Positions 1-64,000 of a DNA stretch of 64,000 nt are shown here, piece by piece. Numbering within the stretch: the stretch's first letter is position 1; each line of letters opens with the position of its first letter. Origin of the DNA: Saccharofermentans sp. (GTDB lineage: Bacteria > Bacillota > Clostridia > Saccharofermentanales > Saccharofermentanaceae); assembly GCA_024684815.1 (NCBI GenBank), contig JAIKWL010000065.1, forward strand, positions 25,550 to 89,549, read 5' to 3'. A model generated the notes under the pieces. The model did not search any database. It saw nothing but the letters and a program-made list of their open reading frames with translations, and had not been told where the DNA came from. The position numbers and the translations under genes were made by a program.

Positions 1-986
1 TCAGGATGATCAATAAGATACTGCTTAGCCGCATCTCTTCCCTGAGCGATCTTGGCACCGTTATATGCGAACCAGGAACCGCTCTTATCAATGATGTTAT
101 TCTCAACACCGAGATCAAGGATACATCCCTCGGATGAGACTCCCTTGCCGTACATGATATCGAATTCTGCTTCCTTGAACGGAGGCGCAACTTTATTCTT
201 AACTACCTTAACTCTTGTGTGGCTTCCGACTACATCCGTACCGTTACGGAGAGTCTCAACCTTGCGGACATCAAGTCTGACTGAAGCATAGAACTTGAGT
301 GCACGTCCGCCCGGAGTTGTCTCAGGGTTGCCGAACATAACACCGACCTTCTCACGGAGCTGGTTGATAAAGATGCAGATGGTATTTGACTTGGAAACAA
401 CAGGTGCAAGCTTTCTTAATGCCTGGCTCATGAGACGTGCCTGGAGACCTACATGTGAATCACCCATCTCACCCTCGATCTCAGCTCTGGGAACGAGTGC
501 TGCAACTGAGTCGATAACAACTACATCAATACAGCCGCTGCGCACAAGAGTCTCGCATATCTCAAGTGCCTGCTCTCCTGTATCAGGCTGGGATAAAAGA
601 AGATTATCAACATCAACACCGATATTGCCTGCATAAACGGGATCCAATGCATGCTCTGCATCAATGAAAGCACATGTACCGCCCATCTTCTGAGCTTCAG
701 CTACACAGTGAAGAGCTACCGTTGTCTTACCTGAAGATTCTGGTCCGTAGATCTCAATGATCCTTCCTCTTGGAAGTCCGCCGATACCTAACGCAATATC
801 AAGTGTCAGAGCACCTGTCGGAATGGTATCGATCTCAACCTGTGACCTGTCACCCAAACGCATAACTGCGCCCTGACCGAACTGCTTCTCTATCTGTGCC
901 ATTGCGGCATCAAGAGCTTTCCTTCTCTCATCTTTGTCCTGAACCTGGGCAACTGAACCCTTGCCGGCATTTTTACTCTTAGCCAT
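1..986 (-). CDS. recA: Recombinase RecA (C-terminus outside window)
   Basis: RecA forms filaments on single-stranded DNA, drives homologous strand exchange and triggers LexA self-cleavage in the SOS response. The minus-strand reading starts at ATG 986-984 and stays open to the window edge, giving 328 complete codons of a family usually 340-360 long, so only the variable acidic tail is missing. The Walker A motif GPESSGKT is at about residues 81-88, and the adenine and L1/L2 loop regions read normally (for example [21 protein letters not shown]). GGAGGC precedes the ATG, which fixes the start. A LexA box lies in the untranslated leader. Identification is by sequence recognition and is essentially certain. 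Confidence 0.98.
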
Positions 987-1006
987 AACTGCCTCCTGAA
1001 CGAATT

Positions 1007-1018
1007 GAACATTTGTTC
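1007..1018. promoter_or_regulatory. LexA (SOS) box of recA
   Basis: GAACATTTGTTC is a perfect match to the Gram-positive LexA/DinR core GAAC-N4-GTTC and sits in the recA leader, about ten bases after the predicted transcription start. Known biology of recA in Bacillus and Clostridia supports LexA repression here. It serves as the internal reference for two similar sites at 20668 and 35072. Confidence 0.88.
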
Positions 1019-1033
1019 TCATTTATGAGTTTA

Positions 1034-1062
1034 ATTCTATTGTTATGATACACTTTTGTCAA
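1034..1062 (-). promoter_or_regulatory. recA promoter
   Basis: On the minus strand TTGACA (1062-1057) and TAGAAT (1039-1034) are separated by exactly 17 bases. This is a near-consensus vegetative promoter about 50 bases upstream of the recA ATG. The LexA box lies just downstream of the predicted start of transcription. Confidence 0.8.
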
Positions 1063-1123
1063 CAAAAATTACCTTACAAATTCGAGCAAATACCGACAAG
1101 ACCCATTAATCGGACACTGCGCC

Positions 1124-1149
1124 AAAAAGAGCCTTGTAAAACAAGGCTT
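1124..1149 (-). terminator. Terminator of the L,D-transpeptidase gene
   Basis: GCCTTGT/ACAAGGC arms at 1131-1137 and 1141-1147 form a short hairpin. On the minus strand it is followed by TCTTTTT, the layout of an intrinsic terminator for the gene that ends at 1270. Confidence 0.65.
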
Positions 1150-1269
1150 ATCACAAAAATATACATGCAGATTTGTTCTTGGCAAATAATAAAACCGACA
1201 GGAACCGACAAAAACACGCAAATGCCGGAATAAAAACATGATTCATGTCTGTTTATCGGCTCTTATGAA

Positions 1270-2292
1270 CTACACAGTCTTTACAGGTGTCCCGATCGGT
1301 ATGGTGTCGTAGACCCACTTGGCGACACTGTACTTAAGTCTTATACAGCCCGCTGAGATATGTTTGCCCAGAGTTCCGTTCTGGAGGGTTCCGTTATAAT
1401 TATATGTCACGCTGTGAAGATAATAAGGACCGTTCCATTGTGTTGCGTAATAACAAAGCGACCCGTGGGAATAGAAGTATGAGAGCTTCTTGGTCACTTT
1501 ATAATTTCCTCTGGGTGTCTCATGCCCCCTCTTACCGCATGACATCGGATAGATCTTATATAAAGACCACTGACCTATGCGCCCCTTGAATATCTCGATA
1601 TAGCAATTATCCACATCAGCGATTATGTAGTAATCCGTGGGACTGTCGTAATAGAATTCATTTATGCAGCGGACATGCTTTGCCGCATCATTGTAACACC
1701 AGTCGAGTCCGCCGTCTTCATCAAGATCATAATAATCATCACAGATGCACGTCATACCGTTCAGATGATCGATATAGTTGTCTATAAGGATCTTCTTGAC
1801 CCAGATATTATATTCGTAGCATAAACTCACAAATTCATCGGATGATATGAATTCCCTGAACACAAGATATCTGCTGTATCCTGACTCAAGCATGGAAATA
1901 TAATAGGATCTGCCTGATTCATCAGAATATCTTCCGTAACAACCGGTGTACAGATCTTCAACGAACTGCTCATCACTCTGGCCAAGTGACCTGTACTGAT
2001 CGGAAAAATAAAAGTGATACATCACGTCATAAGCAGCAGATATTCCGCCATCAAGACTTCGTGCCAGTTCATATATCTCTTCTTCATCAGCATGCATCTG
2101 CCTGGTAACCACGGCATAAAGCCTTCTTACAAATAATATATGCCCGGCATCGATCTCCTCTTCTTCAAGGGATACGCTGTCTCCTGTAGTATCGGCTGCC
2201 ACGGAAACAAAACCGCTGCCGTCAAAAAGGCAGAAAACCGCAGACATCAATAAAACAAGGCATACAGACTTTTTTAAGCGGTTCCCGATCAT
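1270..2292 (-). CDS. Secreted L,D-transpeptidase (YkuD) with DUF4214-like N-terminal region
   Basis: Probable cell-wall enzyme that forms 3-3 peptidoglycan cross-links or attaches proteins to peptidoglycan. I place the start at ATG 2292 rather than the in-frame GTG at 2304, because GAGG lies just upstream. An N-terminal hydrophobic signal (KKSVCLVLLMSAVFCLF) is followed by a segment resembling DUF4214 (FVEDLYTGCYGR...FREFISSDEF, about residues 105-150). The last 120 residues are a YkuD domain with the catalytic signature HISAGCIRL near the C-terminus; Cys is the predicted nucleophile. It stands alone between recA and the DUF3021-like gene and has its own terminator. Family assignment is firm; the role of the DUF4214-like part is unknown. 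Confidence 0.85.
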   Translation of the reverse strand: MIGNRLKKSVCLVLLMSAVFCLFDGSGFVSVAADTTGDSVSLEEEEIDAGHILFVRRLYAVVTRQMHADEEEIYELARSLDGGISAAYDVMYHFYFSDQYRSLGQSDEQFVEDLYTGCYGRYSDESGRSYYISMLESGYSRYLVFREFISSDEFVSLCYEYNIWVKKILIDNYIDHLNGMTCICDDYYDLDEDGGLDWCYNDAAKHVRCINEFYYDSPTDYYIIADVDNCYIEIFKGRIGQWSLYKIYPMSCGKRGHETPRGNYKVTKKLSYFYSHGSLCYYATQWNGPYYLHSVTYNYNGTLQNGTLGKHISAGCIRLKYSVAKWVYDTIPIGTPVKTV

Positions 2293-2366
2293 ACGGATCC
2301 TCACAGTTTAAGGATATAGTCACATAATAACACTAAATCGGATTTAAACTGCAGGAAAGCACCCTG

Positions 2367-3308
2367 TCATAGTTTCTTTTTCCTGCGGATATGGTAAACG
2401 ATCATATAGACCGCAAGCATCAATGTCAGGATAGCAACTGCCAGAGCAGATACTATCAGTCCGTTTATAAAGTAGTTCTCGAGCCTGGTCTTTCCAGCAT
2501 TATAGATCGAATACGGTTCTATATAGCGTTCATGGCCGTCGAACCTTAGATCTTTGCAATAGATAGTAAGACCTTCTGTCTCGCCCCCGGTCCCGTCAAT
2601 ATATCCTGTATCTTTATCGACATAGAGAAGTATATCTTCGGTGCTGATATCCCCTGCAAATAAGACTTTGACACAAGAATAGCATTCATAACGGGTGCCG
2701 TCTAAAACAACATCAGCCTGTCTTTTGCACGAAGTATAGACAGCATCATAACCCTCGGCAACAGCTTCCGCTTTATGCTCTTTTCTCATATTTGCATTGT
2801 ATTTGTACGTTTCAGAATAACCTATTACTGTCGCAACAAATAAAACGATCATTGATATGAGCAAGAAAAGGATCACCTTCCAGCCTCTCCTCTTCCTGAG
2901 AGGCTTGATCTCGACCTTCTCTTCTTTGCTAATCTTTACCATGTCGTTGATCTCCTCGATATCCTTCTCGGTCTTTACAGAATCAAGAGCAAAGACTATT
3001 ACGGTTATTACGCCGACATATATAAATGCCATCCAGTAGTTGACCGGATAGAACCATCCGACGATAAATCCGAACACGATAACCATGATGCTTATGACAA
3101 CATACTTGATAAGATAACTTACCAGTATCGAGAACGATGTTTTCTCATCGAAAAAGTAATTGAATACCGAAAGTAACAGCGCAAGACCAAATATCTCAAA
3201 TACGAGTTTTATCTCATCGGTAAAACCTGCCTCAGCGATAGAGAACGTAAAGATTATCAGAATCATGAGAGCTGCAAATATGCAGGTGTCTTTTAATATC
3301 TTCCTCAT
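2367..3308 (-). CDS. DUF3021-like membrane protein with extra C-terminal extracytoplasmic region
   Basis: 313 residues. The first 110 residues carry four hydrophobic segments with the layout of DUF3021 proteins, which are typically encoded directly after a LytTR regulator, as here (ATGA overlap with the LytTR gene at 3305-3308). A basic cytoplasmic stretch follows (about 112-140), then a fifth membrane segment (about 145-165), a hydrophilic stretch of about 110 residues and a C-terminal membrane helix ending RRKKKL. The extra module is not part of the usual short DUF3021 protein. It may be the signal-sensing or accessory membrane partner of the LytTR protein; this is inferred from gene order only. 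Confidence 0.6.
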   Translation of the reverse strand: MRKILKDTCIFAALMILIIFTFSIAEAGFTDEIKLVFEIFGLALLLSVFNYFFDEKTSFSILVSYLIKYVVISIMVIVFGFIVGWFYPVNYWMAFIYVGVITVIVFALDSVKTEKDIEEINDMVKISKEEKVEIKPLRKRRGWKVILFLLISMIVLFVATVIGYSETYKYNANMRKEHKAEAVAEGYDAVYTSCKRQADVVLDGTRYECYSCVKVLFAGDISTEDILLYVDKDTGYIDGTGGETEGLTIYCKDLRFDGHERYIEPYSIYNAGKTRLENYFINGLIVSALAVAILTLMLAVYMIVYHIRRKKKL

Positions 3309-3748
3309 ATAAGCTTTCTCCTGAAAATCCTTTTTATATCCTTCAGATATTTTCTCGATACGATAAGTTTCTCATCATTATCCAGTACCGCTTCCAGATG
3401 ACTGTTCTTTATCTGCATGATCTCTTTTAAATGGCCGGCATTCATGAAGCACGTTCTTGATATCCTTACGATATCCGTATCAACTATCGCGGCATCTATA
3501 TCAGACATGCTGCCGTCATAACGGTAGACTTCATTTCCCGTGTAGATAAAGATCTTGCGTTCCACATTTTCGATGTAATAGACAGAGGGCATATCTATAC
3601 TTACAGTCTTCCCGTCTGATTTTCCGGTGAAACTGATACTCATGTTCTTTATCTTTTTGATCAGGCTGTCGACCGTTCGATCATATTCGGGATATTCAAC
3701 TATCACCGTCAGCGGCTGATCCTTAACCTGTCTTTGTTCTACCCTCAT
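3305..3748 (-). CDS. LytTR DNA-binding regulator
   Basis: 147 residues with a LytTR domain over about residues 45-147 (VYYIENVERKIFIYT ... IVRISRTCFMNAGHLKEIM ... LIVSRKYLKDIKRIF). There is no receiver domain, so this is the short LytTR type usually paired with a DUF3021 membrane protein. Its start overlaps the upstream serine-hydrolase gene by 26 bases, and its stop overlaps the DUF3021-like gene by 4. The three genes are therefore very probably co-transcribed and translationally coupled. Targets are unknown; this class often regulates its own operon. Confidence 0.85.
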   Translation of the reverse strand: MRVEQRQVKDQPLTVIVEYPEYDRTVDSLIKKIKNMSISFTGKSDGKTVSIDMPSVYYIENVERKIFIYTGNEVYRYDGSMSDIDAAIVDTDIVRISRTCFMNAGHLKEIMQIKNSHLEAVLDNDEKLIVSRKYLKDIKRIFRRKLI

Positions 3749-5105
3749 TTGCCTTTACCACACAGAGTTTGATTCCGGCACCCAGAGCACCTGCTAAAAG
3801 GATCAGAAAACCGGAAGTAAAACTCCACGGAGCCCACATAAGAGCTATCTCCTTTAACCCTGCTCCGAATATCAACGGAAAGAGTATAAGCATCAATATA
3901 AACAGAACCGTAAGTGTTGCTCCGATCACTGTAAGTATGCGCTTCTTTCCCGTGCACATAACAAAGATCAGGATAACGGTTCCGGCAACTGATACTGCCG
4001 TAAATATAATATCAAACACTGTCCAAACATCACACTGCAATTCTCCGTGAGAGTTACCGGTAAGTTCGGAAAAAATAATGTTGCATAGACTGTCCGTGGT
4101 GGCTGCCACATTAAGATTTGTCAGCACACATACTCCGATCTTCTCACTTCTCGAAAATACTATCCTTGAAGAATAATTCGGAGTCCCTCCGGAATGTCCG
4201 ATCATATCTCCTTCGAATCTTTCCCAACCGCCGTAATATTCTCCTTTTTTCTCAAGATGCGATATAACTCCTTCAATATCTGACCGGTCCGATTCGATCC
4301 AGTTCCTCATCCACATACCGATATCTTCAGTATTAGAATAAAAATATCCCGCGGGAATACTTCCTTCTCTTACATCAGTCTCAAATTTAAATACGTTTCT
4401 GAAGCCAAGTCTGGTGCCTTCGATTATCCTTCCTTCATCAGGCATGCCGACAGTAACAGATTCCAATCCCATAGGCTTCAGGATCTTTTCTTCCATATAT
4501 TCTCGATATGCTCTGCCGGTAACGTTTTCGATAAGCAACCCGAGAAGATTGTAATTAACGTTGGAATAAGAATATTCTGTTCCGGGCATGCTCTTTAACT
4601 CTTTTCCCGAGATGCTTCCGGCCCATTCCGATAAAGACATATCTTTTGAGGCAGAAGGATAATCATTCTCACTGTTGGTAAACCCGCTCTGCTGTCTCAT
4701 CAGATCTTCAACAGTAATATCAACAGGATCAGAACCATAATAAACAGTAAACCCAGGTATAAGATCCGATATCATATCCCGGCAGTTTATCTTCCCTTCA
4801 CCGATCAGTTTCTGCACCGCAAGTCCCGTAAATGATTTTGTCATTGAACCTACCTGATACAATCCTTCGCTGTCGCCGTAAAAATACAGTTCTCCGTGAT
4901 CATAAACAACGGCACTGACACTTTCACATTTGGTTTTTGCTTTGAATCTCTCTATGAGCCCGTTAATATCAGAACCTCCTGCGGTTAATCCCTGATTGCT
5001 GATCAAAAGAGTGATAACGGCTGTAAAGATACGTTTAAGCATTGATCCGGTCATTCCTTTCGTTTTACTTAAGCGAATCGTAACCGATGGATATTTTCCA
5101 AACAA
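3723..5105 (-). CDS. Serine hydrolase of the beta-lactamase/PBP4* class with C-terminal membrane segments
   Basis: 460 residues. It shows the class C beta-lactamase/D-alanyl-D-alanine-peptidase-like signature: SMTK (S-x-x-K nucleophile, in GSMTKSF), the YSN motif in YSYSNVNYN and HSGG near the end of the catalytic domain. After about residue 345 there are three to four hydrophobic helices, so the enzyme is membrane anchored with the catalytic domain outside. The first ATG (5105) has GTGAGG 8 bases upstream, but a more convincing signal-peptide start lies at Met22 (MLKRIFTAVITLLI). The gene heads the LytTR-DUF3021 operon. Substrate is unknown; hydrolysis of a peptide or ester in the wall is likely. 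Confidence 0.8.
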   Translation of the reverse strand: MFGKYPSVTIRLSKTKGMTGSMLKRIFTAVITLLISNQGLTAGGSDINGLIERFKAKTKCESVSAVVYDHGELYFYGDSEGLYQVGSMTKSFTGLAVQKLIGEGKINCRDMISDLIPGFTVYYGSDPVDITVEDLMRQQSGFTNSENDYPSASKDMSLSEWAGSISGKELKSMPGTEYSYSNVNYNLLGLLIENVTGRAYREYMEEKILKPMGLESVTVGMPDEGRIIEGTRLGFRNVFKFETDVREGSIPAGYFYSNTEDIGMWMRNWIESDRSDIEGVISHLEKKGEYYGGWERFEGDMIGHSGGTPNYSSRIVFSRSEKIGVCVLTNLNVAATTDSLCNIIFSELTGNSHGELQCDVWTVFDIIFTAVSVAGTVILIFVMCTGKKRILTVIGATLTVLFILMLILFPLIFGAGLKEIALMWAPWSFTSGFLILLAGALGAGIKLCVVKANEGRTKTG

Positions 5106-5160
5106 GACAAAGCCTCACTTGTTGCAAATGAAGCTTCGCGAAATGCAATTTTAATGAGAA

Positions 5161-6078
5161 TCAGGCACCAAGATTATCTGCCGTGTCGATTATAACAACG
5201 CACTCCGGATCAACAAGGTTCATGATCGTGACCATATCCTCTTCTGATACCGCAACACACCCTGCGGTGTAATTTCTGTTGGATCCGAAGCAATGAAGGA
5301 ATATCGCCGACCCTTTTCCGATCGTACATTCTTCATTAAAAGAAATATTTAGACAATACTGATATGCCTTAGTGTAATCTATAAGATGTTCACTGTTCTT
5401 CGTATCAAGATCCGGACAGTCATTAATGCTGATCATCTCGTTATAGTGCATTCCTTCTCTCATATCACCGGACCAGTAAAGATCATCCGTAACCTGAACA
5501 TATTGAAATGCACATCCCGGATCGGGAGCTATTCCGAAAGCCATGTTAAAGCGGTAAATACCGATTGGAGTCCTTCCGCAGCCTTCTTTCCGCTCTTCGT
5601 CGTAGACCATTCCGTTCTTTCCGACACAGCCGTCAACAGATAAAACCTCAATCCAGTTACCGTTCTCATCGCGCTCATGCAAAGATACGTTAGCGGAAGT
5701 CTGATCCATTCCGGATGCAGCTACGATAAACAACTGGTCATTTCCGTTATCTTTAGCCTGCGGAAGATTTCTTACCCATTCGGGAGACATATCTTTTATT
5801 TCCTCAGATGATTCTGTTGTTGTCTCTTCAGGAACTGTTTCTGAAGTTTCCGGCATAGAAGAATCTTCAGATATAACCGTAGTTTCAGTTTGAGATTCTG
5901 ATGATGTTGGTACGGTCTCACGAATACTATTGCCGGTTCCGATCACTTCAGAACCGTTGACCACAACTTCAATATCAGTATTGACCGTTGTATTTACATG
6001 ACAGGATGAAATTCCAAGCAACACACTTGAAGCTGCGATCACGGAAATAAAAGTCAATATATGATTCTTTATGTTCAT
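5161..6078 (-). CDS. L,D-transpeptidase family lipoprotein
   Basis: 305 residues with a lipoprotein signal (lipobox LGISSC, Cys at about residue 26), a Ser/Thr/Glu-rich spacer (about 40-95), then a YkuD-like domain. Catalytic-site features are HCFGSN and YTAGCVAVS near residues 265-285, with Cys as predicted nucleophile. The divergent YkuD form resembles the ErfK/YkuD-like proteins of Clostridia that sit on the membrane surface. Its start overlaps the murJ stop by 4 bases (ATGA), so it is expressed with the lipid II flippase, consistent with a role in wall maturation. It is a different subtype from the transpeptidase at 1270. Confidence 0.75.
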   Translation of the reverse strand: MNIKNHILTFISVIAASSVLLGISSCHVNTTVNTDIEVVVNGSEVIGTGNSIRETVPTSSESQTETTVISEDSSMPETSETVPEETTTESSEEIKDMSPEWVRNLPQAKDNGNDQLFIVAASGMDQTSANVSLHERDENGNWIEVLSVDGCVGKNGMVYDEERKEGCGRTPIGIYRFNMAFGIAPDPGCAFQYVQVTDDLYWSGDMREGMHYNEMISINDCPDLDTKNSEHLIDYTKAYQYCLNISFNEECTIGKGSAIFLHCFGSNRNYTAGCVAVSEEDMVTIMNLVDPECVVIIDTADNLGA

Positions 6079-7709
6079 ACCCTTTTCGCTGCGATCTTCT
6101 TAAGTAACTTAGTCTTGATCCTGTCGATCCATTCTGTTGCTTCAGGCATACGGAAGATCACTGCCATAGCAAAATAGACCACTACGGCAACAATGCCTTT
6201 TACGGAAATAATCACAAGCTGCAGGAACTTTCCGCCCTGTGCAGGCAGGAACATATCAAGAATAAAGACAACCAGTCCCATAATTGCAGCACAGGCTCCT
6301 GCCTTCAAAAGGAATCCAAGTATACCGTGAGGAGCTATTTCCTTATGTCTGCAATACATTATTGTAAGCATTACCATCTGACAGATATTTGTTACCGAAT
6401 AAGCCAAAGGAAGGGATAAAAGACCTACTCCCAAAGTGATCAGTGTGTGGCATATCAAAGGATTGATAACAAGTCCGATCAAGCCGGCAAACAGAGGCAG
6501 TTTGGTCTTTCCGATTGCATAAAACGCCTGATTAAATACGTGGACGACAGTTGCGGTAATGATGGAACTGCAGAATCCCAGAAGGAAGACAGCAGCGGTG
6601 GCAGCATTATCATTTGTATAGTTTGCATGCCACTGATATATGGCTTTAACGACATCAACGGTCAGGATCGCAATAAAGACAGCAGAAGGTATCGTCATGA
6701 ATAAAGCGCTCTTCATTGACCGTGATACGAGTTCAGATGCTTTGCTGTAGTTTTTATTCTTGTAATCACCCGAAAGTTCCGGTGTCATTACTGTTGTGAT
6801 CGCCACAACGAAAATAGAATACGGGATCTGCCAGATAGTCGATGCATTTCTGAACAGATATACGCTTCCGCTGTCGAACTGAAGCGCAAACCCGTTAAGC
6901 ACAATATTATTGATCTGTATTACTGATGCGGATATAAGGATCGGAATAGCACGGAAAAACAGCTGCAGGAACTCCTTATCGGCAAAATGAAAATTCAGCC
7001 TGAACTGCTTGAGTTGTTTGAATCCCAGCAGGTACTGGAAAAGGAAATTGAATAGTGCCGCAACAAAAAGTCCGCACATCGTAAGAGTCAGATTTAACAG
7101 AGTATTTCCTCCCATAAGCAGGATGGAAATGATTACGAAAATGTTATACAGGACCGGAGCAAATGATGTGATCGTAAATCTTCTGTAGGAAATCAGGATA
7201 CCGTTGCACAATGCCGCAAGCATGATGAAAAAGACCTGCGGGAACAATACTTTGGAAGCCGTTGCTGCAAGATAGACCGTCTCAGGATGTTTTACCGTCT
7301 GAAAAACAGCATAAAGATTATATAAAGGCACAGAGAAGATCGTTCCGAAGGTGCAGACCACTACCATAACGATCGTTACGAGTGTAATAAATTTGCTTAC
7401 GGTCTTAACGCCTTCCTTTTCCTTTCCTACAGCAAGCTGTGCGCTCATATAGGGAGCGATCGTGGAATAGATCGCACCGCCGACTAAAAGGTTATAGAAA
7501 AGATCAGGAACATTAAACGCGAGCATATAAGCATCACGATAGATCTCTTCACTGAACTTCATGGAAACCAGAACATCTCTTATGAGTCCGGAACCTTTGG
7601 TTACAATAAGACCGATACCTACAATGATAGTAGATAAAGCAAAACTCATCCCTCTTTTCTTTGCAGGGGATGTATTGGTTTCCTTCTTCATTTCAGTATT
7701 CTCAGCCAC
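6075..7709 (-). CDS. murJ: Lipid II flippase MurJ
   Basis: 544 residues, the usual size for the MurJ/MviN branch of the MOP flippase superfamily, which moves lipid-linked peptidoglycan precursor across the membrane. Fourteen hydrophobic segments can be drawn. Recognisable MurJ stretches include GLIRDVLVSMKFSE, AYMLAFNVPDLFYNLLVGGAIYSTIAPYMS near the N-terminus and PLFAGLIGLVINPLIC later. The stop of cinA abuts its start, and its own stop overlaps the next transpeptidase gene, so it is part of the long minus-strand operon that begins around proC. Confidence 0.95.
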   Translation of the reverse strand: MAENTEMKKETNTSPAKKRGMSFALSTIIVGIGLIVTKGSGLIRDVLVSMKFSEEIYRDAYMLAFNVPDLFYNLLVGGAIYSTIAPYMSAQLAVGKEKEGVKTVSKFITLVTIVMVVVCTFGTIFSVPLYNLYAVFQTVKHPETVYLAATASKVLFPQVFFIMLAALCNGILISYRRFTITSFAPVLYNIFVIISILLMGGNTLLNLTLTMCGLFVAALFNFLFQYLLGFKQLKQFRLNFHFADKEFLQLFFRAIPILISASVIQINNIVLNGFALQFDSGSVYLFRNASTIWQIPYSIFVVAITTVMTPELSGDYKNKNYSKASELVSRSMKSALFMTIPSAVFIAILTVDVVKAIYQWHANYTNDNAATAAVFLLGFCSSIITATVVHVFNQAFYAIGKTKLPLFAGLIGLVINPLICHTLITLGVGLLSLPLAYSVTNICQMVMLTIMYCRHKEIAPHGILGFLLKAGACAAIMGLVVFILDMFLPAQGGKFLQLVIISVKGIVAVVVYFAMAVIFRMPEATEWIDRIKTKLLKKIAAKRV

Positions 7710-8222
7710 TTAACCTTTTCCATCCTTAACAAGCGATATCGCCTGATCCAATGCCGCAACAACCGTACAGGAGCGTATAGTATCCCTGTCACCGTCAAAA
7801 TTCAACCTGAAAGAACCTGACATGTTGCTTCCGGGACAGCAATATCCCAAATACACCGTTCCTATAGGTTTTCCCGGTAATTCTCCGGTAGGGCCGGCGA
7901 TTCCCGTAACAGAAACAGCTATATCAACCCCCAATACCGAAGCAGCACCTTCGGCCATTGCAACGGCACATTCATCCGATACTTCAGTATAAGAATCTAT
8001 TATTTCAGAAGGCACTTTGAGCACATTTTCTTTTACTGCATTTGTATATGATACGACCGATCCCTTAAAAACCGCGGATGCACCTGCCACATTGACGACA
8101 GATGCGGAGATCAGTCCGCCCGTAAGGCTTTCGGCAAATCCGACTGTCAGACCTGCAGACCTGAATAATCCCACAAGCTTACTTGCTCTTATATAGATTT
8201 CCTCATTCAGATCAGCCATCAC
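7710..8222 (-). CDS. CinA C-terminal domain protein (nicotinamide-nucleotide amidase)
   Basis: 170 residues covering only the C-terminal PncC-type domain of CinA. The core motifs FAESLTGGLISASVV and VTGIAGPTGE are present, matching the amidohydrolase that deamidates NMN to nicotinate mononucleotide in pyridine-nucleotide recycling. The N-terminal COG1058 half of full-length CinA is absent, as in E. coli PncC. It overlaps ftsK by 11 bases and abuts murJ. Confidence 0.9.
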   Translation of the reverse strand: MMADLNEEIYIRASKLVGLFRSAGLTVGFAESLTGGLISASVVNVAGASAVFKGSVVSYTNAVKENVLKVPSEIIDSYTEVSDECAVAMAEGAASVLGVDIAVSVTGIAGPTGELPGKPIGTVYLGYCCPGSNMSGSFRLNFDGDRDTIRSCTVVAALDQAISLVKDGKG

Positions 8223-11211
8223 TATTCCTTGCCTGCATCTCGAGCCATTCGGTCTCTGTGATCAATATCTTCCTGGGTTTGCTCCCCTCAAAAGGTCCGA
8301 TGACTTTCTTTTTCTCAAGTTCATCGATCAGTCTGGCAGCTCTCGGATAACCAATCCCGAGTCTTCTCTGGAGGACGGAAACACTTGCACTGCCGTTCTC
8401 GATAACTGTCTGGACAGCCTGATTGAACATATCATCAACATCAGACGATCCGCCGGAGGAATTTGCAGAGGAAGCACCTGCTGCCTGACCTTCACCGGCT
8501 GTAACCCTGTCAATATCTTTGATGATCGTCTCGTCGTACATAGCACCGTATGTCTTCTTAAGGCAATTAACCACCGCTTCAACCTCTTTATCAGAAAGGA
8601 ATGCGCCCTGGCCTCTTACAGGCTGCGGGGCACTCATCGGGGCATAGAGCATGTCGCCTTTGCCGAGGAGTTTTTCCGCACCAATCTGATCGAGTATCGT
8701 TCTTGAATCGACACCTGATGTAACGGCAAAAGCTATTCTCGAACCGATATTAGCTTTGATTACGCCTGTGATTACATCTACTGAAGGTCTCTGTGTCGCG
8801 ATCAGCAGATGGATGCCTGCGGCTCTTGCAAGCGCAGCAAGTCTTGAGATATATGTCTCGACTTCTTTTGCAGCCACCATCATGAGCTCCGCAAGCTCGT
8901 CTATAACGAAAAGGATAAGTGGCAGATGTTCTACCTGCGGATCGTTCTTATACTTTTCGTTGAAGCCTTTGATATCCCTTACCTGTCCCTCTTCGAAAAG
9001 CTTATATCTTCTCTGCATCTCTGTTACAGCCCAGTTAAGCGCACCTGCAGCCTTCTTGGGATCAGTTATGACAGGCATGATGAGATGAGGAACGCCGTTA
9101 TATACTGAAAGTTCAACGACCTTGGGATCGACAAGTATCATCCTGACTTCTTCAGGTGAAGAGTGGACAAGGATACTTGTCAGGATCGAGTTGATACATA
9201 CCGACTTACCGGAACCTGTGGAACCGGCGATCATGAGGTGAGGCATTTTCGCAAGATCACAATAAATAGGTCTTCCGGGAATATCTCTTCCGAGAGCTAC
9301 AGTCAGAGGCGAAGAAGCCTTGAATTCCTTTGTCTCGACAAGTCCTCTTAACTGTACAGCCGTAGGAACATCATTAGGGATCTCAATACCGATAGCACTC
9401 TTTCCGGGGATCGGGGCTTCGATCCTTATTGAGATAGCTGCCATTGCAAGCATGATGTCATCCTGAAGATTGGTAACTCTCGATACCTTTGTTCCGGTCT
9501 CAAGTGTCAGCTCAAATCTTGTGATTGAAGGTCCGTGTGTAATGTTTACGACTTCGGCATTGATACCGAAGCTCTTAAGCGCATCTTCAAGCTTATGAGC
9601 CTTAGCTTTGAGTTTTCTCTCAAGATCGGCATCAGTGCGCTGTTTGATATCAGGTGCAAGACACGAAGTCGGTGCGGGTTTGTAGTTTCTGAGTCTTTTT
9701 CTCTGTGCGCGGACCTGCGCTTCATGCTGTTTTGTCTCTTCGGCGAATTCAATATTTGTTGTTACCCTGGAATGGTTTTCCTGAGATGAAGTCTTTATGA
9801 TCCTTCCCTCTGTCACGCTGTAACCTTCGGAATTATCACTGCCCTGATTGATCGTGATCCGCCCGTTTGAAGGGTCGGGAGCACTTACAGCCGGTGCAGT
9901 ATTTACGGCAGGAGTTTCTTCACCGTTTGAGATCAGCTGATCGTAGACTGACGGTTTGATCCTGGGTTCTCTTACAGAACGCTTCTGATCTGAGTAGTCA
10001 TATCCGGAACCTTCAGCATCTTCCCTGACTTCATAAGGATCCTCGGTTCCGCTGTAAATATCAGTCTCTTCGCCGGCAGAATGGCCCTGATCACTACCTG
10101 AAGCATCAAGATCATAAAAATCCTCTTTCTTCCCGTTATCAAGGAAAGAAAGATTCTTCTTTGGTTTCTTGACCTTGGCAGCTCCGGGGATATTCAGAGG
10201 ATCGGTGATATATCCGAAATCAGCATCCGGACCGTTTCTGTCCGATATATCATATTCTTTCTCGTTATATGCGAGCTTACCGGGATCCTGCATAACAGGC
10301 TGGATCTGCCCGCCTGTCAGCTTGTCGACATCCGTAAAGCCGGTAGATCCGTCGATCGGAAGATTCGTCATGAACGGTCCCATTTTCTCTCCCGAACCTT
10401 TATTACCCTGAACGAAAGGCGAATTTCCTGTATTAGCATTGTTAGGAGTTATCATGCCGTTATTGCCGTAACTGATAACGGTTGTTCCGGAAGTTTTACG
10501 GGACGGTCTTTGGGCAGCATTATTACCATAACCGTTGCCGGAATAAATCTGATATTCAGGATTTTTTCTGTGCTGGTTCTTGTGGCTTACCACACTGTTA
10601 TAGACTTTTCCTGAAGCGGTGCTTATTGCATGAGCCGTTTTCTTCGCAGTCGCTTTGAGCGATACCCTGAACACAAGCAGTATCTGTGTAAGAAGGAACA
10701 CAACTATAGCAAGAATACCTATGACTGTTCCGGTTACTTCATAAAGAGCAACGGCTATTGAACCGCCTACAATTCCGCCGGTCAGAACAGGTGCCGAATT
10801 AGCAGGATTGGTTACAATAGATGCTTCCGAACCGGACTCCCATAAGAGCGATAAAGCTTTCAAGGCAGATGTCTTACCGTCGGTATTAAGGCATAATCCC
10901 TGGAAATAACCCATATCCATCGATACGAGCGCAAGAAGCGCGGAAACAGAAACAAGAAGGAGGATAACGCTCCTGACTCTTATTCCTGAAACACCCTGTC
11001 GCTTCTCAAAGAAAACATCTAAAGCCACATAAAGGATATAGACCGGAATAGCATATGCGGCAACACCTATAAGTCCGAGGAAGAAATCCTTGGTGGCAGC
11101 TCCGATAATGCCAGTCAGGGAAACAGGCAGATAGAATATCAGTATTATTGCTATCGCAACGAAGAAAAGGACTATGCCTGCTGCTTCCTTGCGTGAAGTA
11201 TCCCTGCTCAA
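8212..11211 (-). CDS. ftsK: DNA translocase FtsK/SpoIIIE
   Basis: 999 residues, longer than SpoIIIE because of a low-complexity linker. Layout: four membrane helices (about 10-190), a polar linker rich in Gly, Ser and Asp (about 200-530), then the RecA-like motor with Walker A GSTGSGKS near 663-670, Walker B LILFVIDELAEL and the C-terminal gamma winged helix (SVSVLQRRLGIGYPRAARLI) that reads KOPS/SRS sequences. It pumps chromosomal DNA through the division or sporulation septum. It overlaps nudix by 4 bases and cinA by 11. Confidence 0.97.
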   Translation of the reverse strand: MSRDTSRKEAAGIVLFFVAIAIILIFYLPVSLTGIIGAATKDFFLGLIGVAAYAIPVYILYVALDVFFEKRQGVSGIRVRSVILLLVSVSALLALVSMDMGYFQGLCLNTDGKTSALKALSLLWESGSEASIVTNPANSAPVLTGGIVGGSIAVALYEVTGTVIGILAIVVFLLTQILLVFRVSLKATAKKTAHAISTASGKVYNSVVSHKNQHRKNPEYQIYSGNGYGNNAAQRPSRKTSGTTVISYGNNGMITPNNANTGNSPFVQGNKGSGEKMGPFMTNLPIDGSTGFTDVDKLTGGQIQPVMQDPGKLAYNEKEYDISDRNGPDADFGYITDPLNIPGAAKVKKPKKNLSFLDNGKKEDFYDLDASGSDQGHSAGEETDIYSGTEDPYEVREDAEGSGYDYSDQKRSVREPRIKPSVYDQLISNGEETPAVNTAPAVSAPDPSNGRITINQGSDNSEGYSVTEGRIIKTSSQENHSRVTTNIEFAEETKQHEAQVRAQRKRLRNYKPAPTSCLAPDIKQRTDADLERKLKAKAHKLEDALKSFGINAEVVNITHGPSITRFELTLETGTKVSRVTNLQDDIMLAMAAISIRIEAPIPGKSAIGIEIPNDVPTAVQLRGLVETKEFKASSPLTVALGRDIPGRPIYCDLAKMPHLMIAGSTGSGKSVCINSILTSILVHSSPEEVRMILVDPKVVELSVYNGVPHLIMPVITDPKKAAGALNWAVTEMQRRYKLFEEGQVRDIKGFNEKYKNDPQVEHLPLILFVIDELAELMMVAAKEVETYISRLAALARAAGIHLLIATQRPSVDVITGVIKANIGSRIAFAVTSGVDSRTILDQIGAEKLLGKGDMLYAPMSAPQPVRGQGAFLSDKEVEAVVNCLKKTYGAMYDETIIKDIDRVTAGEGQAAGASSANSSGGSSDVDDMFNQAVQTVIENGSASVSVLQRRLGIGYPRAARLIDELEKKKVIGPFEGSKPRKILITETEWLEMQARNSDG

Positions 11212-11768
11212 ATCCCAAACCTCCCGGCTGCCTTATATAGTAAAACCAAAGTCTTGGCATCCTGTATCTCATTGTTTTCAGCCATCTCCAGAGCCTTATT
11301 CAGCGGCATCTTTACCGTAGCCAGATATTCATTCGGATCAGGCTCGCCGCCTTTATACTCAAGACCGGTGCCAATGAACAGACTGATCACTTCAGAACAA
11401 TAACCCGGAGTGGCAGCTATGGCGCCGGCACTTTCTATATTCCTGGCGATAAACCCTGTCTCTTCCGTAATCTCCCTGCTCACACATGAAAGAGGATCTT
11501 CATCCTTTTCAAGCTTGCCTGCGGGAGCTTCAAGCATCACCTTTTCAAACGGACTCCTGAACTGTCTGACCAGATAGCAGTTACCCTGATCATCAACGGG
11601 CAGTATGCATGCTCCGCCGGGATGTTTTACTATCTCTCTGACAGCAGGCTTACCTTCCGGGGTAAGTATCTTCTTTACTTCAACATCGAAAACCCTGCCT
11701 TCAAAGACCGTTATCGAATCCACGGTCTTTTCGAAAAGCATATCTTCACTGCAATTGATCTTCCCCAT
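11208..11768 (-). CDS. NUDIX hydrolase, ADP-ribose pyrophosphatase type
   Basis: 186 residues. A complete Nudix box is visible (G-x5-E-x7-REITEETGF, starting at GKLEKDE), preceded by the typical VRQFRSPFEKVMLEAPAG strand. The family hydrolyses ADP-ribose or related nucleoside diphosphate sugars with Mg2+. The gene is joined to rnhA by a 1-base overlap and to ftsK by a 4-base overlap. Substrate preference cannot be read from the sequence; ADP-ribose is the common one for this subgroup. Confidence 0.9.
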   Translation of the reverse strand: MGKINCSEDMLFEKTVDSITVFEGRVFDVEVKKILTPEGKPAVREIVKHPGGACILPVDDQGNCYLVRQFRSPFEKVMLEAPAGKLEKDEDPLSCVSREITEETGFIARNIESAGAIAATPGYCSEVISLFIGTGLEYKGGEPDPNEYLATVKMPLNKALEMAENNEIQDAKTLVLLYKAAGRFGI

Positions 11769-12232
11769 CAGGATTTCCCCTTATTTCCGCTTATCTTTTT
11801 CCATTCAGCGACAGCAAGTTCGTCGCAACGGTTATTGAATTCGTTATCAGCATGACCCTTGACTTTTATAAACTTCACATCATGCATTGAAGTAAGCCTT
11901 ATCAGTTCCTTCCACAGATCACTGTTGGCAACTTCAGCCTTAGCGCTGTTTTTCCAGCCGTTTCTGATCCAGCTGTCGATCCAGTTCTGTGTAAAGGCAT
12001 TAACGACATATGCACTGTCACTGTAGATCTCGACTTTACAGCGGCGCTTTAATGCCCGCAGGCCTTCGATAACCGCCATTAGTTCCATACGGTTATTCGT
12101 TGTGTTATCTTCACCGCCTGAAAGTTCTTTTTTTACGCCGCCTGCCATAAGAACAGCAGCCCAACCGCCCGGACCGGGATTACCGGAACACGCACCGTCG
12201 GTATAGATTATCACTTCGTTGATAACTGCCAT
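11768..12232 (-). CDS. rnhA: Ribonuclease HI
   Basis: 154 residues, standard length. The catalytic carboxylates are in place: Asp in IYTDGACSGNPGPGGWA, Glu in NRMELMAVIEGL, Asp in YSDSAYVVNAF and Asp in the C-terminal NNRCDELA, with His in KVKGHADNEF. The enzyme removes RNA from RNA-DNA hybrids. It lies 17 bases after proC and overlaps the nudix gene by one base. Confidence 0.96.
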   Translation of the reverse strand: MAVINEVIIYTDGACSGNPGPGGWAAVLMAGGVKKELSGGEDNTTNNRMELMAVIEGLRALKRRCKVEIYSDSAYVVNAFTQNWIDSWIRNGWKNSAKAEVANSDLWKELIRLTSMHDVKFIKVKGHADNEFNNRCDELAVAEWKKISGNKGKS

Positions 12233-12249
12233 GCTAATCCGGGAAAGGC

Positions 12250-13053
12250 TTATTTATTGCCCTTCATCTCCTGAGTCTTATCGTAAGCTGCAGTAACTGA
12301 CTTGATAACAGCATTTCTTAATCCGTTCTCCTCAAGAGCCATAACTCCTGCAATCGTTGTTCCTCCGGGAGAGCAGACCATATCTTTCAACACTGCAGGA
12401 TGCTTACCGGTCTCAAGAGCCAGCTTGCCGGAACCGGCAACAGTAGCTGCAGCTATCTTGAGCGCATCGGCTCTTTTTATCCCGAGACTTACTGCGGCAT
12501 CGGCCATAGCTTCGATAAAGAGCATTACATAAGCAGGTCCCGTACCGGACACACAGCCGATGGCATCCAATGTATTCTCATCGCAGAGAATAGTCTCTCC
12601 GCATGTATTAAGAAGCTCTAAAACAAACTCGGACTCCCCGTCGCTTAATCCGACAGGACATACTGCTGAAACACCAAGTCCGACCTGAGCAGGTGTATTG
12701 GGCATTATCCTGACGAACTTTCTTCCTTCACCCAGGATGCCTCCGATCCTCGCACATGTGACCGCAGCAGCTATTGAAAGCACTATTGCTTCAGGCTTTA
12801 AGTCATCCCTGATACTCTTCAGAGCGTCATCAAAATGAACAGGCTTTACAGCCATAAGTATATAATCTGCATCCTTAACCGCTTCATTTATCGAAGAAGC
12901 AGCGTTAACGCCTAATTCTTCAGCACATCCGGTGCATGCCTCCGTAAAAACATCGAAGCACCATGCTTCTTCAGGTCTGATGACTCCACCCCTGACAAAA
13001 CCGCCCAAAAGCGCCTTGCCCATATTGCCGGTACCGATAACTGCTAATTTCAT
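12250..13053 (-). CDS. proC: Pyrroline-5-carboxylate reductase
   Basis: 267 residues, normal length. The N-terminal NAD(P)-binding motif VIGTGNMGKALLGG, the ILMAVKPVHFDD segment and the substrate-site region GCVSGTGPAYVMLFIEAMADAAV are clear, ending in the CSPGGTTIAGVMALE signature. It catalyses the last step of proline synthesis with NAD(P)H. It appears to be the first gene of the minus-strand run through rnhA, nudix, ftsK, cinA and murJ. Confidence 0.95.
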   Translation of the reverse strand: MKLAVIGTGNMGKALLGGFVRGGVIRPEEAWCFDVFTEACTGCAEELGVNAASSINEAVKDADYILMAVKPVHFDDALKSIRDDLKPEAIVLSIAAAVTCARIGGILGEGRKFVRIMPNTPAQVGLGVSAVCPVGLSDGESEFVLELLNTCGETILCDENTLDAIGCVSGTGPAYVMLFIEAMADAAVSLGIKRADALKIAAATVAGSGKLALETGKHPAVLKDMVCSPGGTTIAGVMALEENGLRNAVIKSVTAAYDKTQEMKGNK

Positions 13054-13109
13054 AAAGCCTTCTCCTTATATTAATATATATGCAGGCGACTTAAATCTTA
13101 ACATTACCC

Positions 13110-13138
13110 TTGACATAGTGCAAACCAACGATTAAACT
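13110..13138 (+). promoter_or_regulatory. Promoter of tRNA-Trp
   Basis: TTGACA at 13110-13115 and TAAACT at 13133-13138 with a 17-base spacer, about 15 bases upstream of the mature tRNA. Confidence 0.65.
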
Positions 13139-13153
13139 GTTCGTTGCAACGAA

Positions 13154-13228
13154 GGGGAGTGGCTCAACGGTAGAGCAGCGGTCTCCAAAACCGCCGGTTG
13201 CGCGTTCAAATCGTGTCTCCCCTGCCAT
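13154..13228 (+). tRNA. tRNA-Trp (anticodon CCA)
   Basis: The acceptor arms AGGGGAG (13154-13160) and CTCCCCT (13218-13224) pair fully, with G as discriminator and encoded CCA at 13226-13228. The D arm (GCTC...GAGC), the anticodon arm GCGGT-CTCCAAA-ACCGC with anticodon CCA, and the T arm around GTTCAAAT are all present. The T stem contains two G-U pairs. It is followed directly by a strong terminator. Confidence 0.95.
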
Positions 13229-13231
13229 TTA

Positions 13232-13286
13232 AAGGACCTGCTCATCGGTGATCAGTTATCACTTCCGGGCAGGTCCTTTTTGTTTC
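13232..13286 (+). terminator. Terminator after tRNA-Trp
   Basis: AAAGGACCTGC (13232-13242) pairs perfectly with GCAGGTCCTTT (13270-13280), followed by a T-rich tail. The tRNA is therefore a single-gene transcript. Confidence 0.85.
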
Positions 13287-13325
13287 ACTAAAAAATTGTC
13301 CCAATAAACTTAATCTGATTGTAAT

Positions 13326-14432
13326 TTATGTGGACTCTGTTACTGATTCTGTTATAGACTCGGTTACTGACTCGCTTGCTGTTCCTGACAGGTTCGCAAA
13401 ATCCGAGTCATCGTAATTGGTTCCTATTTGGGAACTCTTTACCGCAGTCCTCGGAACAGCTTCGATCACGATGTAAGTAGTATCGTTGTTCTTTGTAGGG
13501 ATCAGCCTGATAGCATAATTGCCTTTGACACTGTATTTCCCGTCTCCGCTGTAATCGCCAAGCATTCCCAGAGCAATATTCATCGCAACAAAGTGTTCCA
13601 TATCAGGATAGAGTGTCTCCAGAGTATTGGCTGTATACATCCATACCGGGTTAACATCCTCATCGTAAGGAACATAGATCCTTATATATGCCATATAGCC
13701 ATCGCTTCTTCTGGCCGCACCTTCAACACCGGCATTGGGATAATATCTGACGGGACCTGCAAAATAATCCGCATATGATCTGCTTACCTTAAACTCTTCA
13801 TTGTCACCCAGGATACTCGGAGTAATGCTGCGGTCAACATAAGGAACAGGATTCAGTCCGATATCCAGTCCGCTGTTCATCAAAGAAAGCATCACTTCGG
13901 ATTGATTGAATCTTGTCTTGAATTCCTCATATGTGATACCCATCGATTTTGTTGATGCTTCGGGCAGAACAAAGTAGATTCCCGAGATGATCAAGGCAGC
14001 AAAAGCGAGCAGGATCAACACCGGTATAAGAGGATCTATCTTGCATTTCTCGATAAAAGGAAGTTTTCTGAATTCCTCATTCTCTTTTTTGGTCTTAAGT
14101 TCAGCTTCAGAAACAACTGCCTTTTCCTCTGATACTTCAGCATCAGCTTCTTTATCTTCGGCAGCAGGTTCTTCTTTTTCATCCGCTTCACTGTCAGAAG
14201 ATTCTACTAAATCATCTTCAGATTCACTTTCAGATGATTCTGTAACTTTTCCTTTAAACTCATATTCGGTTTCTGCTTCTTTTACCTCTTCATCCGTTTC
14301 GGAGTCTTTATCGGTTTCTTTTATCTCATCAACAGACGCATCATTATCAAGGCTGATCTTCTCATCTGCTTCTTGCGCGGTGATCTCATTATTCTTTTCA
14401 GGTGCTTTGCCCTTATTTTCAGATTTAGACAT
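13326..14432 (-). CDS. Acidic single-pass membrane protein of unknown function
   Basis: 368 residues. ATG 14432 is chosen because GGAGGA lies 7 bases upstream; the track-length start at 14447 lacks this. The first 125 residues are extremely acidic and low in complexity (runs of Glu, Asp, Ser), followed by one membrane helix (PLIPVLILLAFAALIISGIY, about residues 135-155), an extracytoplasmic domain of about 190 residues, and a C-terminal repeat of SESVTE/SITE units. I do not recognise the extracellular domain. The topology suggests a membrane-anchored protein with a disordered cytoplasmic tail. Confidence 0.7.
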   Translation of the reverse strand: MSKSENKGKAPEKNNEITAQEADEKISLDNDASVDEIKETDKDSETDEEVKEAETEYEFKGKVTESSESESEDDLVESSDSEADEKEEPAAEDKEADAEVSEEKAVVSEAELKTKKENEEFRKLPFIEKCKIDPLIPVLILLAFAALIISGIYFVLPEASTKSMGITYEEFKTRFNQSEVMLSLMNSGLDIGLNPVPYVDRSITPSILGDNEEFKVSRSYADYFAGPVRYYPNAGVEGAARRSDGYMAYIRIYVPYDEDVNPVWMYTANTLETLYPDMEHFVAMNIALGMLGDYSGDGKYSVKGNYAIRLIPTKNNDTTYIVIEAVPRTAVKSSQIGTNYDDSDFANLSGTASESVTESITESVTEST

Positions 14433-14559
14433 ACAGGAATCCTCCATTTTGACCCGAATATTATAAAATTAAAGTCCGCACTTGTAAAATCTCTGCATTA
14501 AGCTTTCCAATCGTGTAAAATATCTGTTGTCGGAAAACATTTTTAAGGGGGATAAATAA

Positions 14560-15264
14560 ATGCCGCATTTATTGATCTCGGGTGGCAGCCGTGGTATCGG
14601 CAAAGCGTGCGTAAAGCTTTTTTCCGGTAACGGTTATAAAGTATCTTCCTTCAGCCGTACCGGAGTTCCGGACGATGCAATTGACGGCGTATCATATTTT
14701 GCATGCGATGTCAGGGATCCTGATTCTGCAACAAGAACCGTTCAGGAAGCCGTCGAAATGAATGGACCTGTTGATGTGCTTATCTCCAACGCCGGTATAG
14801 CACAGTCAGGACTTGCCCAGGATATGAAGTATGAGGACTACAGGAACATAATGGATACAAATTTCGGAGGCCTCTTTAATCTTTCCGGCGCAGTTATTCC
14901 TCTGATGGTAAGACAAGGAAGCGGTGTAATACTTGCCGTATCCTCAATGTGGGGACAGACCGGTGCTTCTTGTGAGGCTCTTTATTCAGCAAGCAAGGGC
15001 GCCGTTGATTCATATATAAAAGCACTTGCAAAAGAATTAGGACCTTCCGGCATAAGAGTAAATGCCGTATCACCGGGTGTTGTAAACACAGACATGATGA
15101 GCGGATATGATGACGATGCAAAACAGGTTCTCTGTGGTGACACACCTTTAGGAAGACTCGGCACACCTGAAGAGATTGCAGAAGCGCTGTTTTTCCTTCA
15201 GTCTGACAAAGCCTCATTTATCACAGGTCAGATCATCGGAGTAAACGGCGGATACCTCATTTAA
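14560..15264 (+). CDS. Short-chain dehydrogenase/reductase (FabG-like)
   Basis: 234 residues with classical SDR motifs: GGSRGIGKACV cofactor loop, NAGIAQSGL, catalytic Ser in VSSMWGQTG and YSASKGAV (Tyr-x-x-x-Lys), and a C-terminal GGYLI. It starts 11 bases after AAGGGGG. SDRs of this size and type include 3-oxoacyl-ACP reductases and the EF-P aminopentanone reductase YmfI. There is no fatty-acid gene context here, so the substrate is left open. Confidence 0.85.
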   Translation: MPHLLISGGSRGIGKACVKLFSGNGYKVSSFSRTGVPDDAIDGVSYFACDVRDPDSATRTVQEAVEMNGPVDVLISNAGIAQSGLAQDMKYEDYRNIMDTNFGGLFNLSGAVIPLMVRQGSGVILAVSSMWGQTGASCEALYSASKGAVDSYIKALAKELGPSGIRVNAVSPGVVNTDMMSGYDDDAKQVLCGDTPLGRLGTPEEIAEALFFLQSDKASFITGQIIGVNGGYLI

Positions 15265-15348
15265 TTGAATTGTCCCATGTAATCATTTAGAATATTTAGT
15301 ACTGTGTCTTTTTGTCACTGAATCTATGCCTCAGAAAGGAGAGGACTT

Positions 15349-16716
15349 ATGGCTTCCAATAACTATTCAAAGATCACACCCGAGATAATGCGTCTTGCCG
15401 AGATCTGCAAATCAAACGCCATAGATCCTGAGCTCTACACCACCTATGATGTCAAGCGCGGCCTGAGAGACATTAACGGTAAGGGAGTACTTACAGGACT
15501 TACGAGGATTTCCGAAGTCAATGCTACCAAGGTTGTTGACGGTGAGATCCAGCCCGCACCCGGAGAGCTTTTTTATCGCGGTATCAACGTAAAAGAGATG
15601 ATCAAGGGTCAGCCCGAAGAGATGCACTGCGGTTTTGAAGAGACCACTTATCTCCTGCTTTTCGGCAAACTTCCGAACGAACAGGAATTAAGGGACTTCA
15701 GAGTCCTTCTTGCTGAATCTCGTTCGAAAATGCCGAAGAACTTTTTCAGGGACGTAATCATGCAGAAGCCCTCTTCCGACCTTATGAACAACATACAAAG
15801 AGGCGTTCTGAATCTATATGCTTATGATACACAGGCTGCTGACACATCCATTCCGAATGTGTTAAGACAGTCCCTGGAACTGATATCGATCTTCCCGATG
15901 CTTGCTGTACACAGCTACAATGCAATGCGCTATTATCTGGACCGTGATTCTTTGGTAGTCCACAGACCAAGACCGGATTTATCAACTGCCGAGAATTTCC
16001 TGTATATGCTGAGAGCAGACAATAGATTCACACCGCTCGAAGCAAAGATACTCGATGTATCTCTTATGCTTCACGCAGAACATGGCGGCGGTAACAACTC
16101 TACTTTTACAACACACGTTGTAACGAGTTCAGGAACCGACACATACGCTTCTGTCGTTGCCGCATTGAGTTCGCTTAAGGGCCCTAAACACGGCGGCGCA
16201 AACATTATGGTTGTCAAGATGTTCAAGGAATTGGAAAGAAGCATCTCAGACTGGGAAGATAACGACGAGATCCTTGCATATCTTGAGAGGATCCTTCATA
16301 AGGATGCATTTGACCGTTCAGGTGTCATTTACGGAATGGGACATGCGATCTATTCTGTTTCCGATCCGAGAGCACAGATCTTCAAGCGCTATGTTAAGGA
16401 TCTCTCTGCCGAGAAAGGCAGGACCAAGGAATTCGAATTCTACGAAAGAGTTGAAAAGCTTTCGGCTGAGCTTATTGCTGCCGAACGCAGGATCTATAAG
16501 GGTGTCTCCGCAAATATCGATTTTTACAGCGGATTCGTTTATTCAATGCTCGGCATCCCGATGGAACTCTACACTCCCCTCTTTGCCATAGCAAGGATCT
16601 CCGGCTGGTCGGCACACAGAATCGAAGAACTCAACGGCAAGGGCAAGATCATCAGACCCGCATATAAAAGCGTTCAGCCGAGAGTCGATTATCATCAGAT
16701 TGGCGAAAGAGAATAA
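15349..16716 (+). CDS. Citrate synthase (citrate/2-methylcitrate synthase family)
   Basis: 455 residues, in the size range of the long clostridial type. Catalytic motifs are clear: His in LMLHAEHGGGNNSTFT, His in GMGHAIYSVSDPRA and the GPKHGGAN segment. It condenses oxaloacetate and acetyl-CoA. No aconitase or isocitrate dehydrogenase gene is in the window, so it may feed a partial pathway to glutamate; that is inference. The start is fixed by AAAGGAGAGGA upstream. Confidence 0.93.
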   Translation: MASNNYSKITPEIMRLAEICKSNAIDPELYTTYDVKRGLRDINGKGVLTGLTRISEVNATKVVDGEIQPAPGELFYRGINVKEMIKGQPEEMHCGFEETTYLLLFGKLPNEQELRDFRVLLAESRSKMPKNFFRDVIMQKPSSDLMNNIQRGVLNLYAYDTQAADTSIPNVLRQSLELISIFPMLAVHSYNAMRYYLDRDSLVVHRPRPDLSTAENFLYMLRADNRFTPLEAKILDVSLMLHAEHGGGNNSTFTTHVVTSSGTDTYASVVAALSSLKGPKHGGANIMVVKMFKELERSISDWEDNDEILAYLERILHKDAFDRSGVIYGMGHAIYSVSDPRAQIFKRYVKDLSAEKGRTKEFEFYERVEKLSAELIAAERRIYKGVSANIDFYSGFVYSMLGIPMELYTPLFAIARISGWSAHRIEELNGKGKIIRPAYKSVQPRVDYHQIGERE

Positions 16717-16747
16717 GAACTTTCTGAATAATACTGAAACTAAGCTT

Positions 16748-16775
16748 AAGGGGTGCCTCAATTGAGACACCCCTT
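16748..16775. terminator. Inverted repeat after citrate synthase (probable terminator)
   Basis: AAGGGGTGCCTC and GAGACACCCCTT form a 12-bp stem (one mismatch) around AATT, 31 bases after the citrate-synthase stop. There is no T tract, so termination efficiency is uncertain. It also lies between convergent genes. Confidence 0.5.
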
Positions 16776-16831
16776 ACAAACCAAAAAGTTATTTACTTAC
16801 AAGAGATAAAGACTAAAAGATCTGTCAAGCT

Positions 16832-17089
16832 TTATTTCTCATCTTCGACTTTTCCGAAAAGGTTAAGTCTGAAAAGCATTGCCTCGTCATCAGGATCAGA
16901 GCAGGAAATCTTTGCATTGCATACGATACCGCCCTCGATAAGCTTCATGATACCGGTGATCTGGCTGAGCTTACTCTTAAGGTTGAAGCGGTCACCTTCA
17001 TCCGTAAGAAGTATTACGCTACCCTTGCACTCATCAAGTGCCTTCATAAGTGTTGCAACATCAATGTTGTCTAAGTAAAAAGCTTTCAT
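16832..17089 (-). CDS. Small protein of unknown function (85 aa)
   Basis: The reading frame is open further upstream, but AAGGAGGT lies 7 bases before ATG 17089, which decides the start. The 85 residues begin MKAFYLDNIDVATLMKALDE and appear to form alternating helix and strand elements with no signal or membrane segment. The N-terminal part describes a repeat-like unit (LMKALDECKGSVILLTDEGDRFNLKSKL). I recall similar short proteins in other Clostridia without known function. It is a single cytoplasmic gene with its own strong ribosome binding site. Confidence 0.7.
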   Translation of the reverse strand: MKAFYLDNIDVATLMKALDECKGSVILLTDEGDRFNLKSKLSQITGIMKLIEGGIVCNAKISCSDPDDEAMLFRLNLFGKVEDEK

Positions 17090-17230
17090 ATGTAATACCT
17101 CCTTAAATGGTATAAATTCCTTTTTTACTATCCCCAAAGGCTTTCCCTTTGGACAACCTAATGCTACACTTCTTCCCGTTTTCACTCAATGGATTTGTTG
17201 AACATATTGCATAATGAACGCTTCTTGTTT

Positions 17231-17247
17231 TTGTGCATATTGCACAA
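17231..17247. repeat. Perfect 7-bp inverted repeat upstream of the 85-aa gene
   Basis: TTGTGCA-TAT-TGCACAA, about 145 bases upstream of the ATG at 17089. Just before it a related ACATATTGCATAATG occurs. The size and symmetry fit a repressor site, but no regulator can be named. Confidence 0.4.
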
Positions 17248-17259
17248 CTAATTAAATGA

Positions 17260-17290
17260 GGATCCGGTACTTATATAAGTGTCCGGATCC
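17260..17290 (-). terminator. Hairpin downstream of lysA
   Basis: GGATCCGG (17260-17267) and CCGGATCC (17283-17290) enclose a self-complementary ACTTATATAAGT, giving a long stem downstream of the lysA stop. The T tract is weak, so a terminator call is probable rather than certain. Confidence 0.5.
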
Positions 17291-17326
17291 CCTTAAACGC
17301 CTTATTTTATTGATCTTCATCGGCTA

Positions 17327-18595
17327 TTAATTGCCGATGAGCTTATCTGCATATTTGGTGTTATCAAAAGTGGCGAAGTAATCATTTAATGTCTGTTCCC
17401 TTCTGATCTCTTCGACTGAACCGTCTTCCTTAAGAAGAAGTTCGGAACACCAGAGTCTTCCGTTGTAGTTATAGCCCATTGCAAAGCCGTGTGCGCCGGC
17501 ATCGTGGATCGCAAGGTAATCTCCCATATCGATCTTCGGAAGCATTCTGTCTATTGCGAACTTATCGTTATTCTCGCAGAGGCTTCCTGTTACATCATAC
17601 TTATGGTCACAGGGCTCATTTTCCTTGCCGAGAACGGTAATGTGATGGTATGCGCCGTACATAGCAGGTCTCATGAGGTTGGCAGCGCATGCATCCACAC
17701 CGATATATTCCTTATAGATATGCTTCTCGTGAACAGCCTTTGTAATGAGCATTCCGTAAGGAGCAAGCATGAATCTTCCCATCTCGGTATAGATAGCCAC
17801 ATCTCCCATTCCCGCAGGAACAAGGATACGCTCAAACTGCTTTCTTACTCCCTCGCCGATAGCCATGATGTCATTTTGCGAATCTTCGGGTCTGTAACCG
17901 ATTCCGACACCGCCCGAGAGATTGATAAATGCGAACTCGATACCGACTTTCCCGGATATCTCCGCAGCAAGCTCGAAAAGCTGACCTGCAAGAGTCGGAT
18001 AATATTCATTCGTAACGGTATTGCTTGCAAGGAAAGCATGTAGTCCGAACTTCTTAACACCGAGTTCCTTAAGTCTTGTATATGCTTCTATGAGCTGTTC
18101 TTTTGTCATTCCGTATTTGGAGTCACCGGGATTATCCATAATGCCGTTGCTGAGCTTGAAAACTCCGCCCGGATTATATCTGCAGCTCATTACCTCAGGA
18201 AAGACAGGACCTAAGATGTACTCCAGAAAAGGGATATGAGTAATATCGTCGATATTGATGATCCCACCGAGATTAGCGCAGAGAGCATATTCTCTTGCAG
18301 GAGTGTCATTTGACGAGAACATTATCGGACCGCCGACTGCATCTGCAAGGATGAGCTCTGCTTCAGAAGAGCAGTCAAATCCAAAACCATAATCATTGAT
18401 GATGTCCAGGATGTAAGGATTAGGTGTGGCTTTTACTGCAAAAAACTCATTGAAGCCCTTGTTCCAGGCAAAAGCTTCTTTTACTCTCTTACAATTCTCG
18501 CGGATCCCTTTCTCATCGTAAATATAAAACGGTGTATGGTGTGTTTTTGCGATCTCTTCGATCTGGCTCTTAGTTACAAACGGCTTCTTTTCCAT
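17327..18595 (-). CDS. lysA: Diaminopimelate decarboxylase
   Basis: 422 residues of the fold-type III PLP decarboxylases. The PLP lysine is Lys55 in FFAVKATPNP, the phosphate-binding glycine loop is LSGGVGIGYRPED, and the neighbouring-subunit Cys is in GSLCENND, all as expected for the last step of lysine synthesis from meso-diaminopimelate. A promoter-like TTGTAT-17-TAACTT lies upstream in the gap to the recombinase gene. Related decarboxylases (ornithine, carboxynorspermidine) are less likely given the overall motif set, but not excluded by length alone. Confidence 0.85.
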   Translation of the reverse strand: MEKKPFVTKSQIEEIAKTHHTPFYIYDEKGIRENCKRVKEAFAWNKGFNEFFAVKATPNPYILDIINDYGFGFDCSSEAELILADAVGGPIMFSSNDTPAREYALCANLGGIINIDDITHIPFLEYILGPVFPEVMSCRYNPGGVFKLSNGIMDNPGDSKYGMTKEQLIEAYTRLKELGVKKFGLHAFLASNTVTNEYYPTLAGQLFELAAEISGKVGIEFAFINLSGGVGIGYRPEDSQNDIMAIGEGVRKQFERILVPAGMGDVAIYTEMGRFMLAPYGMLITKAVHEKHIYKEYIGVDACAANLMRPAMYGAYHHITVLGKENEPCDHKYDVTGSLCENNDKFAIDRMLPKIDMGDYLAIHDAGAHGFAMGYNYNGRLWCSELLLKEDGSVEEIRREQTLNDYFATFDNTKYADKLIGN

Positions 18596-18694
18596 AGTAT
18601 TTCCCTCTAAAAAACGTTATGAGGTAAGTTAACATTTTATTAAAAGAAATACAAGTGGATTATATTGATAAGGCAGAATCGATTTCCAAAGATT

Positions 18695-20383
18695 TTATGC
18701 AGTCTTTCTTTCGCTTTCCATGCGTTTCACGACTTCATTAATCTCTTTCTCTGATGGTATATCAAACATTCCGATTGCGGTAAAGTAGATATCCACCTTG
18801 ACATAATTCTTGCCATCGCGTTTTTCCTTGTCATGAATCTCAATCCTCTTTATCAGAGTGTTGACTAATACCGGATCAAGTTCTGTTATCTGTGACAGCG
18901 TACGAAGCCTGTCGAAAAGATAGCGTAACTCCACGCCTTCTTTTTCTGTCTTGGCCAGTTTTGCCTGCAGATCCGTGATGGTCTTGTCAATTTCTTTTTG
19001 TTCAGCTTCATATGACTGAATGAGTTTTTCAAATCGTTCATCTGAAAGCTTCCCAAAAGCATTGTCTTCATATACACGCTTTGAGAGAAAATCAAGTTCG
19101 CTGTGTCTTTTTTCAGCTTGCGCAAGTTTCATCTTCTCCGCCTTAAGAGCTTCAGCTTTCAAAAGCTTGTTTCTCTCGTTGATCATATACATGAATACAT
19201 TTTCATAACAGCGCACAAAATCCGCAAGGTCGCTTATAGCCGTAATTACTATTCGCTCAATGACTTCATTCCTGATGTAGTGAATAGAACAGGAGTCCTT
19301 GCTTCCCTTATACTTCGAACATCTGTAGAAATCATATCTTGATCCGAAAATCTTGCTGGAGCAGAAGTGGAGTTTGGATCCGCAGTCATGGCAGAAGATA
19401 AGTCCTGAAAACATACTTGTTTTACCGCTCTTTAATCGTCTTCTCCTGTTTTGGCGAAGCTCATGAACTCTCAACCAATCCTCTTCAGAGATTATAGCTT
19501 CCTGCTGATTAGGAATAATCTGCCGTTGTTCTTCAGGAACATGCGTTATTTTGTGAACTTTATAGCTCACAGTTGAATAAGCATTATTTACCATACAACC
19601 AGTGTACTTCCTGTTATCAAGGATACTTGCTACAGTCGAACTTCCCCATCCATATGGGTTACCGGGAATTAGAACAGAATAGTTCCGACCAATCGAATCG
19701 TAATAAGCATTGGGTGTGAGCACCTTCTCTTCTTCGAGTCTACTCGCTATCTGCGCTGTTCCCAAACCTGAAAGAAACAGATCAAAAATACGTCTTACGG
19801 TTTTAGCCGCTTCCTCGTCTACCAACCATTTCTCCATGTCGTCCTCATCACGGACATAACCGAAGGGAATCCTGTGAGATACACGCATATTGTGTTCAGA
19901 CTTTGTCTTCCACACCTGTCGTATCTTCTTGGAAGTCTGTGCAGCATACCATTCATTGAATATTGTATGGAACGGCATTATCTCTACGCCTTCGCCTGTA
20001 GCGGTGTTCACATGCTCCTGTATCGCAATGAAAGTGATACCCAAGGAAGGATAGACAATCTGTGTAAGACGTCCCATCTCGGTCTGCTCACGTCCGAATC
20101 TGGAAAGATCCTTGACGATTATTGTCCCGACTTTTCCGGCTTCGGCAAGAGCTTCCATCTCCTTGAACCCCGGACGATCGAAAGTAGTACCAGAAATACC
20201 ATCATCTACGAAGAATCTCGTGTTATGGTATCCATTCTTCTTGCAATAGTCCTGAAGTATCTGTTTCTGGTTCTTGATGGAATTGGATTCCTCATCTGAC
20301 TGCTTGTCTGCGTCATCAACTGATAATCTGCAGTAAAGCGCTGTTATTTTATTGTCATTGCCCTTTATATCTGATGTTGTCAT
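18695..20383 (-). CDS. Large serine recombinase (TnpX/resolvase family)
   Basis: 562 residues from ATG 20383, which has GAAAGGAGC 9 bases upstream. The N-terminal catalytic domain carries YCRLS with predicted nucleophile Ser21 and DLSRFGREQTEMGRL. A recombinase domain follows (FGYVRDEDDMEKWLVDEEAAKTVRRIF), then a zinc ribbon (FCHDCGSKLHF ... YRCSKYKGS, about residues 335-375) and a C-terminal coiled coil with a basic tail. Such enzymes excise and integrate mobilizable transposons (Tn4451 TnpX is the model) and phages. The gene is one base after a TnpW-like gene and shares its promoter. Confidence 0.93.
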   Translation of the reverse strand: MTTSDIKGNDNKITALYCRLSVDDADKQSDEESNSIKNQKQILQDYCKKNGYHNTRFFVDDGISGTTFDRPGFKEMEALAEAGKVGTIIVKDLSRFGREQTEMGRLTQIVYPSLGITFIAIQEHVNTATGEGVEIMPFHTIFNEWYAAQTSKKIRQVWKTKSEHNMRVSHRIPFGYVRDEDDMEKWLVDEEAAKTVRRIFDLFLSGLGTAQIASRLEEEKVLTPNAYYDSIGRNYSVLIPGNPYGWGSSTVASILDNRKYTGCMVNNAYSTVSYKVHKITHVPEEQRQIIPNQQEAIISEEDWLRVHELRQNRRRRLKSGKTSMFSGLIFCHDCGSKLHFCSSKIFGSRYDFYRCSKYKGSKDSCSIHYIRNEVIERIVITAISDLADFVRCYENVFMYMINERNKLLKAEALKAEKMKLAQAEKRHSELDFLSKRVYEDNAFGKLSDERFEKLIQSYEAEQKEIDKTITDLQAKLAKTEKEGVELRYLFDRLRTLSQITELDPVLVNTLIKRIEIHDKEKRDGKNYVKVDIYFTAIGMFDIPSEKEINEVVKRMESERKTA

Positions 20384-20384
20384 A

Positions 20385-20645
20385 TTACGTTGCTCCTTTC
20401 TGACAACCGGGCATAGCATCAGTATCTTCAGAATACTCCCTCATTTGGGAAGCGTCCACATTTTTCAAAAGATATTCCTGAAACTGCTTCATTACAGATA
20501 CTCGGCCTTTGGGGTCATAATGCGTCTCTATCTCGAACACAGTATTTCCTGCATTTATGACAAAAGACTGCTCGCCATACTTTTCTATAGGCTCGAAAAG
20601 ATCAGGATATATCAATTTCTTTCTTGCTTCGCTATCTTCTCTCAT
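20385..20645 (-). CDS. TnpW-like small protein of the recombinase operon
   Basis: 86 residues, stop one base before the recombinase start. The central part (VINAGNTVFEIETHYD, then KQFQEYLLKN) resembles in layout the small TnpW proteins of Tn4451-type transposons: a short beta hairpin followed by a helix. The resemblance is from memory and moderate. Co-transcription with the recombinase supports a role in transposition or its control. It has charged ends and no signal or membrane segment. Confidence 0.6.
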   Translation of the reverse strand: MREDSEARKKLIYPDLFEPIEKYGEQSFVINAGNTVFEIETHYDPKGRVSVMKQFQEYLLKNVDASQMREYSEDTDAMPGCQKGAT

Positions 20646-20667
20646 AATCTAATCCCTTTCGCAAACA

Positions 20668-20679
20668 GAACAAACGTTT
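20668..20679. promoter_or_regulatory. SOS-like operator over the recombinase operon start
   Basis: GAACAAACGTTT differs from the LexA core GAAC-N4-GTTC at one base and overlaps the predicted transcription start. The surrounding AAACAGAACAAACGTTTGCT closely matches the site at 35072. Confidence 0.5.
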
Positions 20680-20685
20680 GCTCAA

Positions 20686-20714
20686 ATTGTAGAGGGCTGA
20701 ATAAAGCATGTCAA
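20686..20714 (-). promoter_or_regulatory. Promoter of the TnpW-like/recombinase operon
   Basis: On the minus strand TTGACA (20714-20709) and TACAAT (20691-20686) are 17 bases apart, a very good vegetative promoter. An SOS-like operator begins about seven bases after the -10 box. Confidence 0.75.
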
Positions 20715-20728
20715 TACCGTATCCACAT

Positions 20729-20762
20729 AAAAAGCGAAACAGTCCGTTTAATGGACTGTTTC
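20729..20762 (-). terminator. Terminator of the M56/solute-binding gene
   Basis: GAAACAGTCC (20736-20745) pairs perfectly with GGACTGTTTC (20753-20762); on the minus strand it is followed by GCTTTTTATG. It insulates the recombinase promoter from the upstream BlaI/M56 operon. Confidence 0.75.
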
Positions 20763-20809
20763 ACAAAAATCAGCAAAAATCAGTTTATCCCCAAAATTGC
20801 GACCACTTA

Positions 20810-23800
20810 TCAACCTTGTTCCGAAAGCATAAGATTAACTCGATTCTCAATTATCTCTATGACATCATCCAGAGACTTCTGACCACTGTAATATGCAGGC
20901 ATTTCCTCATTCATTATAACTAAGATTCCAGAATCCATATCCGGAACTGTAACTGCATCTGAAATCTGATCAATATAGTAATCAACGATATCTGTTGAGA
21001 TCGGAATATCTGATGCATCATAAGGGTTACGTCTGGAATTCTTCAGATCTATATAGTTCTCAAACGAAATTTTCTGAGCACTTTTAAGAACAGGGTCAAA
21101 GTAGATATTTACCTGGTTTTGATATTCGGGAGACATCATAGACATCATAAACTCCCATGCTGCATCCTGCAGAGCACAACAGCTCGTAATACCTATGCCT
21201 CTTCCACTGATAACCTCAGCATGTCCATCCGATGAAGGAAGACCTGTTATGGAATAGTTCTTATACGCTTTCCCATATAAATACACAAAAGATTCGAATG
21301 TCACACCCTCTATGATCTGCATATTTTTCATTTGCATCCAGTTTTGGTTATCATATGGCATGACACCTGGGATTGAAGCAATATACTCATTTGTTACTTT
21401 AAAGTCTTCATTATCAAGCATAAGCTTTCCATCTTTAGAGAAGGATATACTGTCAGAATTTTTCATTAACGTTCTCATCAATGCCAGATTGTCATCATAG
21501 AGAATACTCTTGCCGGCATTCCTTTCATTTATGATATTGTCATACTGATCGAAAGTTAATCCAGCCGAACCCTCGTCTATAAAAGAATTCTTTATCATTA
21601 ATGCTGTGCAATTGAAGCTGTAATCCAAGCGGTAATGCTTGCCGTCACGTCCGTTGGGTTCAGTTACAAACTCCATATAATCACCGTTATTAAGGCTTTT
21701 CTCAGATTTTATGCGCTTGGTAAGGTCAACAAGATAATCCAGACTGTTAAGTTGTGCGCTATCTGATCTGTAAATCACTATATCAGGTCCGTCTCCTTCC
21801 CTGATGTCAGACTTAAGAAGATCCACTGCGTCAGCTTCATAAGCAGTAATCAGAGTAAGGTCGTCATGGAATGCATCATTATCATAAACGCTTGTGGCAA
21901 CATCGTAGTACTTATCGGTTACTTCGATAAAGTATTTGTCTGAGTTCCTGTTAAAGTCATTGATGGCGCCATATTCAAATTTGCTGATCCAATCAATATA
22001 CGCAAGACTGAGTATCTTTTTACCATGATTGGGATTTTGAGCCGCTTTCTCCAGTTTTATAAGATGTGTAGTTGACATACCGCCCGTCGGAGACTGATCA
22101 TCAATAAAAAGCACGATAGTGTCGTCTTTAGCCCACACAACTGCGTAATCTTCAAATCTGCCAAGTATATAAGTATCGTGAAGATCAGCCATAACAGTAT
22201 CATCTTCTGTTCCGGAGATAGTTTTCGTGATCACTTTATTGTCACGGCATTCGAAAACCCCGCAATCAGGTACATAGTCCACCCAATTCAGATTATCCTT
22301 TGTTTCTGCAACTTCCATCTCAAAAGAATTCAGATCCACAGTACAGAAAAGACTTTTTCTGATACCGTTATCGGTAATCTCAGCAGTGATTGAGACTCCG
22401 TCTCCGTATTTCATTAGGTTGCCAATATAATTAACCTGAACATCATTTCCAAATTCAGGAGCAAAGAATCTCGTGTTCCCGCCTTCAACTACACAGATTT
22501 TGTACGAATTATGATCGAAGTCACCCATAGACATTAGATATACGAGCTTATCATTTACTCCGGTCATTGTAATTACTTGTGAGAACATGCTTCCATCATC
22601 AGGGAGTTCTATCGAAAACGGATTCTTCAACGTTGCATTGTCAAAATCAATTTCGTATCCGACATTAACAAGAGAATCCAATTGGGCATCATAATGATTG
22701 ATAACCGCATAATACTTATCATTCAACTTATATAGCGTCTCAGGAGCATAGAAGATGACACCCTCTCCAAAATAATCGGAAAGACGCACCTGTCCGAGCA
22801 ATTCGCCTTCATACGAATAATGTCTCAATATTGAATCGTTTGAATCCTTATTATGAATCATGAAAACAAGAATTACAGAATCCTCATCTGCAGCAAAGAA
22901 ATTGTTATTCAGATCCCAAAACTCCTTGTTCACTTCTTTCTTAATGTCGTCTGGAGTAATGACTGTTTCAGTATCATTCCACCACGGATCATTTGCAGAG
23001 ACTTCTCTGACATTTCTGGAAGTGTTTACAAAAGAACAGCTTGTAACTGTCAGTATAGCCGCCATGCTCAACGCCAGAGCCTTCCGGCTGTTATCTACAG
23101 GTCTCTTAATACTGATGATCCTCTTCTTCATCATCTCATATCCGCTCTTCATCCCGGTTGAAAGTGTAAACAGTGTTGCTGTGCTTGACTGCTGCTGGAG
23201 CATTCCAAGGAGTGTTCTGGCATAGTCTTTGGAAAAATCTTCGCCATACACCTTCATAACCTCTTCATCGCAAGCCAATTCACAATCAAATCCGGAAAGA
23301 ATAAACGCCGCCCAGATAACCGGGTTATACCAGTTAAGGAAGAGAACCAGATATCTGATAAGTACCCACAAATAATCGCTGTGCTTATAGTGACATGCTT
23401 CGTGGCAGATTACATACTCACTTACTTTCTGTAAATCATTGTCAACATAGATTTTATTGAACAGAAGGAAAGGGGTTTCTTTATGCCCGATACTATAAAT
23501 CTTTAGTCCGCTAGAAGGATCTCTACCGATATATTTCCTGTTGCGTCTGCAATACGAGATAAAACCGATATTGTACGCTATCAGAGCAGCTATAAGAACA
23601 GCAGAGACAAGATAACTGCTGTTCATTAAAACTGATTCTATCTTTTTCGTTTCACTTTGTTTTGCATTTGATACCACTGCATGTTTTTCCGGTATCGGAT
23701 CATGTTCATTGATTATCTCAGGTTCATATTGTATTTCGTGATCTGCAGTATACAGATTATCGGAGCCTTCCGATTCAGTCTGTATATCTTCAGTCACAAC

Positions 23801-24040
23801 CACAGGGGAGATACTGTCTGTTTCTTTATATGTAGCAGTTTCGCTTTTTGCAGTAAACAAGTTATTCCATATGTCTGCTACCGGAACATCAAACCTTACA
23901 AACGGCATTAATACCATATAGAGCGGAATTACAATCCAGAAAGCATACTGGTACCTTCTTCGAATCTTTCCGTTCGATAATGCTCTGATAATGATTATGC
24001 CGATAGTTAAAATCGAAATGCCGATGATGTAGCGCAACAT
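20810..24040 (-). CDS. BlaR1-type M56 metallopeptidase fused to a solute-binding-like ectodomain
   Basis: 1076 residues. The N-terminal part resembles BlaR1/MecR1: membrane helices at about 1-20, 33-50 and 143-165, then the zinc-protease motif HEACH at 213-217, the FDCELACDEEV segment and a last membrane helix near 325-340. The remaining 730 residues lie outside the cell. They hold a propeller-like or beta-rich stretch (about 360-660) and a region resembling extracellular family 1 solute-binding proteins (GDGPDIVIYRS, GLTFDQYDNII, AAWEFMMSMMSPEYQNQ). BlaR1 instead ends in a penicillin-binding domain, so the ligand here is probably not a beta-lactam. It is encoded one base after blaI-like 24042 and should cleave that repressor on stimulation. 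The ectodomain has a lipoprotein paralogue at 43624. Confidence 0.85.
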   Translation of the reverse strand: MLRYIIGISILTIGIIIIRALSNGKIRRRYQYAFWIVIPLYMVLMPFVRFDVPVADIWNNLFTAKSETATYKETDSISPVVVTEDIQTESEGSDNLYTADHEIQYEPEIINEHDPIPEKHAVVSNAKQSETKKIESVLMNSSYLVSAVLIAALIAYNIGFISYCRRNRKYIGRDPSSGLKIYSIGHKETPFLLFNKIYVDNDLQKVSEYVICHEACHYKHSDYLWVLIRYLVLFLNWYNPVIWAAFILSGFDCELACDEEVMKVYGEDFSKDYARTLLGMLQQQSSTATLFTLSTGMKSGYEMMKKRIISIKRPVDNSRKALALSMAAILTVTSCSFVNTSRNVREVSANDPWWNDTETVITPDDIKKEVNKEFWDLNNNFFAADEDSVILVFMIHNKDSNDSILRHYSYEGELLGQVRLSDYFGEGVIFYAPETLYKLNDKYYAVINHYDAQLDSLVNVGYEIDFDNATLKNPFSIELPDDGSMFSQVITMTGVNDKLVYLMSMGDFDHNSYKICVVEGGNTRFFAPEFGNDVQVNYIGNLMKYGDGVSITAEITDNGIRKSLFCTVDLNSFEMEVAETKDNLNWVDYVPDCGVFECRDNKVITKTISGTEDDTVMADLHDTYILGRFEDYAVVWAKDDTIVLFIDDQSPTGGMSTTHLIKLEKAAQNPNHGKKILSLAYIDWISKFEYGAINDFNRNSDKYFIEVTDKYYDVATSVYDNDAFHDDLTLITAYEADAVDLLKSDIREGDGPDIVIYRSDSAQLNSLDYLVDLTKRIKSEKSLNNGDYMEFVTEPNGRDGKHYRLDYSFNCTALMIKNSFIDEGSAGLTFDQYDNIINERNAGKSILYDDNLALMRTLMKNSDSISFSKDGKLMLDNEDFKVTNEYIASIPGVMPYDNQNWMQMKNMQIIEGVTFESFVYLYGKAYKNYSITGLPSSDGHAEVISGRGIGITSCCALQDAAWEFMMSMMSPEYQNQVNIYFDPVLKSAQKISFENYIDLKNSRRNPYDASDIPISTDIVDYYIDQISDAVTVPDMDSGILVIMNEEMPAYYSGQKSLDDVIEIIENRVNLMLSEQG

Positions 24041-24041
24041 A

Positions 24042-24398
24042 TCAATCCTCTTCGATTATCCTTTTAAGTTCTTCTAACTGTTCTTTAGTGAGCTTGTCTG
24101 AACACTTCAGATTTGAGATAAGTAATCCAACATTACCGCCATACACTTTATCCAGGAAAGATGTTGTCTCTTCAAGTTCAGCCTCTGTTCTATCTATAGC
24201 AGCACTGAACCACTTGGTTCTTCCTTCTTGCACAAAAGTAACTATGCCTTTTTCAACCATACGATTAAGCAAGGTTATGATCGTCTGCTTGGACCATCCG
24301 GTTGTTGTATCTAGGGTTCTTGTAAGTTCCATTAAAGTCATAGATTTATTAGCCCAAAGACAATTGACTATCTTCCATTCTGAATCTGTTAAACGCAT
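24042..24398 (-). CDS. BlaI/MecI-type transcriptional repressor
   Basis: 118 residues with the Penicillinase_R winged helix: LTDSEWKIVNCLWANKSMTLMELTRTL, WSKQTIITLLNRMVEKGIV and VQEGRTKWFSAAIDRTEAE. The C-terminal dimerisation part contains the usual protease-sensitive region. It is the cognate repressor of the M56 protein that follows one base later. A palindromic operator lies upstream at 24448. It is close in sequence to the second copy at 40447, indicating duplication. Confidence 0.93.
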   Translation of the reverse strand: MRLTDSEWKIVNCLWANKSMTLMELTRTLDTTTGWSKQTIITLLNRMVEKGIVTFVQEGRTKWFSAAIDRTEAELEETTSFLDKVYGGNVGLLISNLKCSDKLTKEQLEELKRIIEED

Positions 24399-24447
24399 TT
24401 ACAATAATTCCTCCAAAGTGGTCTACTTCTGTTTACCAATATACTAC

Positions 24448-24471
24448 GTTGGTCGACAAGAGTCAACCAAC
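24448..24471. promoter_or_regulatory. Candidate BlaI operator
   Basis: GTTGGTCGAC and GTCAACCAAC form an inverted repeat (9 of 10 positions paired) around AAGA, about 50 bases upstream of the blaI-like start. A further ACCAA half-site precedes it at about 24434. Position and symmetry fit autoregulation by the BlaI protein. Confidence 0.55.
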
Positions 24472-24555
24472 AATGCTATTATTCAGTTCAATTTTGTCCG
24501 CATATAAGAGTTATGTTCATCGATGCTCCTGTATGTTAGTGATACAATAATCCCG

Positions 24556-24777
24556 GGTGTTATCCACACGGCATAGGCGGTTACCTCTAGTTGCCTTTGA
24601 AAAAAGGTCGAGGAGGTGGTGCTGATGAGCGATTATGAAATTCTGATCGTGGTCCTGACCATTATCGCAATAGTAGTAACTTTGATCATTGAGTACATAA
24701 AAAAATGACCGCCCCTGTACCAAAAGTTGCGGTCATTATTGACATAATACTGAGGTAACCGTCTAGTGGGTAACACC
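24556..24777. repeat. Long-range inverted repeat bracketing the toxin ORF
   Basis: Upstream GGTGTTATCCAC (24556-24567) and CGGTTACCTC (24578-24587) are matched downstream by GAGGTAACCG (24752-24761) and GTGGGTAACACC (24766-24777) in reverse complement, with one mismatch. A transcript of the toxin could thus fold 5' end to 3' end, a known feature of type I toxin mRNAs that delays translation. Confidence 0.65.
24625..24708 (+). CDS. Holin-like type I toxin peptide (27 aa)
   Basis: ATG 24625 follows GAGGAGGTGG at 8 bases. The product MSDYEILIVVLTIIAIVVTL continues IIEYIKK: a short acidic start, one membrane helix and a lysine end. This is the plan of the putative holin-like toxin family (Hol_Tox) found on plasmids and mobile elements of Firmicutes. 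Upstream an extended -10 (TGATACAAT) is near 24540-24548. The stop codon lies inside a hairpin that is a strong terminator on the opposite strand. Such peptides depolarise the membrane when overproduced and are silenced by antisense RNA. Confidence 0.65.
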   Translation: MSDYEILIVVLTIIAIVVTLIIEYIKK

Positions 24778-24784
24778 TCTTTAC
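24700..24784 (-). ncRNA. Probable antisense antitoxin RNA
   Basis: On the minus strand TTGATA (24818-24813) and TATTAT (24796-24791) with a 16-base spacer predict transcription from about 24784. Arms AATGACCGC (24704-24712) and GCGGTCATT (24729-24737) form a hairpin followed on this strand by a run of seven T, giving an RNA of about 85 bases. It overlaps the 3' end of the toxin mRNA, the arrangement of txpA-RatA-type systems. Predicted from promoter and terminator only. Confidence 0.5.
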
Positions 24785-24867
24785 ATCTACATAATACCAC
24801 ACAAGACTCAATTATCAATAATTCAACTATTACAACTATATATTTACTATCAGCTATTCTGAAAATC

Positions 24868-25079
24868 ACTTCGGAACGGATATGCAAGCAACGCGTTTGT
24901 GTACCACAAACACTACTAGCATGTCAGGGGACACTTCCCCTGAGACCCCGAGGTGTTCTCATCGAACATAAAAAATGAACAATCTCCGAAATGTGATTAC
25001 AAGGGTTTCAGGGATTCCCTGACAAGCTATTTGCGCATTTGTATATACATGCGCGATGCTTGTTCGTCCGTTCCGAAGT
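24868..25079. repeat. Imperfect 28-bp inverted repeats around a 156-bp centre
   Basis: The arm at 24868-24895 begins ACTTCGGAACGGA and contains CAAGCA and CGCG; the reverse complement of 25052-25079 has the same three blocks, 23 of 28 positions identical. The centre contains smaller perfect palindromes (CAGGGGA/TCCCCTG near 24930, TCAGGGATTCCCTGA near 25010). No protein-coding gene is evident. It could be a folded RNA, a MITE-like element or part of a transfer origin. Confidence 0.5.
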
Positions 25080-25120
25080 AATATGATAACCAAAACAATG
25101 AAGTCCGTAAGCAAGTCTTA

Positions 25121-25195
25121 TTACTTCTTCCAGAAGTAACGCCTTATGACTTTTGACACTGCGCATCAAAAGTCAAGGCGCCCTTCGGGATCATT
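25121..25195 (+). other. oriT-like hairpin cluster
   Basis: Hairpin 1: TTACTTCT/AGAAGTAA (25121-25139). Hairpin 2: GACTTTTGA (25148-25156) pairs perfectly with TCAAAAGTC (25166-25174), extended by GCCTT/AAGGC. It is followed by GGCGCCCTTCGGGAT, close to the nick-region core of RSF1010/pGO1-type transfer origins as I remember it (GTGCGCCCTTACGGGAT). The nick would fall near 25180/25181. No relaxase gene is present in the window, so any transfer would need one in trans. Inference from layout and memory. Confidence 0.4.
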
Positions 25196-25205
25196 TTACG
25201 AAATA

Positions 25206-25240
25206 GACCGACAGGATGTATTATAATCCTATCGGTCTTA
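25206..25240. terminator. Hairpin terminator-like repeat
   Basis: GACCGACAGGAT (25206-25217) and ATCCTATCGGTC (25226-25237) pair with one wobble position, followed by TTATTA on the plus strand. It sits after the oriT-like region and may insulate it from the gene at 25387. Confidence 0.55.
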
Positions 25241-25386
25241 TTACATTTAAACTGATGCTATGCTTTGTCTTTGCGTAACTGCCTTATGAATACAAACCAA
25301 GATATTTATGCTATATTAACTTTTGAATTAGAACGGCATCCGCATAAGATTTTTTATGCACCGTTTCAATAAGGGAGGATTAAAAA

Positions 25387-25644
25387 ATGGAAAACAACAA
25401 CATACCTGAAGAGTACCGTCCGATCTCGATGTGGGGCTACTTCGGATATGAGATCTTATTCTCTATCCCGATCGTCGGCTTCATATGTCTTATCATTTTC
25501 GCTATAGGTGCCAAGAATGTAAACAAGAAGAACTTTGCCAGATCCTACTTCTGCTACACGATCATCTGCTTCGTAGTATTCATGGTCATACTGGCGATAG
25601 TGATGGCAACAGGCGCGATAGAAAGCATTACCGGAAGTTTCTAA
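25387..25644 (+). CDS. Small two-helix membrane protein (85 aa)
   Basis: AAGGGAGGA precedes the ATG by 7 bases. Two hydrophobic helices (about residues 20-40 and 52-75) flank a short polar loop (GAKNVNKKNFAR). The N-terminus is polar (MENNNIPEEYRPISMWGYFG). Short proteins of this layout are common in Firmicutes and lack a known function. A strong bidirectional terminator follows. Confidence 0.75.
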   Translation: MENNNIPEEYRPISMWGYFGYEILFSIPIVGFICLIIFAIGAKNVNKKNFARSYFCYTIICFVVFMVILAIVMATGAIESITGSF

Positions 25645-25667
25645 GACACCCTGAAAACACTAAAACA

Positions 25668-25704
25668 AAAGCTTATTCCCGGCGTTACGCCGGGGATAAG
25701 CTTT
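25668..25704. terminator. Bidirectional terminator between convergent genes
   Basis: AAAGCTTATTCCCGGCG pairs with CGCCGGGGATAAGCTTT with one mismatch. The repeat serves the 85-aa gene on plus and the 631-aa gene on minus, whose stop lies within it. Confidence 0.8.
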
Positions 25705-27598
25705 ATTCATCTAAGACAGTCTCGATCGTTACCTGATCGTCTTTATCAAAGTTACCGGTGATACCGTATCCGGTATTCGGAACAGCCATCGAATAGACAA
25801 CATCAAGAGATAACAGGACCAAAAGAATAAGGATAATCGGCAAAAGGATCTTCCGTTTGATCTTTCTGATCATGTTGTCGAGCAATGGTGCCAGGACATA
25901 GATGAAAGCCAGGCCGCACACACCGAATACGAATAAACCTTCTGCGCAGATGCGTCCGTTAAGATTGAGGAAATAGCCCTCGTAATTCCACCATTTTGCA
26001 TTGAATACCGTCTCAAGAAGCCATCCGCTGAAATACTCCACGGTTCCGCAGAGCGTGATCGTAGCCACGAAGAAAATAAATGGTCTTTTGCGGAACTTAT
26101 TGAGAATGACCAGAACTATCATTCCGCCAACTCCGTAGATCGGAAGCCACGGGCCGTGCAAAACGCCTCTGTTGATCAGTCTTCCCTTCATCAGGAAGTA
26201 ATACAGCAGTTCCCATGTCCAGCCGAAATTCGCGAAAATAAAAAATAAAGTAACCAGGGACAGAACAGAATAGTGTCTAAGATAATGGATGCTCTCAAGG
26301 CCCTTGATCTTGCGCTGTTCAGGAATCGGTGAGAGCCTTGAAGGATAGACAAGTCCCTTCGCCTCCTTCTCAAAGGCCAGCATCTTCATCTTGCGCGCCT
26401 CGTGATTCTCATATTCGATCTCGTCCTTGCTGTTCCACAATACAACGCCGAAGTGCTTTGCAAAGAACTTTTCTCTTTTGCCTTCAAGGCCTTCTATTGC
26501 ATACTCCGGCTTTTCGATCTCCTCAAGAACATCAGAATACGTATCAAGCAGAGTATTGGAATCCGCTCTTACAAAAAGATAATCATCGTTAAGTATCTCT
26601 GTACCGGGAATGTTCTTTTCTTTGGAATACTGTCTTATCTTTGCATAAAACTCAGAATAGCAGCATACAAAATAGGGATTCGCATAAAGAATATTGGCAA
26701 CACCCAATGTGAGAAAACCGAGCAGATACCATCCGATAAAACTGACAAACAGAGCGAACACTTTCCGCTTGTTGCCTTTCATCATCCTCCAGGACAGTTT
26801 TAACGCCTCAAAAGGTCTGACATCAGGGTTTTCCGCAATGATATAAGGAACAAGTATCAGGCCACAGTGAACTATGGGAAATCCGATGACCGTTGCCATG
26901 CCCAGGATCTCAAAGACCGTTTTCAGTGCCATTACCAACGAGGCTCTGGTCCATCTCTTCATCCTTATGAGAAACAGATACCTGGAGAACGGAACCCTCT
27001 TATATATCCTTCCTTCAAGGAATATTCGTCGGCTTGCGGCAATATAGACATTACGGACATATACCCATGAAAACGCAGCAAACATCAGGATAAGGATCGT
27101 TACAATTATTTGGGCGGCGTTCTCGGTAACAGAGAACTGTAATATGACGGAATAGATATTCGAGACGATCGTTTCATTAACCACATAGTTGATCAGCTGA
27201 TTTAATATTCCTCTTGTCCTGCCAAAGATCTCGTTAGTCTCTTTATCATAGAAAGAAACGCTGTACAAAGTATGTTTAGCGGCGGTATAAAGCGAGTCCG
27301 CATCTTCGTCGATAGTGTTATATGCTTTTTCCAGACGCTTAACATCCTGGACACCGGTGAATTCATACACTGCGTTAACCGCATCTGAAATTACCTGTCT
27401 TCTGACGCTGATAAGATTATCTGAAGTTAAGAACTCCGAGGATATGATCAAAGCAAAAAGACATGCAACAACATACATCAGATAATGATGCTTAAGATTA
27501 GTCCTAGCTTCACGTTTAAGCATTCTGCGTGAAAACACAAATCTGTCGTTACTGCTCTCCAAAAAAGAGTCACCCCCATCCAACGTCAATTCTAACAT
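25703..27598 (-). CDS. DUF975 - CmpB (ABC_trans_CmpB) fusion membrane protein
   Basis: 631 residues combining two families usually found separately. The N-terminal half (about 25-335) reads as DUF975: several membrane helices, SRRIFLEGRIYKRVPFSRYL, IIAENPDVRPFEALKLSWRMMKGNK and FIGWYLLGFLTLGVANILYANPY. After a soluble linker (about 335-455), the C-terminal half is a CmpB-type putative ABC transporter subunit (FGWTWELLYYFLMKGRLINRG, HGPWLPIYGVGG, GTVEYFSGWLLE). Function is unknown; ATP-binding partners are not nearby. Confidence 0.8.
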   Translation of the reverse strand: MLELTLDGGDSFLESSNDRFVFSRRMLKREARTNLKHHYLMYVVACLFALIISSEFLTSDNLISVRRQVISDAVNAVYEFTGVQDVKRLEKAYNTIDEDADSLYTAAKHTLYSVSFYDKETNEIFGRTRGILNQLINYVVNETIVSNIYSVILQFSVTENAAQIIVTILILMFAAFSWVYVRNVYIAASRRIFLEGRIYKRVPFSRYLFLIRMKRWTRASLVMALKTVFEILGMATVIGFPIVHCGLILVPYIIAENPDVRPFEALKLSWRMMKGNKRKVFALFVSFIGWYLLGFLTLGVANILYANPYFVCCYSEFYAKIRQYSKEKNIPGTEILNDDYLFVRADSNTLLDTYSDVLEEIEKPEYAIEGLEGKREKFFAKHFGVVLWNSKDEIEYENHEARKMKMLAFEKEAKGLVYPSRLSPIPEQRKIKGLESIHYLRHYSVLSLVTLFFIFANFGWTWELLYYFLMKGRLINRGVLHGPWLPIYGVGGMIVLVILNKFRKRPFIFFVATITLCGTVEYFSGWLLETVFNAKWWNYEGYFLNLNGRICAEGLFVFGVCGLAFIYVLAPLLDNMIRKIKRKILLPIILILLVLLSLDVVYSMAVPNTGYGITGNFDKDDQVTIETVLDE

Positions 27599-27712
27599 AA
27601 AAGAATAAAGACAAATGTTTTATATGTTCGAAAACAAAAATCTCTCACAATTAAAATAAATGATTGTGAGAGATTTAATATCAGATTATCTGAAATCGTA
27701 TTTATTTATAAA

Positions 27713-28486
27713 TCACATGCAGGTATATCCGCCGTCGACAGGAAGGTTAACGCCCGTAACATATGTGGTTGCCGGGGAAGCAAGGAAGCAGACTGCCGTA
27801 TCAAGTTCACCGTCATTGCCATATCTTTCAAGAGGGATCATAGTCCTTGCATTAGCCTGGAAGAATTCGGAATCAAGCGTCTCTTTAGTAAGAGGGCTGT
27901 AGAAATAACCGGGACATATAGAGTTTACTGTAATACCGTACTTACCCCACTCTGCAGCAAGCGCTCTTGTAAGGTTAACAACACCGCCCTTGGCAGCGTG
28001 ATAAGGTGATGCGGGAGCAACTTTGTTGCCTACAAGACCATACATTGAAGAAATATTGATCACTCTTCCGAATCCTGCAGGGATCATAGCTTTCTTGGCG
28101 ATCGCTCTTGCCATTCTGAATGTACCGAAAAGATCGATGTCGATCTCATTTATAAACTGCTCATCAGTAATGTCCTCAGCAGGTGCAACAGCGCCAGTTC
28201 CGGCATTATTGACAAGGATGTCGATCCTTCCCATTTTTTCCAAGATCTCATCTATAGCAGCATCAACAGCAGCGGTGTCGGTAATATCAAGCTTTACCGC
28301 AAGAGTTTTTACACCATATGTCTTGGTTATATCTGCCGCAACTTCATCAATGAGGTTCTGACGGCGAGCGATCGCAACGATATCGCAGCCCTGATTTGCA
28401 AGAGCCTTAGCCATCTGAACACCTAGTCCTGTCGAGCAACCGGTTATTACGGCTACTCTTCCCGTTAGATCGAAAATGTTTGCCAT
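27713..28486 (-). CDS. SDR oxidoreductase, gluconate 5-dehydrogenase-like
   Basis: 257 residues from ATG 28486 (GAGGTGG 5 bases upstream; the in-frame GTG at 28495 is less likely). SDR motifs: TGCSTGLGVQMA, NNAGTGAVAP, Ser in INISSMYG, YHAAKGGVVNL and the C-terminal VDGGYTCM. The overall pattern is closest to gluconate 5-dehydrogenase or 2-deoxy-D-gluconate 3-dehydrogenase, which act in hexuronate and ketogluconate metabolism. No such pathway genes are adjacent, so the substrate is not fixed. Confidence 0.8.
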   Translation of the reverse strand: MANIFDLTGRVAVITGCSTGLGVQMAKALANQGCDIVAIARRQNLIDEVAADITKTYGVKTLAVKLDITDTAAVDAAIDEILEKMGRIDILVNNAGTGAVAPAEDITDEQFINEIDIDLFGTFRMARAIAKKAMIPAGFGRVINISSMYGLVGNKVAPASPYHAAKGGVVNLTRALAAEWGKYGITVNSICPGYFYSPLTKETLDSEFFQANARTMIPLERYGNDGELDTAVCFLASPATTYVTGVNLPVDGGYTCM

Positions 28487-28540
28487 GTAGTCCACCTCAC
28501 TTAAAATATTCCACCGGAGACTTTTGTTTCTCCATTGAGG

Positions 28541-28569
28541 ATTATACAGAATCGCGCCCTGACTATTAA
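28541..28569 (-). promoter_or_regulatory. Promoter of the SDR gene
   Basis: TATAAT on the minus strand (28546-28541) with TTAATA (28569-28564) 17 bases upstream. The leader contains a small hairpin GGAGA/TCTCC before the ribosome binding site. Confidence 0.6.
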
Positions 28570-28701
28570 GTTAATTCCCTTTTATTTTTAAGCATTTTTG
28601 ACACTTCATGTACCGTTTCCATTAAGTTTTAGTCTTGTTTGCAGATATAACTCCGGTAATGATTTTCAATTCGACATATAAAAGCGACAAACTCTGACAA
28701 A

Positions 28702-28710
28702 TGGTATAAT
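28702..28710 (+). promoter_or_regulatory. Extended -10 promoter of the superoxide reductase gene
   Basis: TGGTATAAT is a perfect extended -10 element, 32 bases before the ATG at 28743. A matching -35 is weak. Confidence 0.6.
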
Positions 28711-28742
28711 GTATGTATTTATTACTATGGGAGGTATTCATT

Positions 28743-29102
28743 ATGAAGTTTTTCAAGGGCAAGTGCGGGACTGTCGTAATCAAACTTTTTGAGACTGAAT
28801 GTGAGGGAGGTCCTCTTGAAGAACTTATCCCGAATACTACTGATGCTGCAGGCGAGAAACATGTTCCTGTTATTTCAGTCAACGGTCAGGAGGTAACTGT
28901 TTCCGTCGGAGAAGTAGCCCACCCTATGATGGATGCCCATTATATTACTTTTGTTGCTTTAGAGACGGATAAGGGTGCTGTAATAAGGCAGCTTAAACCC
29001 GGCGAAGAACCCGTTGCCGTATTTACCGTAGGTTCTGATGAAAAAGTAATCGCTGCTTACGAATACTGCAATCTTCACGGTTTGTGGAAAGCAGAAGCAT
29101 AA
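28743..29102 (+). CDS. Desulfoferrodoxin/neelaredoxin-type superoxide reductase
   Basis: 119 residues from ATG 28743 (GGGAGGT 7 bases upstream). It reduces superoxide to hydrogen peroxide in anaerobes without making oxygen. The iron centre II ligands are visible: Glu-Lys-His in EKHVPVI, His residues in HPMMDAHYI and Cys/His in YCNLHGLWK. The N-terminal centre I region is degenerate: only two of the four cysteines of a desulforedoxin domain remain (Cys8 and Cys20), so the rubredoxin-like iron is probably not bound. It has its own extended -10 promoter. Confidence 0.88.
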   Translation: MKFFKGKCGTVVIKLFETECEGGPLEELIPNTTDAAGEKHVPVISVNGQEVTVSVGEVAHPMMDAHYITFVALETDKGAVIRQLKPGEEPVAVFTVGSDEKVIAAYEYCNLHGLWKAEA

Positions 29103-29122
29103 GAGCCGTCAGATTAAAAATC

Positions 29123-30673
29123 ATGCAAAATCAGGATCTTAAGGATAATAGCAAGCTTACGCGGACCGAACTTGCTGTTCTTATAACCGCGGCCACAGTC
29201 ACGATAACATTCGTGTCTACGTGTTCACCTCTATATCCGTTTAACCCCTGGGACGACACCAACTGTTTCTTCACAATAGGACGCAGCATGATACACGGCA
29301 AGGTCCTTTACAGAGATGTATTTGATCACAAGGGACCCTTTCTGTTTTTCATTTACGCTTTGACAGCTCTTGTTTCAGATACATCATTTACCGGACCATG
29401 GATACTCGAGTGCATCATGGCATCAATCTATTCCGTATTTGCATGGAAGATCGCAAAACTTTTCGTTACTCCTTCCAAATATGCAATTGCACTAATGCCT
29501 CTGTTCCTGGGTGTTGTATACACATCGAGACTGTTTAATTTCGGCGGCAATGCGGAAGAGATATGCTTTCCGCTCCTTACTGTTGCTCTTTATTTCGGAT
29601 TAAAAGCCATAGTCAAAGGCGACGGACTGCCGGCAAAAGGAGAAGCATTGATCTGCGGCATGATTGCGGGTGTTTTGTTCTGGCTCAAGTTCACTCTGGT
29701 CGGATTCATGGCAGGTTTTTGTTTTTATATCCTCCTTTATTCCATCATCAGGAAAGAGTTCGTAAAATTGTGGTCTCTGGTATGGAGATTCCTTGCAGGC
29801 GTAATCATAGTCACTGTGCCTGTATTCGTTTATTTCCTTGCTACGAGGTCACTTAATTACCTTTGGGAATCCTACTTCCTTGCAAACACCTCATTTTATC
29901 TGGTCAACACCAATGCCAAGCCTTCGATAAGCGAGAAGGTCATTAAAGCGGTCATAATCCCGATCTTCGCACTCAGGAATTCATCCGTGGATTATCCGTC
30001 ATTCGGTGTGCTTCTTGGGCTGTCTGCTGTCTCAATGTTTTTTATCGATAAGACTCACCGGTTAAAGACAGCACTCTTCGTTGCTCTGACGTTTGCTTTT
30101 TCTGTGGGTTTTGTTTTTGTAAGAGCATCAAACATCTACTATTACAGTTATATCTTCTACTATTGCTTCTGTCTTTCGGTCATTCCTTTTATAAAAGGTC
30201 TGAACTATTTAGAAAAGCTTACTTCCGCAAACAAAAAGATCATCAAGACATTCATCACGGCTGTTCTCCTGATCTTCTACGTATTCTCGATATTCATGTG
30301 CAAGAATATGTATCTTATCTTCAAGCCTAAGGATTATCTTGCCCAGTACCGTATGGCTGAGACGATCAATCAGACTCCCGATGCAAAGATACTTACATAC
30401 TGCGTAATGGATTCAGGCTTCTATACAGCAGCAGGACTCCTGCCTCAAAACAGATTCTTCGGTCCGGGAATGAATCTCATGAATAACTATCCGGCTATTC
30501 AGGAGGAACAGGACAGACTTGTTGAAGAAGGATATTTCGACTATATAGTCACATCATATTTCTTAGAACCCGAGTGGGATAATTATGAATTGGTCCAGGT
30601 TGAGACTGATCCGTTTATTGACTACACCGGAGAAGCGATACTTGACGGTCACAAACTCTATAAGAGGATCTGA
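29123..30673 (+). CDS. GT-C type membrane glycosyltransferase-like protein
   Basis: 516 residues from Met14 of the open frame (MQNQDLKDN). Twelve or so membrane helices; an early luminal-type loop carries FNPWDDTNCFFTIGRSMIHGKVLYRDVFDHKGPFLF split over two segments, with DD and DHKGP motifs typical of the PMT/GT39 family. The soluble C-terminal tail is about 90 residues. These enzymes transfer sugars from polyprenyl-phosphate donors to wall or surface polymers. The ribosome binding site is weak and the gene follows the superoxide reductase by 20 bases, so coupling is possible. Confidence 0.7.
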   Translation: MQNQDLKDNSKLTRTELAVLITAATVTITFVSTCSPLYPFNPWDDTNCFFTIGRSMIHGKVLYRDVFDHKGPFLFFIYALTALVSDTSFTGPWILECIMASIYSVFAWKIAKLFVTPSKYAIALMPLFLGVVYTSRLFNFGGNAEEICFPLLTVALYFGLKAIVKGDGLPAKGEALICGMIAGVLFWLKFTLVGFMAGFCFYILLYSIIRKEFVKLWSLVWRFLAGVIIVTVPVFVYFLATRSLNYLWESYFLANTSFYLVNTNAKPSISEKVIKAVIIPIFALRNSSVDYPSFGVLLGLSAVSMFFIDKTHRLKTALFVALTFAFSVGFVFVRASNIYYYSYIFYYCFCLSVIPFIKGLNYLEKLTSANKKIIKTFITAVLLIFYVFSIFMCKNMYLIFKPKDYLAQYRMAETINQTPDAKILTYCVMDSGFYTAAGLLPQNRFFGPGMNLMNNYPAIQEEQDRLVEEGYFDYIVTSYFLEPEWDNYELVQVETDPFIDYTGEAILDGHKLYKRI

Positions 30674-30679
30674 CAGCCT

Positions 30680-31897
30680 TTAAACGACCTGGAAAATATA
30701 GAATTTAAGATAATCCGTCTCTGGAACATTCCACAGGATAGGATGATCCGGAGCCTGCGTCCTCGCTTCTATCTGCCTTAAGCTCACGCTTGCATCTCTT
30801 GCGGCCGAAGACAGCATCTTTCTGAATAATTCATCGGTCATGAAATGAGAACATGAACAGGTCGCAAGATAGCCGCCTCTCGGAAGCAGCTTCATTGCTT
30901 TAAGATTGATCTCCTTATATCCTCTTCCCGCAGAATCCACGGTCTGTCTGGACTTTGTGAACGCAGGAGGATCAAGGATTATATAATCGTATGTATGATC
31001 TTTTTTCTCAGCCATCTTTGTCAGCATATCGAAAACATCTTCACAGACATAATCTATCTTTTTATCGAGCCCGTTCCTTACAGCATTTTCTCTTGCCATT
31101 TCAATAGCCTGAGATGAAATATCAACACTTGTCACATGTGAGGCTCCGCCCAAAGCGCAGTTAAGCCCGAATGATCCTGTGTGCGTAAAACAATCAAGTA
31201 CATTCTTTCCTTTAGCGATCCTGGCAGCAGAAGATCTGTTGTACTTCTGATCGAGGAAAAAGCCGGTCTTTTGCCCGTTCTCGATATCGACGGAATATTT
31301 TATACCGTTTTCCGTGATCTCTGTTATACACGGGAAATCTTTACCGCCATACCAGCCCTTGTAAAGATCAAGTCCCTCCTTTTCCCTCAAGGCGAGTTCG
31401 TTCCTCTCATATATACCTTTAAGAGGCTGACCGATCTCTTCAAACACCTTCATTAAAGCATCGTAGATAACTTTTTTATTTAATTCCAGACCAAGACTCG
31501 TAATCTGCGTAACGGCGATATCACCATATCTGTCACATGTAAGGCCGGGCATCTGGTCTGCTTCACCGTGAATGATCCTGCAGCATAAAAAGTCATCGCC
31601 CGGCATGACTGTCATCCTGTATTTAACGGCATAAAGGATACGTCTGTACCAGAATCCGGAATCAAAGACATCATTACTGTTGCGGGAAATGATCCTCACG
31701 GTGATCTTTGAATGCGGATTATAGAAACCCGCTCCCTGCCAGCTTGAACCTTCAAAACAATCCACGATGGCACCATCAGCGATTTCTCCGCTGCTTGATA
31801 CTATCTCATCCCCGTAGACCCAGGGATGGCCGTTTTTCAAAGATCTTGCAGCCTTTGAAGTTATATTGACTTTAGGAAAAGGTCTTTCAGACTTCAT
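30680..31897 (-). CDS. rlmI: RlmI-type 23S rRNA cytosine methyltransferase
   Basis: 405 residues. An N-terminal PUA domain (about 1-75, SLKNGHPWVYGDEI) is followed by the EEHEE-type linker region and a Rossmann methyltransferase with NVLDCFTHTGSFGLNCALGG (SAM site), VDISSQAIEMA and catalytic YIILDPPAFTKSRQ, then CSCSHFM near the end. The family methylates C1962 of 23S rRNA in E. coli; the symbol is by family. Convergent with the GT-C gene, seven bases between stops. Confidence 0.88.
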   Translation of the reverse strand: MKSERPFPKVNITSKAARSLKNGHPWVYGDEIVSSSGEIADGAIVDCFEGSSWQGAGFYNPHSKITVRIISRNSNDVFDSGFWYRRILYAVKYRMTVMPGDDFLCCRIIHGEADQMPGLTCDRYGDIAVTQITSLGLELNKKVIYDALMKVFEEIGQPLKGIYERNELALREKEGLDLYKGWYGGKDFPCITEITENGIKYSVDIENGQKTGFFLDQKYNRSSAARIAKGKNVLDCFTHTGSFGLNCALGGASHVTSVDISSQAIEMARENAVRNGLDKKIDYVCEDVFDMLTKMAEKKDHTYDYIILDPPAFTKSRQTVDSAGRGYKEINLKAMKLLPRGGYLATCSCSHFMTDELFRKMLSSAARDASVSLRQIEARTQAPDHPILWNVPETDYLKFYIFQVV

Positions 31898-31916
31898 TTA
31901 CTTCCGCATCTCCTGA

Positions 31917-32402
31917 TCAAGCCCAGGGATCTTCAGACTTTGGTGTTCTGATCTGTGATAAGAGCATCTGATCTTCAACAAACCACTGATTTGTCGACAC
32001 TTTATGACGGAGCAGGATGTGCCGCTTTGAATCCGCACCGGAAGACTGCATGAATATCTTCATCCTGCCGTCGATCTCCTGATCGTATCCTCTCTCAGTC
32101 TCAATAGTATAAGGCAGTAAGGGTGTGTAATCATTTTCAGGAGATGTTCCTTTAAAGAATGAGCGGACACAGTTGCCGCCGTCAGCCATTCTGTCTGCAA
32201 GAAACTGCTTTTCAAACGGAGATACGCCATAAGGTCCCTTCAGGAATTCGAGCATCTCAAATGTCTCTTCCTTATTCTCCAAATAATGCATCATAACGGC
32301 TATAAAGAGTGCTGCACCATATTCAGGTTCACTAAGTGCTGCCTGTGGCATTGCCTTCAGTTCCTCGAGATTAGCAGGAAGCCTGTCGAATGTAATGATC
32401 AT
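31917..32402 (-). CDS. Conserved hypothetical protein (DUF6935-like)
   Basis: 161 residues without signal or membrane segments. Features include ITFDRLPANLEELKAMPQAAL at the start and a C-terminal half with NCVRSFFKGTSPENDYTPL and HILLRHKVSTNQWFVEDQMLL. I recall this pattern as the DUF6935 family, of unknown function, common in gut Firmicutes. It is 19 bases upstream of rlmI on the same strand and probably co-transcribed. Confidence 0.65.
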   Translation of the reverse strand: MIITFDRLPANLEELKAMPQAALSEPEYGAALFIAVMMHYLENKEETFEMLEFLKGPYGVSPFEKQFLADRMADGGNCVRSFFKGTSPENDYTPLLPYTIETERGYDQEIDGRMKIFMQSSGADSKRHILLRHKVSTNQWFVEDQMLLSQIRTPKSEDPWA

Positions 32403-32513
32403 ATGATGTATCCTCCAAGAAATTCTTTCATTGCTAAATTATATATCGCGAATATAATAAATAATATAAATATTTTTTAACAAATTTAACCATAATTAAC
32501 AGGAGTTTTTTTT

Positions 32514-33662
32514 ATGCAAGCAAAACGTAAACTCTTGATTTCAGTCCTGACAACTGTAATGATCTTTTTTGCTTTTACGGTTGTTGTTTCTGCAGATACC
32601 AATATCATAGATTCCGGCACTTCAGAATCCGGTAATTGGGAACTGACAGATGACGGTGAACTTGTAATCAAATTGAACTCTTCCAGCGTATCTTTAAATG
32701 AAATAGAAGTTGATTATTCTAAGGTCAATACAGTCAAATTTGATTGTATGGATATCAGAGACTCCTCGTATGAGCTGTTCTGGAACATTAGCGGTTGGAG
32801 TCACAGTATACCAACAATAAAATTCGTAGGCTGTAAAAACAAAACTTTCGGAGAAATGAGTTTCAGCAGTTTTAAAGATATACAGACTATAGAAATATCT
32901 GAGGGAGCCTCTTTCCCGGAGGGAATTACTTTCTCGAGCTGCACATTTAGTTCCCTTGATTCTATAAAAACTATTAATTCAAATCGCATTAGAATCACTT
33001 TTAGTGATATGTCAAAAGTCACCATTCCCGACACATACATTGCCGATGAACTTCATTTCGAAGATTGCAAGTTCGCAAGCAATACACTAACTCTTAATGC
33101 AACCAAAAACACTTATATTGCGGGCCAGCATTCATCTATTGAAAAAGTAGAAATCAAATCCACAGATGCAAATTTTCATATATTTAATCTCACTGATCTC
33201 ACTGAAGTGGTATTTCCAAAAGGACTGACAAACATCCAAAGTTATGCGTTCGATACCTGTTCTCAGCTCAAGTCAATTGAATTGCCGTCTTCTTTAAAGA
33301 AAATATCTTCCCACGCTTTTTATGACTGCGGAATGCAGTCAGTTAAGCTTCCTGAAGGCTTTGAGGAACTTGAAGCATATGCATTTGAAGACTGTCAGGC
33401 TATGTCTTACGTAGTCATTCCTAAATCTCTTACTAAGATCGATAAGGATGCGTTTTCAGGATGTACGGCACTGTATCGTATTTACTATACCGGTACGGAA
33501 GAGGAATGGAAGCAGATCAAAGTTTTATCTTCGGGAAATGAAACGGATACAGATATCAATACTCTTTTCAGTAACTGCAGAATCTCTTTCAACTATAAGA
33601 CCGGTTGGCAGCAGGAATATGACCAGTGGGTCTATTATAGTGAAAGCGGCATTAAGGTATAA
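32514..33662 (+). CDS. Secreted leucine-rich-repeat (BspA-like) protein, truncated by an in-frame stop
   Basis: 382 codons to TAA 33660-33662. AGGAG precedes the ATG, then a signal peptide (KRKLLISVLTTVMIFFAF ... VSA). Repeats of the LRR_5/BspA kind occupy about 200-330 (LTNIQSYAFDTCSQLKSIEL, LKKISSHAFYDCGMQ, LTKIDKDAFSGCTALYRI). The last residues (TGWQQEYDQWVYYSESGIKV) begin the first cell-wall binding repeat, which continues in the same frame after the stop. The upstream region is very AT-rich. The natural product is probably a surface adhesin attached non-covalently to the wall. Confidence 0.85.
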   Translation: MQAKRKLLISVLTTVMIFFAFTVVVSADTNIIDSGTSESGNWELTDDGELVIKLNSSSVSLNEIEVDYSKVNTVKFDCMDIRDSSYELFWNISGWSHSIPTIKFVGCKNKTFGEMSFSSFKDIQTIEISEGASFPEGITFSSCTFSSLDSIKTINSNRIRITFSDMSKVTIPDTYIADELHFEDCKFASNTLTLNATKNTYIAGQHSSIEKVEIKSTDANFHIFNLTDLTEVVFPKGLTNIQSYAFDTCSQLKSIELPSSLKKISSHAFYDCGMQSVKLPEGFEELEAYAFEDCQAMSYVVIPKSLTKIDKDAFSGCTALYRIYYTGTEEEWKQIKVLSSGNETDTDINTLFSNCRISFNYKTGWQQEYDQWVYYSESGIKV

Positions 33663-34214
33663 GACAGCTGGAAAAAAATAGACGGTTCCCTTTACTATTT
33701 TGATACCATGGGCTATATGCTTACCGATTGGCAGAAAATCAATGGTGTCTGGTACTATTTGGGCGGCAGCGGCGCTGCAAGAATCGGTTGGCAGAAAATT
33801 GGCGGAACCTGGTATTACTTTGATGATAAAGGTGCCATGCAGACCGGCTGGAAACAGATTGACGGAACCTGGTACTATTTTAACGGCGGAGGCGCTATGT
33901 TGTCCGGCTGGCAGCTGATCGGAGGAACATGGTATTATTTCAGCGGTTCCGGTGCCATGCAGACAGGATGGCAGTTAATCGGCGGACAATGGTATTATCT
34001 CAAGCCGAACGGCGCGATGGCAGCTAACGAGTATTACGGCGGTTACTGGCTCAACAGTAATGGAACCTGGACCTATAAACATCAGGCAAAATGGCTCAGG
34101 AACTCTAAAGGCTGGTACTATACCGATGATACAGGTTGGTATGCAAAGAGTGGCACTTACAAGATAGATGGCATAGACTATGCCTTCAATGACAGTGGTT
34201 ATTGGATAGAGTAA
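33663..34214 (+). pseudogene. Wall-binding repeat half of the LRR surface gene, after an in-frame TAA
   Basis: Reading on in the same frame gives DSWKKIDGSLYYFDTMGYM and then at least six choline-binding-type repeats of the form W-Q-x-I-x-G-x-W-Y-Y-x (GWQKIGGTWYYF, GWKQIDGTWYYF, GWQLIGGTWYYF), ending GYWIE and a normal TAA at 34212-34214. An internal ATG at 33708 exists but lacks a signal peptide and a ribosome binding site, so this half cannot work alone. One base change (for example AAA or CAA to TAA) explains the break. Confidence 0.8.
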
Positions 34215-34228
34215 ACATCTATTATGCT

Positions 34229-34255
34229 CCTCACGATTAGCATAAAGACGTGAGG
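34229..34255. repeat. Hairpin after the wall-binding gene
   Basis: CCTCACG and CGTGAGG pair at 34229-34235 and 34249-34255. There is no T tract; the main terminator follows at 34279. Confidence 0.5.
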
Positions 34256-34278
34256 AAATGTATTATTACAAAAGCAAA

Positions 34279-34328
34279 GAAGCAGTCAGCGTTACGGTAC
34301 CAAACCAAAGCGTTGGCTGCTTTTTTGT
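34279..34328 (+). terminator. Terminator of the LRR surface gene
   Basis: GAAGCAGTCAGCGTT and AGCGTTGGCTGCTTTTTT form a stem with a few mismatches followed by six T, a good intrinsic terminator on the plus strand. Confidence 0.75.
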
Positions 34329-34377
34329 TGTTATTAGGCCTTAAGATGATTATGTCTCAATATTTTGAAATACATAA

Positions 34378-34419
34378 TTAAGACAGAGCATTCGCTTAAT
34401 AACAAATGCTCTGTCTTAA
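34378..34419. repeat. Perfect 15-bp inverted repeat
   Basis: TTAAGACAGAGCATT and AATGCTCTGTCTTAA pair completely around a 12-base loop, 30 bases beyond the stop of the HTH gene at 34449. It probably ends that transcript, although the T tract is short. Confidence 0.55.
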
Positions 34420-34448
34420 CACCACGGAGGTAATGATAATAAACTGTA

Positions 34449-35030
34449 TCAGACAGCACTCCTCTTCTCTTCCGGGATCCCGTAGACAGTAACGACATCA
34501 TTAAATGTCTTTATTATCTTCTTCACTTTATCGCTTCCCATGCCGTAAGTGCTGCATATATAGTTGATGGATCTGTTCTCGTAACAATAAAGGATGACCA
34601 CACAGGTATTCTCAATGCTGTACTTCATTACGGAGTCAGCCTTCTGCCAGAAAGTACCGGCGGGGATACTGCCGGTCAGATACCTCGTATCAACGGGCAA
34701 AAGCTTTATGTCCAGGCTGTCCCTGAAATACTCGCTTATCAGTTCACATGCCTTGCGAACGTAACGCCTGATAGTCCTGTGGGTATAATGAGCCGTAACA
34801 GCTATCTCCTGCTCTGACATTCTTGATTCAAAATAACTGACAGCGACTTCATATTCATGCTCCTTCATGTTGGCCGAAGCATAATCCAGAGCATTGAACA
34901 TATTATCCCTTACCCTGGCATATGTAACCGCATATTCCGTGTAACCGTTGTCTGCCATCATCCTTACGGCCTTGTCTATCATGTTGGGCCGTCTGAAGAT
35001 ATCCTTTACCGTACAATTAAACTCGATCAT
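34449..35030 (-). CDS. HTH protein of unknown role with SOS-like operator
   Basis: 193 residues from ATG 35030, which has GAGGAG 7 bases upstream; the longer frame would need a TTG. Two helix-turn-helix-like stretches are visible: MSEQEIAVTAHYTHRTIRRY followed by VRKACELIS (about residues 75-105), and a second near the C-terminus (INYICSTYGMGSDKVKKII). The first resembles sigma-factor region 4 HTHs. I do not recognise the family. The promoter TTTACT-17-TATGAT is followed by a near-LexA box, so DNA damage control is possible. It stands alone. Confidence 0.6.
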   Translation of the reverse strand: MIEFNCTVKDIFRRPNMIDKAVRMMADNGYTEYAVTYARVRDNMFNALDYASANMKEHEYEVAVSYFESRMSEQEIAVTAHYTHRTIRRYVRKACELISEYFRDSLDIKLLPVDTRYLTGSIPAGTFWQKADSVMKYSIENTCVVILYCYENRSINYICSTYGMGSDKVKKIIKTFNDVVTVYGIPEEKRSAV

Positions 35031-35071
35031 AAAAATACTCCTCAAAAAACTCAATTTGCCTATTGAAAACA

Positions 35072-35083
35072 GAACAAATGTCC
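35072..35083. promoter_or_regulatory. SOS-like operator of the HTH gene
   Basis: GAACAAATGTCC is one base from the LexA core. The extended AAACAGAACAAATGTCCGCT matches the recombinase operator at 20668 in 17 of 20 positions. Confidence 0.5.
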
Positions 35084-35100
35084 GCTAACCTTATGGGGTA

Positions 35101-35129
35101 ATCATATCACCACAGGGTTCAGAAGTAAA
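35101..35129 (-). promoter_or_regulatory. Promoter of the HTH gene
   Basis: TATGAT (35106-35101) and TTTACT (35129-35124) on the minus strand, spacer 17 bases. The SOS-like box lies about 18 bases after the -10. Confidence 0.55.
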
Positions 35130-35367
35130 TATGTTTTTGAGGACATTTACTATATATTGTGGTTTTGTAATATTACATTTTCCGAATATATCAATTTAAT
35201 TCTAATATATAATATACTTATAGATATTATATATTATAGTACCGTCATATCATGCTTTGAGCAGAAGTGTCTGCCGGAGCATGAATGAAACGTAATAACC
35301 GTAATCAAGAGCTGCCTCTTATGTGAACATCTCACTTTCGAGGCAGCCCTGACAGGTTATATTTCCC
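35130..35367. other. AT-rich intergenic stretch
   Basis: About 100 bases (35145-35245) are almost pure A/T with TATA-type palindromes. A structured GC island follows: CATGCT/AGCATG enclosing GCAG/CTGC (35251-35283). A hairpin GCTGCCTC/GAGGCAGC (about 35310-35347) probably terminates the membrane-protein operon to its right. I see no gene here. Confidence 0.5.
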
Positions 35368-36684
35368 TTAGCCTATAACGACAAGCACAGCAGACAAAAT
35401 GCAAATCGCTATATAAGATACTGTTGTAAATAATACTCCGGCTCTGAAATGCGGTTTGCCGCGGTGAACGGTAATTATCGTCATTGCAGCTGCAAAGCCC
35501 AGTGTCAGTGTTCCCCACATTGCAAGGATCCTTTTGGGAGTATATCCGAAAATGCTGTAATAAAGGCCCAGCTTACTCATTGCGATAGCTGCGAAGACAA
35601 TGCTTTCAGCCATCAGAAGCGTTACAAGGATCTTGGAAGGAACAGAGAAGCTGCCTTCCGGACCGGTCTTTCCGAACAGGATTATTGCAAGATATACGCA
35701 CATATTTACTGCCATTATTCCGACCAGCTCAAAGAAGCCTTCTCTAGCGTAGTGAGATACAAGTAATCCTTCAGGTACAGTTCCGGTAAAACCGCCCAGC
35801 ATATAAGTTAATCTCTTAATAAAGAACAGTATGTATGCAAGAACAAAGATTCCTGCAGCTATATATACGAGCGTTGAGGATGCTGTTTTTCCCTTACCCC
35901 TGACATTATTGATCCAGGCAGCAACTCTCTTCTCCCTGGCGCCGTCTGATTTGGCGCTTCTGGACATAAGGCCATAGAGATAGAAGCATACGGGAATTGC
36001 GAATACGGCTCTCCAGAAGATCTCATTGATCCTAAGGTTCCCGAAATATTCTTCAGCCCACCAGAACATGTTATTGATAAACGCACTGATATCCTCATCG
36101 ATCGATGACATAAGACTTATAGAGATTATAAGCAATATACTCATAACGATAATGAATATGACAGCACCGGCGCGATTCTTCTTGGGCGGAGCTTCAATAC
36201 CGTCTTCTGATTCCTCCTGAGGCTTTTTAAAGCTCGACCAGTCAATTATGTAGTTCGGGAAACCTGCAAATGATTTAACGAAGAATCCGTGAATAAGATC
36301 TGCCGGAATAAAACCCGATGTCTTTCCGCCAAGAAGAATGTTATTCGAGATCAGTACCGAATACACCGCGCATAAATGCATTGCGAATACTGAGATCCCC
36401 TCTTCAGGTCCTATCGTTGCGGTCATTCCCGAAAGGAATGTCATTATGTACCAGAATACAGTCTCGCCGGAAATCCTGCCTGAGATGCCTCTTCTGCCTC
36501 TTCTTACGATTTCGTTAACGAGTATGAAAAGAATGGCTATTACCGGATATGCGACCGATACCGACAGCTTGTCTGTCTCAATGACGAACTCATTATAAGA
36601 TGTCAGCAGCAGTCTTAAATAAACGTATGCTAAGGGATAGGCCAGGATAATTCCCAGCCTTTGTAATATAACCTTTTTGTCCAT
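35368..36684 (-). CDS. DUF4153/DUF4173 membrane protein
   Basis: 438 residues from ATG 36684 (AGAGAGGA 8 bases upstream, five bases after the XRE gene stop). Eleven or more membrane helices with a charged cytoplasmic loop near 165-190 (KKPQEESEDGIEAPPKKNR). The C-terminal half contains AREGFFELVGIMAVNMCVYL, the mark of DUF4173-type proteins. Function is unknown. It is the last gene of the DUF2975-XRE-DUF4153 operon, an arrangement repeated in many Firmicutes. Confidence 0.75.
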   Translation of the reverse strand: MDKKVILQRLGIILAYPLAYVYLRLLLTSYNEFVIETDKLSVSVAYPVIAILFILVNEIVRRGRRGISGRISGETVFWYIMTFLSGMTATIGPEEGISVFAMHLCAVYSVLISNNILLGGKTSGFIPADLIHGFFVKSFAGFPNYIIDWSSFKKPQEESEDGIEAPPKKNRAGAVIFIIVMSILLIISISLMSSIDEDISAFINNMFWWAEEYFGNLRINEIFWRAVFAIPVCFYLYGLMSRSAKSDGAREKRVAAWINNVRGKGKTASSTLVYIAAGIFVLAYILFFIKRLTYMLGGFTGTVPEGLLVSHYAREGFFELVGIMAVNMCVYLAIILFGKTGPEGSFSVPSKILVTLLMAESIVFAAIAMSKLGLYYSIFGYTPKRILAMWGTLTLGFAAAMTIITVHRGKPHFRAGVLFTTVSYIAICILSAVLVVIG

Positions 36685-36689
36685 TGTGA

Positions 36690-36893
36690 TCAGTCCTCTC
36701 TGAACTCGAGAATATCTCCGGGCTGGCAATCCAAAGCCTTGCAGATATCGTTTAAAGTTGAGAACCTGACAGCTTTAGCTTTCTGGTTCTTAAGTATCGA
36801 AAGATTTGCCTGCGTTATCCCCACTTTTGCAGCCAGTTCGCCGGAGGAGATCTTACGCTTTGCCATCATTACATCAAGATTCACGATAATCAT
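36690..36893 (-). CDS. XRE-family HTH regulator (YozG-like)
   Basis: 67 residues, essentially one Cro/C1-type HTH: MMAKRKISSGELAAKVGITQ, ANLSILKNQKAKAVRFSTL, NDICKALDCQPGDILEF. This short type is regularly coupled to DUF2975 membrane proteins. It lies 15 bases after the DUF2975 gene and 5 bases before the DUF4153 gene. It is the best candidate to bind the paired boxes at 37423-37458. Confidence 0.9.
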   Translation of the reverse strand: MIIVNLDVMMAKRKISSGELAAKVGITQANLSILKNQKAKAVRFSTLNDICKALDCQPGDILEFRED

Positions 36894-36908
36894 ATTTCTC
36901 CTCCTTTC

Positions 36909-37361
36909 TCAGATCGTAAGATCCATTTCTTCTTTCATAGTAATCGCTTTAGCAAATACTACCCTTACACTCATTACGACAAGCGCCATAAACAGTGCTA
37001 CGATCGATAAGATCCAGGCTCCGTTCCAGATGAATCCGCCTACAGCACAATCTACTGCAATTCCAACCAGAGCAAGTGTTATGGTCATCATAAGATTTGT
37101 ATTTACTCTGTCAAAGACTATATCCTTACTCATATTAAACAATAGTTTTAACAAAGCGAAAAGCACTACATACGCACCGGCGGTTCCAAGATAGAATACT
37201 ACCGCAAGCGCTGCCACTCTTCCAATATCAAATACCTCTGCCCAGCAAAAAGCAATATACTTGGTTATGACGATTCCGAAAACATCAGCTACAACAGCCA
37301 TAGCAATGAACAACACCGTAGCGATCTTTGTCCATCTGATTATCACATCATTGTATCGCAT
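36909..37361 (-). CDS. DUF2975 family membrane protein
   Basis: 150 residues with four membrane helices and the typical middle segment (LLKLLFNMSKDIVFDRVNTNLM). DUF2975 proteins are paired with short XRE regulators and are thought to modulate them, as here. First gene of the operon; two operator-like boxes precede it. Confidence 0.85.
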   Translation of the reverse strand: MRYNDVIIRWTKIATVLFIAMAVVADVFGIVITKYIAFCWAEVFDIGRVAALAVVFYLGTAGAYVVLFALLKLLFNMSKDIVFDRVNTNLMMTITLALVGIAVDCAVGGFIWNGAWILSIVALFMALVVMSVRVVFAKAITMKEEMDLTI

Positions 37362-37422
37362 AGTCTTTGTCCTCCTGAAATAAGATTAAGCTAGCTTTAT
37401 GGCATTATACTAACATAGGCTT

Positions 37423-37458
37423 TTTCGTTTTTCAAGAGTTTTTTATTGTTTTTCGATA
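37423..37458. promoter_or_regulatory. Paired 15-bp boxes upstream of the DUF2975-XRE operon
   Basis: TTTCGTTTTTCAAGA (37423-37437) and TATTGTTTTTCGATA (37444-37458) start 21 bases apart, two helical turns. The second is nearly palindromic (TATTG...CGATA). The same pair with the same spacing occurs at 47427-47462. Confidence 0.55.
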
Positions 37459-37529
37459 TATTTTTCTTGTTTTGCACTTATCATGCTTTCCGCACTCGGC
37501 CAAAAGCACTTATTCTCAAGGCTTTGAAG

Positions 37530-38573
37530 CTATATCTTGAATTTGGCAGATGTTTCTCTGCCGGTCTTTATCCTTTCATAAAGAGCCGGATACGTGCATG
37601 TGCAGCCTTCCGCAAGAGTCTCTTCATTTTCTTCTTTTTCTATACGGTTACCCAAAGAGAACTTCAGAGGCTTTTTGGACTCATACAGTTTTACGGATAA
37701 TATCCTGTGATATCTGGAAAGATCCATAACATAAGGAGGCGTCATGCTTATTGTTTCTATATCCTTTAAAGAGAAAGGTTCATCATTGATCTTTAATGAA
37801 GACGTTTCGAATTTCAAAGACTTCAAATCCTTTACTCCGTTCTCCCTCTCAAATATGTACTCTATTAACTTAATAACTATAAAAGTATAAACAATCGCCA
37901 ATGCAGCCATTCCTAAAACAAATGGTGCGATATCCAGCTTGTTTAAGACTAACCAGTTAAAAAAGATAACGAAGAACAATACAGTAACAGCAGCAACAAC
38001 TATCGTCAGGAGAATTAACTTCAGATCAAAAGAAGACGGTTTATTTCTTTCATAAACATCACCTTCAAAAGCTTCATATTCAATATCTCCGGTAAGCTCC
38101 TGTTTTGCGATCATGACAGCATCTGAGATCTCCTTAAACTGCTTTATCTTTATTCCGGGAAGCCCGACATAAAGGTTGGTATCAGGATCATTATCATTAT
38201 CTGCGAAAACCAGTTCATAGCGGGCTTTGCCTTTACCTGAATGATTGAAATTCGTTCCGATATAATCCTTCACGGAGTAAACAGCATTTGCATCTCCTAC
38301 TGTTATATCTACTGACTTGGAAAGAACTGTTACACTGACATCTTTTTCTTTGGCTGTATTGATTATTATTCCGACGACAGCTACAGCCAAAAACAACCAT
38401 CCGTATTCTAAGATAAACTCCATCGGATTATCTTTGCCTGAATTCAGCGCCAATAAGATCATTGCCCCGGCAAGTACACAAAGACCTATTCCGTATTTTA
38501 TTGTCAGGACTATAAAACTCTTGAGCTTTGTATGTTTTCTTTCAAATACTTTTTCCGTGACGTAAGAGGCCAT
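37530..38573 (-). CDS. Membrane protein of unknown function (347 aa)
   Basis: A basic N-terminus (YVTEKVFERKHTKLKSF) leads into two helices (about 20-65). A soluble region of about 120 residues follows (about 70-195, with IGTNFNHSGKGKARYELVF), then a second pair of helices (about 200-250) and a C-terminal soluble region with basic tail. The two halves look like a tandem of the same plan, membrane pair plus PH-like beta-rich domain; this is an impression, not a measured similarity. It lies 24 bases downstream of the second M56 gene on the same strand. Confidence 0.6.
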   Translation of the reverse strand: MASYVTEKVFERKHTKLKSFIVLTIKYGIGLCVLAGAMILLALNSGKDNPMEFILEYGWLFLAVAVVGIIINTAKEKDVSVTVLSKSVDITVGDANAVYSVKDYIGTNFNHSGKGKARYELVFADNDNDPDTNLYVGLPGIKIKQFKEISDAVMIAKQELTGDIEYEAFEGDVYERNKPSSFDLKLILLTIVVAAVTVLFFVIFFNWLVLNKLDIAPFVLGMAALAIVYTFIVIKLIEYIFERENGVKDLKSLKFETSSLKINDEPFSLKDIETISMTPPYVMDLSRYHRILSVKLYESKKPLKFSLGNRIEKEENEETLAEGCTCTYPALYERIKTGRETSAKFKI

Positions 38574-38597
38574 AACAGTTCCCCCTGCTTTTAATGA

Positions 38598-40445
38598 TCA
38601 GAAATGATTCTTCAAAAATTTGAGAGATCTGTCTGCTATCATATCAGCATCATCACGGGCTGACAAACTGTTAACATCATCAACAATATACAGATAACCG
38701 TTATTCGACGAACTGTATGCAAGGATCATATTCTGAATATCATCATAATCACATCCGCTGATAAATGCAGAAGGTAAATCATTGCTCAACATCAAATAAG
38801 CACTGTCCACATACTCATTTATACCGACCTTAGCCTCTGTATAATGCGTAATGTTAACCGTTTTCGGCATGTATGGTTCAACAAGTATCATTCCCCTGAT
38901 ATCATTCTGTCTGTAAACACCGGCATAAGCCGTTATAAACCCTCCGACAGAATGTCCCCAAAGCCAGATATTCGAGCAGTCAACATCCGGCAGATTCTTT
39001 AATCCGTCGATAACGGCATTCAGATCCATCACTTCTTCGTGCAAAAAATCTCCGTCAGGTTCCTGTCCTGCTTCCAAAGCATTCGAGAAATCAAATATAA
39101 CAACGGCATAACCTTTGTCATTGAACCTTGAAGCTATATCAATATAGTATGAAGAATCGTAAGAACCGCACATGACGATCGTCTTAAACGGTCCTTCACC
39201 TAAGGGAAGCATAAGGATTCCCTTTATGGCAATACCGTGCCGGTAAAAATACACATCATGGGAATTATACAAACTCATGCTGTAGTCAGCGGATTCCGGA
39301 AAATCCTGCATATCCTCATCAACGGCAATAACATCAGGTATCTCTTCCAAAGGCTCATTTACCGCAGCCATCGGCTCGATCACAAAACAGCCGGATACTA
39401 TGATCAAGGCAACCAGGCCTACTACAAAAGTCTTATAACTCTTTTTGGCGGGATTTGTGATGCTGATTATTCTTTTCTTCATGACTTCAAATCCGCCGCG
39501 CATTCCTGTAGTAACGGTAAATCCAAAGGATTTTGCGGTTCTCTGATTCAGGAGTTCCAATAATGATTCGGCATAACCGACAGAAGAATTGGACTCGGAA
39601 CAAAGCAGAACTTCTTCATCACATGCAAGCTCGCAGTCGCGGCCTGACAGAATAAACGCAGTCCAAATTATAGGATTGTACCAGTTAACAGCCAGAACCA
39701 GATATCTCACTATTACCCAGATGTAATCACCATGCTTATGGTGACAGGCTTCGTGACAAATGATATAACTGCTCATCCTTCCGGATATGTTATCAACATA
39801 GATCTCTTTGTCCGCCCTGTAGCTTCCCGGCATCTCAAAATCTTTATCAACATATATTCCGTCGAAAAGAAGGAACGGAGCGCTATTATGATCTATAACG
39901 AAGATCTTAAGTCCGCTGATCGGGTCTTTGCCTAAGTATTTTCTGTTCCGTCTGCAATAAAGAATAAAACCGGCATTGTATATTGCCAGCAGAATGATCA
40001 TGATCACCGACACTGTAATGCTTATATTCGTAAGAACAGCATACCAGTCTACAGATATACGCTTAACAGAACTTTCTTCAGTCAGAACCGCATCAACATT
40101 AACCTGATCTGCCTGTATCATTTCATTTTCAACAAGATCATTTTGATAGATCAGCTGTTCATCTTCTATAACCGCCGTATTATTCTGCTCAGTTTTTTCT
40201 ATATCAGCATAGCCGGCAAAATCTGTCAGCCCGGTAACGGCTGTCTCTTCCCTGACAGGGATATAAGGGACCAGTTCTTCAGGAACCGGAATACTTATCC
40301 TTAAGAACGGGAAAAGCAGCATGCAGACAGGAATGATCAGCCACATTGCATACTGATGCTTCTTCAGTATCTTTCCGTTTGAAAGATACCGAATGATCAT
40401 CAATACGATCGTTATTATCGATATTCCGATAATGTAGCGCAGCAT
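38598..40445 (-). CDS. BlaR1-type M56 metallopeptidase fused to an alpha/beta-hydrolase ectodomain
   Basis: 615 residues. The N-terminal membrane part is nearly the same as in the protein at 20810 (MLRYIIGISI...IIR.LSNGKI; YCRRNRKYLGKDP), with zinc motif HEACH at 231-235, GRDCELACDEEV and a last helix near 345-365. The outer 240 residues are an alpha/beta hydrolase: EGPFKTIVMCGSYDSS oxyanion region, nucleophile elbow GHSVGG, and a C-terminal part reaching KFLKNHF. The sensor domain of BlaR1 is absent. A lipoprotein paralogue of the hydrolase lies at 48788. It starts one base after the BlaI gene and would inactivate it on stimulation. Confidence 0.87.
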   Translation of the reverse strand: MLRYIIGISIITIVLMIIRYLSNGKILKKHQYAMWLIIPVCMLLFPFLRISIPVPEELVPYIPVREETAVTGLTDFAGYADIEKTEQNNTAVIEDEQLIYQNDLVENEMIQADQVNVDAVLTEESSVKRISVDWYAVLTNISITVSVIMIILLAIYNAGFILYCRRNRKYLGKDPISGLKIFVIDHNSAPFLLFDGIYVDKDFEMPGSYRADKEIYVDNISGRMSSYIICHEACHHKHGDYIWVIVRYLVLAVNWYNPIIWTAFILSGRDCELACDEEVLLCSESNSSVGYAESLLELLNQRTAKSFGFTVTTGMRGGFEVMKKRIISITNPAKKSYKTFVVGLVALIIVSGCFVIEPMAAVNEPLEEIPDVIAVDEDMQDFPESADYSMSLYNSHDVYFYRHGIAIKGILMLPLGEGPFKTIVMCGSYDSSYYIDIASRFNDKGYAVVIFDFSNALEAGQEPDGDFLHEEVMDLNAVIDGLKNLPDVDCSNIWLWGHSVGGFITAYAGVYRQNDIRGMILVEPYMPKTVNITHYTEAKVGINEYVDSAYLMLSNDLPSAFISGCDYDDIQNMILAYSSSNNGYLYIVDDVNSLSARDDADMIADRSLKFLKNHF

Positions 40446-40446
40446 C

Positions 40447-40803
40447 CTAACCTTCCCTGATTATGTTTCTCAATTCCTCTAACTGTTCTCCGGTAAGCTG
40501 ATCCGAACCGATAAGATTTGAGATCAAGAGCCCGACATTACCTTTATAAACCTTATCAAGGAAAGAAGTTGTTTCTTCCATCTCGGCTTCTGTTCTGTCT
40601 ATGGCAGGACAAAATCTCTTGGCGCGGTCTTCCTGCACATACGTGACAGCGCCCTTTTCAGTCATGCGCTTGAGCAAAGTAATAACCGTGTTTTTTGTCC
40701 ATCCGGTATTAGGAGCAAGCTCCTTTGTAAGTTCGGTTATAGTCATGGAATTATTCTTCCAGAGACAATCAGCTATCTTCCATTCGGCATCAGATAAACG
40801 CAT
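40447..40803 (-). CDS. BlaI/MecI-type transcriptional repressor, second copy
   Basis: 118 residues, the same length as the copy at 24042 and very similar throughout (LSDAEWKIADCLWKNNSMTI, WTKNTVITLLKRMTEKGAVT, AIDRTEAEMEETTSFLDKVY, KGNVGLLISNL). It is the repressor partner of the M56-hydrolase protein. A TACAATTGTA palindrome lies 23 bases upstream of its start, the classical type of BlaI/MecI operator. Confidence 0.93.
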   Translation of the reverse strand: MRLSDAEWKIADCLWKNNSMTITELTKELAPNTGWTKNTVITLLKRMTEKGAVTYVQEDRAKRFCPAIDRTEAEMEETTSFLDKVYKGNVGLLISNLIGSDQLTGEQLEELRNIIREG

Positions 40804-40825
40804 CGAAAATCACTCCTTACATAAA

Positions 40826-40843
40826 GGTGTACAATTGTATACC
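40826..40843. promoter_or_regulatory. BlaI/MecI-type operator of the second pair
   Basis: GGTGTACAATTGTATACC is an 18-base palindrome with a single mismatched pair; its core TACAATTGTA is the TACA-TGTA pattern of BlaI/MecI sites. It overlaps the expected promoter of the blaI-like gene at 40803. Confidence 0.7.
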
Positions 40844-40960
40844 GTAAATATATCATTCAGGTAGACACCCGTCAACTCACCGATCGCATTCTGTATATGC
40901 GTTTCTTAAAATGTTAAAATCACTTTAGTATTAGGCTCTCGATCGATCAGGAGGACATTT

Positions 40961-42958
40961 ATGAGATTCACAGACGGCGCCTGGAGAACTGCAGAAGGAT
41001 TCAATATCCATCCTGCTCGCGAAGTCCGGTTCATTCAGAATAACGGAAAAACATTAACACTTACTCTTCCGACATATCACGTGGGTTCCAGAGGCAATAC
41101 TTTGAGCGGTCCGTATCTTACCATAGAGATCTCTTCTCCCTTCGAGAACGCTTTCCGCATCAGATCTTATCACTTCAAAGGTGACAGCTCCTTCTCCCCT
41201 TCATATTTTGAACTGAACGATACATGCGTTCCTTTATCAGTCGACGAAGGCGATAAACTTATCACCGTAAGAAGCGGAGAGAGTACTCTTACTATAAACA
41301 AAGAAAATTACGGCTATGAACTGCTCAGGGGAAACCAAACAGTAACCGGATCATGTGAAGGTGCATTGGCTTATATCGACGGAAGCCATGGCTTCTTTAT
41401 GAGAGAACAGCTGAGCCTTGCCGTGGGCGAACACGTCTACGGCTTAGGTGAAAGATTCGGCAGTTTCATAAGAAACGGACAAAGCATAGACATCGTCAAC
41501 AAGGACGGCGGTACCTTCACTGAACAGGCATATAAGAATATACCATTCTATATTACCGATAAGAATCTCGGAGTATTCGTAAACCACACTGAAGAGATCA
41601 ATTTTGAAGTCGCTTCGGAAAATGTTTCAAAAGTTCAGTTCTCCGTACGGGGAGAATGTCTTGATTACTATCTGTTTGCAGGAAACTCCATGAAAGATGT
41701 CCTCACACTTTACACTGGTCTCACAGGCCGTGTCCCGGAACTTCCCGATTGGTCATTCGGACTTTGGCTCTCCACTTCTTTTTCTACGGATTACGACGAG
41801 AAGACTGTTCTCTCATTCGTAGACGGAATGCTCGAAAGAGGGATCGATCTTAAAGTATTCCACTTTGACTGTTTCTGGATGAAAGACAGTCACTGGTGCA
41901 ATTTCCTCTGGGACAGTGATATGTTTCCTGATCCTGAGGGGCTTATATCCAAGCTTCACGAGAGAGGGCTCCATGTCTGTGTATGGATCAATCCTTATAT
42001 CGCCCAGCAATCGGAGATCTTTGATGAGGCGGCAAAGAACGGCTATCTCATCAGAAAAACTGACGGAAGTATCTGGCAGACAGACCTATGGCAGGCCGGA
42101 ATGGGAATAGTGGATTTTACGAATCAGGATGCAGTCAAATGGTATCAGGATAAACTTAGATACCTTATCGATATAGGAGTGGACTGCTTCAAGACAGATT
42201 TTGGCGAGAGGATACCTGTTATAGATGTTGTTTTTTCCGACGGGTCCGACCCGCTTAGAATGCATAACTACTATACTTATCTTTATAACAAAGCGGTTTT
42301 CGAGCTTCTCGAAAAAGAGAAAGGCAAAGGCGAAGCAGTGGTATTTGCAAGGAGCGCCACTGCAGGATGTCAGAAGTTCCCCGTTCACTGGGGCGGTGAC
42401 TGCCACTCGGATTATCCTTCTATGGAACAGACGATCAGAGGCGGACTGTCGCTCATGCTCTCAGGCTTTTCCTACTGGAGTCATGACATAGGCGGATTTG
42501 AAGACAAATCCACTCCCGATGTCTATAAGCGTTGGTCAGCATTCGGGCTTCTGAGCTCCCACAGCAGGCTGCACGGAAGCAGATCTTACAGGGTGCCGTG
42601 GAACTATGACGAAGAATCCGTGGATGTATTAAGACACTATACGGAACTGAAAAAATCACTTATGCCATATATCAATATTGCCCGTAAGGAAGCAACGGAA
42701 CTCGGTCTTCCTGTTATGCGGCCCATGATCCTGGAATTCCAGAATGATCCCGTCTGCCCGTACCTTGATAAACAATATATGCTCGGAAACAATATCCTTA
42801 TAGCTCCCGTTTTTGATAAAGACGGTATGGTCGAATTCTATCTGCCGGAAGGCACATGGACTTCAGTTGACGGAAAAGACAAACGCGTGATCAAAAACGG
42901 CAGATTCTTTAAAGAACAGCGTGGTTACTTTGATATGCCGGTCTACATCAGGGAGTAA
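40961..42958 (+). CDS. Glycoside hydrolase family 31 alpha-xylosidase
   Basis: 665 residues, cytoplasmic (no signal). The nucleophile is Asp413 in FKTDFGERIP, the form typical of YicI alpha-xylosidases, and the acid/base is Asp480 in GGDCHSDYPSM. Other GH31 segments are GLGERFGSF, DCFWMKDSHWCNF and WSHDIGGFE. It removes alpha-xylosyl residues from isoprimeverose and xyloglucan oligosaccharides. GGAGG lies 8 bases before the ATG. No transporter is adjacent, but a solute-binding lipoprotein is encoded at 43624 on the other strand. The symbol yicI would be by family only. Confidence 0.9.
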   Translation: MRFTDGAWRTAEGFNIHPAREVRFIQNNGKTLTLTLPTYHVGSRGNTLSGPYLTIEISSPFENAFRIRSYHFKGDSSFSPSYFELNDTCVPLSVDEGDKLITVRSGESTLTINKENYGYELLRGNQTVTGSCEGALAYIDGSHGFFMREQLSLAVGEHVYGLGERFGSFIRNGQSIDIVNKDGGTFTEQAYKNIPFYITDKNLGVFVNHTEEINFEVASENVSKVQFSVRGECLDYYLFAGNSMKDVLTLYTGLTGRVPELPDWSFGLWLSTSFSTDYDEKTVLSFVDGMLERGIDLKVFHFDCFWMKDSHWCNFLWDSDMFPDPEGLISKLHERGLHVCVWINPYIAQQSEIFDEAAKNGYLIRKTDGSIWQTDLWQAGMGIVDFTNQDAVKWYQDKLRYLIDIGVDCFKTDFGERIPVIDVVFSDGSDPLRMHNYYTYLYNKAVFELLEKEKGKGEAVVFARSATAGCQKFPVHWGGDCHSDYPSMEQTIRGGLSLMLSGFSYWSHDIGGFEDKSTPDVYKRWSAFGLLSSHSRLHGSRSYRVPWNYDEESVDVLRHYTELKKSLMPYINIARKEATELGLPVMRPMILEFQNDPVCPYLDKQYMLGNNILIAPVFDKDGMVEFYLPEGTWTSVDGKDKRVIKNGRFFKEQRGYFDMPVYIRE

Positions 42959-42969
42959 AACCGGACTGA

Positions 42970-43611
42970 TCAAAGACCCATAGCTTCTTCAACCAAAGCC
43001 AGTGTCTGCTCGATACTTCTGTTCTCATCACGGAAGATGACTTTAAAACCTGAATTTAAAAGTTCATCATATGATTCCTGAGAACATATCAGCTCGAGGC
43101 CCTTTCTGTAATTCTCCAGTGCCTTTTCAGGCTCGGGTTCTTCCAGCATAAGTTTATAGAGAAACTGCTTTTCGGGATCAGGTCTGTCAAAGAATCTGCT
43201 TATAGAGATCTTCGGATCCGAAAGCAATACGACCGTATGATCCAAAGGTGCGATAGTTTTCAGTTTTTCGATGCTGATGTTTGTATCAACGAATACCGGT
43301 TTGCCCTGACTGCATATATCCGGAAGCATACGCAATTCAAGTATTCCGCATTCCTTTTTTGCACCGTCTATCCAGTCTTTATATTCCTGCGGAGTCCTTC
43401 TTATAAAATCATGCCAGTCGACAAGATCACGGGTATATGTCAGACAAGGAAATTCTTCCTTATCAAGTTCGCCGGGATAATTATCATGGTAATTCTCTTC
43501 ACATGCAATCCCGCCGTGCTTTTTTGCAAGTTCCTTGACCATTGTGGATTTTCCGGCATATGACGTACCTATAACAAAATATGCATTTTCAAAATACATA
43601 TCATTACTCAT
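42970..43611 (-). CDS. P-loop kinase-like protein
   Basis: 213 residues with Walker A GTSYAGKST near residues 14-22, and a C-terminal half rich in helices. The FVDTNISIEKLKTIAP segment (about 105-120) fits the second nucleotide-binding strand of the shikimate/adenylate kinase fold. Substrate is unknown. It is 12 bases after the convergent xylosidase stop and just downstream of the solute-binding lipoprotein gene on the same strand. Confidence 0.7.
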   Translation of the reverse strand: MSNDMYFENAYFVIGTSYAGKSTMVKELAKKHGGIACEENYHDNYPGELDKEEFPCLTYTRDLVDWHDFIRRTPQEYKDWIDGAKKECGILELRMLPDICSQGKPVFVDTNISIEKLKTIAPLDHTVVLLSDPKISISRFFDRPDPEKQFLYKLMLEEPEPEKALENYRKGLELICSQESYDELLNSGFKVIFRDENRSIEQTLALVEEAMGL

Positions 43612-43623
43612 TTCTTTTCTCCT

Positions 43624-45963
43624 TTACTTTCTCTCAGCAATGATCGTTGTTACTCTGTCCTGCAGGATCTTCAGGACCGCATCAAAGCTCTTCTGATCCA
43701 AAAGATATGGCGGTATTTCTTCTCTGATCACGACCAGTACAGCCGGATCAGCATTATCTGTTACAGACGCTGATAAAAGAACTTCTTTGTAAGAATCAGC
43801 AACATTCCCGTCAAGTTTCTGCAGCGGATTAACTTTATTATAATTCTCCAGTGCTATTTGAGCTGTGGAATCAAATGCTGCCGTACTCATAGGATTACTG
43901 TAATCCCTGGCAACCAGATCCTGTATGTCACTGCTCATACAGGTCTTTATGAATTTCCATGCTCCGTCAGCTACTGCAGAAGGAGCAGCTGATGAGATCC
44001 CTACAGAAGTGTCAATAGATATTACCGGTCCGCGCCCGTCTATCGACGGATATCCCATAAGTGTCAGACTTGAAGAGTTGTAACCGTTAACAAAAAGGAA
44101 ATCCCCAAAACTGTTATACCAACCGGTACCGTCACTTTCGTTCTCATCATAGAAACTGTCAACGACATTGTCTTTTACATAATCACATAGAGTTCTGAAT
44201 GATTCATTATCGAAGTTAACTGTCTTACCGTCTATGCAGGTATCATTCATATATGAATAAAGAGTACAGAGAACACCGAGCTGAGTTTCGTTCATCGGAT
44301 CTTTGCCGTTGCACACCTCATCAACGAATTCAATATACTGATCAAAAGTAAAGCCGGTCTGTCCTTCACTTACATTTGATTTTTTTGTTTGTATGCCTGA
44401 TACCGTAAAGCTCACCGGCATATAGAAAAGCTTGTCATCAATCTTCGCCGCATCTATGACATTTGAAAAATAATCAGCTTCATTTATTCCGTTTTTGCCT
44501 TTGATATAGCTGTTCAGATCCACAAGATATTCTTCAGACTGGATTTGACTGAAAGCAGCAGCATTGAGAACAATATCAGGCCCATTACCCGATATCATGT
44601 CCGAAGCAAGCTTATCACCAAGTTCGGAAGTACCGCTGTAATTGATCCCCATCTGATCATCGTGACTCTCGGCATTACTGAAATCATAGAAATCAGCTAC
44701 ATTAAGTTTATTTTCCAGTTGTACATAGTATTCTCCGCAAGTCTCGTTAAAAACTCTTACAGCTTCACATAACGGATATGACATTTCAAACGTGCCTGCT
44801 ATGGCAGCTGTAATGATGATCTTACCGGCATTAGGATTAGTATCGGATCTCTCAATAACTTCGATCACGGGAGTTTGTCCGCTGCCCTGATACATGGAAA
44901 CAGAATCTTCGTGCCGCGCCATATCAGCAAATACATATCTTGAATCTTCAATGGAAACAAGCTTCATTCTTCCTGCCGTGTATCTGTTGATATTACAGTT
45001 GTTATAAGAGAGAACTTCCTCCAATGTCTTTGTTTCAAAGTTAATGCATTTTACGCCGTTTTGATCTGAAATATAGTTCTTACCATCAAAGGAAGATATC
45101 CGTGTAGAATAATTAACCGTATTAAGCCATGAGTATTCCGCATCCTTATTTGCTGCTTCACCGGTCTCAAGATCCAACGAGACAAATGTCACGTCGTTTG
45201 ACAGACAGACAAGAAGTATCTCTTTTTCTGAAACAGTAATGAATCCGGAAATATATGCAATATTTGATAAAGCCGGATCAACAGAAAGATCGACTATCCT
45301 GCTGTTGCCGCCGTTACAGATCATAAATGCGTACGAGCTTCTCTTGGAGTAACGTGACACCACGTAATCGCCGACAGACCAGGTTCCTTCTATGATCATA
45401 TCACCATTCTGAACCGAATCGTCTGAGCTGCCGGTTATTTCCTTTAACTCGCCAAGAGTTCCTGTCGCAGGATCTGCACAAGCCAGATAGCATTTTTCCT
45501 TTCCGTTATCTGCTTCAAGTATCTTAAGATATACACCATCAGAACCCACAAAAACATCTTCGATATGTTTATGCTCATCAACGGAAAATGACTTACTTAT
45601 ATCAAAAGAATTGATCAGCTCTCCTTTTAGATCATAGTAATCGATGTTAGTGAAATTGTAGTCTTCGAAATTGTCTTTTTCCCAATCAAAGTCATCCGGT
45701 AATACATAAGACCCCACGGCTTTTATTACGATACCGTCTTTACAGGCTCCCAGTATCTCACTGTCGCAATAACTTGTCTTCTGACCTTTGTACTTATCGG
45801 CGAGCTCAGTCGAAGTGGAATTATACCAAACAGAATCCTTGGTTACTTTACTGACCTCTCCATGATCATTGCTTTTGCATCCGGTAAAAGATGCAGTCTC
45901 AGAAAGGATCAGCAGGCCTGAAACAATAACACTGACGATCCTGTTTATCCTGCTTCTTTTCAT
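43624..45963 (-). CDS. Solute-binding-like lipoprotein, paralogue of the M56 ectodomain
   Basis: 779 residues with a lipoprotein signal (SETASFTGC, Cys at about residue 29). The first half is beta-rich (about 40-370); the second is an extracellular family 1 solute-binding-like module (AVRVFNETCGEYYV, GNGPDIVLNAA, TGFTFDQYIEFVDEV, GAWKFIKTCMSSDIQ). Order and local motifs match residues 360-1076 of the M56 fusion at 20810, including the end LVVIREEIPPYLLDQKSFD versus LVIMNEEMPAYYSGQKSLD. No permease genes are adjacent, so transport is not obvious; a sensing role is possible. Confidence 0.8.
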   Translation of the reverse strand: MKRSRINRIVSVIVSGLLILSETASFTGCKSNDHGEVSKVTKDSVWYNSTSTELADKYKGQKTSYCDSEILGACKDGIVIKAVGSYVLPDDFDWEKDNFEDYNFTNIDYYDLKGELINSFDISKSFSVDEHKHIEDVFVGSDGVYLKILEADNGKEKCYLACADPATGTLGELKEITGSSDDSVQNGDMIIEGTWSVGDYVVSRYSKRSSYAFMICNGGNSRIVDLSVDPALSNIAYISGFITVSEKEILLVCLSNDVTFVSLDLETGEAANKDAEYSWLNTVNYSTRISSFDGKNYISDQNGVKCINFETKTLEEVLSYNNCNINRYTAGRMKLVSIEDSRYVFADMARHEDSVSMYQGSGQTPVIEVIERSDTNPNAGKIIITAAIAGTFEMSYPLCEAVRVFNETCGEYYVQLENKLNVADFYDFSNAESHDDQMGINYSGTSELGDKLASDMISGNGPDIVLNAAAFSQIQSEEYLVDLNSYIKGKNGINEADYFSNVIDAAKIDDKLFYMPVSFTVSGIQTKKSNVSEGQTGFTFDQYIEFVDEVCNGKDPMNETQLGVLCTLYSYMNDTCIDGKTVNFDNESFRTLCDYVKDNVVDSFYDENESDGTGWYNSFGDFLFVNGYNSSSLTLMGYPSIDGRGPVISIDTSVGISSAAPSAVADGAWKFIKTCMSSDIQDLVARDYSNPMSTAAFDSTAQIALENYNKVNPLQKLDGNVADSYKEVLLSASVTDNADPAVLVVIREEIPPYLLDQKSFDAVLKILQDRVTTIIAERK

Positions 45964-46165
45964 ACAAATTACCTCTCAATCAGATATTTAATCCAGGGTA
46001 ACCGAACGAAACACAAGCTATGTTTTCTTCATAGATCTCGCTATTTCCCGTATATTATTGTCCCCATAAACATGACAGAATAATACACAAAATAAAGCAG
46101 TACTGCAATGGTCACATAACCATAATCAACACAAGGATATTAAAGTTAAGGAACTGACAAAGTTT

Positions 46166-46510
46166 CTATCCCTGATAAATTTTATTCGATTCAATTTCCA
46201 TGTATTCCGATGTTCCTACTGTGACATTCCAAAGCGCCTGATAAGTAGAAGAAAAGATGAATCTGTACATAAGGCCATCGTCACCCAGATAGTATAAAGC
46301 ATCACCCTGGACCGGATTATCTTTTTCGAATGCCGCTATTCCGAATTTATCGATCAGTTTAGCTTTTGACATCCTGAAATAGATTCCGTTTAACTCAAAG
46401 GCAGTTTTGTTATCTTCCTGCATTTTTACAGCTACAATAAGATCATCATCTTTTACATAATCGAAACGAGCATAATCATCATTATCTATACACACGTAGA
46501 AATACGGCAT
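46166..46510 (-). CDS. Hypothetical protein, possibly the 3' part of a frameshifted gene
   Basis: 114 residues from ATG 46510, acidic and rich in aromatic residues (PYFYVCIDNDDYARFDYVKD). There is no clear ribosome binding site. The same frame is open upstream without a start codon back to about 46558 and reads as plausible protein (KFWYASDSKDGNE), beginning where the membrane protein 46549 stops in another frame. Either the two were one gene, or translation is coupled. Confidence 0.5.
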   Translation of the reverse strand: MPYFYVCIDNDDYARFDYVKDDDLIVAVKMQEDNKTAFELNGIYFRMSKAKLIDKFGIAAFEKDNPVQGDALYYLGDDGLMYRFIFSSTYQALWNVTVGTSEYMEIESNKIYQG

Positions 46511-46548
46511 CTCATTCCCGTCTTTTGAATCACTGGCATACCAGAACT

Positions 46549-46791
46549 TTATTTCCTTGCCACGCCTTCAAATGCCGGAACCATAGCATTAATCAGCATC
46601 CCAAAGGCACCGTATACAATTCCGATAAACGCGATCAGACTAAGCAGACTGCCGCAGATTATTCCTGCAATACTTTTCTTTTTTCCTTTTGCCGTTCTTA
46701 TTATCGATACAATAAACAATACTATTGCCGCAACCAATATAATTGCGCTGACTGTCACTTCAATTAATAATGCTGTATCCTTCATGATCAT
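46549..46791 (-). CDS. Small two-helix membrane protein (80 aa)
   Basis: Two hydrophobic helices (about residues 8-32 and 40-72) separated by a basic loop RTAKGKKKS. It ends GVARK just where the next reading frame takes over. The Gly-rich second helix with short polar ends is typical of DUF4190-type small membrane domains. See the frameshift note for 46166. Confidence 0.6.
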   Translation of the reverse strand: MIMKDTALLIEVTVSAIILVAAIVLFIVSIIRTAKGKKKSIAGIICGSLLSLIAFIGIVYGAFGMLINAMVPAFEGVARK

Positions 46792-46827
46792 TTACCCCAC
46801 ACAACAATTATTTCACAAAACCTGTCA

Positions 46828-47352
46828 TCAATAATCAGGACCCGTTTTCTCTGAGATAATATCAAAACGGCAGGAACCGTCAGGATATACAAGAACAAAA
46901 TAATAGCACTCTATATCGTCATCATAACCGCTGTCTTCAAGCGGCAGCAGATCTTCAGAAACCTGATAACGCATTACCGGTTTGTTTTTTATGTCAGCAG
47001 CTTCTTCTGCTTCTCCCTGACCTAAAGCATTTGTAACCGCATAAGAAAACCCATCGGGAAGTGATTCTATCAGCTTCTCTTCATTCCTGTATTTGCGGCT
47101 TTCTAAAGACTTGTAATTATGTATTCCTTTAAATTCAACGATACTCATTCTGTCAACGCATGAAGCATAGGACGGAAGCTGAGCAGCTCTGCAGTAATAA
47201 TCTTTACTGATCTCGTCAGCCGTATGTATATATCTGACGATACAAACGAAAATATATATTCCTAATGCAGAAAACACAATACCAAAGGCTAAAGCGATCG
47301 TAAAACAGCCGGATCTTGTAAAGCCTTTCTGTCTGTTATATTCCCCATTCAT
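46828..47352 (-). CDS. Membrane-anchored protein of unknown function (174 aa)
   Basis: ATG 47352 is preferred over 47418 because AAGGGGGAA lies 8 bases upstream. A basic N-terminus (YNRQKGFTRSG) precedes one membrane helix (about residues 15-42); the remaining 130 residues are extracytoplasmic, with KSLESRKYRNEEKLIESL and a C-terminal beta-rich segment (YYFVLVYPDGSCRFDIIS). I do not recognise it. Paired operator-like boxes upstream match those of the DUF2975 operon. Confidence 0.6.
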   Translation of the reverse strand: MNGEYNRQKGFTRSGCFTIALAFGIVFSALGIYIFVCIVRYIHTADEISKDYYCRAAQLPSYASCVDRMSIVEFKGIHNYKSLESRKYRNEEKLIESLPDGFSYAVTNALGQGEAEEAADIKNKPVMRYQVSEDLLPLEDSGYDDDIECYYFVLVYPDGSCRFDIISEKTGPDY

Positions 47353-47426
47353 GTCTATTTCCCCCTTCGCAATTATCCCTTCTGATGTGATATTACCATA
47401 TGCAATATTGATTTGCAATCATTTTT

Positions 47427-47462
47427 TATTGTTATTCGATATTTTTATATTGGTTTTCGAGA
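47427..47462. promoter_or_regulatory. Paired 15-bp boxes, second occurrence
   Basis: TATTGTTATTCGATA (47427-47441) and TATTGGTTTTCGAGA (47448-47462) start 21 bases apart, the same sequence type and spacing as at 37423-37458. They lie between divergent genes (47352 minus and 47534 plus) and could serve either. Confidence 0.55.
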
Positions 47463-47533
47463 ATTATCAATTGCCAACTTTTTTACTGCCAATCTGTTAT
47501 AGTTGAATTGCAGATCATATACCGGGAGATACT

Positions 47534-48388
47534 ATGAAAAGATTACTTGGAAAAACCGCGATAGTAACAGGCGCCAACTCAGGTATGGGCATGGCTACGG
47601 CACGTTCACTGCTTGATGAGGGTGCTACCGTCGTAATGCTCTGCAGAAGTGAGAAACGCGGAAAGGAAGCATACAAAAAACTCTTATCTGACGGCAACAG
47701 CAGAACATATCTTATTCTCGCGGATCTCGGAGATTACGAATCCATCAGGCAATTTGTTCAGCAATTTAAATCGATGTTTCAAAGGCTCGACATCCTTGTA
47801 AACAATGCCGGCTTCATTTCACTGGACAGACAGGAAACCCAAGAAGGTCTGGAACGTCAGTTCGGTATCAATCACATAGGACATTTTCTTCTTACCACTT
47901 CCCTTCTTGATGTTATGGGTAACGGTTCACGCATAGTTAACGTCGCTTCAGGCGCGCATAAGACAGGCAAGATACATTTTGATGATATTAATCTTCATAA
48001 AGGCTTCAATGTAATCAAAGCATATTCGCAGAGCAAACTTGCAAATGTGCTTTTCACCCGTGAACTCGCAAGACGCGTTGCTGACAGAGGAATAACTGTC
48101 AATTGCTGTCATCCCGGTGCCGTCGCGACCAATATCGGGATCGACCGCGAGACCGGGTTCGGCAAGACCGTTACGGGCCTTCTTAAACCTTTTTTCCAGA
48201 CACCTGAAGAAGGTGCAAGAACTGCCATTTTCCTTGCAACAGATGAATCCGTAAAAGACATCACAGGTGAGTACTTCTATAAGTGTAAGATAGCAAAGTC
48301 CTCAAAACGCTCGAAAGATATGGAGTTAGCAAAAAAGCTCTTTGAATTCAGCGAAGAACTGGTATCCCGGCCAACACGATCCGCATGA
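47534..48388 (+). CDS. SDR oxidoreductase, retinol-dehydrogenase-like
   Basis: 284 residues. Motifs: TGANSGMGMATARSL cofactor loop, DIDLxS-like ILADLGDYESIRQF, NNAGFISL, Ser in NVASGAHK, catalytic YSQSK, and CCHPGAVATNIG. The extended C-terminus and the CR-motif after the glycine loop match the retinol dehydrogenase/WW-domain-oxidoreductase-like SDRs rather than FabG. The biological substrate in bacteria is unknown. GGGAG lies 6 bases before the ATG. Confidence 0.82.
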   Translation: MKRLLGKTAIVTGANSGMGMATARSLLDEGATVVMLCRSEKRGKEAYKKLLSDGNSRTYLILADLGDYESIRQFVQQFKSMFQRLDILVNNAGFISLDRQETQEGLERQFGINHIGHFLLTTSLLDVMGNGSRIVNVASGAHKTGKIHFDDINLHKGFNVIKAYSQSKLANVLFTRELARRVADRGITVNCCHPGAVATNIGIDRETGFGKTVTGLLKPFFQTPEEGARTAIFLATDESVKDITGEYFYKCKIAKSSKRSKDMELAKKLFEFSEELVSRPTRSA

Positions 48389-48397
48389 GGAAGCACT

Positions 48398-48754
48398 TTA
48401 CTTTTGCTTTCCTCCGATACCCCAGTTTTCCAGAGGTGGCTCGTTAATAACGATAAATACATTTGAAGGATCTATCGAAAGACTGGTATTCAGTTTGTTC
48501 GTTATACTTTCGATCAATGTCATTTTCTGTTCCTTGGATCTTCCGGGAAAAAGCGTTAACTCAATGATCATGAAATCATCCGTCTTAAATGAGGGAAATT
48601 CAAAATCAGATCTGTCAAACTCAGCAATACGCTGGAACCTGTCCCAATCCTCAATTCCGATCGAATCTATAAGTCCCAGGTGAATACAATCAAGCACTGT
48701 CTTCTTATATTCCGGTGACTTTCCTTTCAACATAGCTACTTCAACTAATGGCAT
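48398..48754 (-). CDS. Tautomerase family protein
   Basis: 118 residues starting MPLVEVAMLKGKSPEYKK; Pro2 is the catalytic base of the tautomerase superfamily. The repeat-like second half (MIIELTLFPGRSKEQKMTLIE) gives the fused double beta-alpha-beta form (Tautomerase_2 type). Substrate is unknown. It is convergent with the SDR and lies downstream of the hydrolase lipoprotein gene. Confidence 0.8.
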   Translation of the reverse strand: MPLVEVAMLKGKSPEYKKTVLDCIHLGLIDSIGIEDWDRFQRIAEFDRSDFEFPSFKTDDFMIIELTLFPGRSKEQKMTLIESITNKLNTSLSIDPSNVFIVINEPPLENWGIGGKQK

Positions 48755-48787
48755 TTTGAAACCCCGTTAAATGTAGATTATTAAGAC

Positions 48788-49657
48788 TTACCACTCATTA
48801 ATGATCTCAGATGCTTTTTCAGACATCGCACTTCCAAACTCACCGCTCATTTGATGATCTGCACCATCTATGGTAATCAGTTTGGCATCAGGAAGTGTCT
48901 CGCCAGCTTTGTCATAGAAATGAGGAAAATCATTAAGATCAGGCCTTTCACCCGTACCTTTGATTATCAGAACAGGAATATTGCAGCCTGAAAGGAAAGA
49001 ATAGAAATCGTTCGGAAGCTTCTGATCGTTTTCAAATTTCATGGTCTCAGTATGCTGGAAACTCGGCTCGACAAGTATCATTCCCTTAACCTTATCCTGC
49101 CTTAATATACCTGCATATATCGTTGCAAGTCCGCCCATGCTGTGCCCGAAAAGATATAAGCCTGACTGATCTATTTCCTGAAAGGACTTTAGTTCATCCA
49201 TCACAGCAAAGATATCCAGCATCTGATCATAAACAAAATCCCCCAGATAATCAGGTTCTTTATAAGGCATGGGAACCTTGTTATTTGTCGGACTGATCTC
49301 TACTACGGCATATCCGTTATCAACAAAGTTCTTTGTCTTTCCGGAATAGATACCTAAAGTCGCGTATAAGCCTCCGGTGACGATTATCGTTTTAAACGGT
49401 CCGTCGCCTTCAGGAAGCGTGATCTTTGATCTGATGAGATTTCCGTCACGGTAGAAGTTCACCTTTTTTGTCAGGCCTTTGTCTTCCTCTATCTCAGGAT
49501 CCGAAACAGCGTAATCGGTCTTCACTTCGAAAGGAACCGTTGTGGATTCCGTTATCTCCGTTGTAATAACAGCATCTGAAGTCTGAACTGCAGCATTGCT
49601 GCACGATGTGAGCATGACTGCAAATATAATGATCGATACAAAGGCTTTAGTTTTCAT
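48788..49657 (-). CDS. Alpha/beta-hydrolase lipoprotein, paralogue of the M56 ectodomain
   Basis: 289 residues from ATG 49657 (GGAG 8 bases upstream; the earlier ATG 49669 has none). Lipoprotein signal with lipobox LTSC. The hydrolase shows DGPFKTIIVTGGLYAT oxyanion region, nucleophile Ser in FGHSMGG, MILVEPSFQHTE and a catalytic His in DGADHQMSG. Region by region it matches the ectodomain of the M56 protein at 38598 (GEGPFKTIV.CGSY, GHSVGG, MILVEPYMP), so the two share an origin. Substrate is unknown; perhaps esters on wall or plant polymers. Confidence 0.85.
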   Translation of the reverse strand: MKTKAFVSIIIFAVMLTSCSNAAVQTSDAVITTEITESTTVPFEVKTDYAVSDPEIEEDKGLTKKVNFYRDGNLIRSKITLPEGDGPFKTIIVTGGLYATLGIYSGKTKNFVDNGYAVVEISPTNNKVPMPYKEPDYLGDFVYDQMLDIFAVMDELKSFQEIDQSGLYLFGHSMGGLATIYAGILRQDKVKGMILVEPSFQHTETMKFENDQKLPNDFYSFLSGCNIPVLIIKGTGERPDLNDFPHFYDKAGETLPDAKLITIDGADHQMSGEFGSAMSEKASEIINEW

Positions 49658-49709
49658 GCTATTCTCCATCCCGTTAACGGCACTGACAATCAGTTAACGC
49701 TGATTGCTG

Positions 49710-49820
49710 TCAATCGTCACCATCAGGTATCTTGGGCAATACAGGATCACTGTCAGTGATTATATCCACACCCTCAAATCTTATTACTTCTACTTCAACA
49801 GATTCATATCTATCTTTCAT
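49710..49820 (-). CDS. 36-aa peptide after the adhesin gene
   Basis: ATG 49820 follows GAGGTG at 8 bases, 12 bases after the adhesin stop. The product reads MKDRYESVEVEVIRFEGVDI, then ITDSDPVLPKIPDGDD. The pattern (charged start, V-E-V-x-x-F-x-G-V-D-I-I-T) is one I associate with recurrent very short ORFs of gut Firmicutes of unknown function. It probably shares the adhesin transcript. Confidence 0.55.
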   Translation of the reverse strand: MKDRYESVEVEVIRFEGVDIITDSDPVLPKIPDGDD

Positions 49821-49832
49821 ATCTCAAACACC

Positions 49833-52800
49833 TCATTTAAACATTTCTGCATAGGCATATATTGCCGTTACAAGATCGCACAATTCTTCTGAACAGATAT
49901 CCGCGTATTTATCCTTCTGTCTCAAAACATTGCGGACATAGCTCATAGCACTGAGCTTAACCTGGTAGTTGTCACCGGCCTGATCAAAAACAACAGTATA
50001 CTGTGTCTCAAGATTGCCTGCACCAATACCTGTAATCTCAACATAGTATTCATTGAAACCGTCTGCTTTGCTTCCGGATAGAACAGGTGTAAGAGTGTTG
50101 TCTCCAACCCTGATAACATGATCCTGAACATCATCATTAACTGTAAAATACAGTCTGATCGCAGTCTTTGAATCAAGAACAAGCGAATAACCAGTAATCT
50201 TGATCGAACTGCTTGTATTAATCTTAACGACTTTAAATGCATCAAGAACATCAGCTGAAGGATTCGGGAGTTCATTAACATATCCGTCATCAGGAAGTCC
50301 TGTACCGTACTTCCACTTAGCCGCATATGCACAGTAAGTATAAGTTGCACGAACCGGCGCTTTATCAGTAATACCTTCATACTGCATAGCAGCGACAAGG
50401 TATCTGTTAACGCTATAGGTCTTGATTCCATTCTCATACTTAGAACCACTTGCGCTATAAAGCTCCATAGCCTCATCATTTGAATCAACTACTTTAATTG
50501 AAATATCATTATCGGCCTGCACAGCATTGACTTTATAGGTAAGTTTATACTCATCTCCATCTTTAGGTGCTGAGCTGAGCAAAACTGTCTGTTCGCCCTT
50601 AGGGCCGTTCATTACTGCCTTTGCCCCGGAAACAACTGCTGCCTCAGGAATATCAAGATAGAAGTTCAAGCCAAGCTCATCGCCTAAAGTAACATTAGTT
50701 CCGGTTACCACATTTCTTGTGCTTTCCAGTGTAACAGTCAGATTTATTCCGTCCGCAGATCCGGATTCATCCGAATAAAAATATAACAGAACATGATTTC
50801 CGCTTGTTGTAAAGTCTACGGGAACAGATTGAACACTTGAACCGGTAGAGGCACTGTCAACCCATACCTGTCCGAAACTGTTCGCAGAACCGGTATCACC
50901 ATCAAACGCCTCAAAATAATCAAGCATTTGTGACCATCTAAAAACTGAGACTCTGCCGGAAATATGCATTTTATATCCTTCCGGAGCTGTCAGGAGAAGA
51001 TATCCATCAGCATAATTGGAATAGCTTTTATTCTTTCCACCGTCATCATATACCTTGAAGATAGAGATGTCGGAAGGAATCGTTATCTCTTTTGTTCCGG
51101 TCACCGGCATTTCGATGTGGAGCAGATCCGTGATTTTCATAAAAGTAGCGGTTACCATAGATGCTGAATAACCCTGAGTAAATGAGAATTCATTAACAGA
51201 ATAATAAGGCTCTCCTCCAAACTCGGCCGAAAGAGCACTTTCGGGTGCAGGCATATCGATTATACCTTCACCATTAGATACAGAAATGCTTGTTAAGATA
51301 TAACCTTCGTCCGGTTTTACTGTCAGTGTGACAGTCTCTCCATTCACAGCACCGGTCTTATTGCTTGTTACTGTACCGTGAGCAATTGAAGAATCAATAA
51401 TAACAGGAACATTTGAATCACCAACGATCTTCATATTCGTTATAGTGACATTATCTGAAGGCATAGTAAATTCACCGTTACTGTTAACCGTTACAGTTGA
51501 TCCGTTCTGTCTTTTTACGGTATATTCAACATGACATCCGGAAGGAACATCGACCTTGCTCTCAAGCGTAACTGTCTCTCCACTGCCGGAATAATAGGAA
51601 CCATTATATTTGATGACGTTATTATCCGCATAACCGGTTATTCCGCTGACAGTATAAAATGTGGGAGTCCCGCTGAAAGTAACAAAACCCGAAAGATCAC
51701 CCGGTATTGTAATGGTTCTGGCACAGTTAGCACCAACGGCATCTTTATTGTAATATTTGTTTTGGTTTGTCTCATACCATCCAATTCCGACATTGAGCGA
51801 TTTACCATTAACTGTGCTATTCAGATAATAGTTCGAATTTGTTCCGGATGGTATATTTTTAATTCCTATTATTGCACTAACAGTTCGATTACAATTTACT
51901 GTAGCACCAAAAACAAGATTATCAAATGCATACACTGATTTGTAGCCATTAGTTCCAATTAATCCGCTATATTCAGAAGGATTGGCCGCAGTAGTTGAGA
52001 CAAAAGCAGAACTAATACAACCATTTAAATAAACCGACGGATTATTGTTAGATCCCAATACACCACCATGAGCCCCTGAATTTATGCTCACAGAACCGAT
52101 ATAAACATCATTACCAACAACACAATTTTCAATTGTTGAAGAATAATTTCCATAAGTTTCTCCTACTATACCACCAACACGGTCTTTCCCGATAATACGG
52201 GCATTTGAGACAACTAAGTTCCTTATTTCACCATGTGAGCCTATGCATCCAAATACTCCCTGATATATAGATTCACTATATATTCTTATGCCACTTATAG
52301 TATGTCCCTGGCCATCAAAAATCCCTACGAAATCGTTTTGCATATCTCCAATAGAGATATAGTTGTTTTCTGTACTGGATGTATCATTCCATGCGGATTC
52401 AGGATGAAAATCAATATCCGCAGTCAAAACAAATACTTTATTTTTACATCTGTGAGAGTCTGTCTCTGCTTCTCCTGTAGAATAAGTGCCGCTTCCATTT
52501 ACATAGACAGACAGGTCATTAAGATTATCAACGGAATTGATCTCATAAGCTTCGATCACACTGTTGTAATGAATACTTCCGATATCAGAAGGGCTCGCAT
52601 CACAGCTTTCTTCAGCAACTGTTTCCTCCACTTGGATATCGACGTAATCCCCGAACCCTTCCTGTAAATCTGTTCCGGTATCATCTGTTTCTGTATTCGT
52701 ATTTTCATCACTTTCTGATGTTTCTCCGGCATCATACTCATATTCCCCGACAATGCTACAAGGATTTCCCGGTTCTTCTCCGTCAGTCTCGTCAGCCATA

Positions 52801-52871
52801 ACCAGTGACGGCACAGAACCGGCGAACATGGTCATACTTAGCAACAGTGCAGCAATCTTCTTTCTTTTCAT
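49833..52871 (-). CDS. Large secreted adhesin-like protein with GLUG-type repeats
   Basis: 1012 residues. Signal peptide (KKIAALLLSMTMFAGSVPSLVMA), an acidic Thr/Glu-rich spacer (about 30-95), then a right-handed helix region with GLUG-like motifs (GIFDGQGHTISGIRI, VGGIVGETYG, GLIGTNGY; about 130-360). The middle contains repeat-type beta domains of the InlB-B/FMN-related kind (VTLTVKPDEGYILTSISV). The last 300 residues are a conserved-looking domain (TGTNVTLGDELGLNFYLDIP ... LVTAIYAYAEMFK) that I associate with clostridial surface proteins. There is no LPxTG or wall-binding repeat. The leader contains a terminator hairpin next to the ribosome binding site. Confidence 0.8.
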   Translation of the reverse strand: MKRKKIAALLLSMTMFAGSVPSLVMADETDGEEPGNPCSIVGEYEYDAGETSESDENTNTETDDTGTDLQEGFGDYVDIQVEETVAEESCDASPSDIGSIHYNSVIEAYEINSVDNLNDLSVYVNGSGTYSTGEAETDSHRCKNKVFVLTADIDFHPESAWNDTSSTENNYISIGDMQNDFVGIFDGQGHTISGIRIYSESIYQGVFGCIGSHGEIRNLVVSNARIIGKDRVGGIVGETYGNYSSTIENCVVGNDVYIGSVSINSGAHGGVLGSNNNPSVYLNGCISSAFVSTTAANPSEYSGLIGTNGYKSVYAFDNLVFGATVNCNRTVSAIIGIKNIPSGTNSNYYLNSTVNGKSLNVGIGWYETNQNKYYNKDAVGANCARTITIPGDLSGFVTFSGTPTFYTVSGITGYADNNVIKYNGSYYSGSGETVTLESKVDVPSGCHVEYTVKRQNGSTVTVNSNGEFTMPSDNVTITNMKIVGDSNVPVIIDSSIAHGTVTSNKTGAVNGETVTLTVKPDEGYILTSISVSNGEGIIDMPAPESALSAEFGGEPYYSVNEFSFTQGYSASMVTATFMKITDLLHIEMPVTGTKEITIPSDISIFKVYDDGGKNKSYSNYADGYLLLTAPEGYKMHISGRVSVFRWSQMLDYFEAFDGDTGSANSFGQVWVDSASTGSSVQSVPVDFTTSGNHVLLYFYSDESGSADGINLTVTLESTRNVVTGTNVTLGDELGLNFYLDIPEAAVVSGAKAVMNGPKGEQTVLLSSAPKDGDEYKLTYKVNAVQADNDISIKVVDSNDEAMELYSASGSKYENGIKTYSVNRYLVAAMQYEGITDKAPVRATYTYCAYAAKWKYGTGLPDDGYVNELPNPSADVLDAFKVVKINTSSSIKITGYSLVLDSKTAIRLYFTVNDDVQDHVIRVGDNTLTPVLSGSKADGFNEYYVEITGIGAGNLETQYTVVFDQAGDNYQVKLSAMSYVRNVLRQKDKYADICSEELCDLVTAIYAYAEMFK

Positions 52872-52882
52872 ACATACCTCCG

Positions 52883-52920
52883 AAAAAGCCCTTGCAAGGC
52901 ATCTTATGCCTTACAAGGAC
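52883..52920 (-). terminator. Leader terminator (possible attenuator) of the adhesin gene
   Basis: On the minus strand a 15-bp fully paired stem (two G-U) between GTCCTTGTAAGGCAT and ATGCCTTGCAAGGGC is followed by TTTTTC and immediately by the GGAGGT ribosome binding site. An upstream AGGCATGAC could pair with the 3' arm as antiterminator. Leader length is about 150 bases from the extended -10 at 53027. Confidence 0.6.
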
Positions 52921-53026
52921 TCTGTTCATTTAATCAAGATCGACAGCAATGTGTGATTAACGTCTTGCATAGTTAGCTTTCTGTTGATCGTCATGCCTGT
53001 CAAACCCCAAAATTTTTATCCATGAA

Positions 53027-53035
53027 ATTATAGCA
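53027..53035 (-). promoter_or_regulatory. Extended -10 promoter of the adhesin gene
   Basis: TGCTATAAT on the minus strand, a perfect extended -10. It places transcription start near 53020, well upstream of the coding start at 52871. Confidence 0.6.
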
Positions 53036-53093
53036 CATATATTAAAAATTCATGCGACAGTTTTTGAAATGAACACTCACAATTCTATATTTT

Positions 53094-55340
53094 TCACGTT
53101 TTCAGTGTTTGAATCTTTTGCTTCCGTTTTTCCGGTCTTTTAAAACGGCTTATGAATACCAGCGCTAAAATACTTGCCAAGCTTTCGATCAGCGACAGGA
53201 TCCAGAGAAGAGGCATGTGGAACTGTACGTGTACGGTTCCTTTTGTATTCTGAGGAAGTGTCAGTCGGATACAGTTGTTATTTCCGTTCTCTATCGGTAT
53301 CTCATGCACACCATCAATTTCTGCGCGGTAATATGGATAATTGAATAAAGGAAGATCTATAGATCCGCCATTATCAGTCTCATATGTAAAATCGATGGTA
53401 GTCCCATCCTTTGAATAATCCGAGATCGTAACATTCCCGCCGATGGAATAATCAGGTGAAACGTCAAAATAATCCGTGTCTGCTATCAGATATTCATCGA
53501 GACTGCACCACTTGGAATAAAGTGCACTGGAATCAAAGGAAAACCTTGCATATGTCTTTTGCGTATTTGCCGTAAATGAATAGATGATGCCCGGAAGGAT
53601 AAATACAGCCAAAAGACATATGCGTGCACATTTATGGCTTTTCTTATCTCCTGAAATGCGCGAAAAGATCTCGCAGATCATAGCAGTTGCAATTACTCCT
53701 GTAATTGACAGGAATCTCCAGACGAATTGTATGCTCGCGACAGGCATAGTGAGTAATCTGATCTTTATGATTTGATTCCACGGGAAGAACGGAGTACCCG
53801 CAAAGATAAACAACACTGCAAGAACAAGAAGCAGGTTAAATGAAACCCGGGATTCACGCTTGTTTTCAGTTTTAGCATTATCGTGATCACCCTGAAGGGT
53901 CTTCCTGAAACGGAAGATTGAAGCAATGATCAGTACAAATAACATCTGGATCGTTGCAAATGTTATCAGGTGACCGTCAAAAGGATCCATGATCTGATAT
54001 ATGAAAACAGCCACGTTCGTTATGGAATTATTCATTACAGCAATCCGGCAAGCGGATGAGAAATCAATGAACGGAACAACGAATGACAGATTAGCCAGCA
54101 GGACCCACACTGCCGACACGGTCAAAGAGAGTATCCTTCTCTTGGTAAAGGTCCTTCGGGGACTTCCGATCAGCAGTGCAAAAACCATGACCATAGCCAA
54201 CTCGCATGTAATCAGATGTGTCTGCAATATCCCTGTAAACCCTATCACAAACATGATCCGTGACTTAATGAAATCATCATTCCAGAGAAGATAAACGGCA
54301 TAGAACAGATATGGCAGAAACGCCATCGCACAGAATTCCCCTATCGCCGCCCTTTGATACAGATCGATAAATCTGAAAAGAAGGAATGAATAGAAGATCG
54401 AGGAATAGCATCCGATCTTCCCGCCATACATCCTGCTAAAGCAGAAATAAGCCGAAAAAACCGTGAGAAGATGAATAAGGAAAACAAAGAGCTTATAAGA
54501 ACTCTGCATATCTATTCCGGCAATGTTAAAAACTGCAGGGAAATATAAAAGGACATCCCCATAGAAAACACCGACCGGATATCCGTGTCCGTTATACCAG
54601 TTCTGCTGGAGCTTGACCCAGGGTATTCCTCTCAAGATACCATCTCTGATCCCGTATATCCTGTTCATATGGAAGAATAAGTCATCACCAAAGGTCATAT
54701 ACCCTGTCGGCCATATCATAAACAAGGACATTACGAGAGAAGCGATCAGCAAAACAATGTATATCTTTCTTTTTTCCGGGTATCTGATCATAAAGAAAAC
54801 AAACAGATCCGCCAGAAAACAGAATAAAGCCCACGTTGCTATCCGCGCAGCAATTACGGCACCGGCAGGAACAGGATCAACTGCTCTTTCTATAATAAGA
54901 CTCTCAACAGTGAAACCTTCATTATCCTCAGCACTGACAGCAACTTTAATATCAGGAACATCATGAGCCAAAGAGAAACCTATTTCCGCATGATCGGTCT
55001 TCGGGTCCGGATTAGTACTCCAGCTATCCAACCTGACATGTTCAGCCTCAAGCAGATCCGACAAGATACTGATCGAGTTATCCCTGGAAGAACAGGAATA
55101 CTTCGCAACTAAAAGGTAATCACCTTTTTCAAGAAAAAACTCTTTTGTGTATTCCGTAGTTCCTTCTGGTTCGCTCTCACTGACCAGATAAAAAAGAGGT
55201 GATTCTCCCTCCCCGCGAAGTTCCATAGAAAACGGTTCATTATTCTGATTCCGGGGGATCAGAACCAATCCGATAACCGACAGGATCTGAACTGCCAGAA
55301 TGATCCATAGTATACGACTGCCGTGACCAGAACTTTTCAA
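53094..55340 (-). CDS. YfhO/PTPS-related membrane protein (GT-C-like)
   Basis: 748 residues with about twelve membrane helices after an N-terminal single helix and a beta-rich outer domain (about 30-160). The recognisable segment is MTFGDDLFFHMNRIYGIRDG, then GHGYPVGVFYGDVLLYFPA and YQRAAIGEFCAMAFLPYLFY, the signature of the 6-pyruvoyl-tetrahydropterin-synthase-related membrane proteins. A second outer domain near the C-terminus is followed by a last helix and a basic tail. Members are thought to act in surface glycan or lipid decoration; direct function is unknown. Confidence 0.72.
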   Translation of the reverse strand: MKSSGHGSRILWIILAVQILSVIGLVLIPRNQNNEPFSMELRGEGESPLFYLVSESEPEGTTEYTKEFFLEKGDYLLVAKYSCSSRDNSISILSDLLEAEHVRLDSWSTNPDPKTDHAEIGFSLAHDVPDIKVAVSAEDNEGFTVESLIIERAVDPVPAGAVIAARIATWALFCFLADLFVFFMIRYPEKRKIYIVLLIASLVMSLFMIWPTGYMTFGDDLFFHMNRIYGIRDGILRGIPWVKLQQNWYNGHGYPVGVFYGDVLLYFPAVFNIAGIDMQSSYKLFVFLIHLLTVFSAYFCFSRMYGGKIGCYSSIFYSFLLFRFIDLYQRAAIGEFCAMAFLPYLFYAVYLLWNDDFIKSRIMFVIGFTGILQTHLITCELAMVMVFALLIGSPRRTFTKRRILSLTVSAVWVLLANLSFVVPFIDFSSACRIAVMNNSITNVAVFIYQIMDPFDGHLITFATIQMLFVLIIASIFRFRKTLQGDHDNAKTENKRESRVSFNLLLVLAVLFIFAGTPFFPWNQIIKIRLLTMPVASIQFVWRFLSITGVIATAMICEIFSRISGDKKSHKCARICLLAVFILPGIIYSFTANTQKTYARFSFDSSALYSKWCSLDEYLIADTDYFDVSPDYSIGGNVTISDYSKDGTTIDFTYETDNGGSIDLPLFNYPYYRAEIDGVHEIPIENGNNNCIRLTLPQNTKGTVHVQFHMPLLWILSLIESLASILALVFISRFKRPEKRKQKIQTLKT

Positions 55341-55442
55341 CCAAACACCTTCAATATTTTGATCTTTTGATTATACATCATGCTTCAAAAATACGGAGAA
55401 TGTCAGGATTTATATCAGATCTTTTTCAGGTTAGGATTTCAA

Positions 55443-55931
55443 TTATCCGGTTGGCTCAACGACCTCCCAATTAAGGCTCATATCAGCCATAACGTTAAAC
55501 TCAGCATAGTAGTTATTTTTCCCGTCGCCTATCCCGCAGCAAGCAATACGGTAGTGTCCCGGATATAATTCTCCCCCATAGGGATATAGACTGTATGTCA
55601 AAGCATAACTCTGCCCGGGCTGTAATTCATGACCGAGATCGTGCACCATATTCTCATTTACCATTGGCACATAATACCAAATACCGTCTATTAACACCTG
55701 GATTGAATAATACTCCCCGTAACAGAAGACATCGTCAGTGAGATTAGTTATCTTTACGGTAATATCCTTACCCTTGTTATAGTCGACAGCGAAAACCAGG
55801 ATACTGTCCATACCTGCGTTCTCATTTACAGGAACAAGGTCTTTTTTCTTATAACCATTTGCTTTGCCGCATGAACAAAGCATAAAGCATACGATAAGAC
55901 TAATAGAAATAACAGATAATAATCGTCTCAT
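55443..55931 (-). CDS. Small lipoprotein with Ig-like domain
   Basis: 162 residues with a lipobox (FMLCSC, Cys at about 21). The body (VKITNLTDDVFCYGEYYSIQ, then LQPGQSYALTYSLYPYGGEL and YPGHYRIACCG) matches bacterial Ig-like domains of the kind found in many Firmicutes lipoproteins (Big_14-like). Ligand or role unknown. It stands alone, 100 bases upstream of the YfhO-like gene on the same strand. Confidence 0.7.
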   Translation of the reverse strand: MRRLLSVISISLIVCFMLCSCGKANGYKKKDLVPVNENAGMDSILVFAVDYNKGKDITVKITNLTDDVFCYGEYYSIQVLIDGIWYYVPMVNENMVHDLGHELQPGQSYALTYSLYPYGGELYPGHYRIACCGIGDGKNNYYAEFNVMADMSLNWEVVEPTG

Positions 55932-56050
55932 ATATCCGGCTCCTTTCCGCAGTTTCTTTCAAACAGTAATCAGATATTACTATCTACACTATATACAGAT
56001 ACAAACGGTTTTATGTTGCATTTAGTCCCTTTTCATGAAGAATGATACGG

Positions 56051-56383
56051 TTAGAAATCACTGCTCTCGGCATACCTGATATCTGAGGCACAGAGTTTCA
56101 CTGATCCGTCGATAAGATAATCATCTTCAATCATTTGAACAAAATATCTTATCGTATCTTCCAGGGCTTCTTCGATTGTAGTACCGTATCCAACCGAGCT
56201 TTCAGGAGATCCGTCTTTACGAACGATCATCACATCAGTCCTTCCCCGGAACCTGCCATCGGATTCTTCGTAGATCCTAACCTTCATCTTGCAGTATGGC
56301 AGAACAGCAGGCATCGCTACCTCGAATTCATCAGCGAGTCTTCTTATTTTCCCGTCGTATTTAAGTCTGATATCTTTCCACAT
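56051..56383 (-). CDS. Hypothetical protein (110 aa)
   Basis: No signal or membrane helix. Basic start (MWKDIRLKYDGKIRRLADEF), a central beta-rich part (KMKVRIYEESDGRFRGRTDV) and a C-terminal helix (TTIEEALEDTIRYFVQMIED). The beta-beta-beta-helix outline recalls HicB-like folds, but there is no adjacent HicA gene, so I do not assign it. Confidence 0.5.
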   Translation of the reverse strand: MWKDIRLKYDGKIRRLADEFEVAMPAVLPYCKMKVRIYEESDGRFRGRTDVMIVRKDGSPESSVGYGTTIEEALEDTIRYFVQMIEDDYLIDGSVKLCASDIRYAESSDF

Positions 56384-56449
56384 ATGTTCACCTGTTAATA
56401 ATTGTTTTCCAATTGTATAAAATAAAAATGCTGTTATCTGATTATAATC

Positions 56450-57478
56450 CTACTGAGGGCTGAACGGCTCTTTGACCCAGTCACTGCCATTCCATCCGTA
56501 AGCGCTGTTACAAGGTGCTTCGAGATATGCCAGAATGTCAGGCCTTAAGTTACAGATAGTGTTCAAACTTACTATCTCTGTATTATCCGGATTATTTACA
56601 TACTCATCCGGTTCGTCACCTTTGAAGAATCTCCAGCCGCTGTCCGGGTGATCCGGATTGCCCTTTTCGCGGTACATATATCCGATACCGTTCTCATAGG
56701 CGGCTTTGGTAATAAAGCATGCCATATTGGAAGGATAGATCTGAGCCCATTCACGTGCCTCCGATCTATACCAGGAATAATAATTCCATGGAGCATCTTC
56801 GGCAAAGAGATTGGAAACCACTTTTTTTTGAATCTCCAGGAATTGATCAATTCCCTGAAGGCCGTTCTCTGAACCCATGAAATATATGCCTCCGCACAGA
56901 TAAGACAAAGAATATTCCTTAAAAGAATTATAGAAAGCCTGTGCTTTGCATACGAAACGGTCGACTATCTCATTAAAATCCTGATCGCTGATGATTCCCG
57001 CTGCAGCTGAGATTCTGCACAGATTAATGTATTCACTGATATCCCAGGCATAGAAACCGTGTTCCTGAATCAAAGGATAGAATGCTTCTGCTTCTTTCAT
57101 GCATGTATCAAAAGCTTTTCTTGCCTTCGGATTAAGTTCTTTCACATCGAAAAGCGGAGCTTTCTTCCAGAATGTCATGAACTGTTCGTAATGAACACTT
57201 GCCATGAACTGGTATCTCTGGCTGTTTATCAGATCCTCCTTTGTCTTGATGCGGAACATCCGGTCAAGAAAAGCTTTGGTCTCATCAGCTTCTTCATCAG
57301 TGCAATGGTAATCCTCATCCTCATTCATATAGACAGGAATGCCCGGAACTTTGCGCGCAGCAGAAGGAGCAGAAAGAAGTCTCGTAAATTGCTCTCTAGT
57401 AGGCTTTACTGCGCCCTTGCGTTCCTCAGGAATCGAATCAATAAACTCTTTAATGCTTTTTGCCTGGATATCCCACAT
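56450..57478 (-). CDS. DUF1266 - Imm33 (DUF2185) protein
   Basis: 342 residues. The middle (about 85-235) resembles DUF1266 (FYAWDISEYINLCRISAAAGII, FNEIVDRFVCKAQAFYNSF). The end (about 250-330) matches the DUF2185/Imm33 immunity-protein family: WAQIYPSNMACFITKAAYEN, SGWRFFKGDEPDEYVNNPD, SLNTICNLRPDILAYLEAP. Both are components of toxin immunity or polyimmunity loci. No toxin gene is visible in this window. Confidence 0.75.
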   Translation of the reverse strand: MWDIQAKSIKEFIDSIPEERKGAVKPTREQFTRLLSAPSAARKVPGIPVYMNEDEDYHCTDEEADETKAFLDRMFRIKTKEDLINSQRYQFMASVHYEQFMTFWKKAPLFDVKELNPKARKAFDTCMKEAEAFYPLIQEHGFYAWDISEYINLCRISAAAGIISDQDFNEIVDRFVCKAQAFYNSFKEYSLSYLCGGIYFMGSENGLQGIDQFLEIQKKVVSNLFAEDAPWNYYSWYRSEAREWAQIYPSNMACFITKAAYENGIGYMYREKGNPDHPDSGWRFFKGDEPDEYVNNPDNTEIVSLNTICNLRPDILAYLEAPCNSAYGWNGSDWVKEPFSPQ

Positions 57479-57518
57479 AATCCATGCCTCCCTGCAATTC
57501 TTTACAGATCCTTATCAT

Positions 57519-57980
57519 CTATACTGATATGACTTCAGTTTTTACGATCTCAAAACCTTCTTTCAAATACATTTGAACAGCATTCTGATTCCATTCAGCT
57601 ACATGTATTATCATTGTATCGTATCCGCTCGACACTATGTGATCCATTGCCCATATCAGGATCTGTTTGCCATATCCTTTGTTCCGGAAACTATCACTGA
57701 CAAATAAGTCATCGATCTCATTCCCGTAGCAGGCAACAGAACCTATAAGATCTTTTCCTTCGGTAAGGATATAAATATCAGAGGATTTCTCCAGGATCTT
57801 ACTAAAGTCGTCATACCAATCATATGGTTTTATGTCCAGTGCCTCTCTCATAGGACGGAAAGCAGCATTATACATTAACCTATATTGTTCCAGATACTGT
57901 TTGTCAAACGGAATACAACAGACTTCAACAGCGGGGATATCTTTTATGTCGCGTCTCATCTCGTATACACAAAAACTCAT
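57519..57980 (-). CDS. GNAT-family N-acetyltransferase
   Basis: 153 residues with the GNAT core: YILTEGKDLIGSVACYGNEI, LFVSDSFRNKGYGKQILIWA (acetyl-CoA loop RNKGYG), and AEWNQNAVQMYLKEGFEIV. Substrate unknown. It lies 40 bases before the DUF1266-Imm33 gene on the same strand. Confidence 0.85.
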   Translation of the reverse strand: MSFCVYEMRRDIKDIPAVEVCCIPFDKQYLEQYRLMYNAAFRPMREALDIKPYDWYDDFSKILEKSSDIYILTEGKDLIGSVACYGNEIDDLFVSDSFRNKGYGKQILIWAMDHIVSSGYDTMIIHVAEWNQNAVQMYLKEGFEIVKTEVISV

Positions 57981-58221
57981 ATTGTTTATCCCTATCCTTA
58001 AGTTCTATTAAAACCAAGCTGACTTATTTTGTCTCTTTTCTTTTACCGTATTTGATAACCATATAATTAATTATACATTTTGCGAATCGATTCTATAGCA
58101 TCAGAGATTTTTCTTCTAATATAAGTGTCTATGCTTGTGACGGTCCCCTGCAATTCTCTTATTTGCCATTGTATAATGCTGCTATAAATACATATCGCAT
58201 ATACAAGTCAGAACCGTTATT

Positions 58222-58767
58222 ATGAAAAAAACATCAACAATAATTATATTGATCCTGGGCGCAATCAGCATATTTTTATCAAATATGTTAACTGCCATAT
58301 ATGATTCCAGGTGGGTATCAGGCGAAGTGATAGACATTCCGAAAGGTATGCAGTTGACAATCAGTAACGATATTTCATTATCTTCAGGCGGTTCAGATGT
58401 GCATATCGAAAAAGATACGATAATTTTTCCTTATTATATAGCACCGTCAGGTACTGTGAATTTTCACTATAATAATGACGGTACCGAAATGGATCTCATT
58501 GTCACGTGGAAAGATGTCAAAGAAGAGGCACTGCTGAATGAACTGAAAGAAGAATCAAATCGGAGAATCAGCGAAGCACAAAAACCAATAATAAAACGTG
58601 GTGCTGTAGCTGGTGCTGTTCAGGCAGCAATATGGCTAGTCATAGGAGCATTGTTAGCATTTATGCTATCAAAGAAAGATAAGTATTTTATTTGCAATAT
58701 TATCCTTATATTAGTCCCGATAATTATCATTCTGGTTGAAGTATTGATCAGGCCAGTCATTCATTAA
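58222..58767 (+). CDS. Membrane protein of unknown function (181 aa)
   Basis: An N-terminal helix (about residues 5-28), a beta-rich extracytoplasmic domain (about 30-100), a charged helix (NELKEESNRRISEAQKPII) and two C-terminal membrane helices. No recognised family. The ribosome binding site is poor (no AGGAG within 12 bases), so expression may be low or the gene may start later. Confidence 0.55.
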   Translation: MKKTSTIIILILGAISIFLSNMLTAIYDSRWVSGEVIDIPKGMQLTISNDISLSSGGSDVHIEKDTIIFPYYIAPSGTVNFHYNNDGTEMDLIVTWKDVKEEALLNELKEESNRRISEAQKPIIKRGAVAGAVQAAIWLVIGALLAFMLSKKDKYFICNIILILVPIIIILVEVLIRPVIH

Positions 58768-59066
58768 TGCAATTCTGTTATCAGCATAAATATTGTTTTA
58801 CTCATTCGGATTGTAAATCTATCCTGAATGATTCCTATGAGAACTAAAGAACGTTCGAAGATGTCAGAAATAGACTTTTTAAAGTCTCGCAAGTGATTAT
58901 CAACCACCTGCATCTATAAAAAGGCGAAACCATTATCAAAAATAAGGTTGCAGTTCTTCTCAGACGATATTATCCATTTCTGCCACACAATTCCTTAATT
59001 ATTACCAATCTTTCAATTGAATTCTATGACAGAATAACCGGGGTTTTATGAAAGGAGTAAAAGACT
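58768..59066. other. Intergenic stretch without recognisable gene
   Basis: No open frame with a ribosome binding site on either strand. A small hairpin around GACTTTTTAAAGTC (58881-58894) is the only symmetrical feature. AAAGGAG near 59051 belongs to the next small gene. Confidence 0.5.
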
Positions 59067-59237
59067 GTGATTAATAGAAAAAGTTTACCATTTGTGACAG
59101 CTATTGCTGTTATCGGCAACTTGGTATTCACAGTCTGCACGAATTCAGGTAATATTAGCGGATCTTTTGAATCGTCTGATGTGGAACCAACAACAATGGC
59201 TCCGCAAAAAAGACACATAGGATTTATTGGAGGATAA
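59067..59237 (+). CDS. Small secreted peptide with GTG start (56 aa)
   Basis: GTG 59067 follows AAAGGAG at 9 bases. The product has a basic start (INRKS), a hydrophobic core (LPFVTAIAVIGNLVFTVC) and a polar tail ending RHIGFIGG. The Cys after the core might be lipidated, though the lipobox (FTVC) is poor. The GGAGGAT at its end is the ribosome binding site of the next gene, so the two are coupled. Confidence 0.5.
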   Translation: MINRKSLPFVTAIAVIGNLVFTVCTNSGNISGSFESSDVEPTTMAPQKRHIGFIGG

Positions 59238-59241
59238 CAGA

Positions 59242-59877
59242 ATGAAAATACTGAGAATCATTATATCTTCAGGGCTGGCACTTGCGATGGCAGCATCTGT
59301 TGCCGCATGCGATAGTAACGGTAGCACTTTGCATTCGGATACTACTGAACCCGTGGTTACGGAATCTGAGACAAAGCCTATAGAGACCGAGGCCACGACT
59401 GAGCTGTCAGATTCTTCGGATAAAGCTCCAGAGCATGTTTTCGAGCAGGTCATGACTGATATCAAGACAGCACTGCAGCAGGATAAGGATTCAGCCAAAG
59501 AGGTTATTGAAAGCAAGCTTGGCGCAAAACTCAGCTTCGAGGAAGCAGATGGAAATGAGTATTATTATTCCACCGATATTACCATCGAAGGCGTTCAGTT
59601 TACGCAACTGGAAATAAAGATCAACAAGAGTGACGAAAAAGTCTTTGAAGTTAATCTCGTTAATGACACAAGCAACACGACTGACTGCAAGAGTTATGTG
59701 GAAAAGTATAAAAACAAGCTCACTTCCGTTTACGGCAATGATCTTACATCTTCGGATTCTTCTGAGTACGAAGGCTTCAGGGTAAGTGTTAGCGAAGGTG
59801 CCAACTGCATTATAGGAGGTTCTTATTCCGCAAATTACAATAAATTCTATCTGATTTTCAGCACAGAATCTGTTTAA
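59242..59877 (+). CDS. Lipoprotein of unknown function (211 aa)
   Basis: ATG 59242 is chosen (GGAGGAT 6 bases upstream); the in-frame TTG 59227 is unlikely. Lipoprotein signal MKILRIIISSGLALAMAASV with lipobox AAC at about residue 23, a Thr/Glu-rich spacer and a 140-residue domain (TDIKTALQQDKDSAKEVIESK, ITIEGVQFTQLEIKIN). Not recognised. A good terminator follows. Confidence 0.65.
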   Translation: MKILRIIISSGLALAMAASVAACDSNGSTLHSDTTEPVVTESETKPIETEATTELSDSSDKAPEHVFEQVMTDIKTALQQDKDSAKEVIESKLGAKLSFEEADGNEYYYSTDITIEGVQFTQLEIKINKSDEKVFEVNLVNDTSNTTDCKSYVEKYKNKLTSVYGNDLTSSDSSEYEGFRVSVSEGANCIIGGSYSANYNKFYLIFSTESV

Positions 59878-59988
59878 GGAACTGACGAAACGCAATCAAA
59901 TCAATGCTTATGAGCCTAACACATTGTATTACAAAGTAAATTACCAAAAACATACCAAGCGAATAATTAATTGGAGAGGACCTAAGAA

Positions 59989-60020
59989 AACGACTGCACT
60001 TCAATGTGCAGTCGTTCTAT
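59989..60020 (+). terminator. Terminator after the lipoprotein gene
   Basis: AACGACTGCAC (59989-59999) pairs perfectly with GTGCAGTCGTT (60006-60016), followed by CTATT. Confidence 0.65.
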
Positions 60021-60140
60021 TAACTAGTCAATCCAACCTATATCTTAGACATGTACTCAGGATATATCTGAGAAAATATTATAGCCGTCAAACCTCTTGC
60101 TTTTACCATTAAGAAACCTTCACTGAAACGAGATCTCCAA

Positions 60141-63100
60141 TCAAATAAATATATAAAAACCTACAACTGTGCTTTTATATGTGTGGCTCTTATTAAGAGT
60201 TCCGTCTGGATTTTTCTTATAAATCCAACCATAATAGTCATGGTTTTGTTTATTTTTGTCATCCAATCCGTCGAGCAACCCATATTCTTCAAACGACCCC
60301 ATAGAATAACGCGACATATATCTACCGTCCCACCCTACTATTTCAGAGATTTCAGGATGAAGATAATAAAATCCGAGAGCGATATTATACCCATATTTAA
60401 ATGGATCATCAGGAAATACAGAATGAGCTACATCGGCACTAAAACAAATGTTCAAGACTAATCGATTCATCTTTTTGGTAGCCAATTCGTCAATAGTATA
60501 TTTTCCTCGTTCATTTATCGGAACACTAACAGCATTCTCTCCATCTAACAATATACACCCGTGATACCCGTGAAAAAGCAAATATACAGTGTCGATTTCA
60601 AACTCCTGTTTACCTTCAGCATTTAAACCCATCATTTTCCAATTGCTAAGTAATTCATCTGCATTCATGCATTTCTTTGTAAATGCCATTCTTGAACGAC
60701 GTTCCCAGAATTTAGCATTTTCTTCAAAATCTTTTTCGCTTCCATCATAAAGAATATAGTTAACTTTTAGCATTTTCTTAAGCGAGTGAACATCATGTAA
60801 ATCGCTATAGTTATCACGGTCTTTATCAGCTGATGTTACATCAGAATTATAGGATCTAGCAGTGAATTTTTTTAATGTTTCTGCATTTTTCTTGTCAACA
60901 TTTACTCCAATATTTTTTGCGATCTTGAAATAATCATCGAATGATGCAGATTTATAAGCGCCGGTTGTGTTATCAAACGATCCAAGATCGAAATGTGACA
61001 GTTCTTGATAATCCAAAAGCCCATCGGAATCTTTATCAGAATCAGAATAACAATTCAGTTCTATGTCATCGTCTCCAAAAGTCAGTGCGGACACAGTTTT
61101 TCCAATAGAACTACATTCACATATAACTTTAGCATCGGTATAAGTTTCCGGATCACGCCAATTCCATCCCCATATACCAAATGTAACCGGCCATCCCTCG
61201 TACTGTTTCATTTCATAAGCATCATAAATGCCGAATCCCCAATAAGTATATGTACATTCTTCTCCAGTTATCCAATTCACAGACGGATTTTTGATTGCTT
61301 GAAATGTTACATTGCCTCCGATCCAACCGGACCATGTAATGCCTGCAACAAAATTGTTTTCTTCATCTGAAGTAATAACAGCCGGGTATCCGCCATATAT
61401 ATCACAAACAGCAACGGCCTCGTCATGCGTTATCGGTGTATCTGATTCTATGACTATGTAAGAATGGCCATTGTATTCGCCTGTTGCAACAACAGTGTAT
61501 TGTGAATCTGAATCCGTCTCGATAACTGCAGTTGCACCTTTTACAGACTTCCTTGAGTTGCTTTGATTTGCAGTTTCCTCAACCTTAACTCCCAGAAGGT
61601 CATACATTTGGTATGTATCTACCAAACAGTATGTGCCGGTCATGGGATTCGTTGCAGAAACAGTACCGGTAACATAGTCATATTCAGTCTCAATCGGGAT
61701 AAGAAGGTTGTATCCTTCCCAATAATAGAACACACTATACTTGTCTATATCAGTTTCGTATCCGTTCTTCATCGTGAAATTGACTGTAACGGAATCAATT
61801 TTCATGTTATCGTCATAGACTATCTCAGGAGTTTTTCCAAGAATAGTAGTGTTATCTTCAATAGCATACTTATAACCTGTTTCTTCTACACTGATATATT
61901 TATCGACACGACCTGCAGCTGTTATATCAAATGAGAAACTGAACGGCTGATCGTCAGTATTGAACTCAGTTATTTGCTCAGAAACAGAACTAAAAGAATA
62001 ATCCTTTGTATTCTCGTTATCCTTTTCAACATATGAAGTGTCCGTCGCCGGATCCAAACCTAATTTGAGTTCGTCTCCGTCTAAAATATAATCCCCATCA
62101 GAATCATCATTATTGGGATCAGTACCATAGGAAAAGAGTTCATCGTAATCGTTAATTCCGTCAAAATCGCTGTCAGCTATATACGGGCAGGTTCCGTAGG
62201 ATTCTTCATTACGGTTAATTATGCCGTCATCGTCGTAATCTTCGTCTCCATCCAACACTCCGTTAAGATTCGAATCAGCGTTTGTCGGGGAATACATCAT
62301 TCGTATTTCATTACCGTCAGACACACCATCGTAGTCTGAATCCGGGTTATTAGGATCTGTACCAAACAATTCTTCGTCACTGGTATAGAGCCCGTCACCA
62401 TCAACATCCTTCTCGAGGCTTATGTCATAAAATGTCGGAGTAGGTTCCGGTGTATCTGTAGGAGTTACTGTTACCGTTGGTTCAATTGTTGTGGTTGGCA
62501 TAGCTGTTGCTGTTACAGTTGGTTTAGCCGTTACTGTAGGTTCAGGAGTTACAGTAACTACTGTTGTTGTAGTAGGAACCGGTGTATCAGTTACTTCAGG
62601 AGTAGCTGTAGGTATATAACCGTTATAGTTAATCTCTTCTACATCCGGAACACCATTACCGTTTACATCGTCATTTAAGTCTAATGCAAGAGCGCTTGAA
62701 CTTACTGTCAGATTACTTATCTCAAAAGGAACAGAAGAATCATGTGCACCACACTGAATGCCAAACTGATAATTACTATATGCGGGTATTACACAGTAAT
62801 TACTTCCGCTTATTGAATATGTCCCATCACCGTTGTCTGCAAATGAAACATTGTAAGCAGCCGTTATCGATCTGTTTGCAGAAAATGTTATTGTCCAATC
62901 TCCGATTGAACTACCTGTTTTATTAGTAAGGATAAGGGCTCCTGAAGATCCTGATGCCCAATCTGAATACTCAACATAATCTACGGATAAAGAACCTTCC
63001 GGAAGAACGACTTTTGCATTATTAAGCAGATAAAAAGAGGGCATATACTCTATATCTGATCCGTCGTTGCTTGAAGCCGTAAAGCCTATTGTTACTGATG

Positions 63101-63446
63101 CTCCGGGATTAATATCTTTATTCCAACCGGCATTGGTTATCGTATAAAGATCGCCTTCATGTTCAACTACACTGCAGTTGTATGGATTCTCAATATTGTA
63201 GAGATATTCAAAAGTGTAATTCCAATTGCAAATGGGCTTGTCACCGGTATTAGTAAAAACCAGCTCAATATTCGCATGGCCAGACCAAGAAGAAACTACA
63301 TTTTCCCGCACAGAATAGGATGCTTCCGATACACTACGGCATTTAAGAGAGTCAGCAACTTCATCTGCTATAGAGTCCAGTGGCAAACAAGAAATGACCA
63401 GAATAGTTGAAATAATGTAACAAAGGAACCTTTTAAGTCGATGCAT
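60141..63446 (-). CDS. Secreted CBM2 - TSP3 - C-type lectin - caspase-like protein
   Basis: 1101 residues from ATG 63446 (GGGGGT upstream). After the signal peptide (KRFLCYIISTILVISCLP) come two CBM2-like cellulose-binding domains (about 38-145 and 150-260; NWNYTFEYLYNIENPYN, DWTITFSANRSITAAYN). A Thr/Pro linker follows (about 280-335), then five or more calcium-binding thrombospondin type 3 repeats (DGDGLYTSDEELFGTDPNN; about 340-470) and a beta-rich region. A C-type-lectin-like domain (about 640-760; THDEAVAVCDIYGGYPAVIT) precedes a C-terminal caspase-like fold with catalytic His in LLFHGYHG (His959 or His962) and Cys1001 in RLVLNICFSA. No dockerin or SLH. It probably binds plant fibre or sugars and may have peptidase activity. 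Confidence 0.82.
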   Translation of the reverse strand: MHRLKRFLCYIISTILVISCLPLDSIADEVADSLKCRSVSEASYSVRENVVSSWSGHANIELVFTNTGDKPICNWNYTFEYLYNIENPYNCSVVEHEGDLYTITNAGWNKDINPGASVTIGFTASSNDGSDIEYMPSFYLLNNAKVVLPEGSLSVDYVEYSDWASGSSGALILTNKTGSSIGDWTITFSANRSITAAYNVSFADNGDGTYSISGSNYCVIPAYSNYQFGIQCGAHDSSVPFEISNLTVSSSALALDLNDDVNGNGVPDVEEINYNGYIPTATPEVTDTPVPTTTTVVTVTPEPTVTAKPTVTATAMPTTTIEPTVTVTPTDTPEPTPTFYDISLEKDVDGDGLYTSDEELFGTDPNNPDSDYDGVSDGNEIRMMYSPTNADSNLNGVLDGDEDYDDDGIINRNEESYGTCPYIADSDFDGINDYDELFSYGTDPNNDDSDGDYILDGDELKLGLDPATDTSYVEKDNENTKDYSFSSVSEQITEFNTDDQPFSFSFDITAAGRVDKYISVEETGYKYAIEDNTTILGKTPEIVYDDNMKIDSVTVNFTMKNGYETDIDKYSVFYYWEGYNLLIPIETEYDYVTGTVSATNPMTGTYCLVDTYQMYDLLGVKVEETANQSNSRKSVKGATAVIETDSDSQYTVVATGEYNGHSYIVIESDTPITHDEAVAVCDIYGGYPAVITSDEENNFVAGITWSGWIGGNVTFQAIKNPSVNWITGEECTYTYWGFGIYDAYEMKQYEGWPVTFGIWGWNWRDPETYTDAKVICECSSIGKTVSALTFGDDDIELNCYSDSDKDSDGLLDYQELSHFDLGSFDNTTGAYKSASFDDYFKIAKNIGVNVDKKNAETLKKFTARSYNSDVTSADKDRDNYSDLHDVHSLKKMLKVNYILYDGSEKDFEENAKFWERRSRMAFTKKCMNADELLSNWKMMGLNAEGKQEFEIDTVYLLFHGYHGCILLDGENAVSVPINERGKYTIDELATKKMNRLVLNICFSADVAHSVFPDDPFKYGYNIALGFYYLHPEISEIVGWDGRYMSRYSMGSFEEYGLLDGLDDKNKQNHDYYGWIYKKNPDGTLNKSHTYKSTVVGFYIFI

Positions 63447-63612
63447 TTTATACCCCCAAAAAATATTATATTTATAGCCAAAATTTGACATCATTATGGA
63501 TAATATTACGAATGCATCTAACAAACAAGTATTTTTATATACATTTGAAAAAATTCTTATATATTCAATGCTAGACAGATAAAAGTTGGCGCAGATGCAA
63601 ATCTTCTTTTCG
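63447..63612. other. AT-rich upstream region of the CBM2 gene
   Basis: Probable promoter region (TATAAT-like boxes on the minus strand around 63465-63475). The frame of the CBM2 gene stays open through it, but the extra residues have no signal-peptide character. No other gene seen. Confidence 0.45.
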
Positions 63613-63642
63613 AAAAAAAAAGGTTGGAAATTAACTCCAACC
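63613..63642 (-). terminator. Terminator behind the tRNA-Arg 3' half
   Basis: On the minus strand GGTTGGA-7-TCCAACC is followed by nine T. It is the natural terminator of the original tRNA-Arg gene, so the left flank is ancestral chromosome. Confidence 0.75.
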
Positions 63643-63654
63643 CCTTGCAAATAT

Positions 63655-63701
63655 TGGTGATCGTGAGCGGATTCGAACCGCTGGCCTACCGCTTAGGAGC
63701 G
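63655..63701 (-). tRNA. Displaced 3' half of tRNA-Arg(CCU): attachment-site remnant
   Basis: The minus strand reads anticodon loop CTCCTAA, 3' anticodon stem GCGGT, T arm AGCGG-TTCGAAT-CCGCT, acceptor strand CACGATC, discriminator A and CCA. The 5' half is missing: bases before the loop (TTTTGACG) cannot pair with GCGGT. This is how the displaced att half of an element that integrates into the 3' end of tRNA-Arg looks. The element lies to the right, beyond 63701. Confidence 0.75.
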
Positions 63702-63762
63702 TCAAAAGAACAACTAAAAACATTGAAAGGACGGCATTTCCGGGCTATTCCTTTTAATCTTA

Positions 63763-63783
63763 AACCACTTTTCAACCACTTTT
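63763..63783. repeat. Two 10-bp direct repeats next to the att half
   Basis: AACCACTTTT at 63763-63772 and 63774-63783, period 11 bases, about one helical turn. Such repeats near tRNA att sites often are arm-type binding sites of tyrosine integrases; here this is inference. Confidence 0.45.
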
Positions 63784-63867
63784 TCACATTAATAATCTTC
63801 TGATTCTTTAAGTATTGTCATAGTTCCTGATTATCTTAATATACTGAAGTGTATTCTTATCCTTCTA

Positions 63868-64000
63868 CTAATTAAACAACTTCCCGTCACGCATAAAAGA
63901 CAGAACGTTCTCGTGTATTATTCCGTTCCGTTTCTGTATGAGAGAATCCATAGTAAGAACATACTTGGGGTAGTTATCATTAATCTTTTCCAGCGATCTG
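63868..64000 (-). CDS. ATP-binding protein of the AAA/DUF4143 type (C-terminus only)
   Basis: The minus frame is open to the window edge and ends at TAG 63870-63868. The 44 visible codons include LEKINDNYPKYVLTMD and GIIHENVLSFM, the typical last strand and helix of DUF4143 AAA ATPases, which I recognise by memory. It belongs to the region beyond the att half, therefore probably to the integrated element or to DNA on its far side. Function of the family is unclear. Confidence 0.7.
   Translation of the reverse strand, partial: RSLEKINDNYPKYVLTMDSLIQKRNGIIHENVLSFMRDGKLFN

Follow-up and report, generated by a model that had tools for sequence, protein, structure and literature searches.

BlaR1-like M56 receptors whose swapped ectodomains have free lipoprotein relatives in a Saccharofermentans-type gut bacterium

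BlaR1 is a penicillin receptor whose sensor works by slow deacylation, and the window analysed here (a whole stretch of 64,000 nucleotides from a Saccharofermentans-type gut MAG, 76% complete) encodes receptors of this build that carry other outer domains. Two BlaI-M56 operons with different ectodomains, proposed in a first-pass annotation, are indeed found at 24398–20810 and 40803–38598 by Pfam Penicillinase_R and Peptidase_M56, and two free lipoprotein genes lie in the same window; the feature end of 49657 given in that annotation falls within the open reading frame 48788–49669. The genes concerned are:

20810–24040, minus strand: P0001, M56 protease receptor with SBP-type ectodomain (Pfam Peptidase_M56, SBP_bac_8)
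24042–24398, minus strand: P0002, BlaI-type repressor (Pfam Penicillinase_R, E = 5.2e-26)
37530–38573, minus strand: P0007, 347 aa, family unassigned, 24 bp behind P0003
38598–40445, minus strand: P0003, M56 receptor with alpha/beta-hydrolase-type ectodomain (Pfam Peptidase_M56, alpha/beta hydrolase models)
40447–40803, minus strand: P0004, BlaI-type repressor (Pfam Penicillinase_R, E = 7.2e-28), 71% identical to P0002
43624–45963, minus strand: P0005, free SBP-type lipoprotein (SBP_bac_8, 36.7 bits, cut-off 27)
48788–49669, minus strand: P0006, free hydrolase lipoprotein

The reading favoured here, with a probability of about 0.72, is that these loci are BlaI-M56 signalling systems working like BlaI-BlaR1 but with other sensors. 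Residues 1–338 of P0001 form the protease part, with four hydrophobic segments, HExxH at 213 and a lipobox cysteine at 335, and are followed by the SBP-type ectodomain (residues ~346–1076); in P0003 the corresponding HExxH and lipobox cysteine are at 231 and 353. Neither the HExxH nor the E/D positions vary among 15 receptors that were aligned, and in the PDB the membrane part matches BlaR1 only. The membrane parts of the two receptors had been called nearly identical, which does not hold at 44% identity over 369 columns. P0007, which matches no Pfam family above cut-off, is probably co-transcribed with P0003.

The likeness to BlaR1/MecR1 and BlaI/MecI extends to the winged-helix Penicillinase_R repressors (P0002, P0004) encoded next to the M56 receptors, the HExxH...E motif, the four hydrophobic segments, the C-terminal ectodomain and two palindromic promoter operators. 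In contrast to BlaR1/MecR1, however, P0001 and P0003 lack the penicillin-binding, class D beta-lactamase-like sensor with its SxxK, YxN-type and KTG motifs: no such sensor was matched in either protein by Pfam or NCBIfam, where BlaR1 models are matched in their membrane part only, whereas STYK and KTG are present in the control BlaR1s. Furthermore, the BlaI gene here precedes the receptor gene, the regulon differs, the operator is wider (GGTNNACNNNNGTNNACC), and a lipobox marks the junction of protease and ectodomain, which it does not in two control BlaR1s. The proposal that a ligand other than penicillin is sensed is thus probably correct, given the absence of a penicillin-binding sensor match and the SBP and feruloyl-esterase-like profiles of the ectodomains.

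Pairwise alignment bore out the homology of the swapped ectodomains to the free lipoproteins, and with it the claim of modular BlaR1-like receptors: the P0001 ectodomain aligns with P0005 at 26% identity over 676 columns (E = 2e-42), and that of P0003 with P0006 at 38% over 178 columns (E = 6e-32). Over their C-terminal half, the SBP-type proteins resemble in profile CbpC and trehalose/maltose-binding protein, which are carbohydrate ABC solute-binding lipoproteins; they differ from these in carrying some 300–350 additional residues in front, in the fusion of the domain to a protease in the receptors, and in their surroundings, as an L325-like permease, the one permease type searched for, was found within three genes of none of 34 free SBP rows at the searched loci. 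The hydrolase-type ectodomains and P0006 resemble in profile the feruloyl, cinnamoyl and chlorogenic acid esterases (e.g. EST1E).

Across the genus, 126 M56 receptors fall into 13 recurring ectodomain clusters and 22 singletons. This set was cut from 153 M56 genes, themselves a subset of the M56 matches, with loci L168 and L170–L177 excluded, and the motif rule overlooked at least one receptor (L116). A BlaI was recognised beside 100 of the 126 and, in a separate count, an adjacent BlaI-sized gene beside 105; the misses include P0001, whose BlaI was lost by the simple ORF caller. On a tree of the SBP-type domains (64 of 79 rows, near-copies and domains below 600 aa having been taken out), the fused or free state requires 10 changes, counted without direction. 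The suggestion that the lipoproteins were ancestors of the sensors therefore stands as repeated exchange between fused and free forms, with the direction left unassigned. One receptor (L108) joins a P0001-type membrane part (68%) to a P0005-type ectodomain (54%). Both this tree and that of the hydrolases were quick searches with long branches flagged.

The hydrolase-type ectodomains have lost catalytic residues of the esterases. The catalytic Ser/His pair is found in none of 15 fused hydrolases and in all 44 free homologues (rows that include near-copies, two of the 59 being dropped as such from the tree set). Unlike the feruloyl/cinnamoyl-type esterases, all 15 lack the histidine, among them P0003, which keeps the serine that the other 14 lack; P0006 retains Ser177 and His272, with the acid left unassigned. 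Many core positions are retained in the fused hydrolases although the catalytic ones are gone, which points to a new use and not to decay. A similar picture was obtained for NlpC/P60 domains, of which 0 of 14 fused ectodomains carry the catalytic motif, while the cysteine is present in 32 of 33 free proteins and replaced by alanine in the remaining one; the free rows were collected by a motif rule (10, two of them one gene) and then by a profile built from these (33). A dead enzyme as the universal rule for fused ectodomains was rejected, as outside the genus a fused NlpC/P60 domain with its Cys motif (L177) and a fused M23 domain (L351) look intact.

Predicted BlaI sites are located at the promoters of both repressor genes:

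24420–24468, minus strand: P0002 promoter; O1 24451–24468 over −35 TTGACT, 17-bp spacer, −10 TATATT, O2 24420–24437
40826–40877, minus strand: P0004 promoter; O1 40860–40877 (one mismatch) over −35 TTGACG, 17-bp spacer, −10 TATATT, O2 40826–40843

The classical operator TACANNTGTA, present twice, 35 bp apart, at a control locus (L364), was rejected as the site, with one occurrence in the window against 0.76 expected and occurrences in 13 of 100 genus promoters; the wider palindrome was then read from the promoters by eye. This palindrome occurs paired at both operons, flanking the −35 and −10 elements, and its four sites in the window compare with 0.55 expected, a number reached in 0 of 100 shuffles. 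The genome holds seven exact sites versus none for the reversed pattern, and seven searched genomes with a P0003-type receptor hold at least 38 versus at least 2 for the control among the matches listed. Genus-wide, exact hits number at least 83 versus at least 44 for the control among the matches listed, and isolated sites therefore mean little. Of 52 related BlaI promoters, 42 have a site at no more than one mismatch and 25 the pair (shuffles, 0); 48 BlaIs of other types have a site at nine promoters and the pair at none. Elsewhere in this genome, pairs occur only on another contig, before a gene for an S12 (beta-lactamase/DD-peptidase-like) lipoprotein and before an operon of an OafA-like acyltransferase and two sugar-type ABC permeases. 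Among the matches listed, the pair precedes the S12 lipoprotein gene in six of the seven genomes with a P0003-type receptor, all six with PF00144, and was not found before an S12 gene in the seventh (G025).

By analogy with BlaR1, a BlaI dimer would, without ligand, occupy both palindromes, one over the −35 and one just past the −10, and repress its own operon; P0004 would additionally repress the second locus, so that the predicted P0004/P0003 regulon would include the S12 lipoprotein, the acyltransferase and the two permeases on the other contig. Binding of a ligand to the ectodomain would switch on the HExxH protease, which would cut BlaI and open the regulon. In Staphylococcus aureus BlaR1 cuts BlaI at Asn-Phe, according to excerpts of PMC9834060; as the aligned pair here is Asn-Leu, BlaI cleavage is plausible only. 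The ectodomains would be drawn from the same pool as the surface lipoproteins, that of P0001 presumably as a carbohydrate-type solute-binding protein and that of P0003 as a dead relative of feruloyl/cinnamoyl-type esterases, for which binding of an ester is possible but turnover is not expected. The cue, on loose grounds, is likely to be an esterified fragment of a plant or wall glycan.

The closeness of the two free lipoproteins to the operons could be functional, with the lipoproteins serving the receptors as regulated output or as competing ligand binders. Homology to the ectodomains speaks for this, and an SBP-type gene directly behind BlaI-M56 at 9 of 126 receptors means that the guess of a regulated output holds for some operons elsewhere. 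In the window, however, a sequence search found no BlaI operator upstream of 43624 or 48788, and both genes were therefore rejected as BlaI targets and are probably not the output. The genome encodes 19 free SBP-type lipoproteins, P0005 included (25 matches merged by hand); the best match of P0005 there is another of them (299 bits, against 145.5 for the P0001 ectodomain), and on the SBP tree P0005 groups, orthologue-like, with receptor ectodomains from other species. P0006 is not the closest free homologue of the P0003 ectodomain, a second free hydrolase (C51) being slightly closer (41% versus 36%), and none of the other listed hydrolase-type receptor loci has a free hydrolase of the same cluster nearby. 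Pairing by neighbourhood is weak, and a functional partnership is improbable. Still less credit is due to the idea that the ectodomains are dispensable passengers of a protease answering membrane or cytoplasmic cues: three receptors of 304–307 aa (L281–L283) have practically no ectodomain, but the frames of the 22 SBP-type and 15 hydrolase-type ectodomains are open, contig-end cuts aside, and the change of use in the fused hydrolases argues against it.

Alternatively, the receptors may be sensors of cell-wall stress, perhaps still of antibiotics, with ectodomains that bind muropeptides or wall-active compounds and outputs that remodel the wall. The S12 output has penicillin-binding proteins and DD-carboxypeptidases as its closest PDB entries, S12, transglutaminase-like and acyltransferase outputs would fit wall remodelling, sister receptors bear NlpC/P60-derived sensors, and in Bacillus licheniformis a peptidoglycan fragment serves as BlaI coactivator, according to excerpts of PMC3305447. 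Against this stand the lack of a penicillin-binding sensor in P0001 and P0003, the sugar-type permeases sharing the operator, the GH3 output of other hydrolase-type receptors, and the SBP and esterase kinship of the ectodomains, so that this explanation is possible but rather unlikely.

The junction lipobox is present in 82 of 122 receptors, four of the 126 with fewer than 60 aa behind the protease being omitted (three without ectodomain, one cut by a contig end). Its frequency in the hydrolase type (3/15), in clusters E4 (0/10) and E7 (0/5) and in a wider sample (10/39) counts against an essential role; of the ten in that sample one belongs to this genus, and one of the 39 sequences ends ahead of the site. 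The fourth hydrophobic segment and the lipobox are alike whatever the ectodomain, which assigns them to the protease module and places the point of exchange immediately after the cysteine; a fused lipoprotein bringing its own signal peptide was rejected for the same reason. With a lipobox at the junction, signal peptidase II could release the sensor. We tentatively propose, as an idea more doubtful than probable, that the genus uses the BlaR1-type protease as a general chassis, with mature surface lipoproteins (sugar binders, and enzymes then losing catalytic residues) grafted behind the lipobox that closes the last TM helix, and that signal peptidase II cuts there to leave a lipid-anchored sensor acting in trans on its own protease. 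BlaR1 of S. aureus is reportedly shed by type I signal peptidase; such a split receptor, if true, would be its lipid-anchored counterpart and would explain the frequent interchange of fused and free forms.

In the excerpts of the literature consulted, no description was found of M56 receptors with swapped ectodomains, pseudo-enzymes or lipoboxes. In one gut genus a single protease-repressor chassis comes with 13 recurring ectodomain clusters and a traceable exchange with free lipoproteins, and both its operator and a target in trans are conserved. This makes the recruitment of sensor domains testable, as well as the idea that nutrients or wall fragments, and not drugs, are what many M56 systems sense. 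The junction lipobox predicts a processing step, and the dead-enzyme ectodomains suggest a route to a sensor different from the slow-deacylation sensor of BlaR1. The sugar-binding-type and dead-esterase outer halves of the two receptors suggest that BlaR1-type signalling can be fitted out with other sensors.

The source genome is a MAG of 2.78 Mb (completeness 76%); its contig C32 contains the window, which carries two leftward BlaI-M56 operons:

24398-20810, minus strand: operon 1, BlaI repressor P0002, then M56 receptor P0001 with a solute-binding protein (SBP)-type ectodomain
40803-38598, minus strand: operon 2, BlaI repressor P0004, then M56 receptor P0003 with a hydrolase-type ectodomain, followed by P0007 (38573-37530)

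Both repressors match Pfam Penicillinase_R and both receptors Peptidase_M56, with additional matches to SBP_bac_8 in P0001 and to alpha/beta hydrolase models in P0003. Each receptor has four hydrophobic segments, the HExxH motif and the acidic positions behind it are kept in all 15 aligned receptors, and a profile of the membrane part found BlaR1 (8exp, 8exs) as its sole match in the PDB. The N-terminal parts of P0001 and P0003, described in the first-pass annotation as nearly identical, share 44% identity. Locus L126 of genome G079 matches a stretch of about 8.7 kb here (16837-25572), which holds the P0001 operon plus a serine recombinase (18695-20419), at 94.3% identity, against 76.6% for the next matching stretch; the P0001 operon may have been transferred horizontally. 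The third BlaI-M56 pair of the source genome (L123; contig C56, 13192-17755) has an NlpC/P60 ectodomain that looks dead, and an SBP-type lipoprotein gene lies immediately upstream of its BlaI gene on the same strand.

That both ectodomains recur as separate lipoproteins nearby was also claimed from the sequence, and the homology is real: P0001 aligns with the SBP-type lipoprotein P0005 (43624) at 26% over 676 columns (E=2e-42), and P0003 with the hydrolase lipoprotein P0006 (48788) at 38% over 178 (E=6e-32). The closeness of the pairs, however, is not special, as the genome holds 19 free SBP-type genes by our count and a second free hydrolase gene besides P0006. These roughly 19 orphan lipoproteins, each of about 800 aa, are spread over many contigs; near none of 34 free SBP-type rows was an L325-type permease found. 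The gene at 49833-52871, upstream of P0006, encodes a protein of 1012 aa that matches the InlB B-repeat in divergent form.

Outside its own receptor type, the P0001 ectodomain has its nearest relatives among free lipoproteins from other species (66%, 48% and 47%), the first of which (L032; G032 contig C12) has an in-frame TAG inside the match. P0005 is closest to receptor ectodomains in three other genomes (G082, G023 and G076; 52-54%) and also close (49%) to a free protein behind the BlaI-M56 pair at L120. In receptor L108 the membrane part is of the P0001 type (68%) and the ectodomain of the P0005 type (54%), and L094 shares 71% with P0001 in the membrane part and only 25% in the ectodomain. 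A tree of 64 SBP-type proteins, of which 14 are fused and 50 free, requires 10 changes of the fused/free label, at least 9 of them forced by branches with support of at least 95%; P0005 groups with three fused proteins and one free protein (support 100), and operon L118 has a fused and a free copy that were sisters (support 98) in the tree's first version. A branch with support 90 sets the hydrolase ectodomains apart, and they are carried by two M56 types with a local identity of only 25-31% between them.

M56 proteins are present in 44 of the 59 genomes of the genus. Relatives with the receptor type of the window, where found in named genomes, are labelled Saccharofermentans sp., Clostridiales, Ruminococcaceae, Lachnospiraceae or Clostridia bacterium, and many come from the gut of ruminants or horses. 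The fetched loci contain 126 distinct receptors, whose ectodomains form 13 recurring clusters (including SBP with 22, hydrolase with 15, NlpC/P60 with 14 and beta-helix with 7) and 22 singletons. Representatives of the genes behind the receptors match transglutaminase core, GH3, PF00144, Acyl_transf_3 or SBP models, an SBP-type gene lying directly behind the receptor in 9/126. A plasmid of Pusillibacter faecalis encodes an M56 protein of 1310 aa with a very long ectodomain (L366:2962-6894).

A lipobox ends the last hydrophobic segment in 82 of 122 receptors (SBP 22/22, NlpC/P60 13/14, hydrolase 3/15); on the N-terminal side of HExxH, within the membrane part, the pattern is seen in 6/126. A junction lipobox was found in 10 of 39 receptors of a wider sample and in neither of two control BlaR1s. 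In S. aureus BlaR1, as reported in PMC9834060, the type I signal peptidase SpsB cuts between the last helix and the sensor, which is shed; in receptors with a lipobox at this place, by analogy, signal peptidase II is predicted to cut likewise, and the sensor would then stay lipid-anchored.

In the genus, the fused hydrolase- and NlpC/P60-type ectodomains have lost catalytic residues. With Ser177 and His272 of P0006 as reference, both residues are present in 44/44 free hydrolases and in 0/15 fused rows; Ser is lost in 14 of the latter (to Asp, Glu, Gln, His or Gly) and His in all 15, P0003 retaining Ser only. Likewise, the NlpC/P60 Cys is kept in none of 14 fused genes versus 32 of 33 free rows. 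Outside the genus, the catalytic motifs of L177 (6347-7954, NlpC/P60) and L351 (1471-3108, M23) look intact, so dead sensors are not a general rule for M56 receptors. In the literature covered, which takes in a minority of subscription papers and preprints, no M56 receptor was found described as having a lipobox, a dead-enzyme sensor or a swapped lipoprotein ectodomain.

Promoters of related BlaI genes share the palindrome GGTNNACNNNNGTNNACC, placed over the -35 box and repeated just past -10. With at most one mismatch the site occurs in 42/52 of them and the pair in 25/52, compared with 9/48 and 0/48 for BlaIs of other types. All four sites in the window lie at the two BlaI promoters (expected 0.55; 0/100 shuffles reach four). 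None was found at P0005 or P0006, which speaks against the earlier suggestion that these lipoproteins are the BlaI output. Seven exact sites occur in the source genome versus none for the reversed pattern: three are at BlaI promoters, and the other four form two pairs at a divergent promoter of contig C62. Allowing one mismatch gives 22 sites, fewer than the 37 of the control, and weak single sites therefore mean nothing. Among the matches listed, exact sites number 83 genus-wide (control 44) and 38 (control 2) in those seven of the searched genomes that have a receptor of the P0003 type.

The C62 promoter leads in one direction to an S12 lipoprotein (PF00144) and in the other to an Acyl_transf_3 protein and two BPD_transp_1 permeases. 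Among the matches listed, an operator pair precedes an S12 gene in six of these seven genomes (in G005 with a mismatch in one site), G025 being the exception, and all six S12 genes match PF00144. In G005 and G033 a pair lies between divergent permease genes adjoining BlaI-M56, so the permeases stay operator-linked despite the changed gene order.

The systems most likely resemble BlaI-BlaR1 in their way of working. They fall outside BlaR1 proper, because its penicillin sensor was looked for in P0001 and P0003 and not found. By analogy with BlaR1, as described in PMC9834060 and PMC7593790, BlaI would repress through the operator pair, ligand binding by the ectodomain would activate the M56 protease, and the active protease would cleave BlaI. 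The published cut is Asn-Phe (PMC9834060), whereas the aligned pair here is Asn-Leu. As to the cue, wall stress is the main rival, and penicillin-binding proteins and DD-carboxypeptidases are among the PDB relatives of S12. Matches of the hydrolase profile are to ferulic acid, cinnamoyl and chlorogenic acid esterases, EST1E being one of them, and the SBP profile matches CbpC and a trehalose/maltose-binding protein. Given this kinship to esterases and sugar binders, and a predicted output of sugar-type permeases, an acyltransferase and an S12 hydrolase, our first guess is that the ligand would be an esterified glycan fragment.
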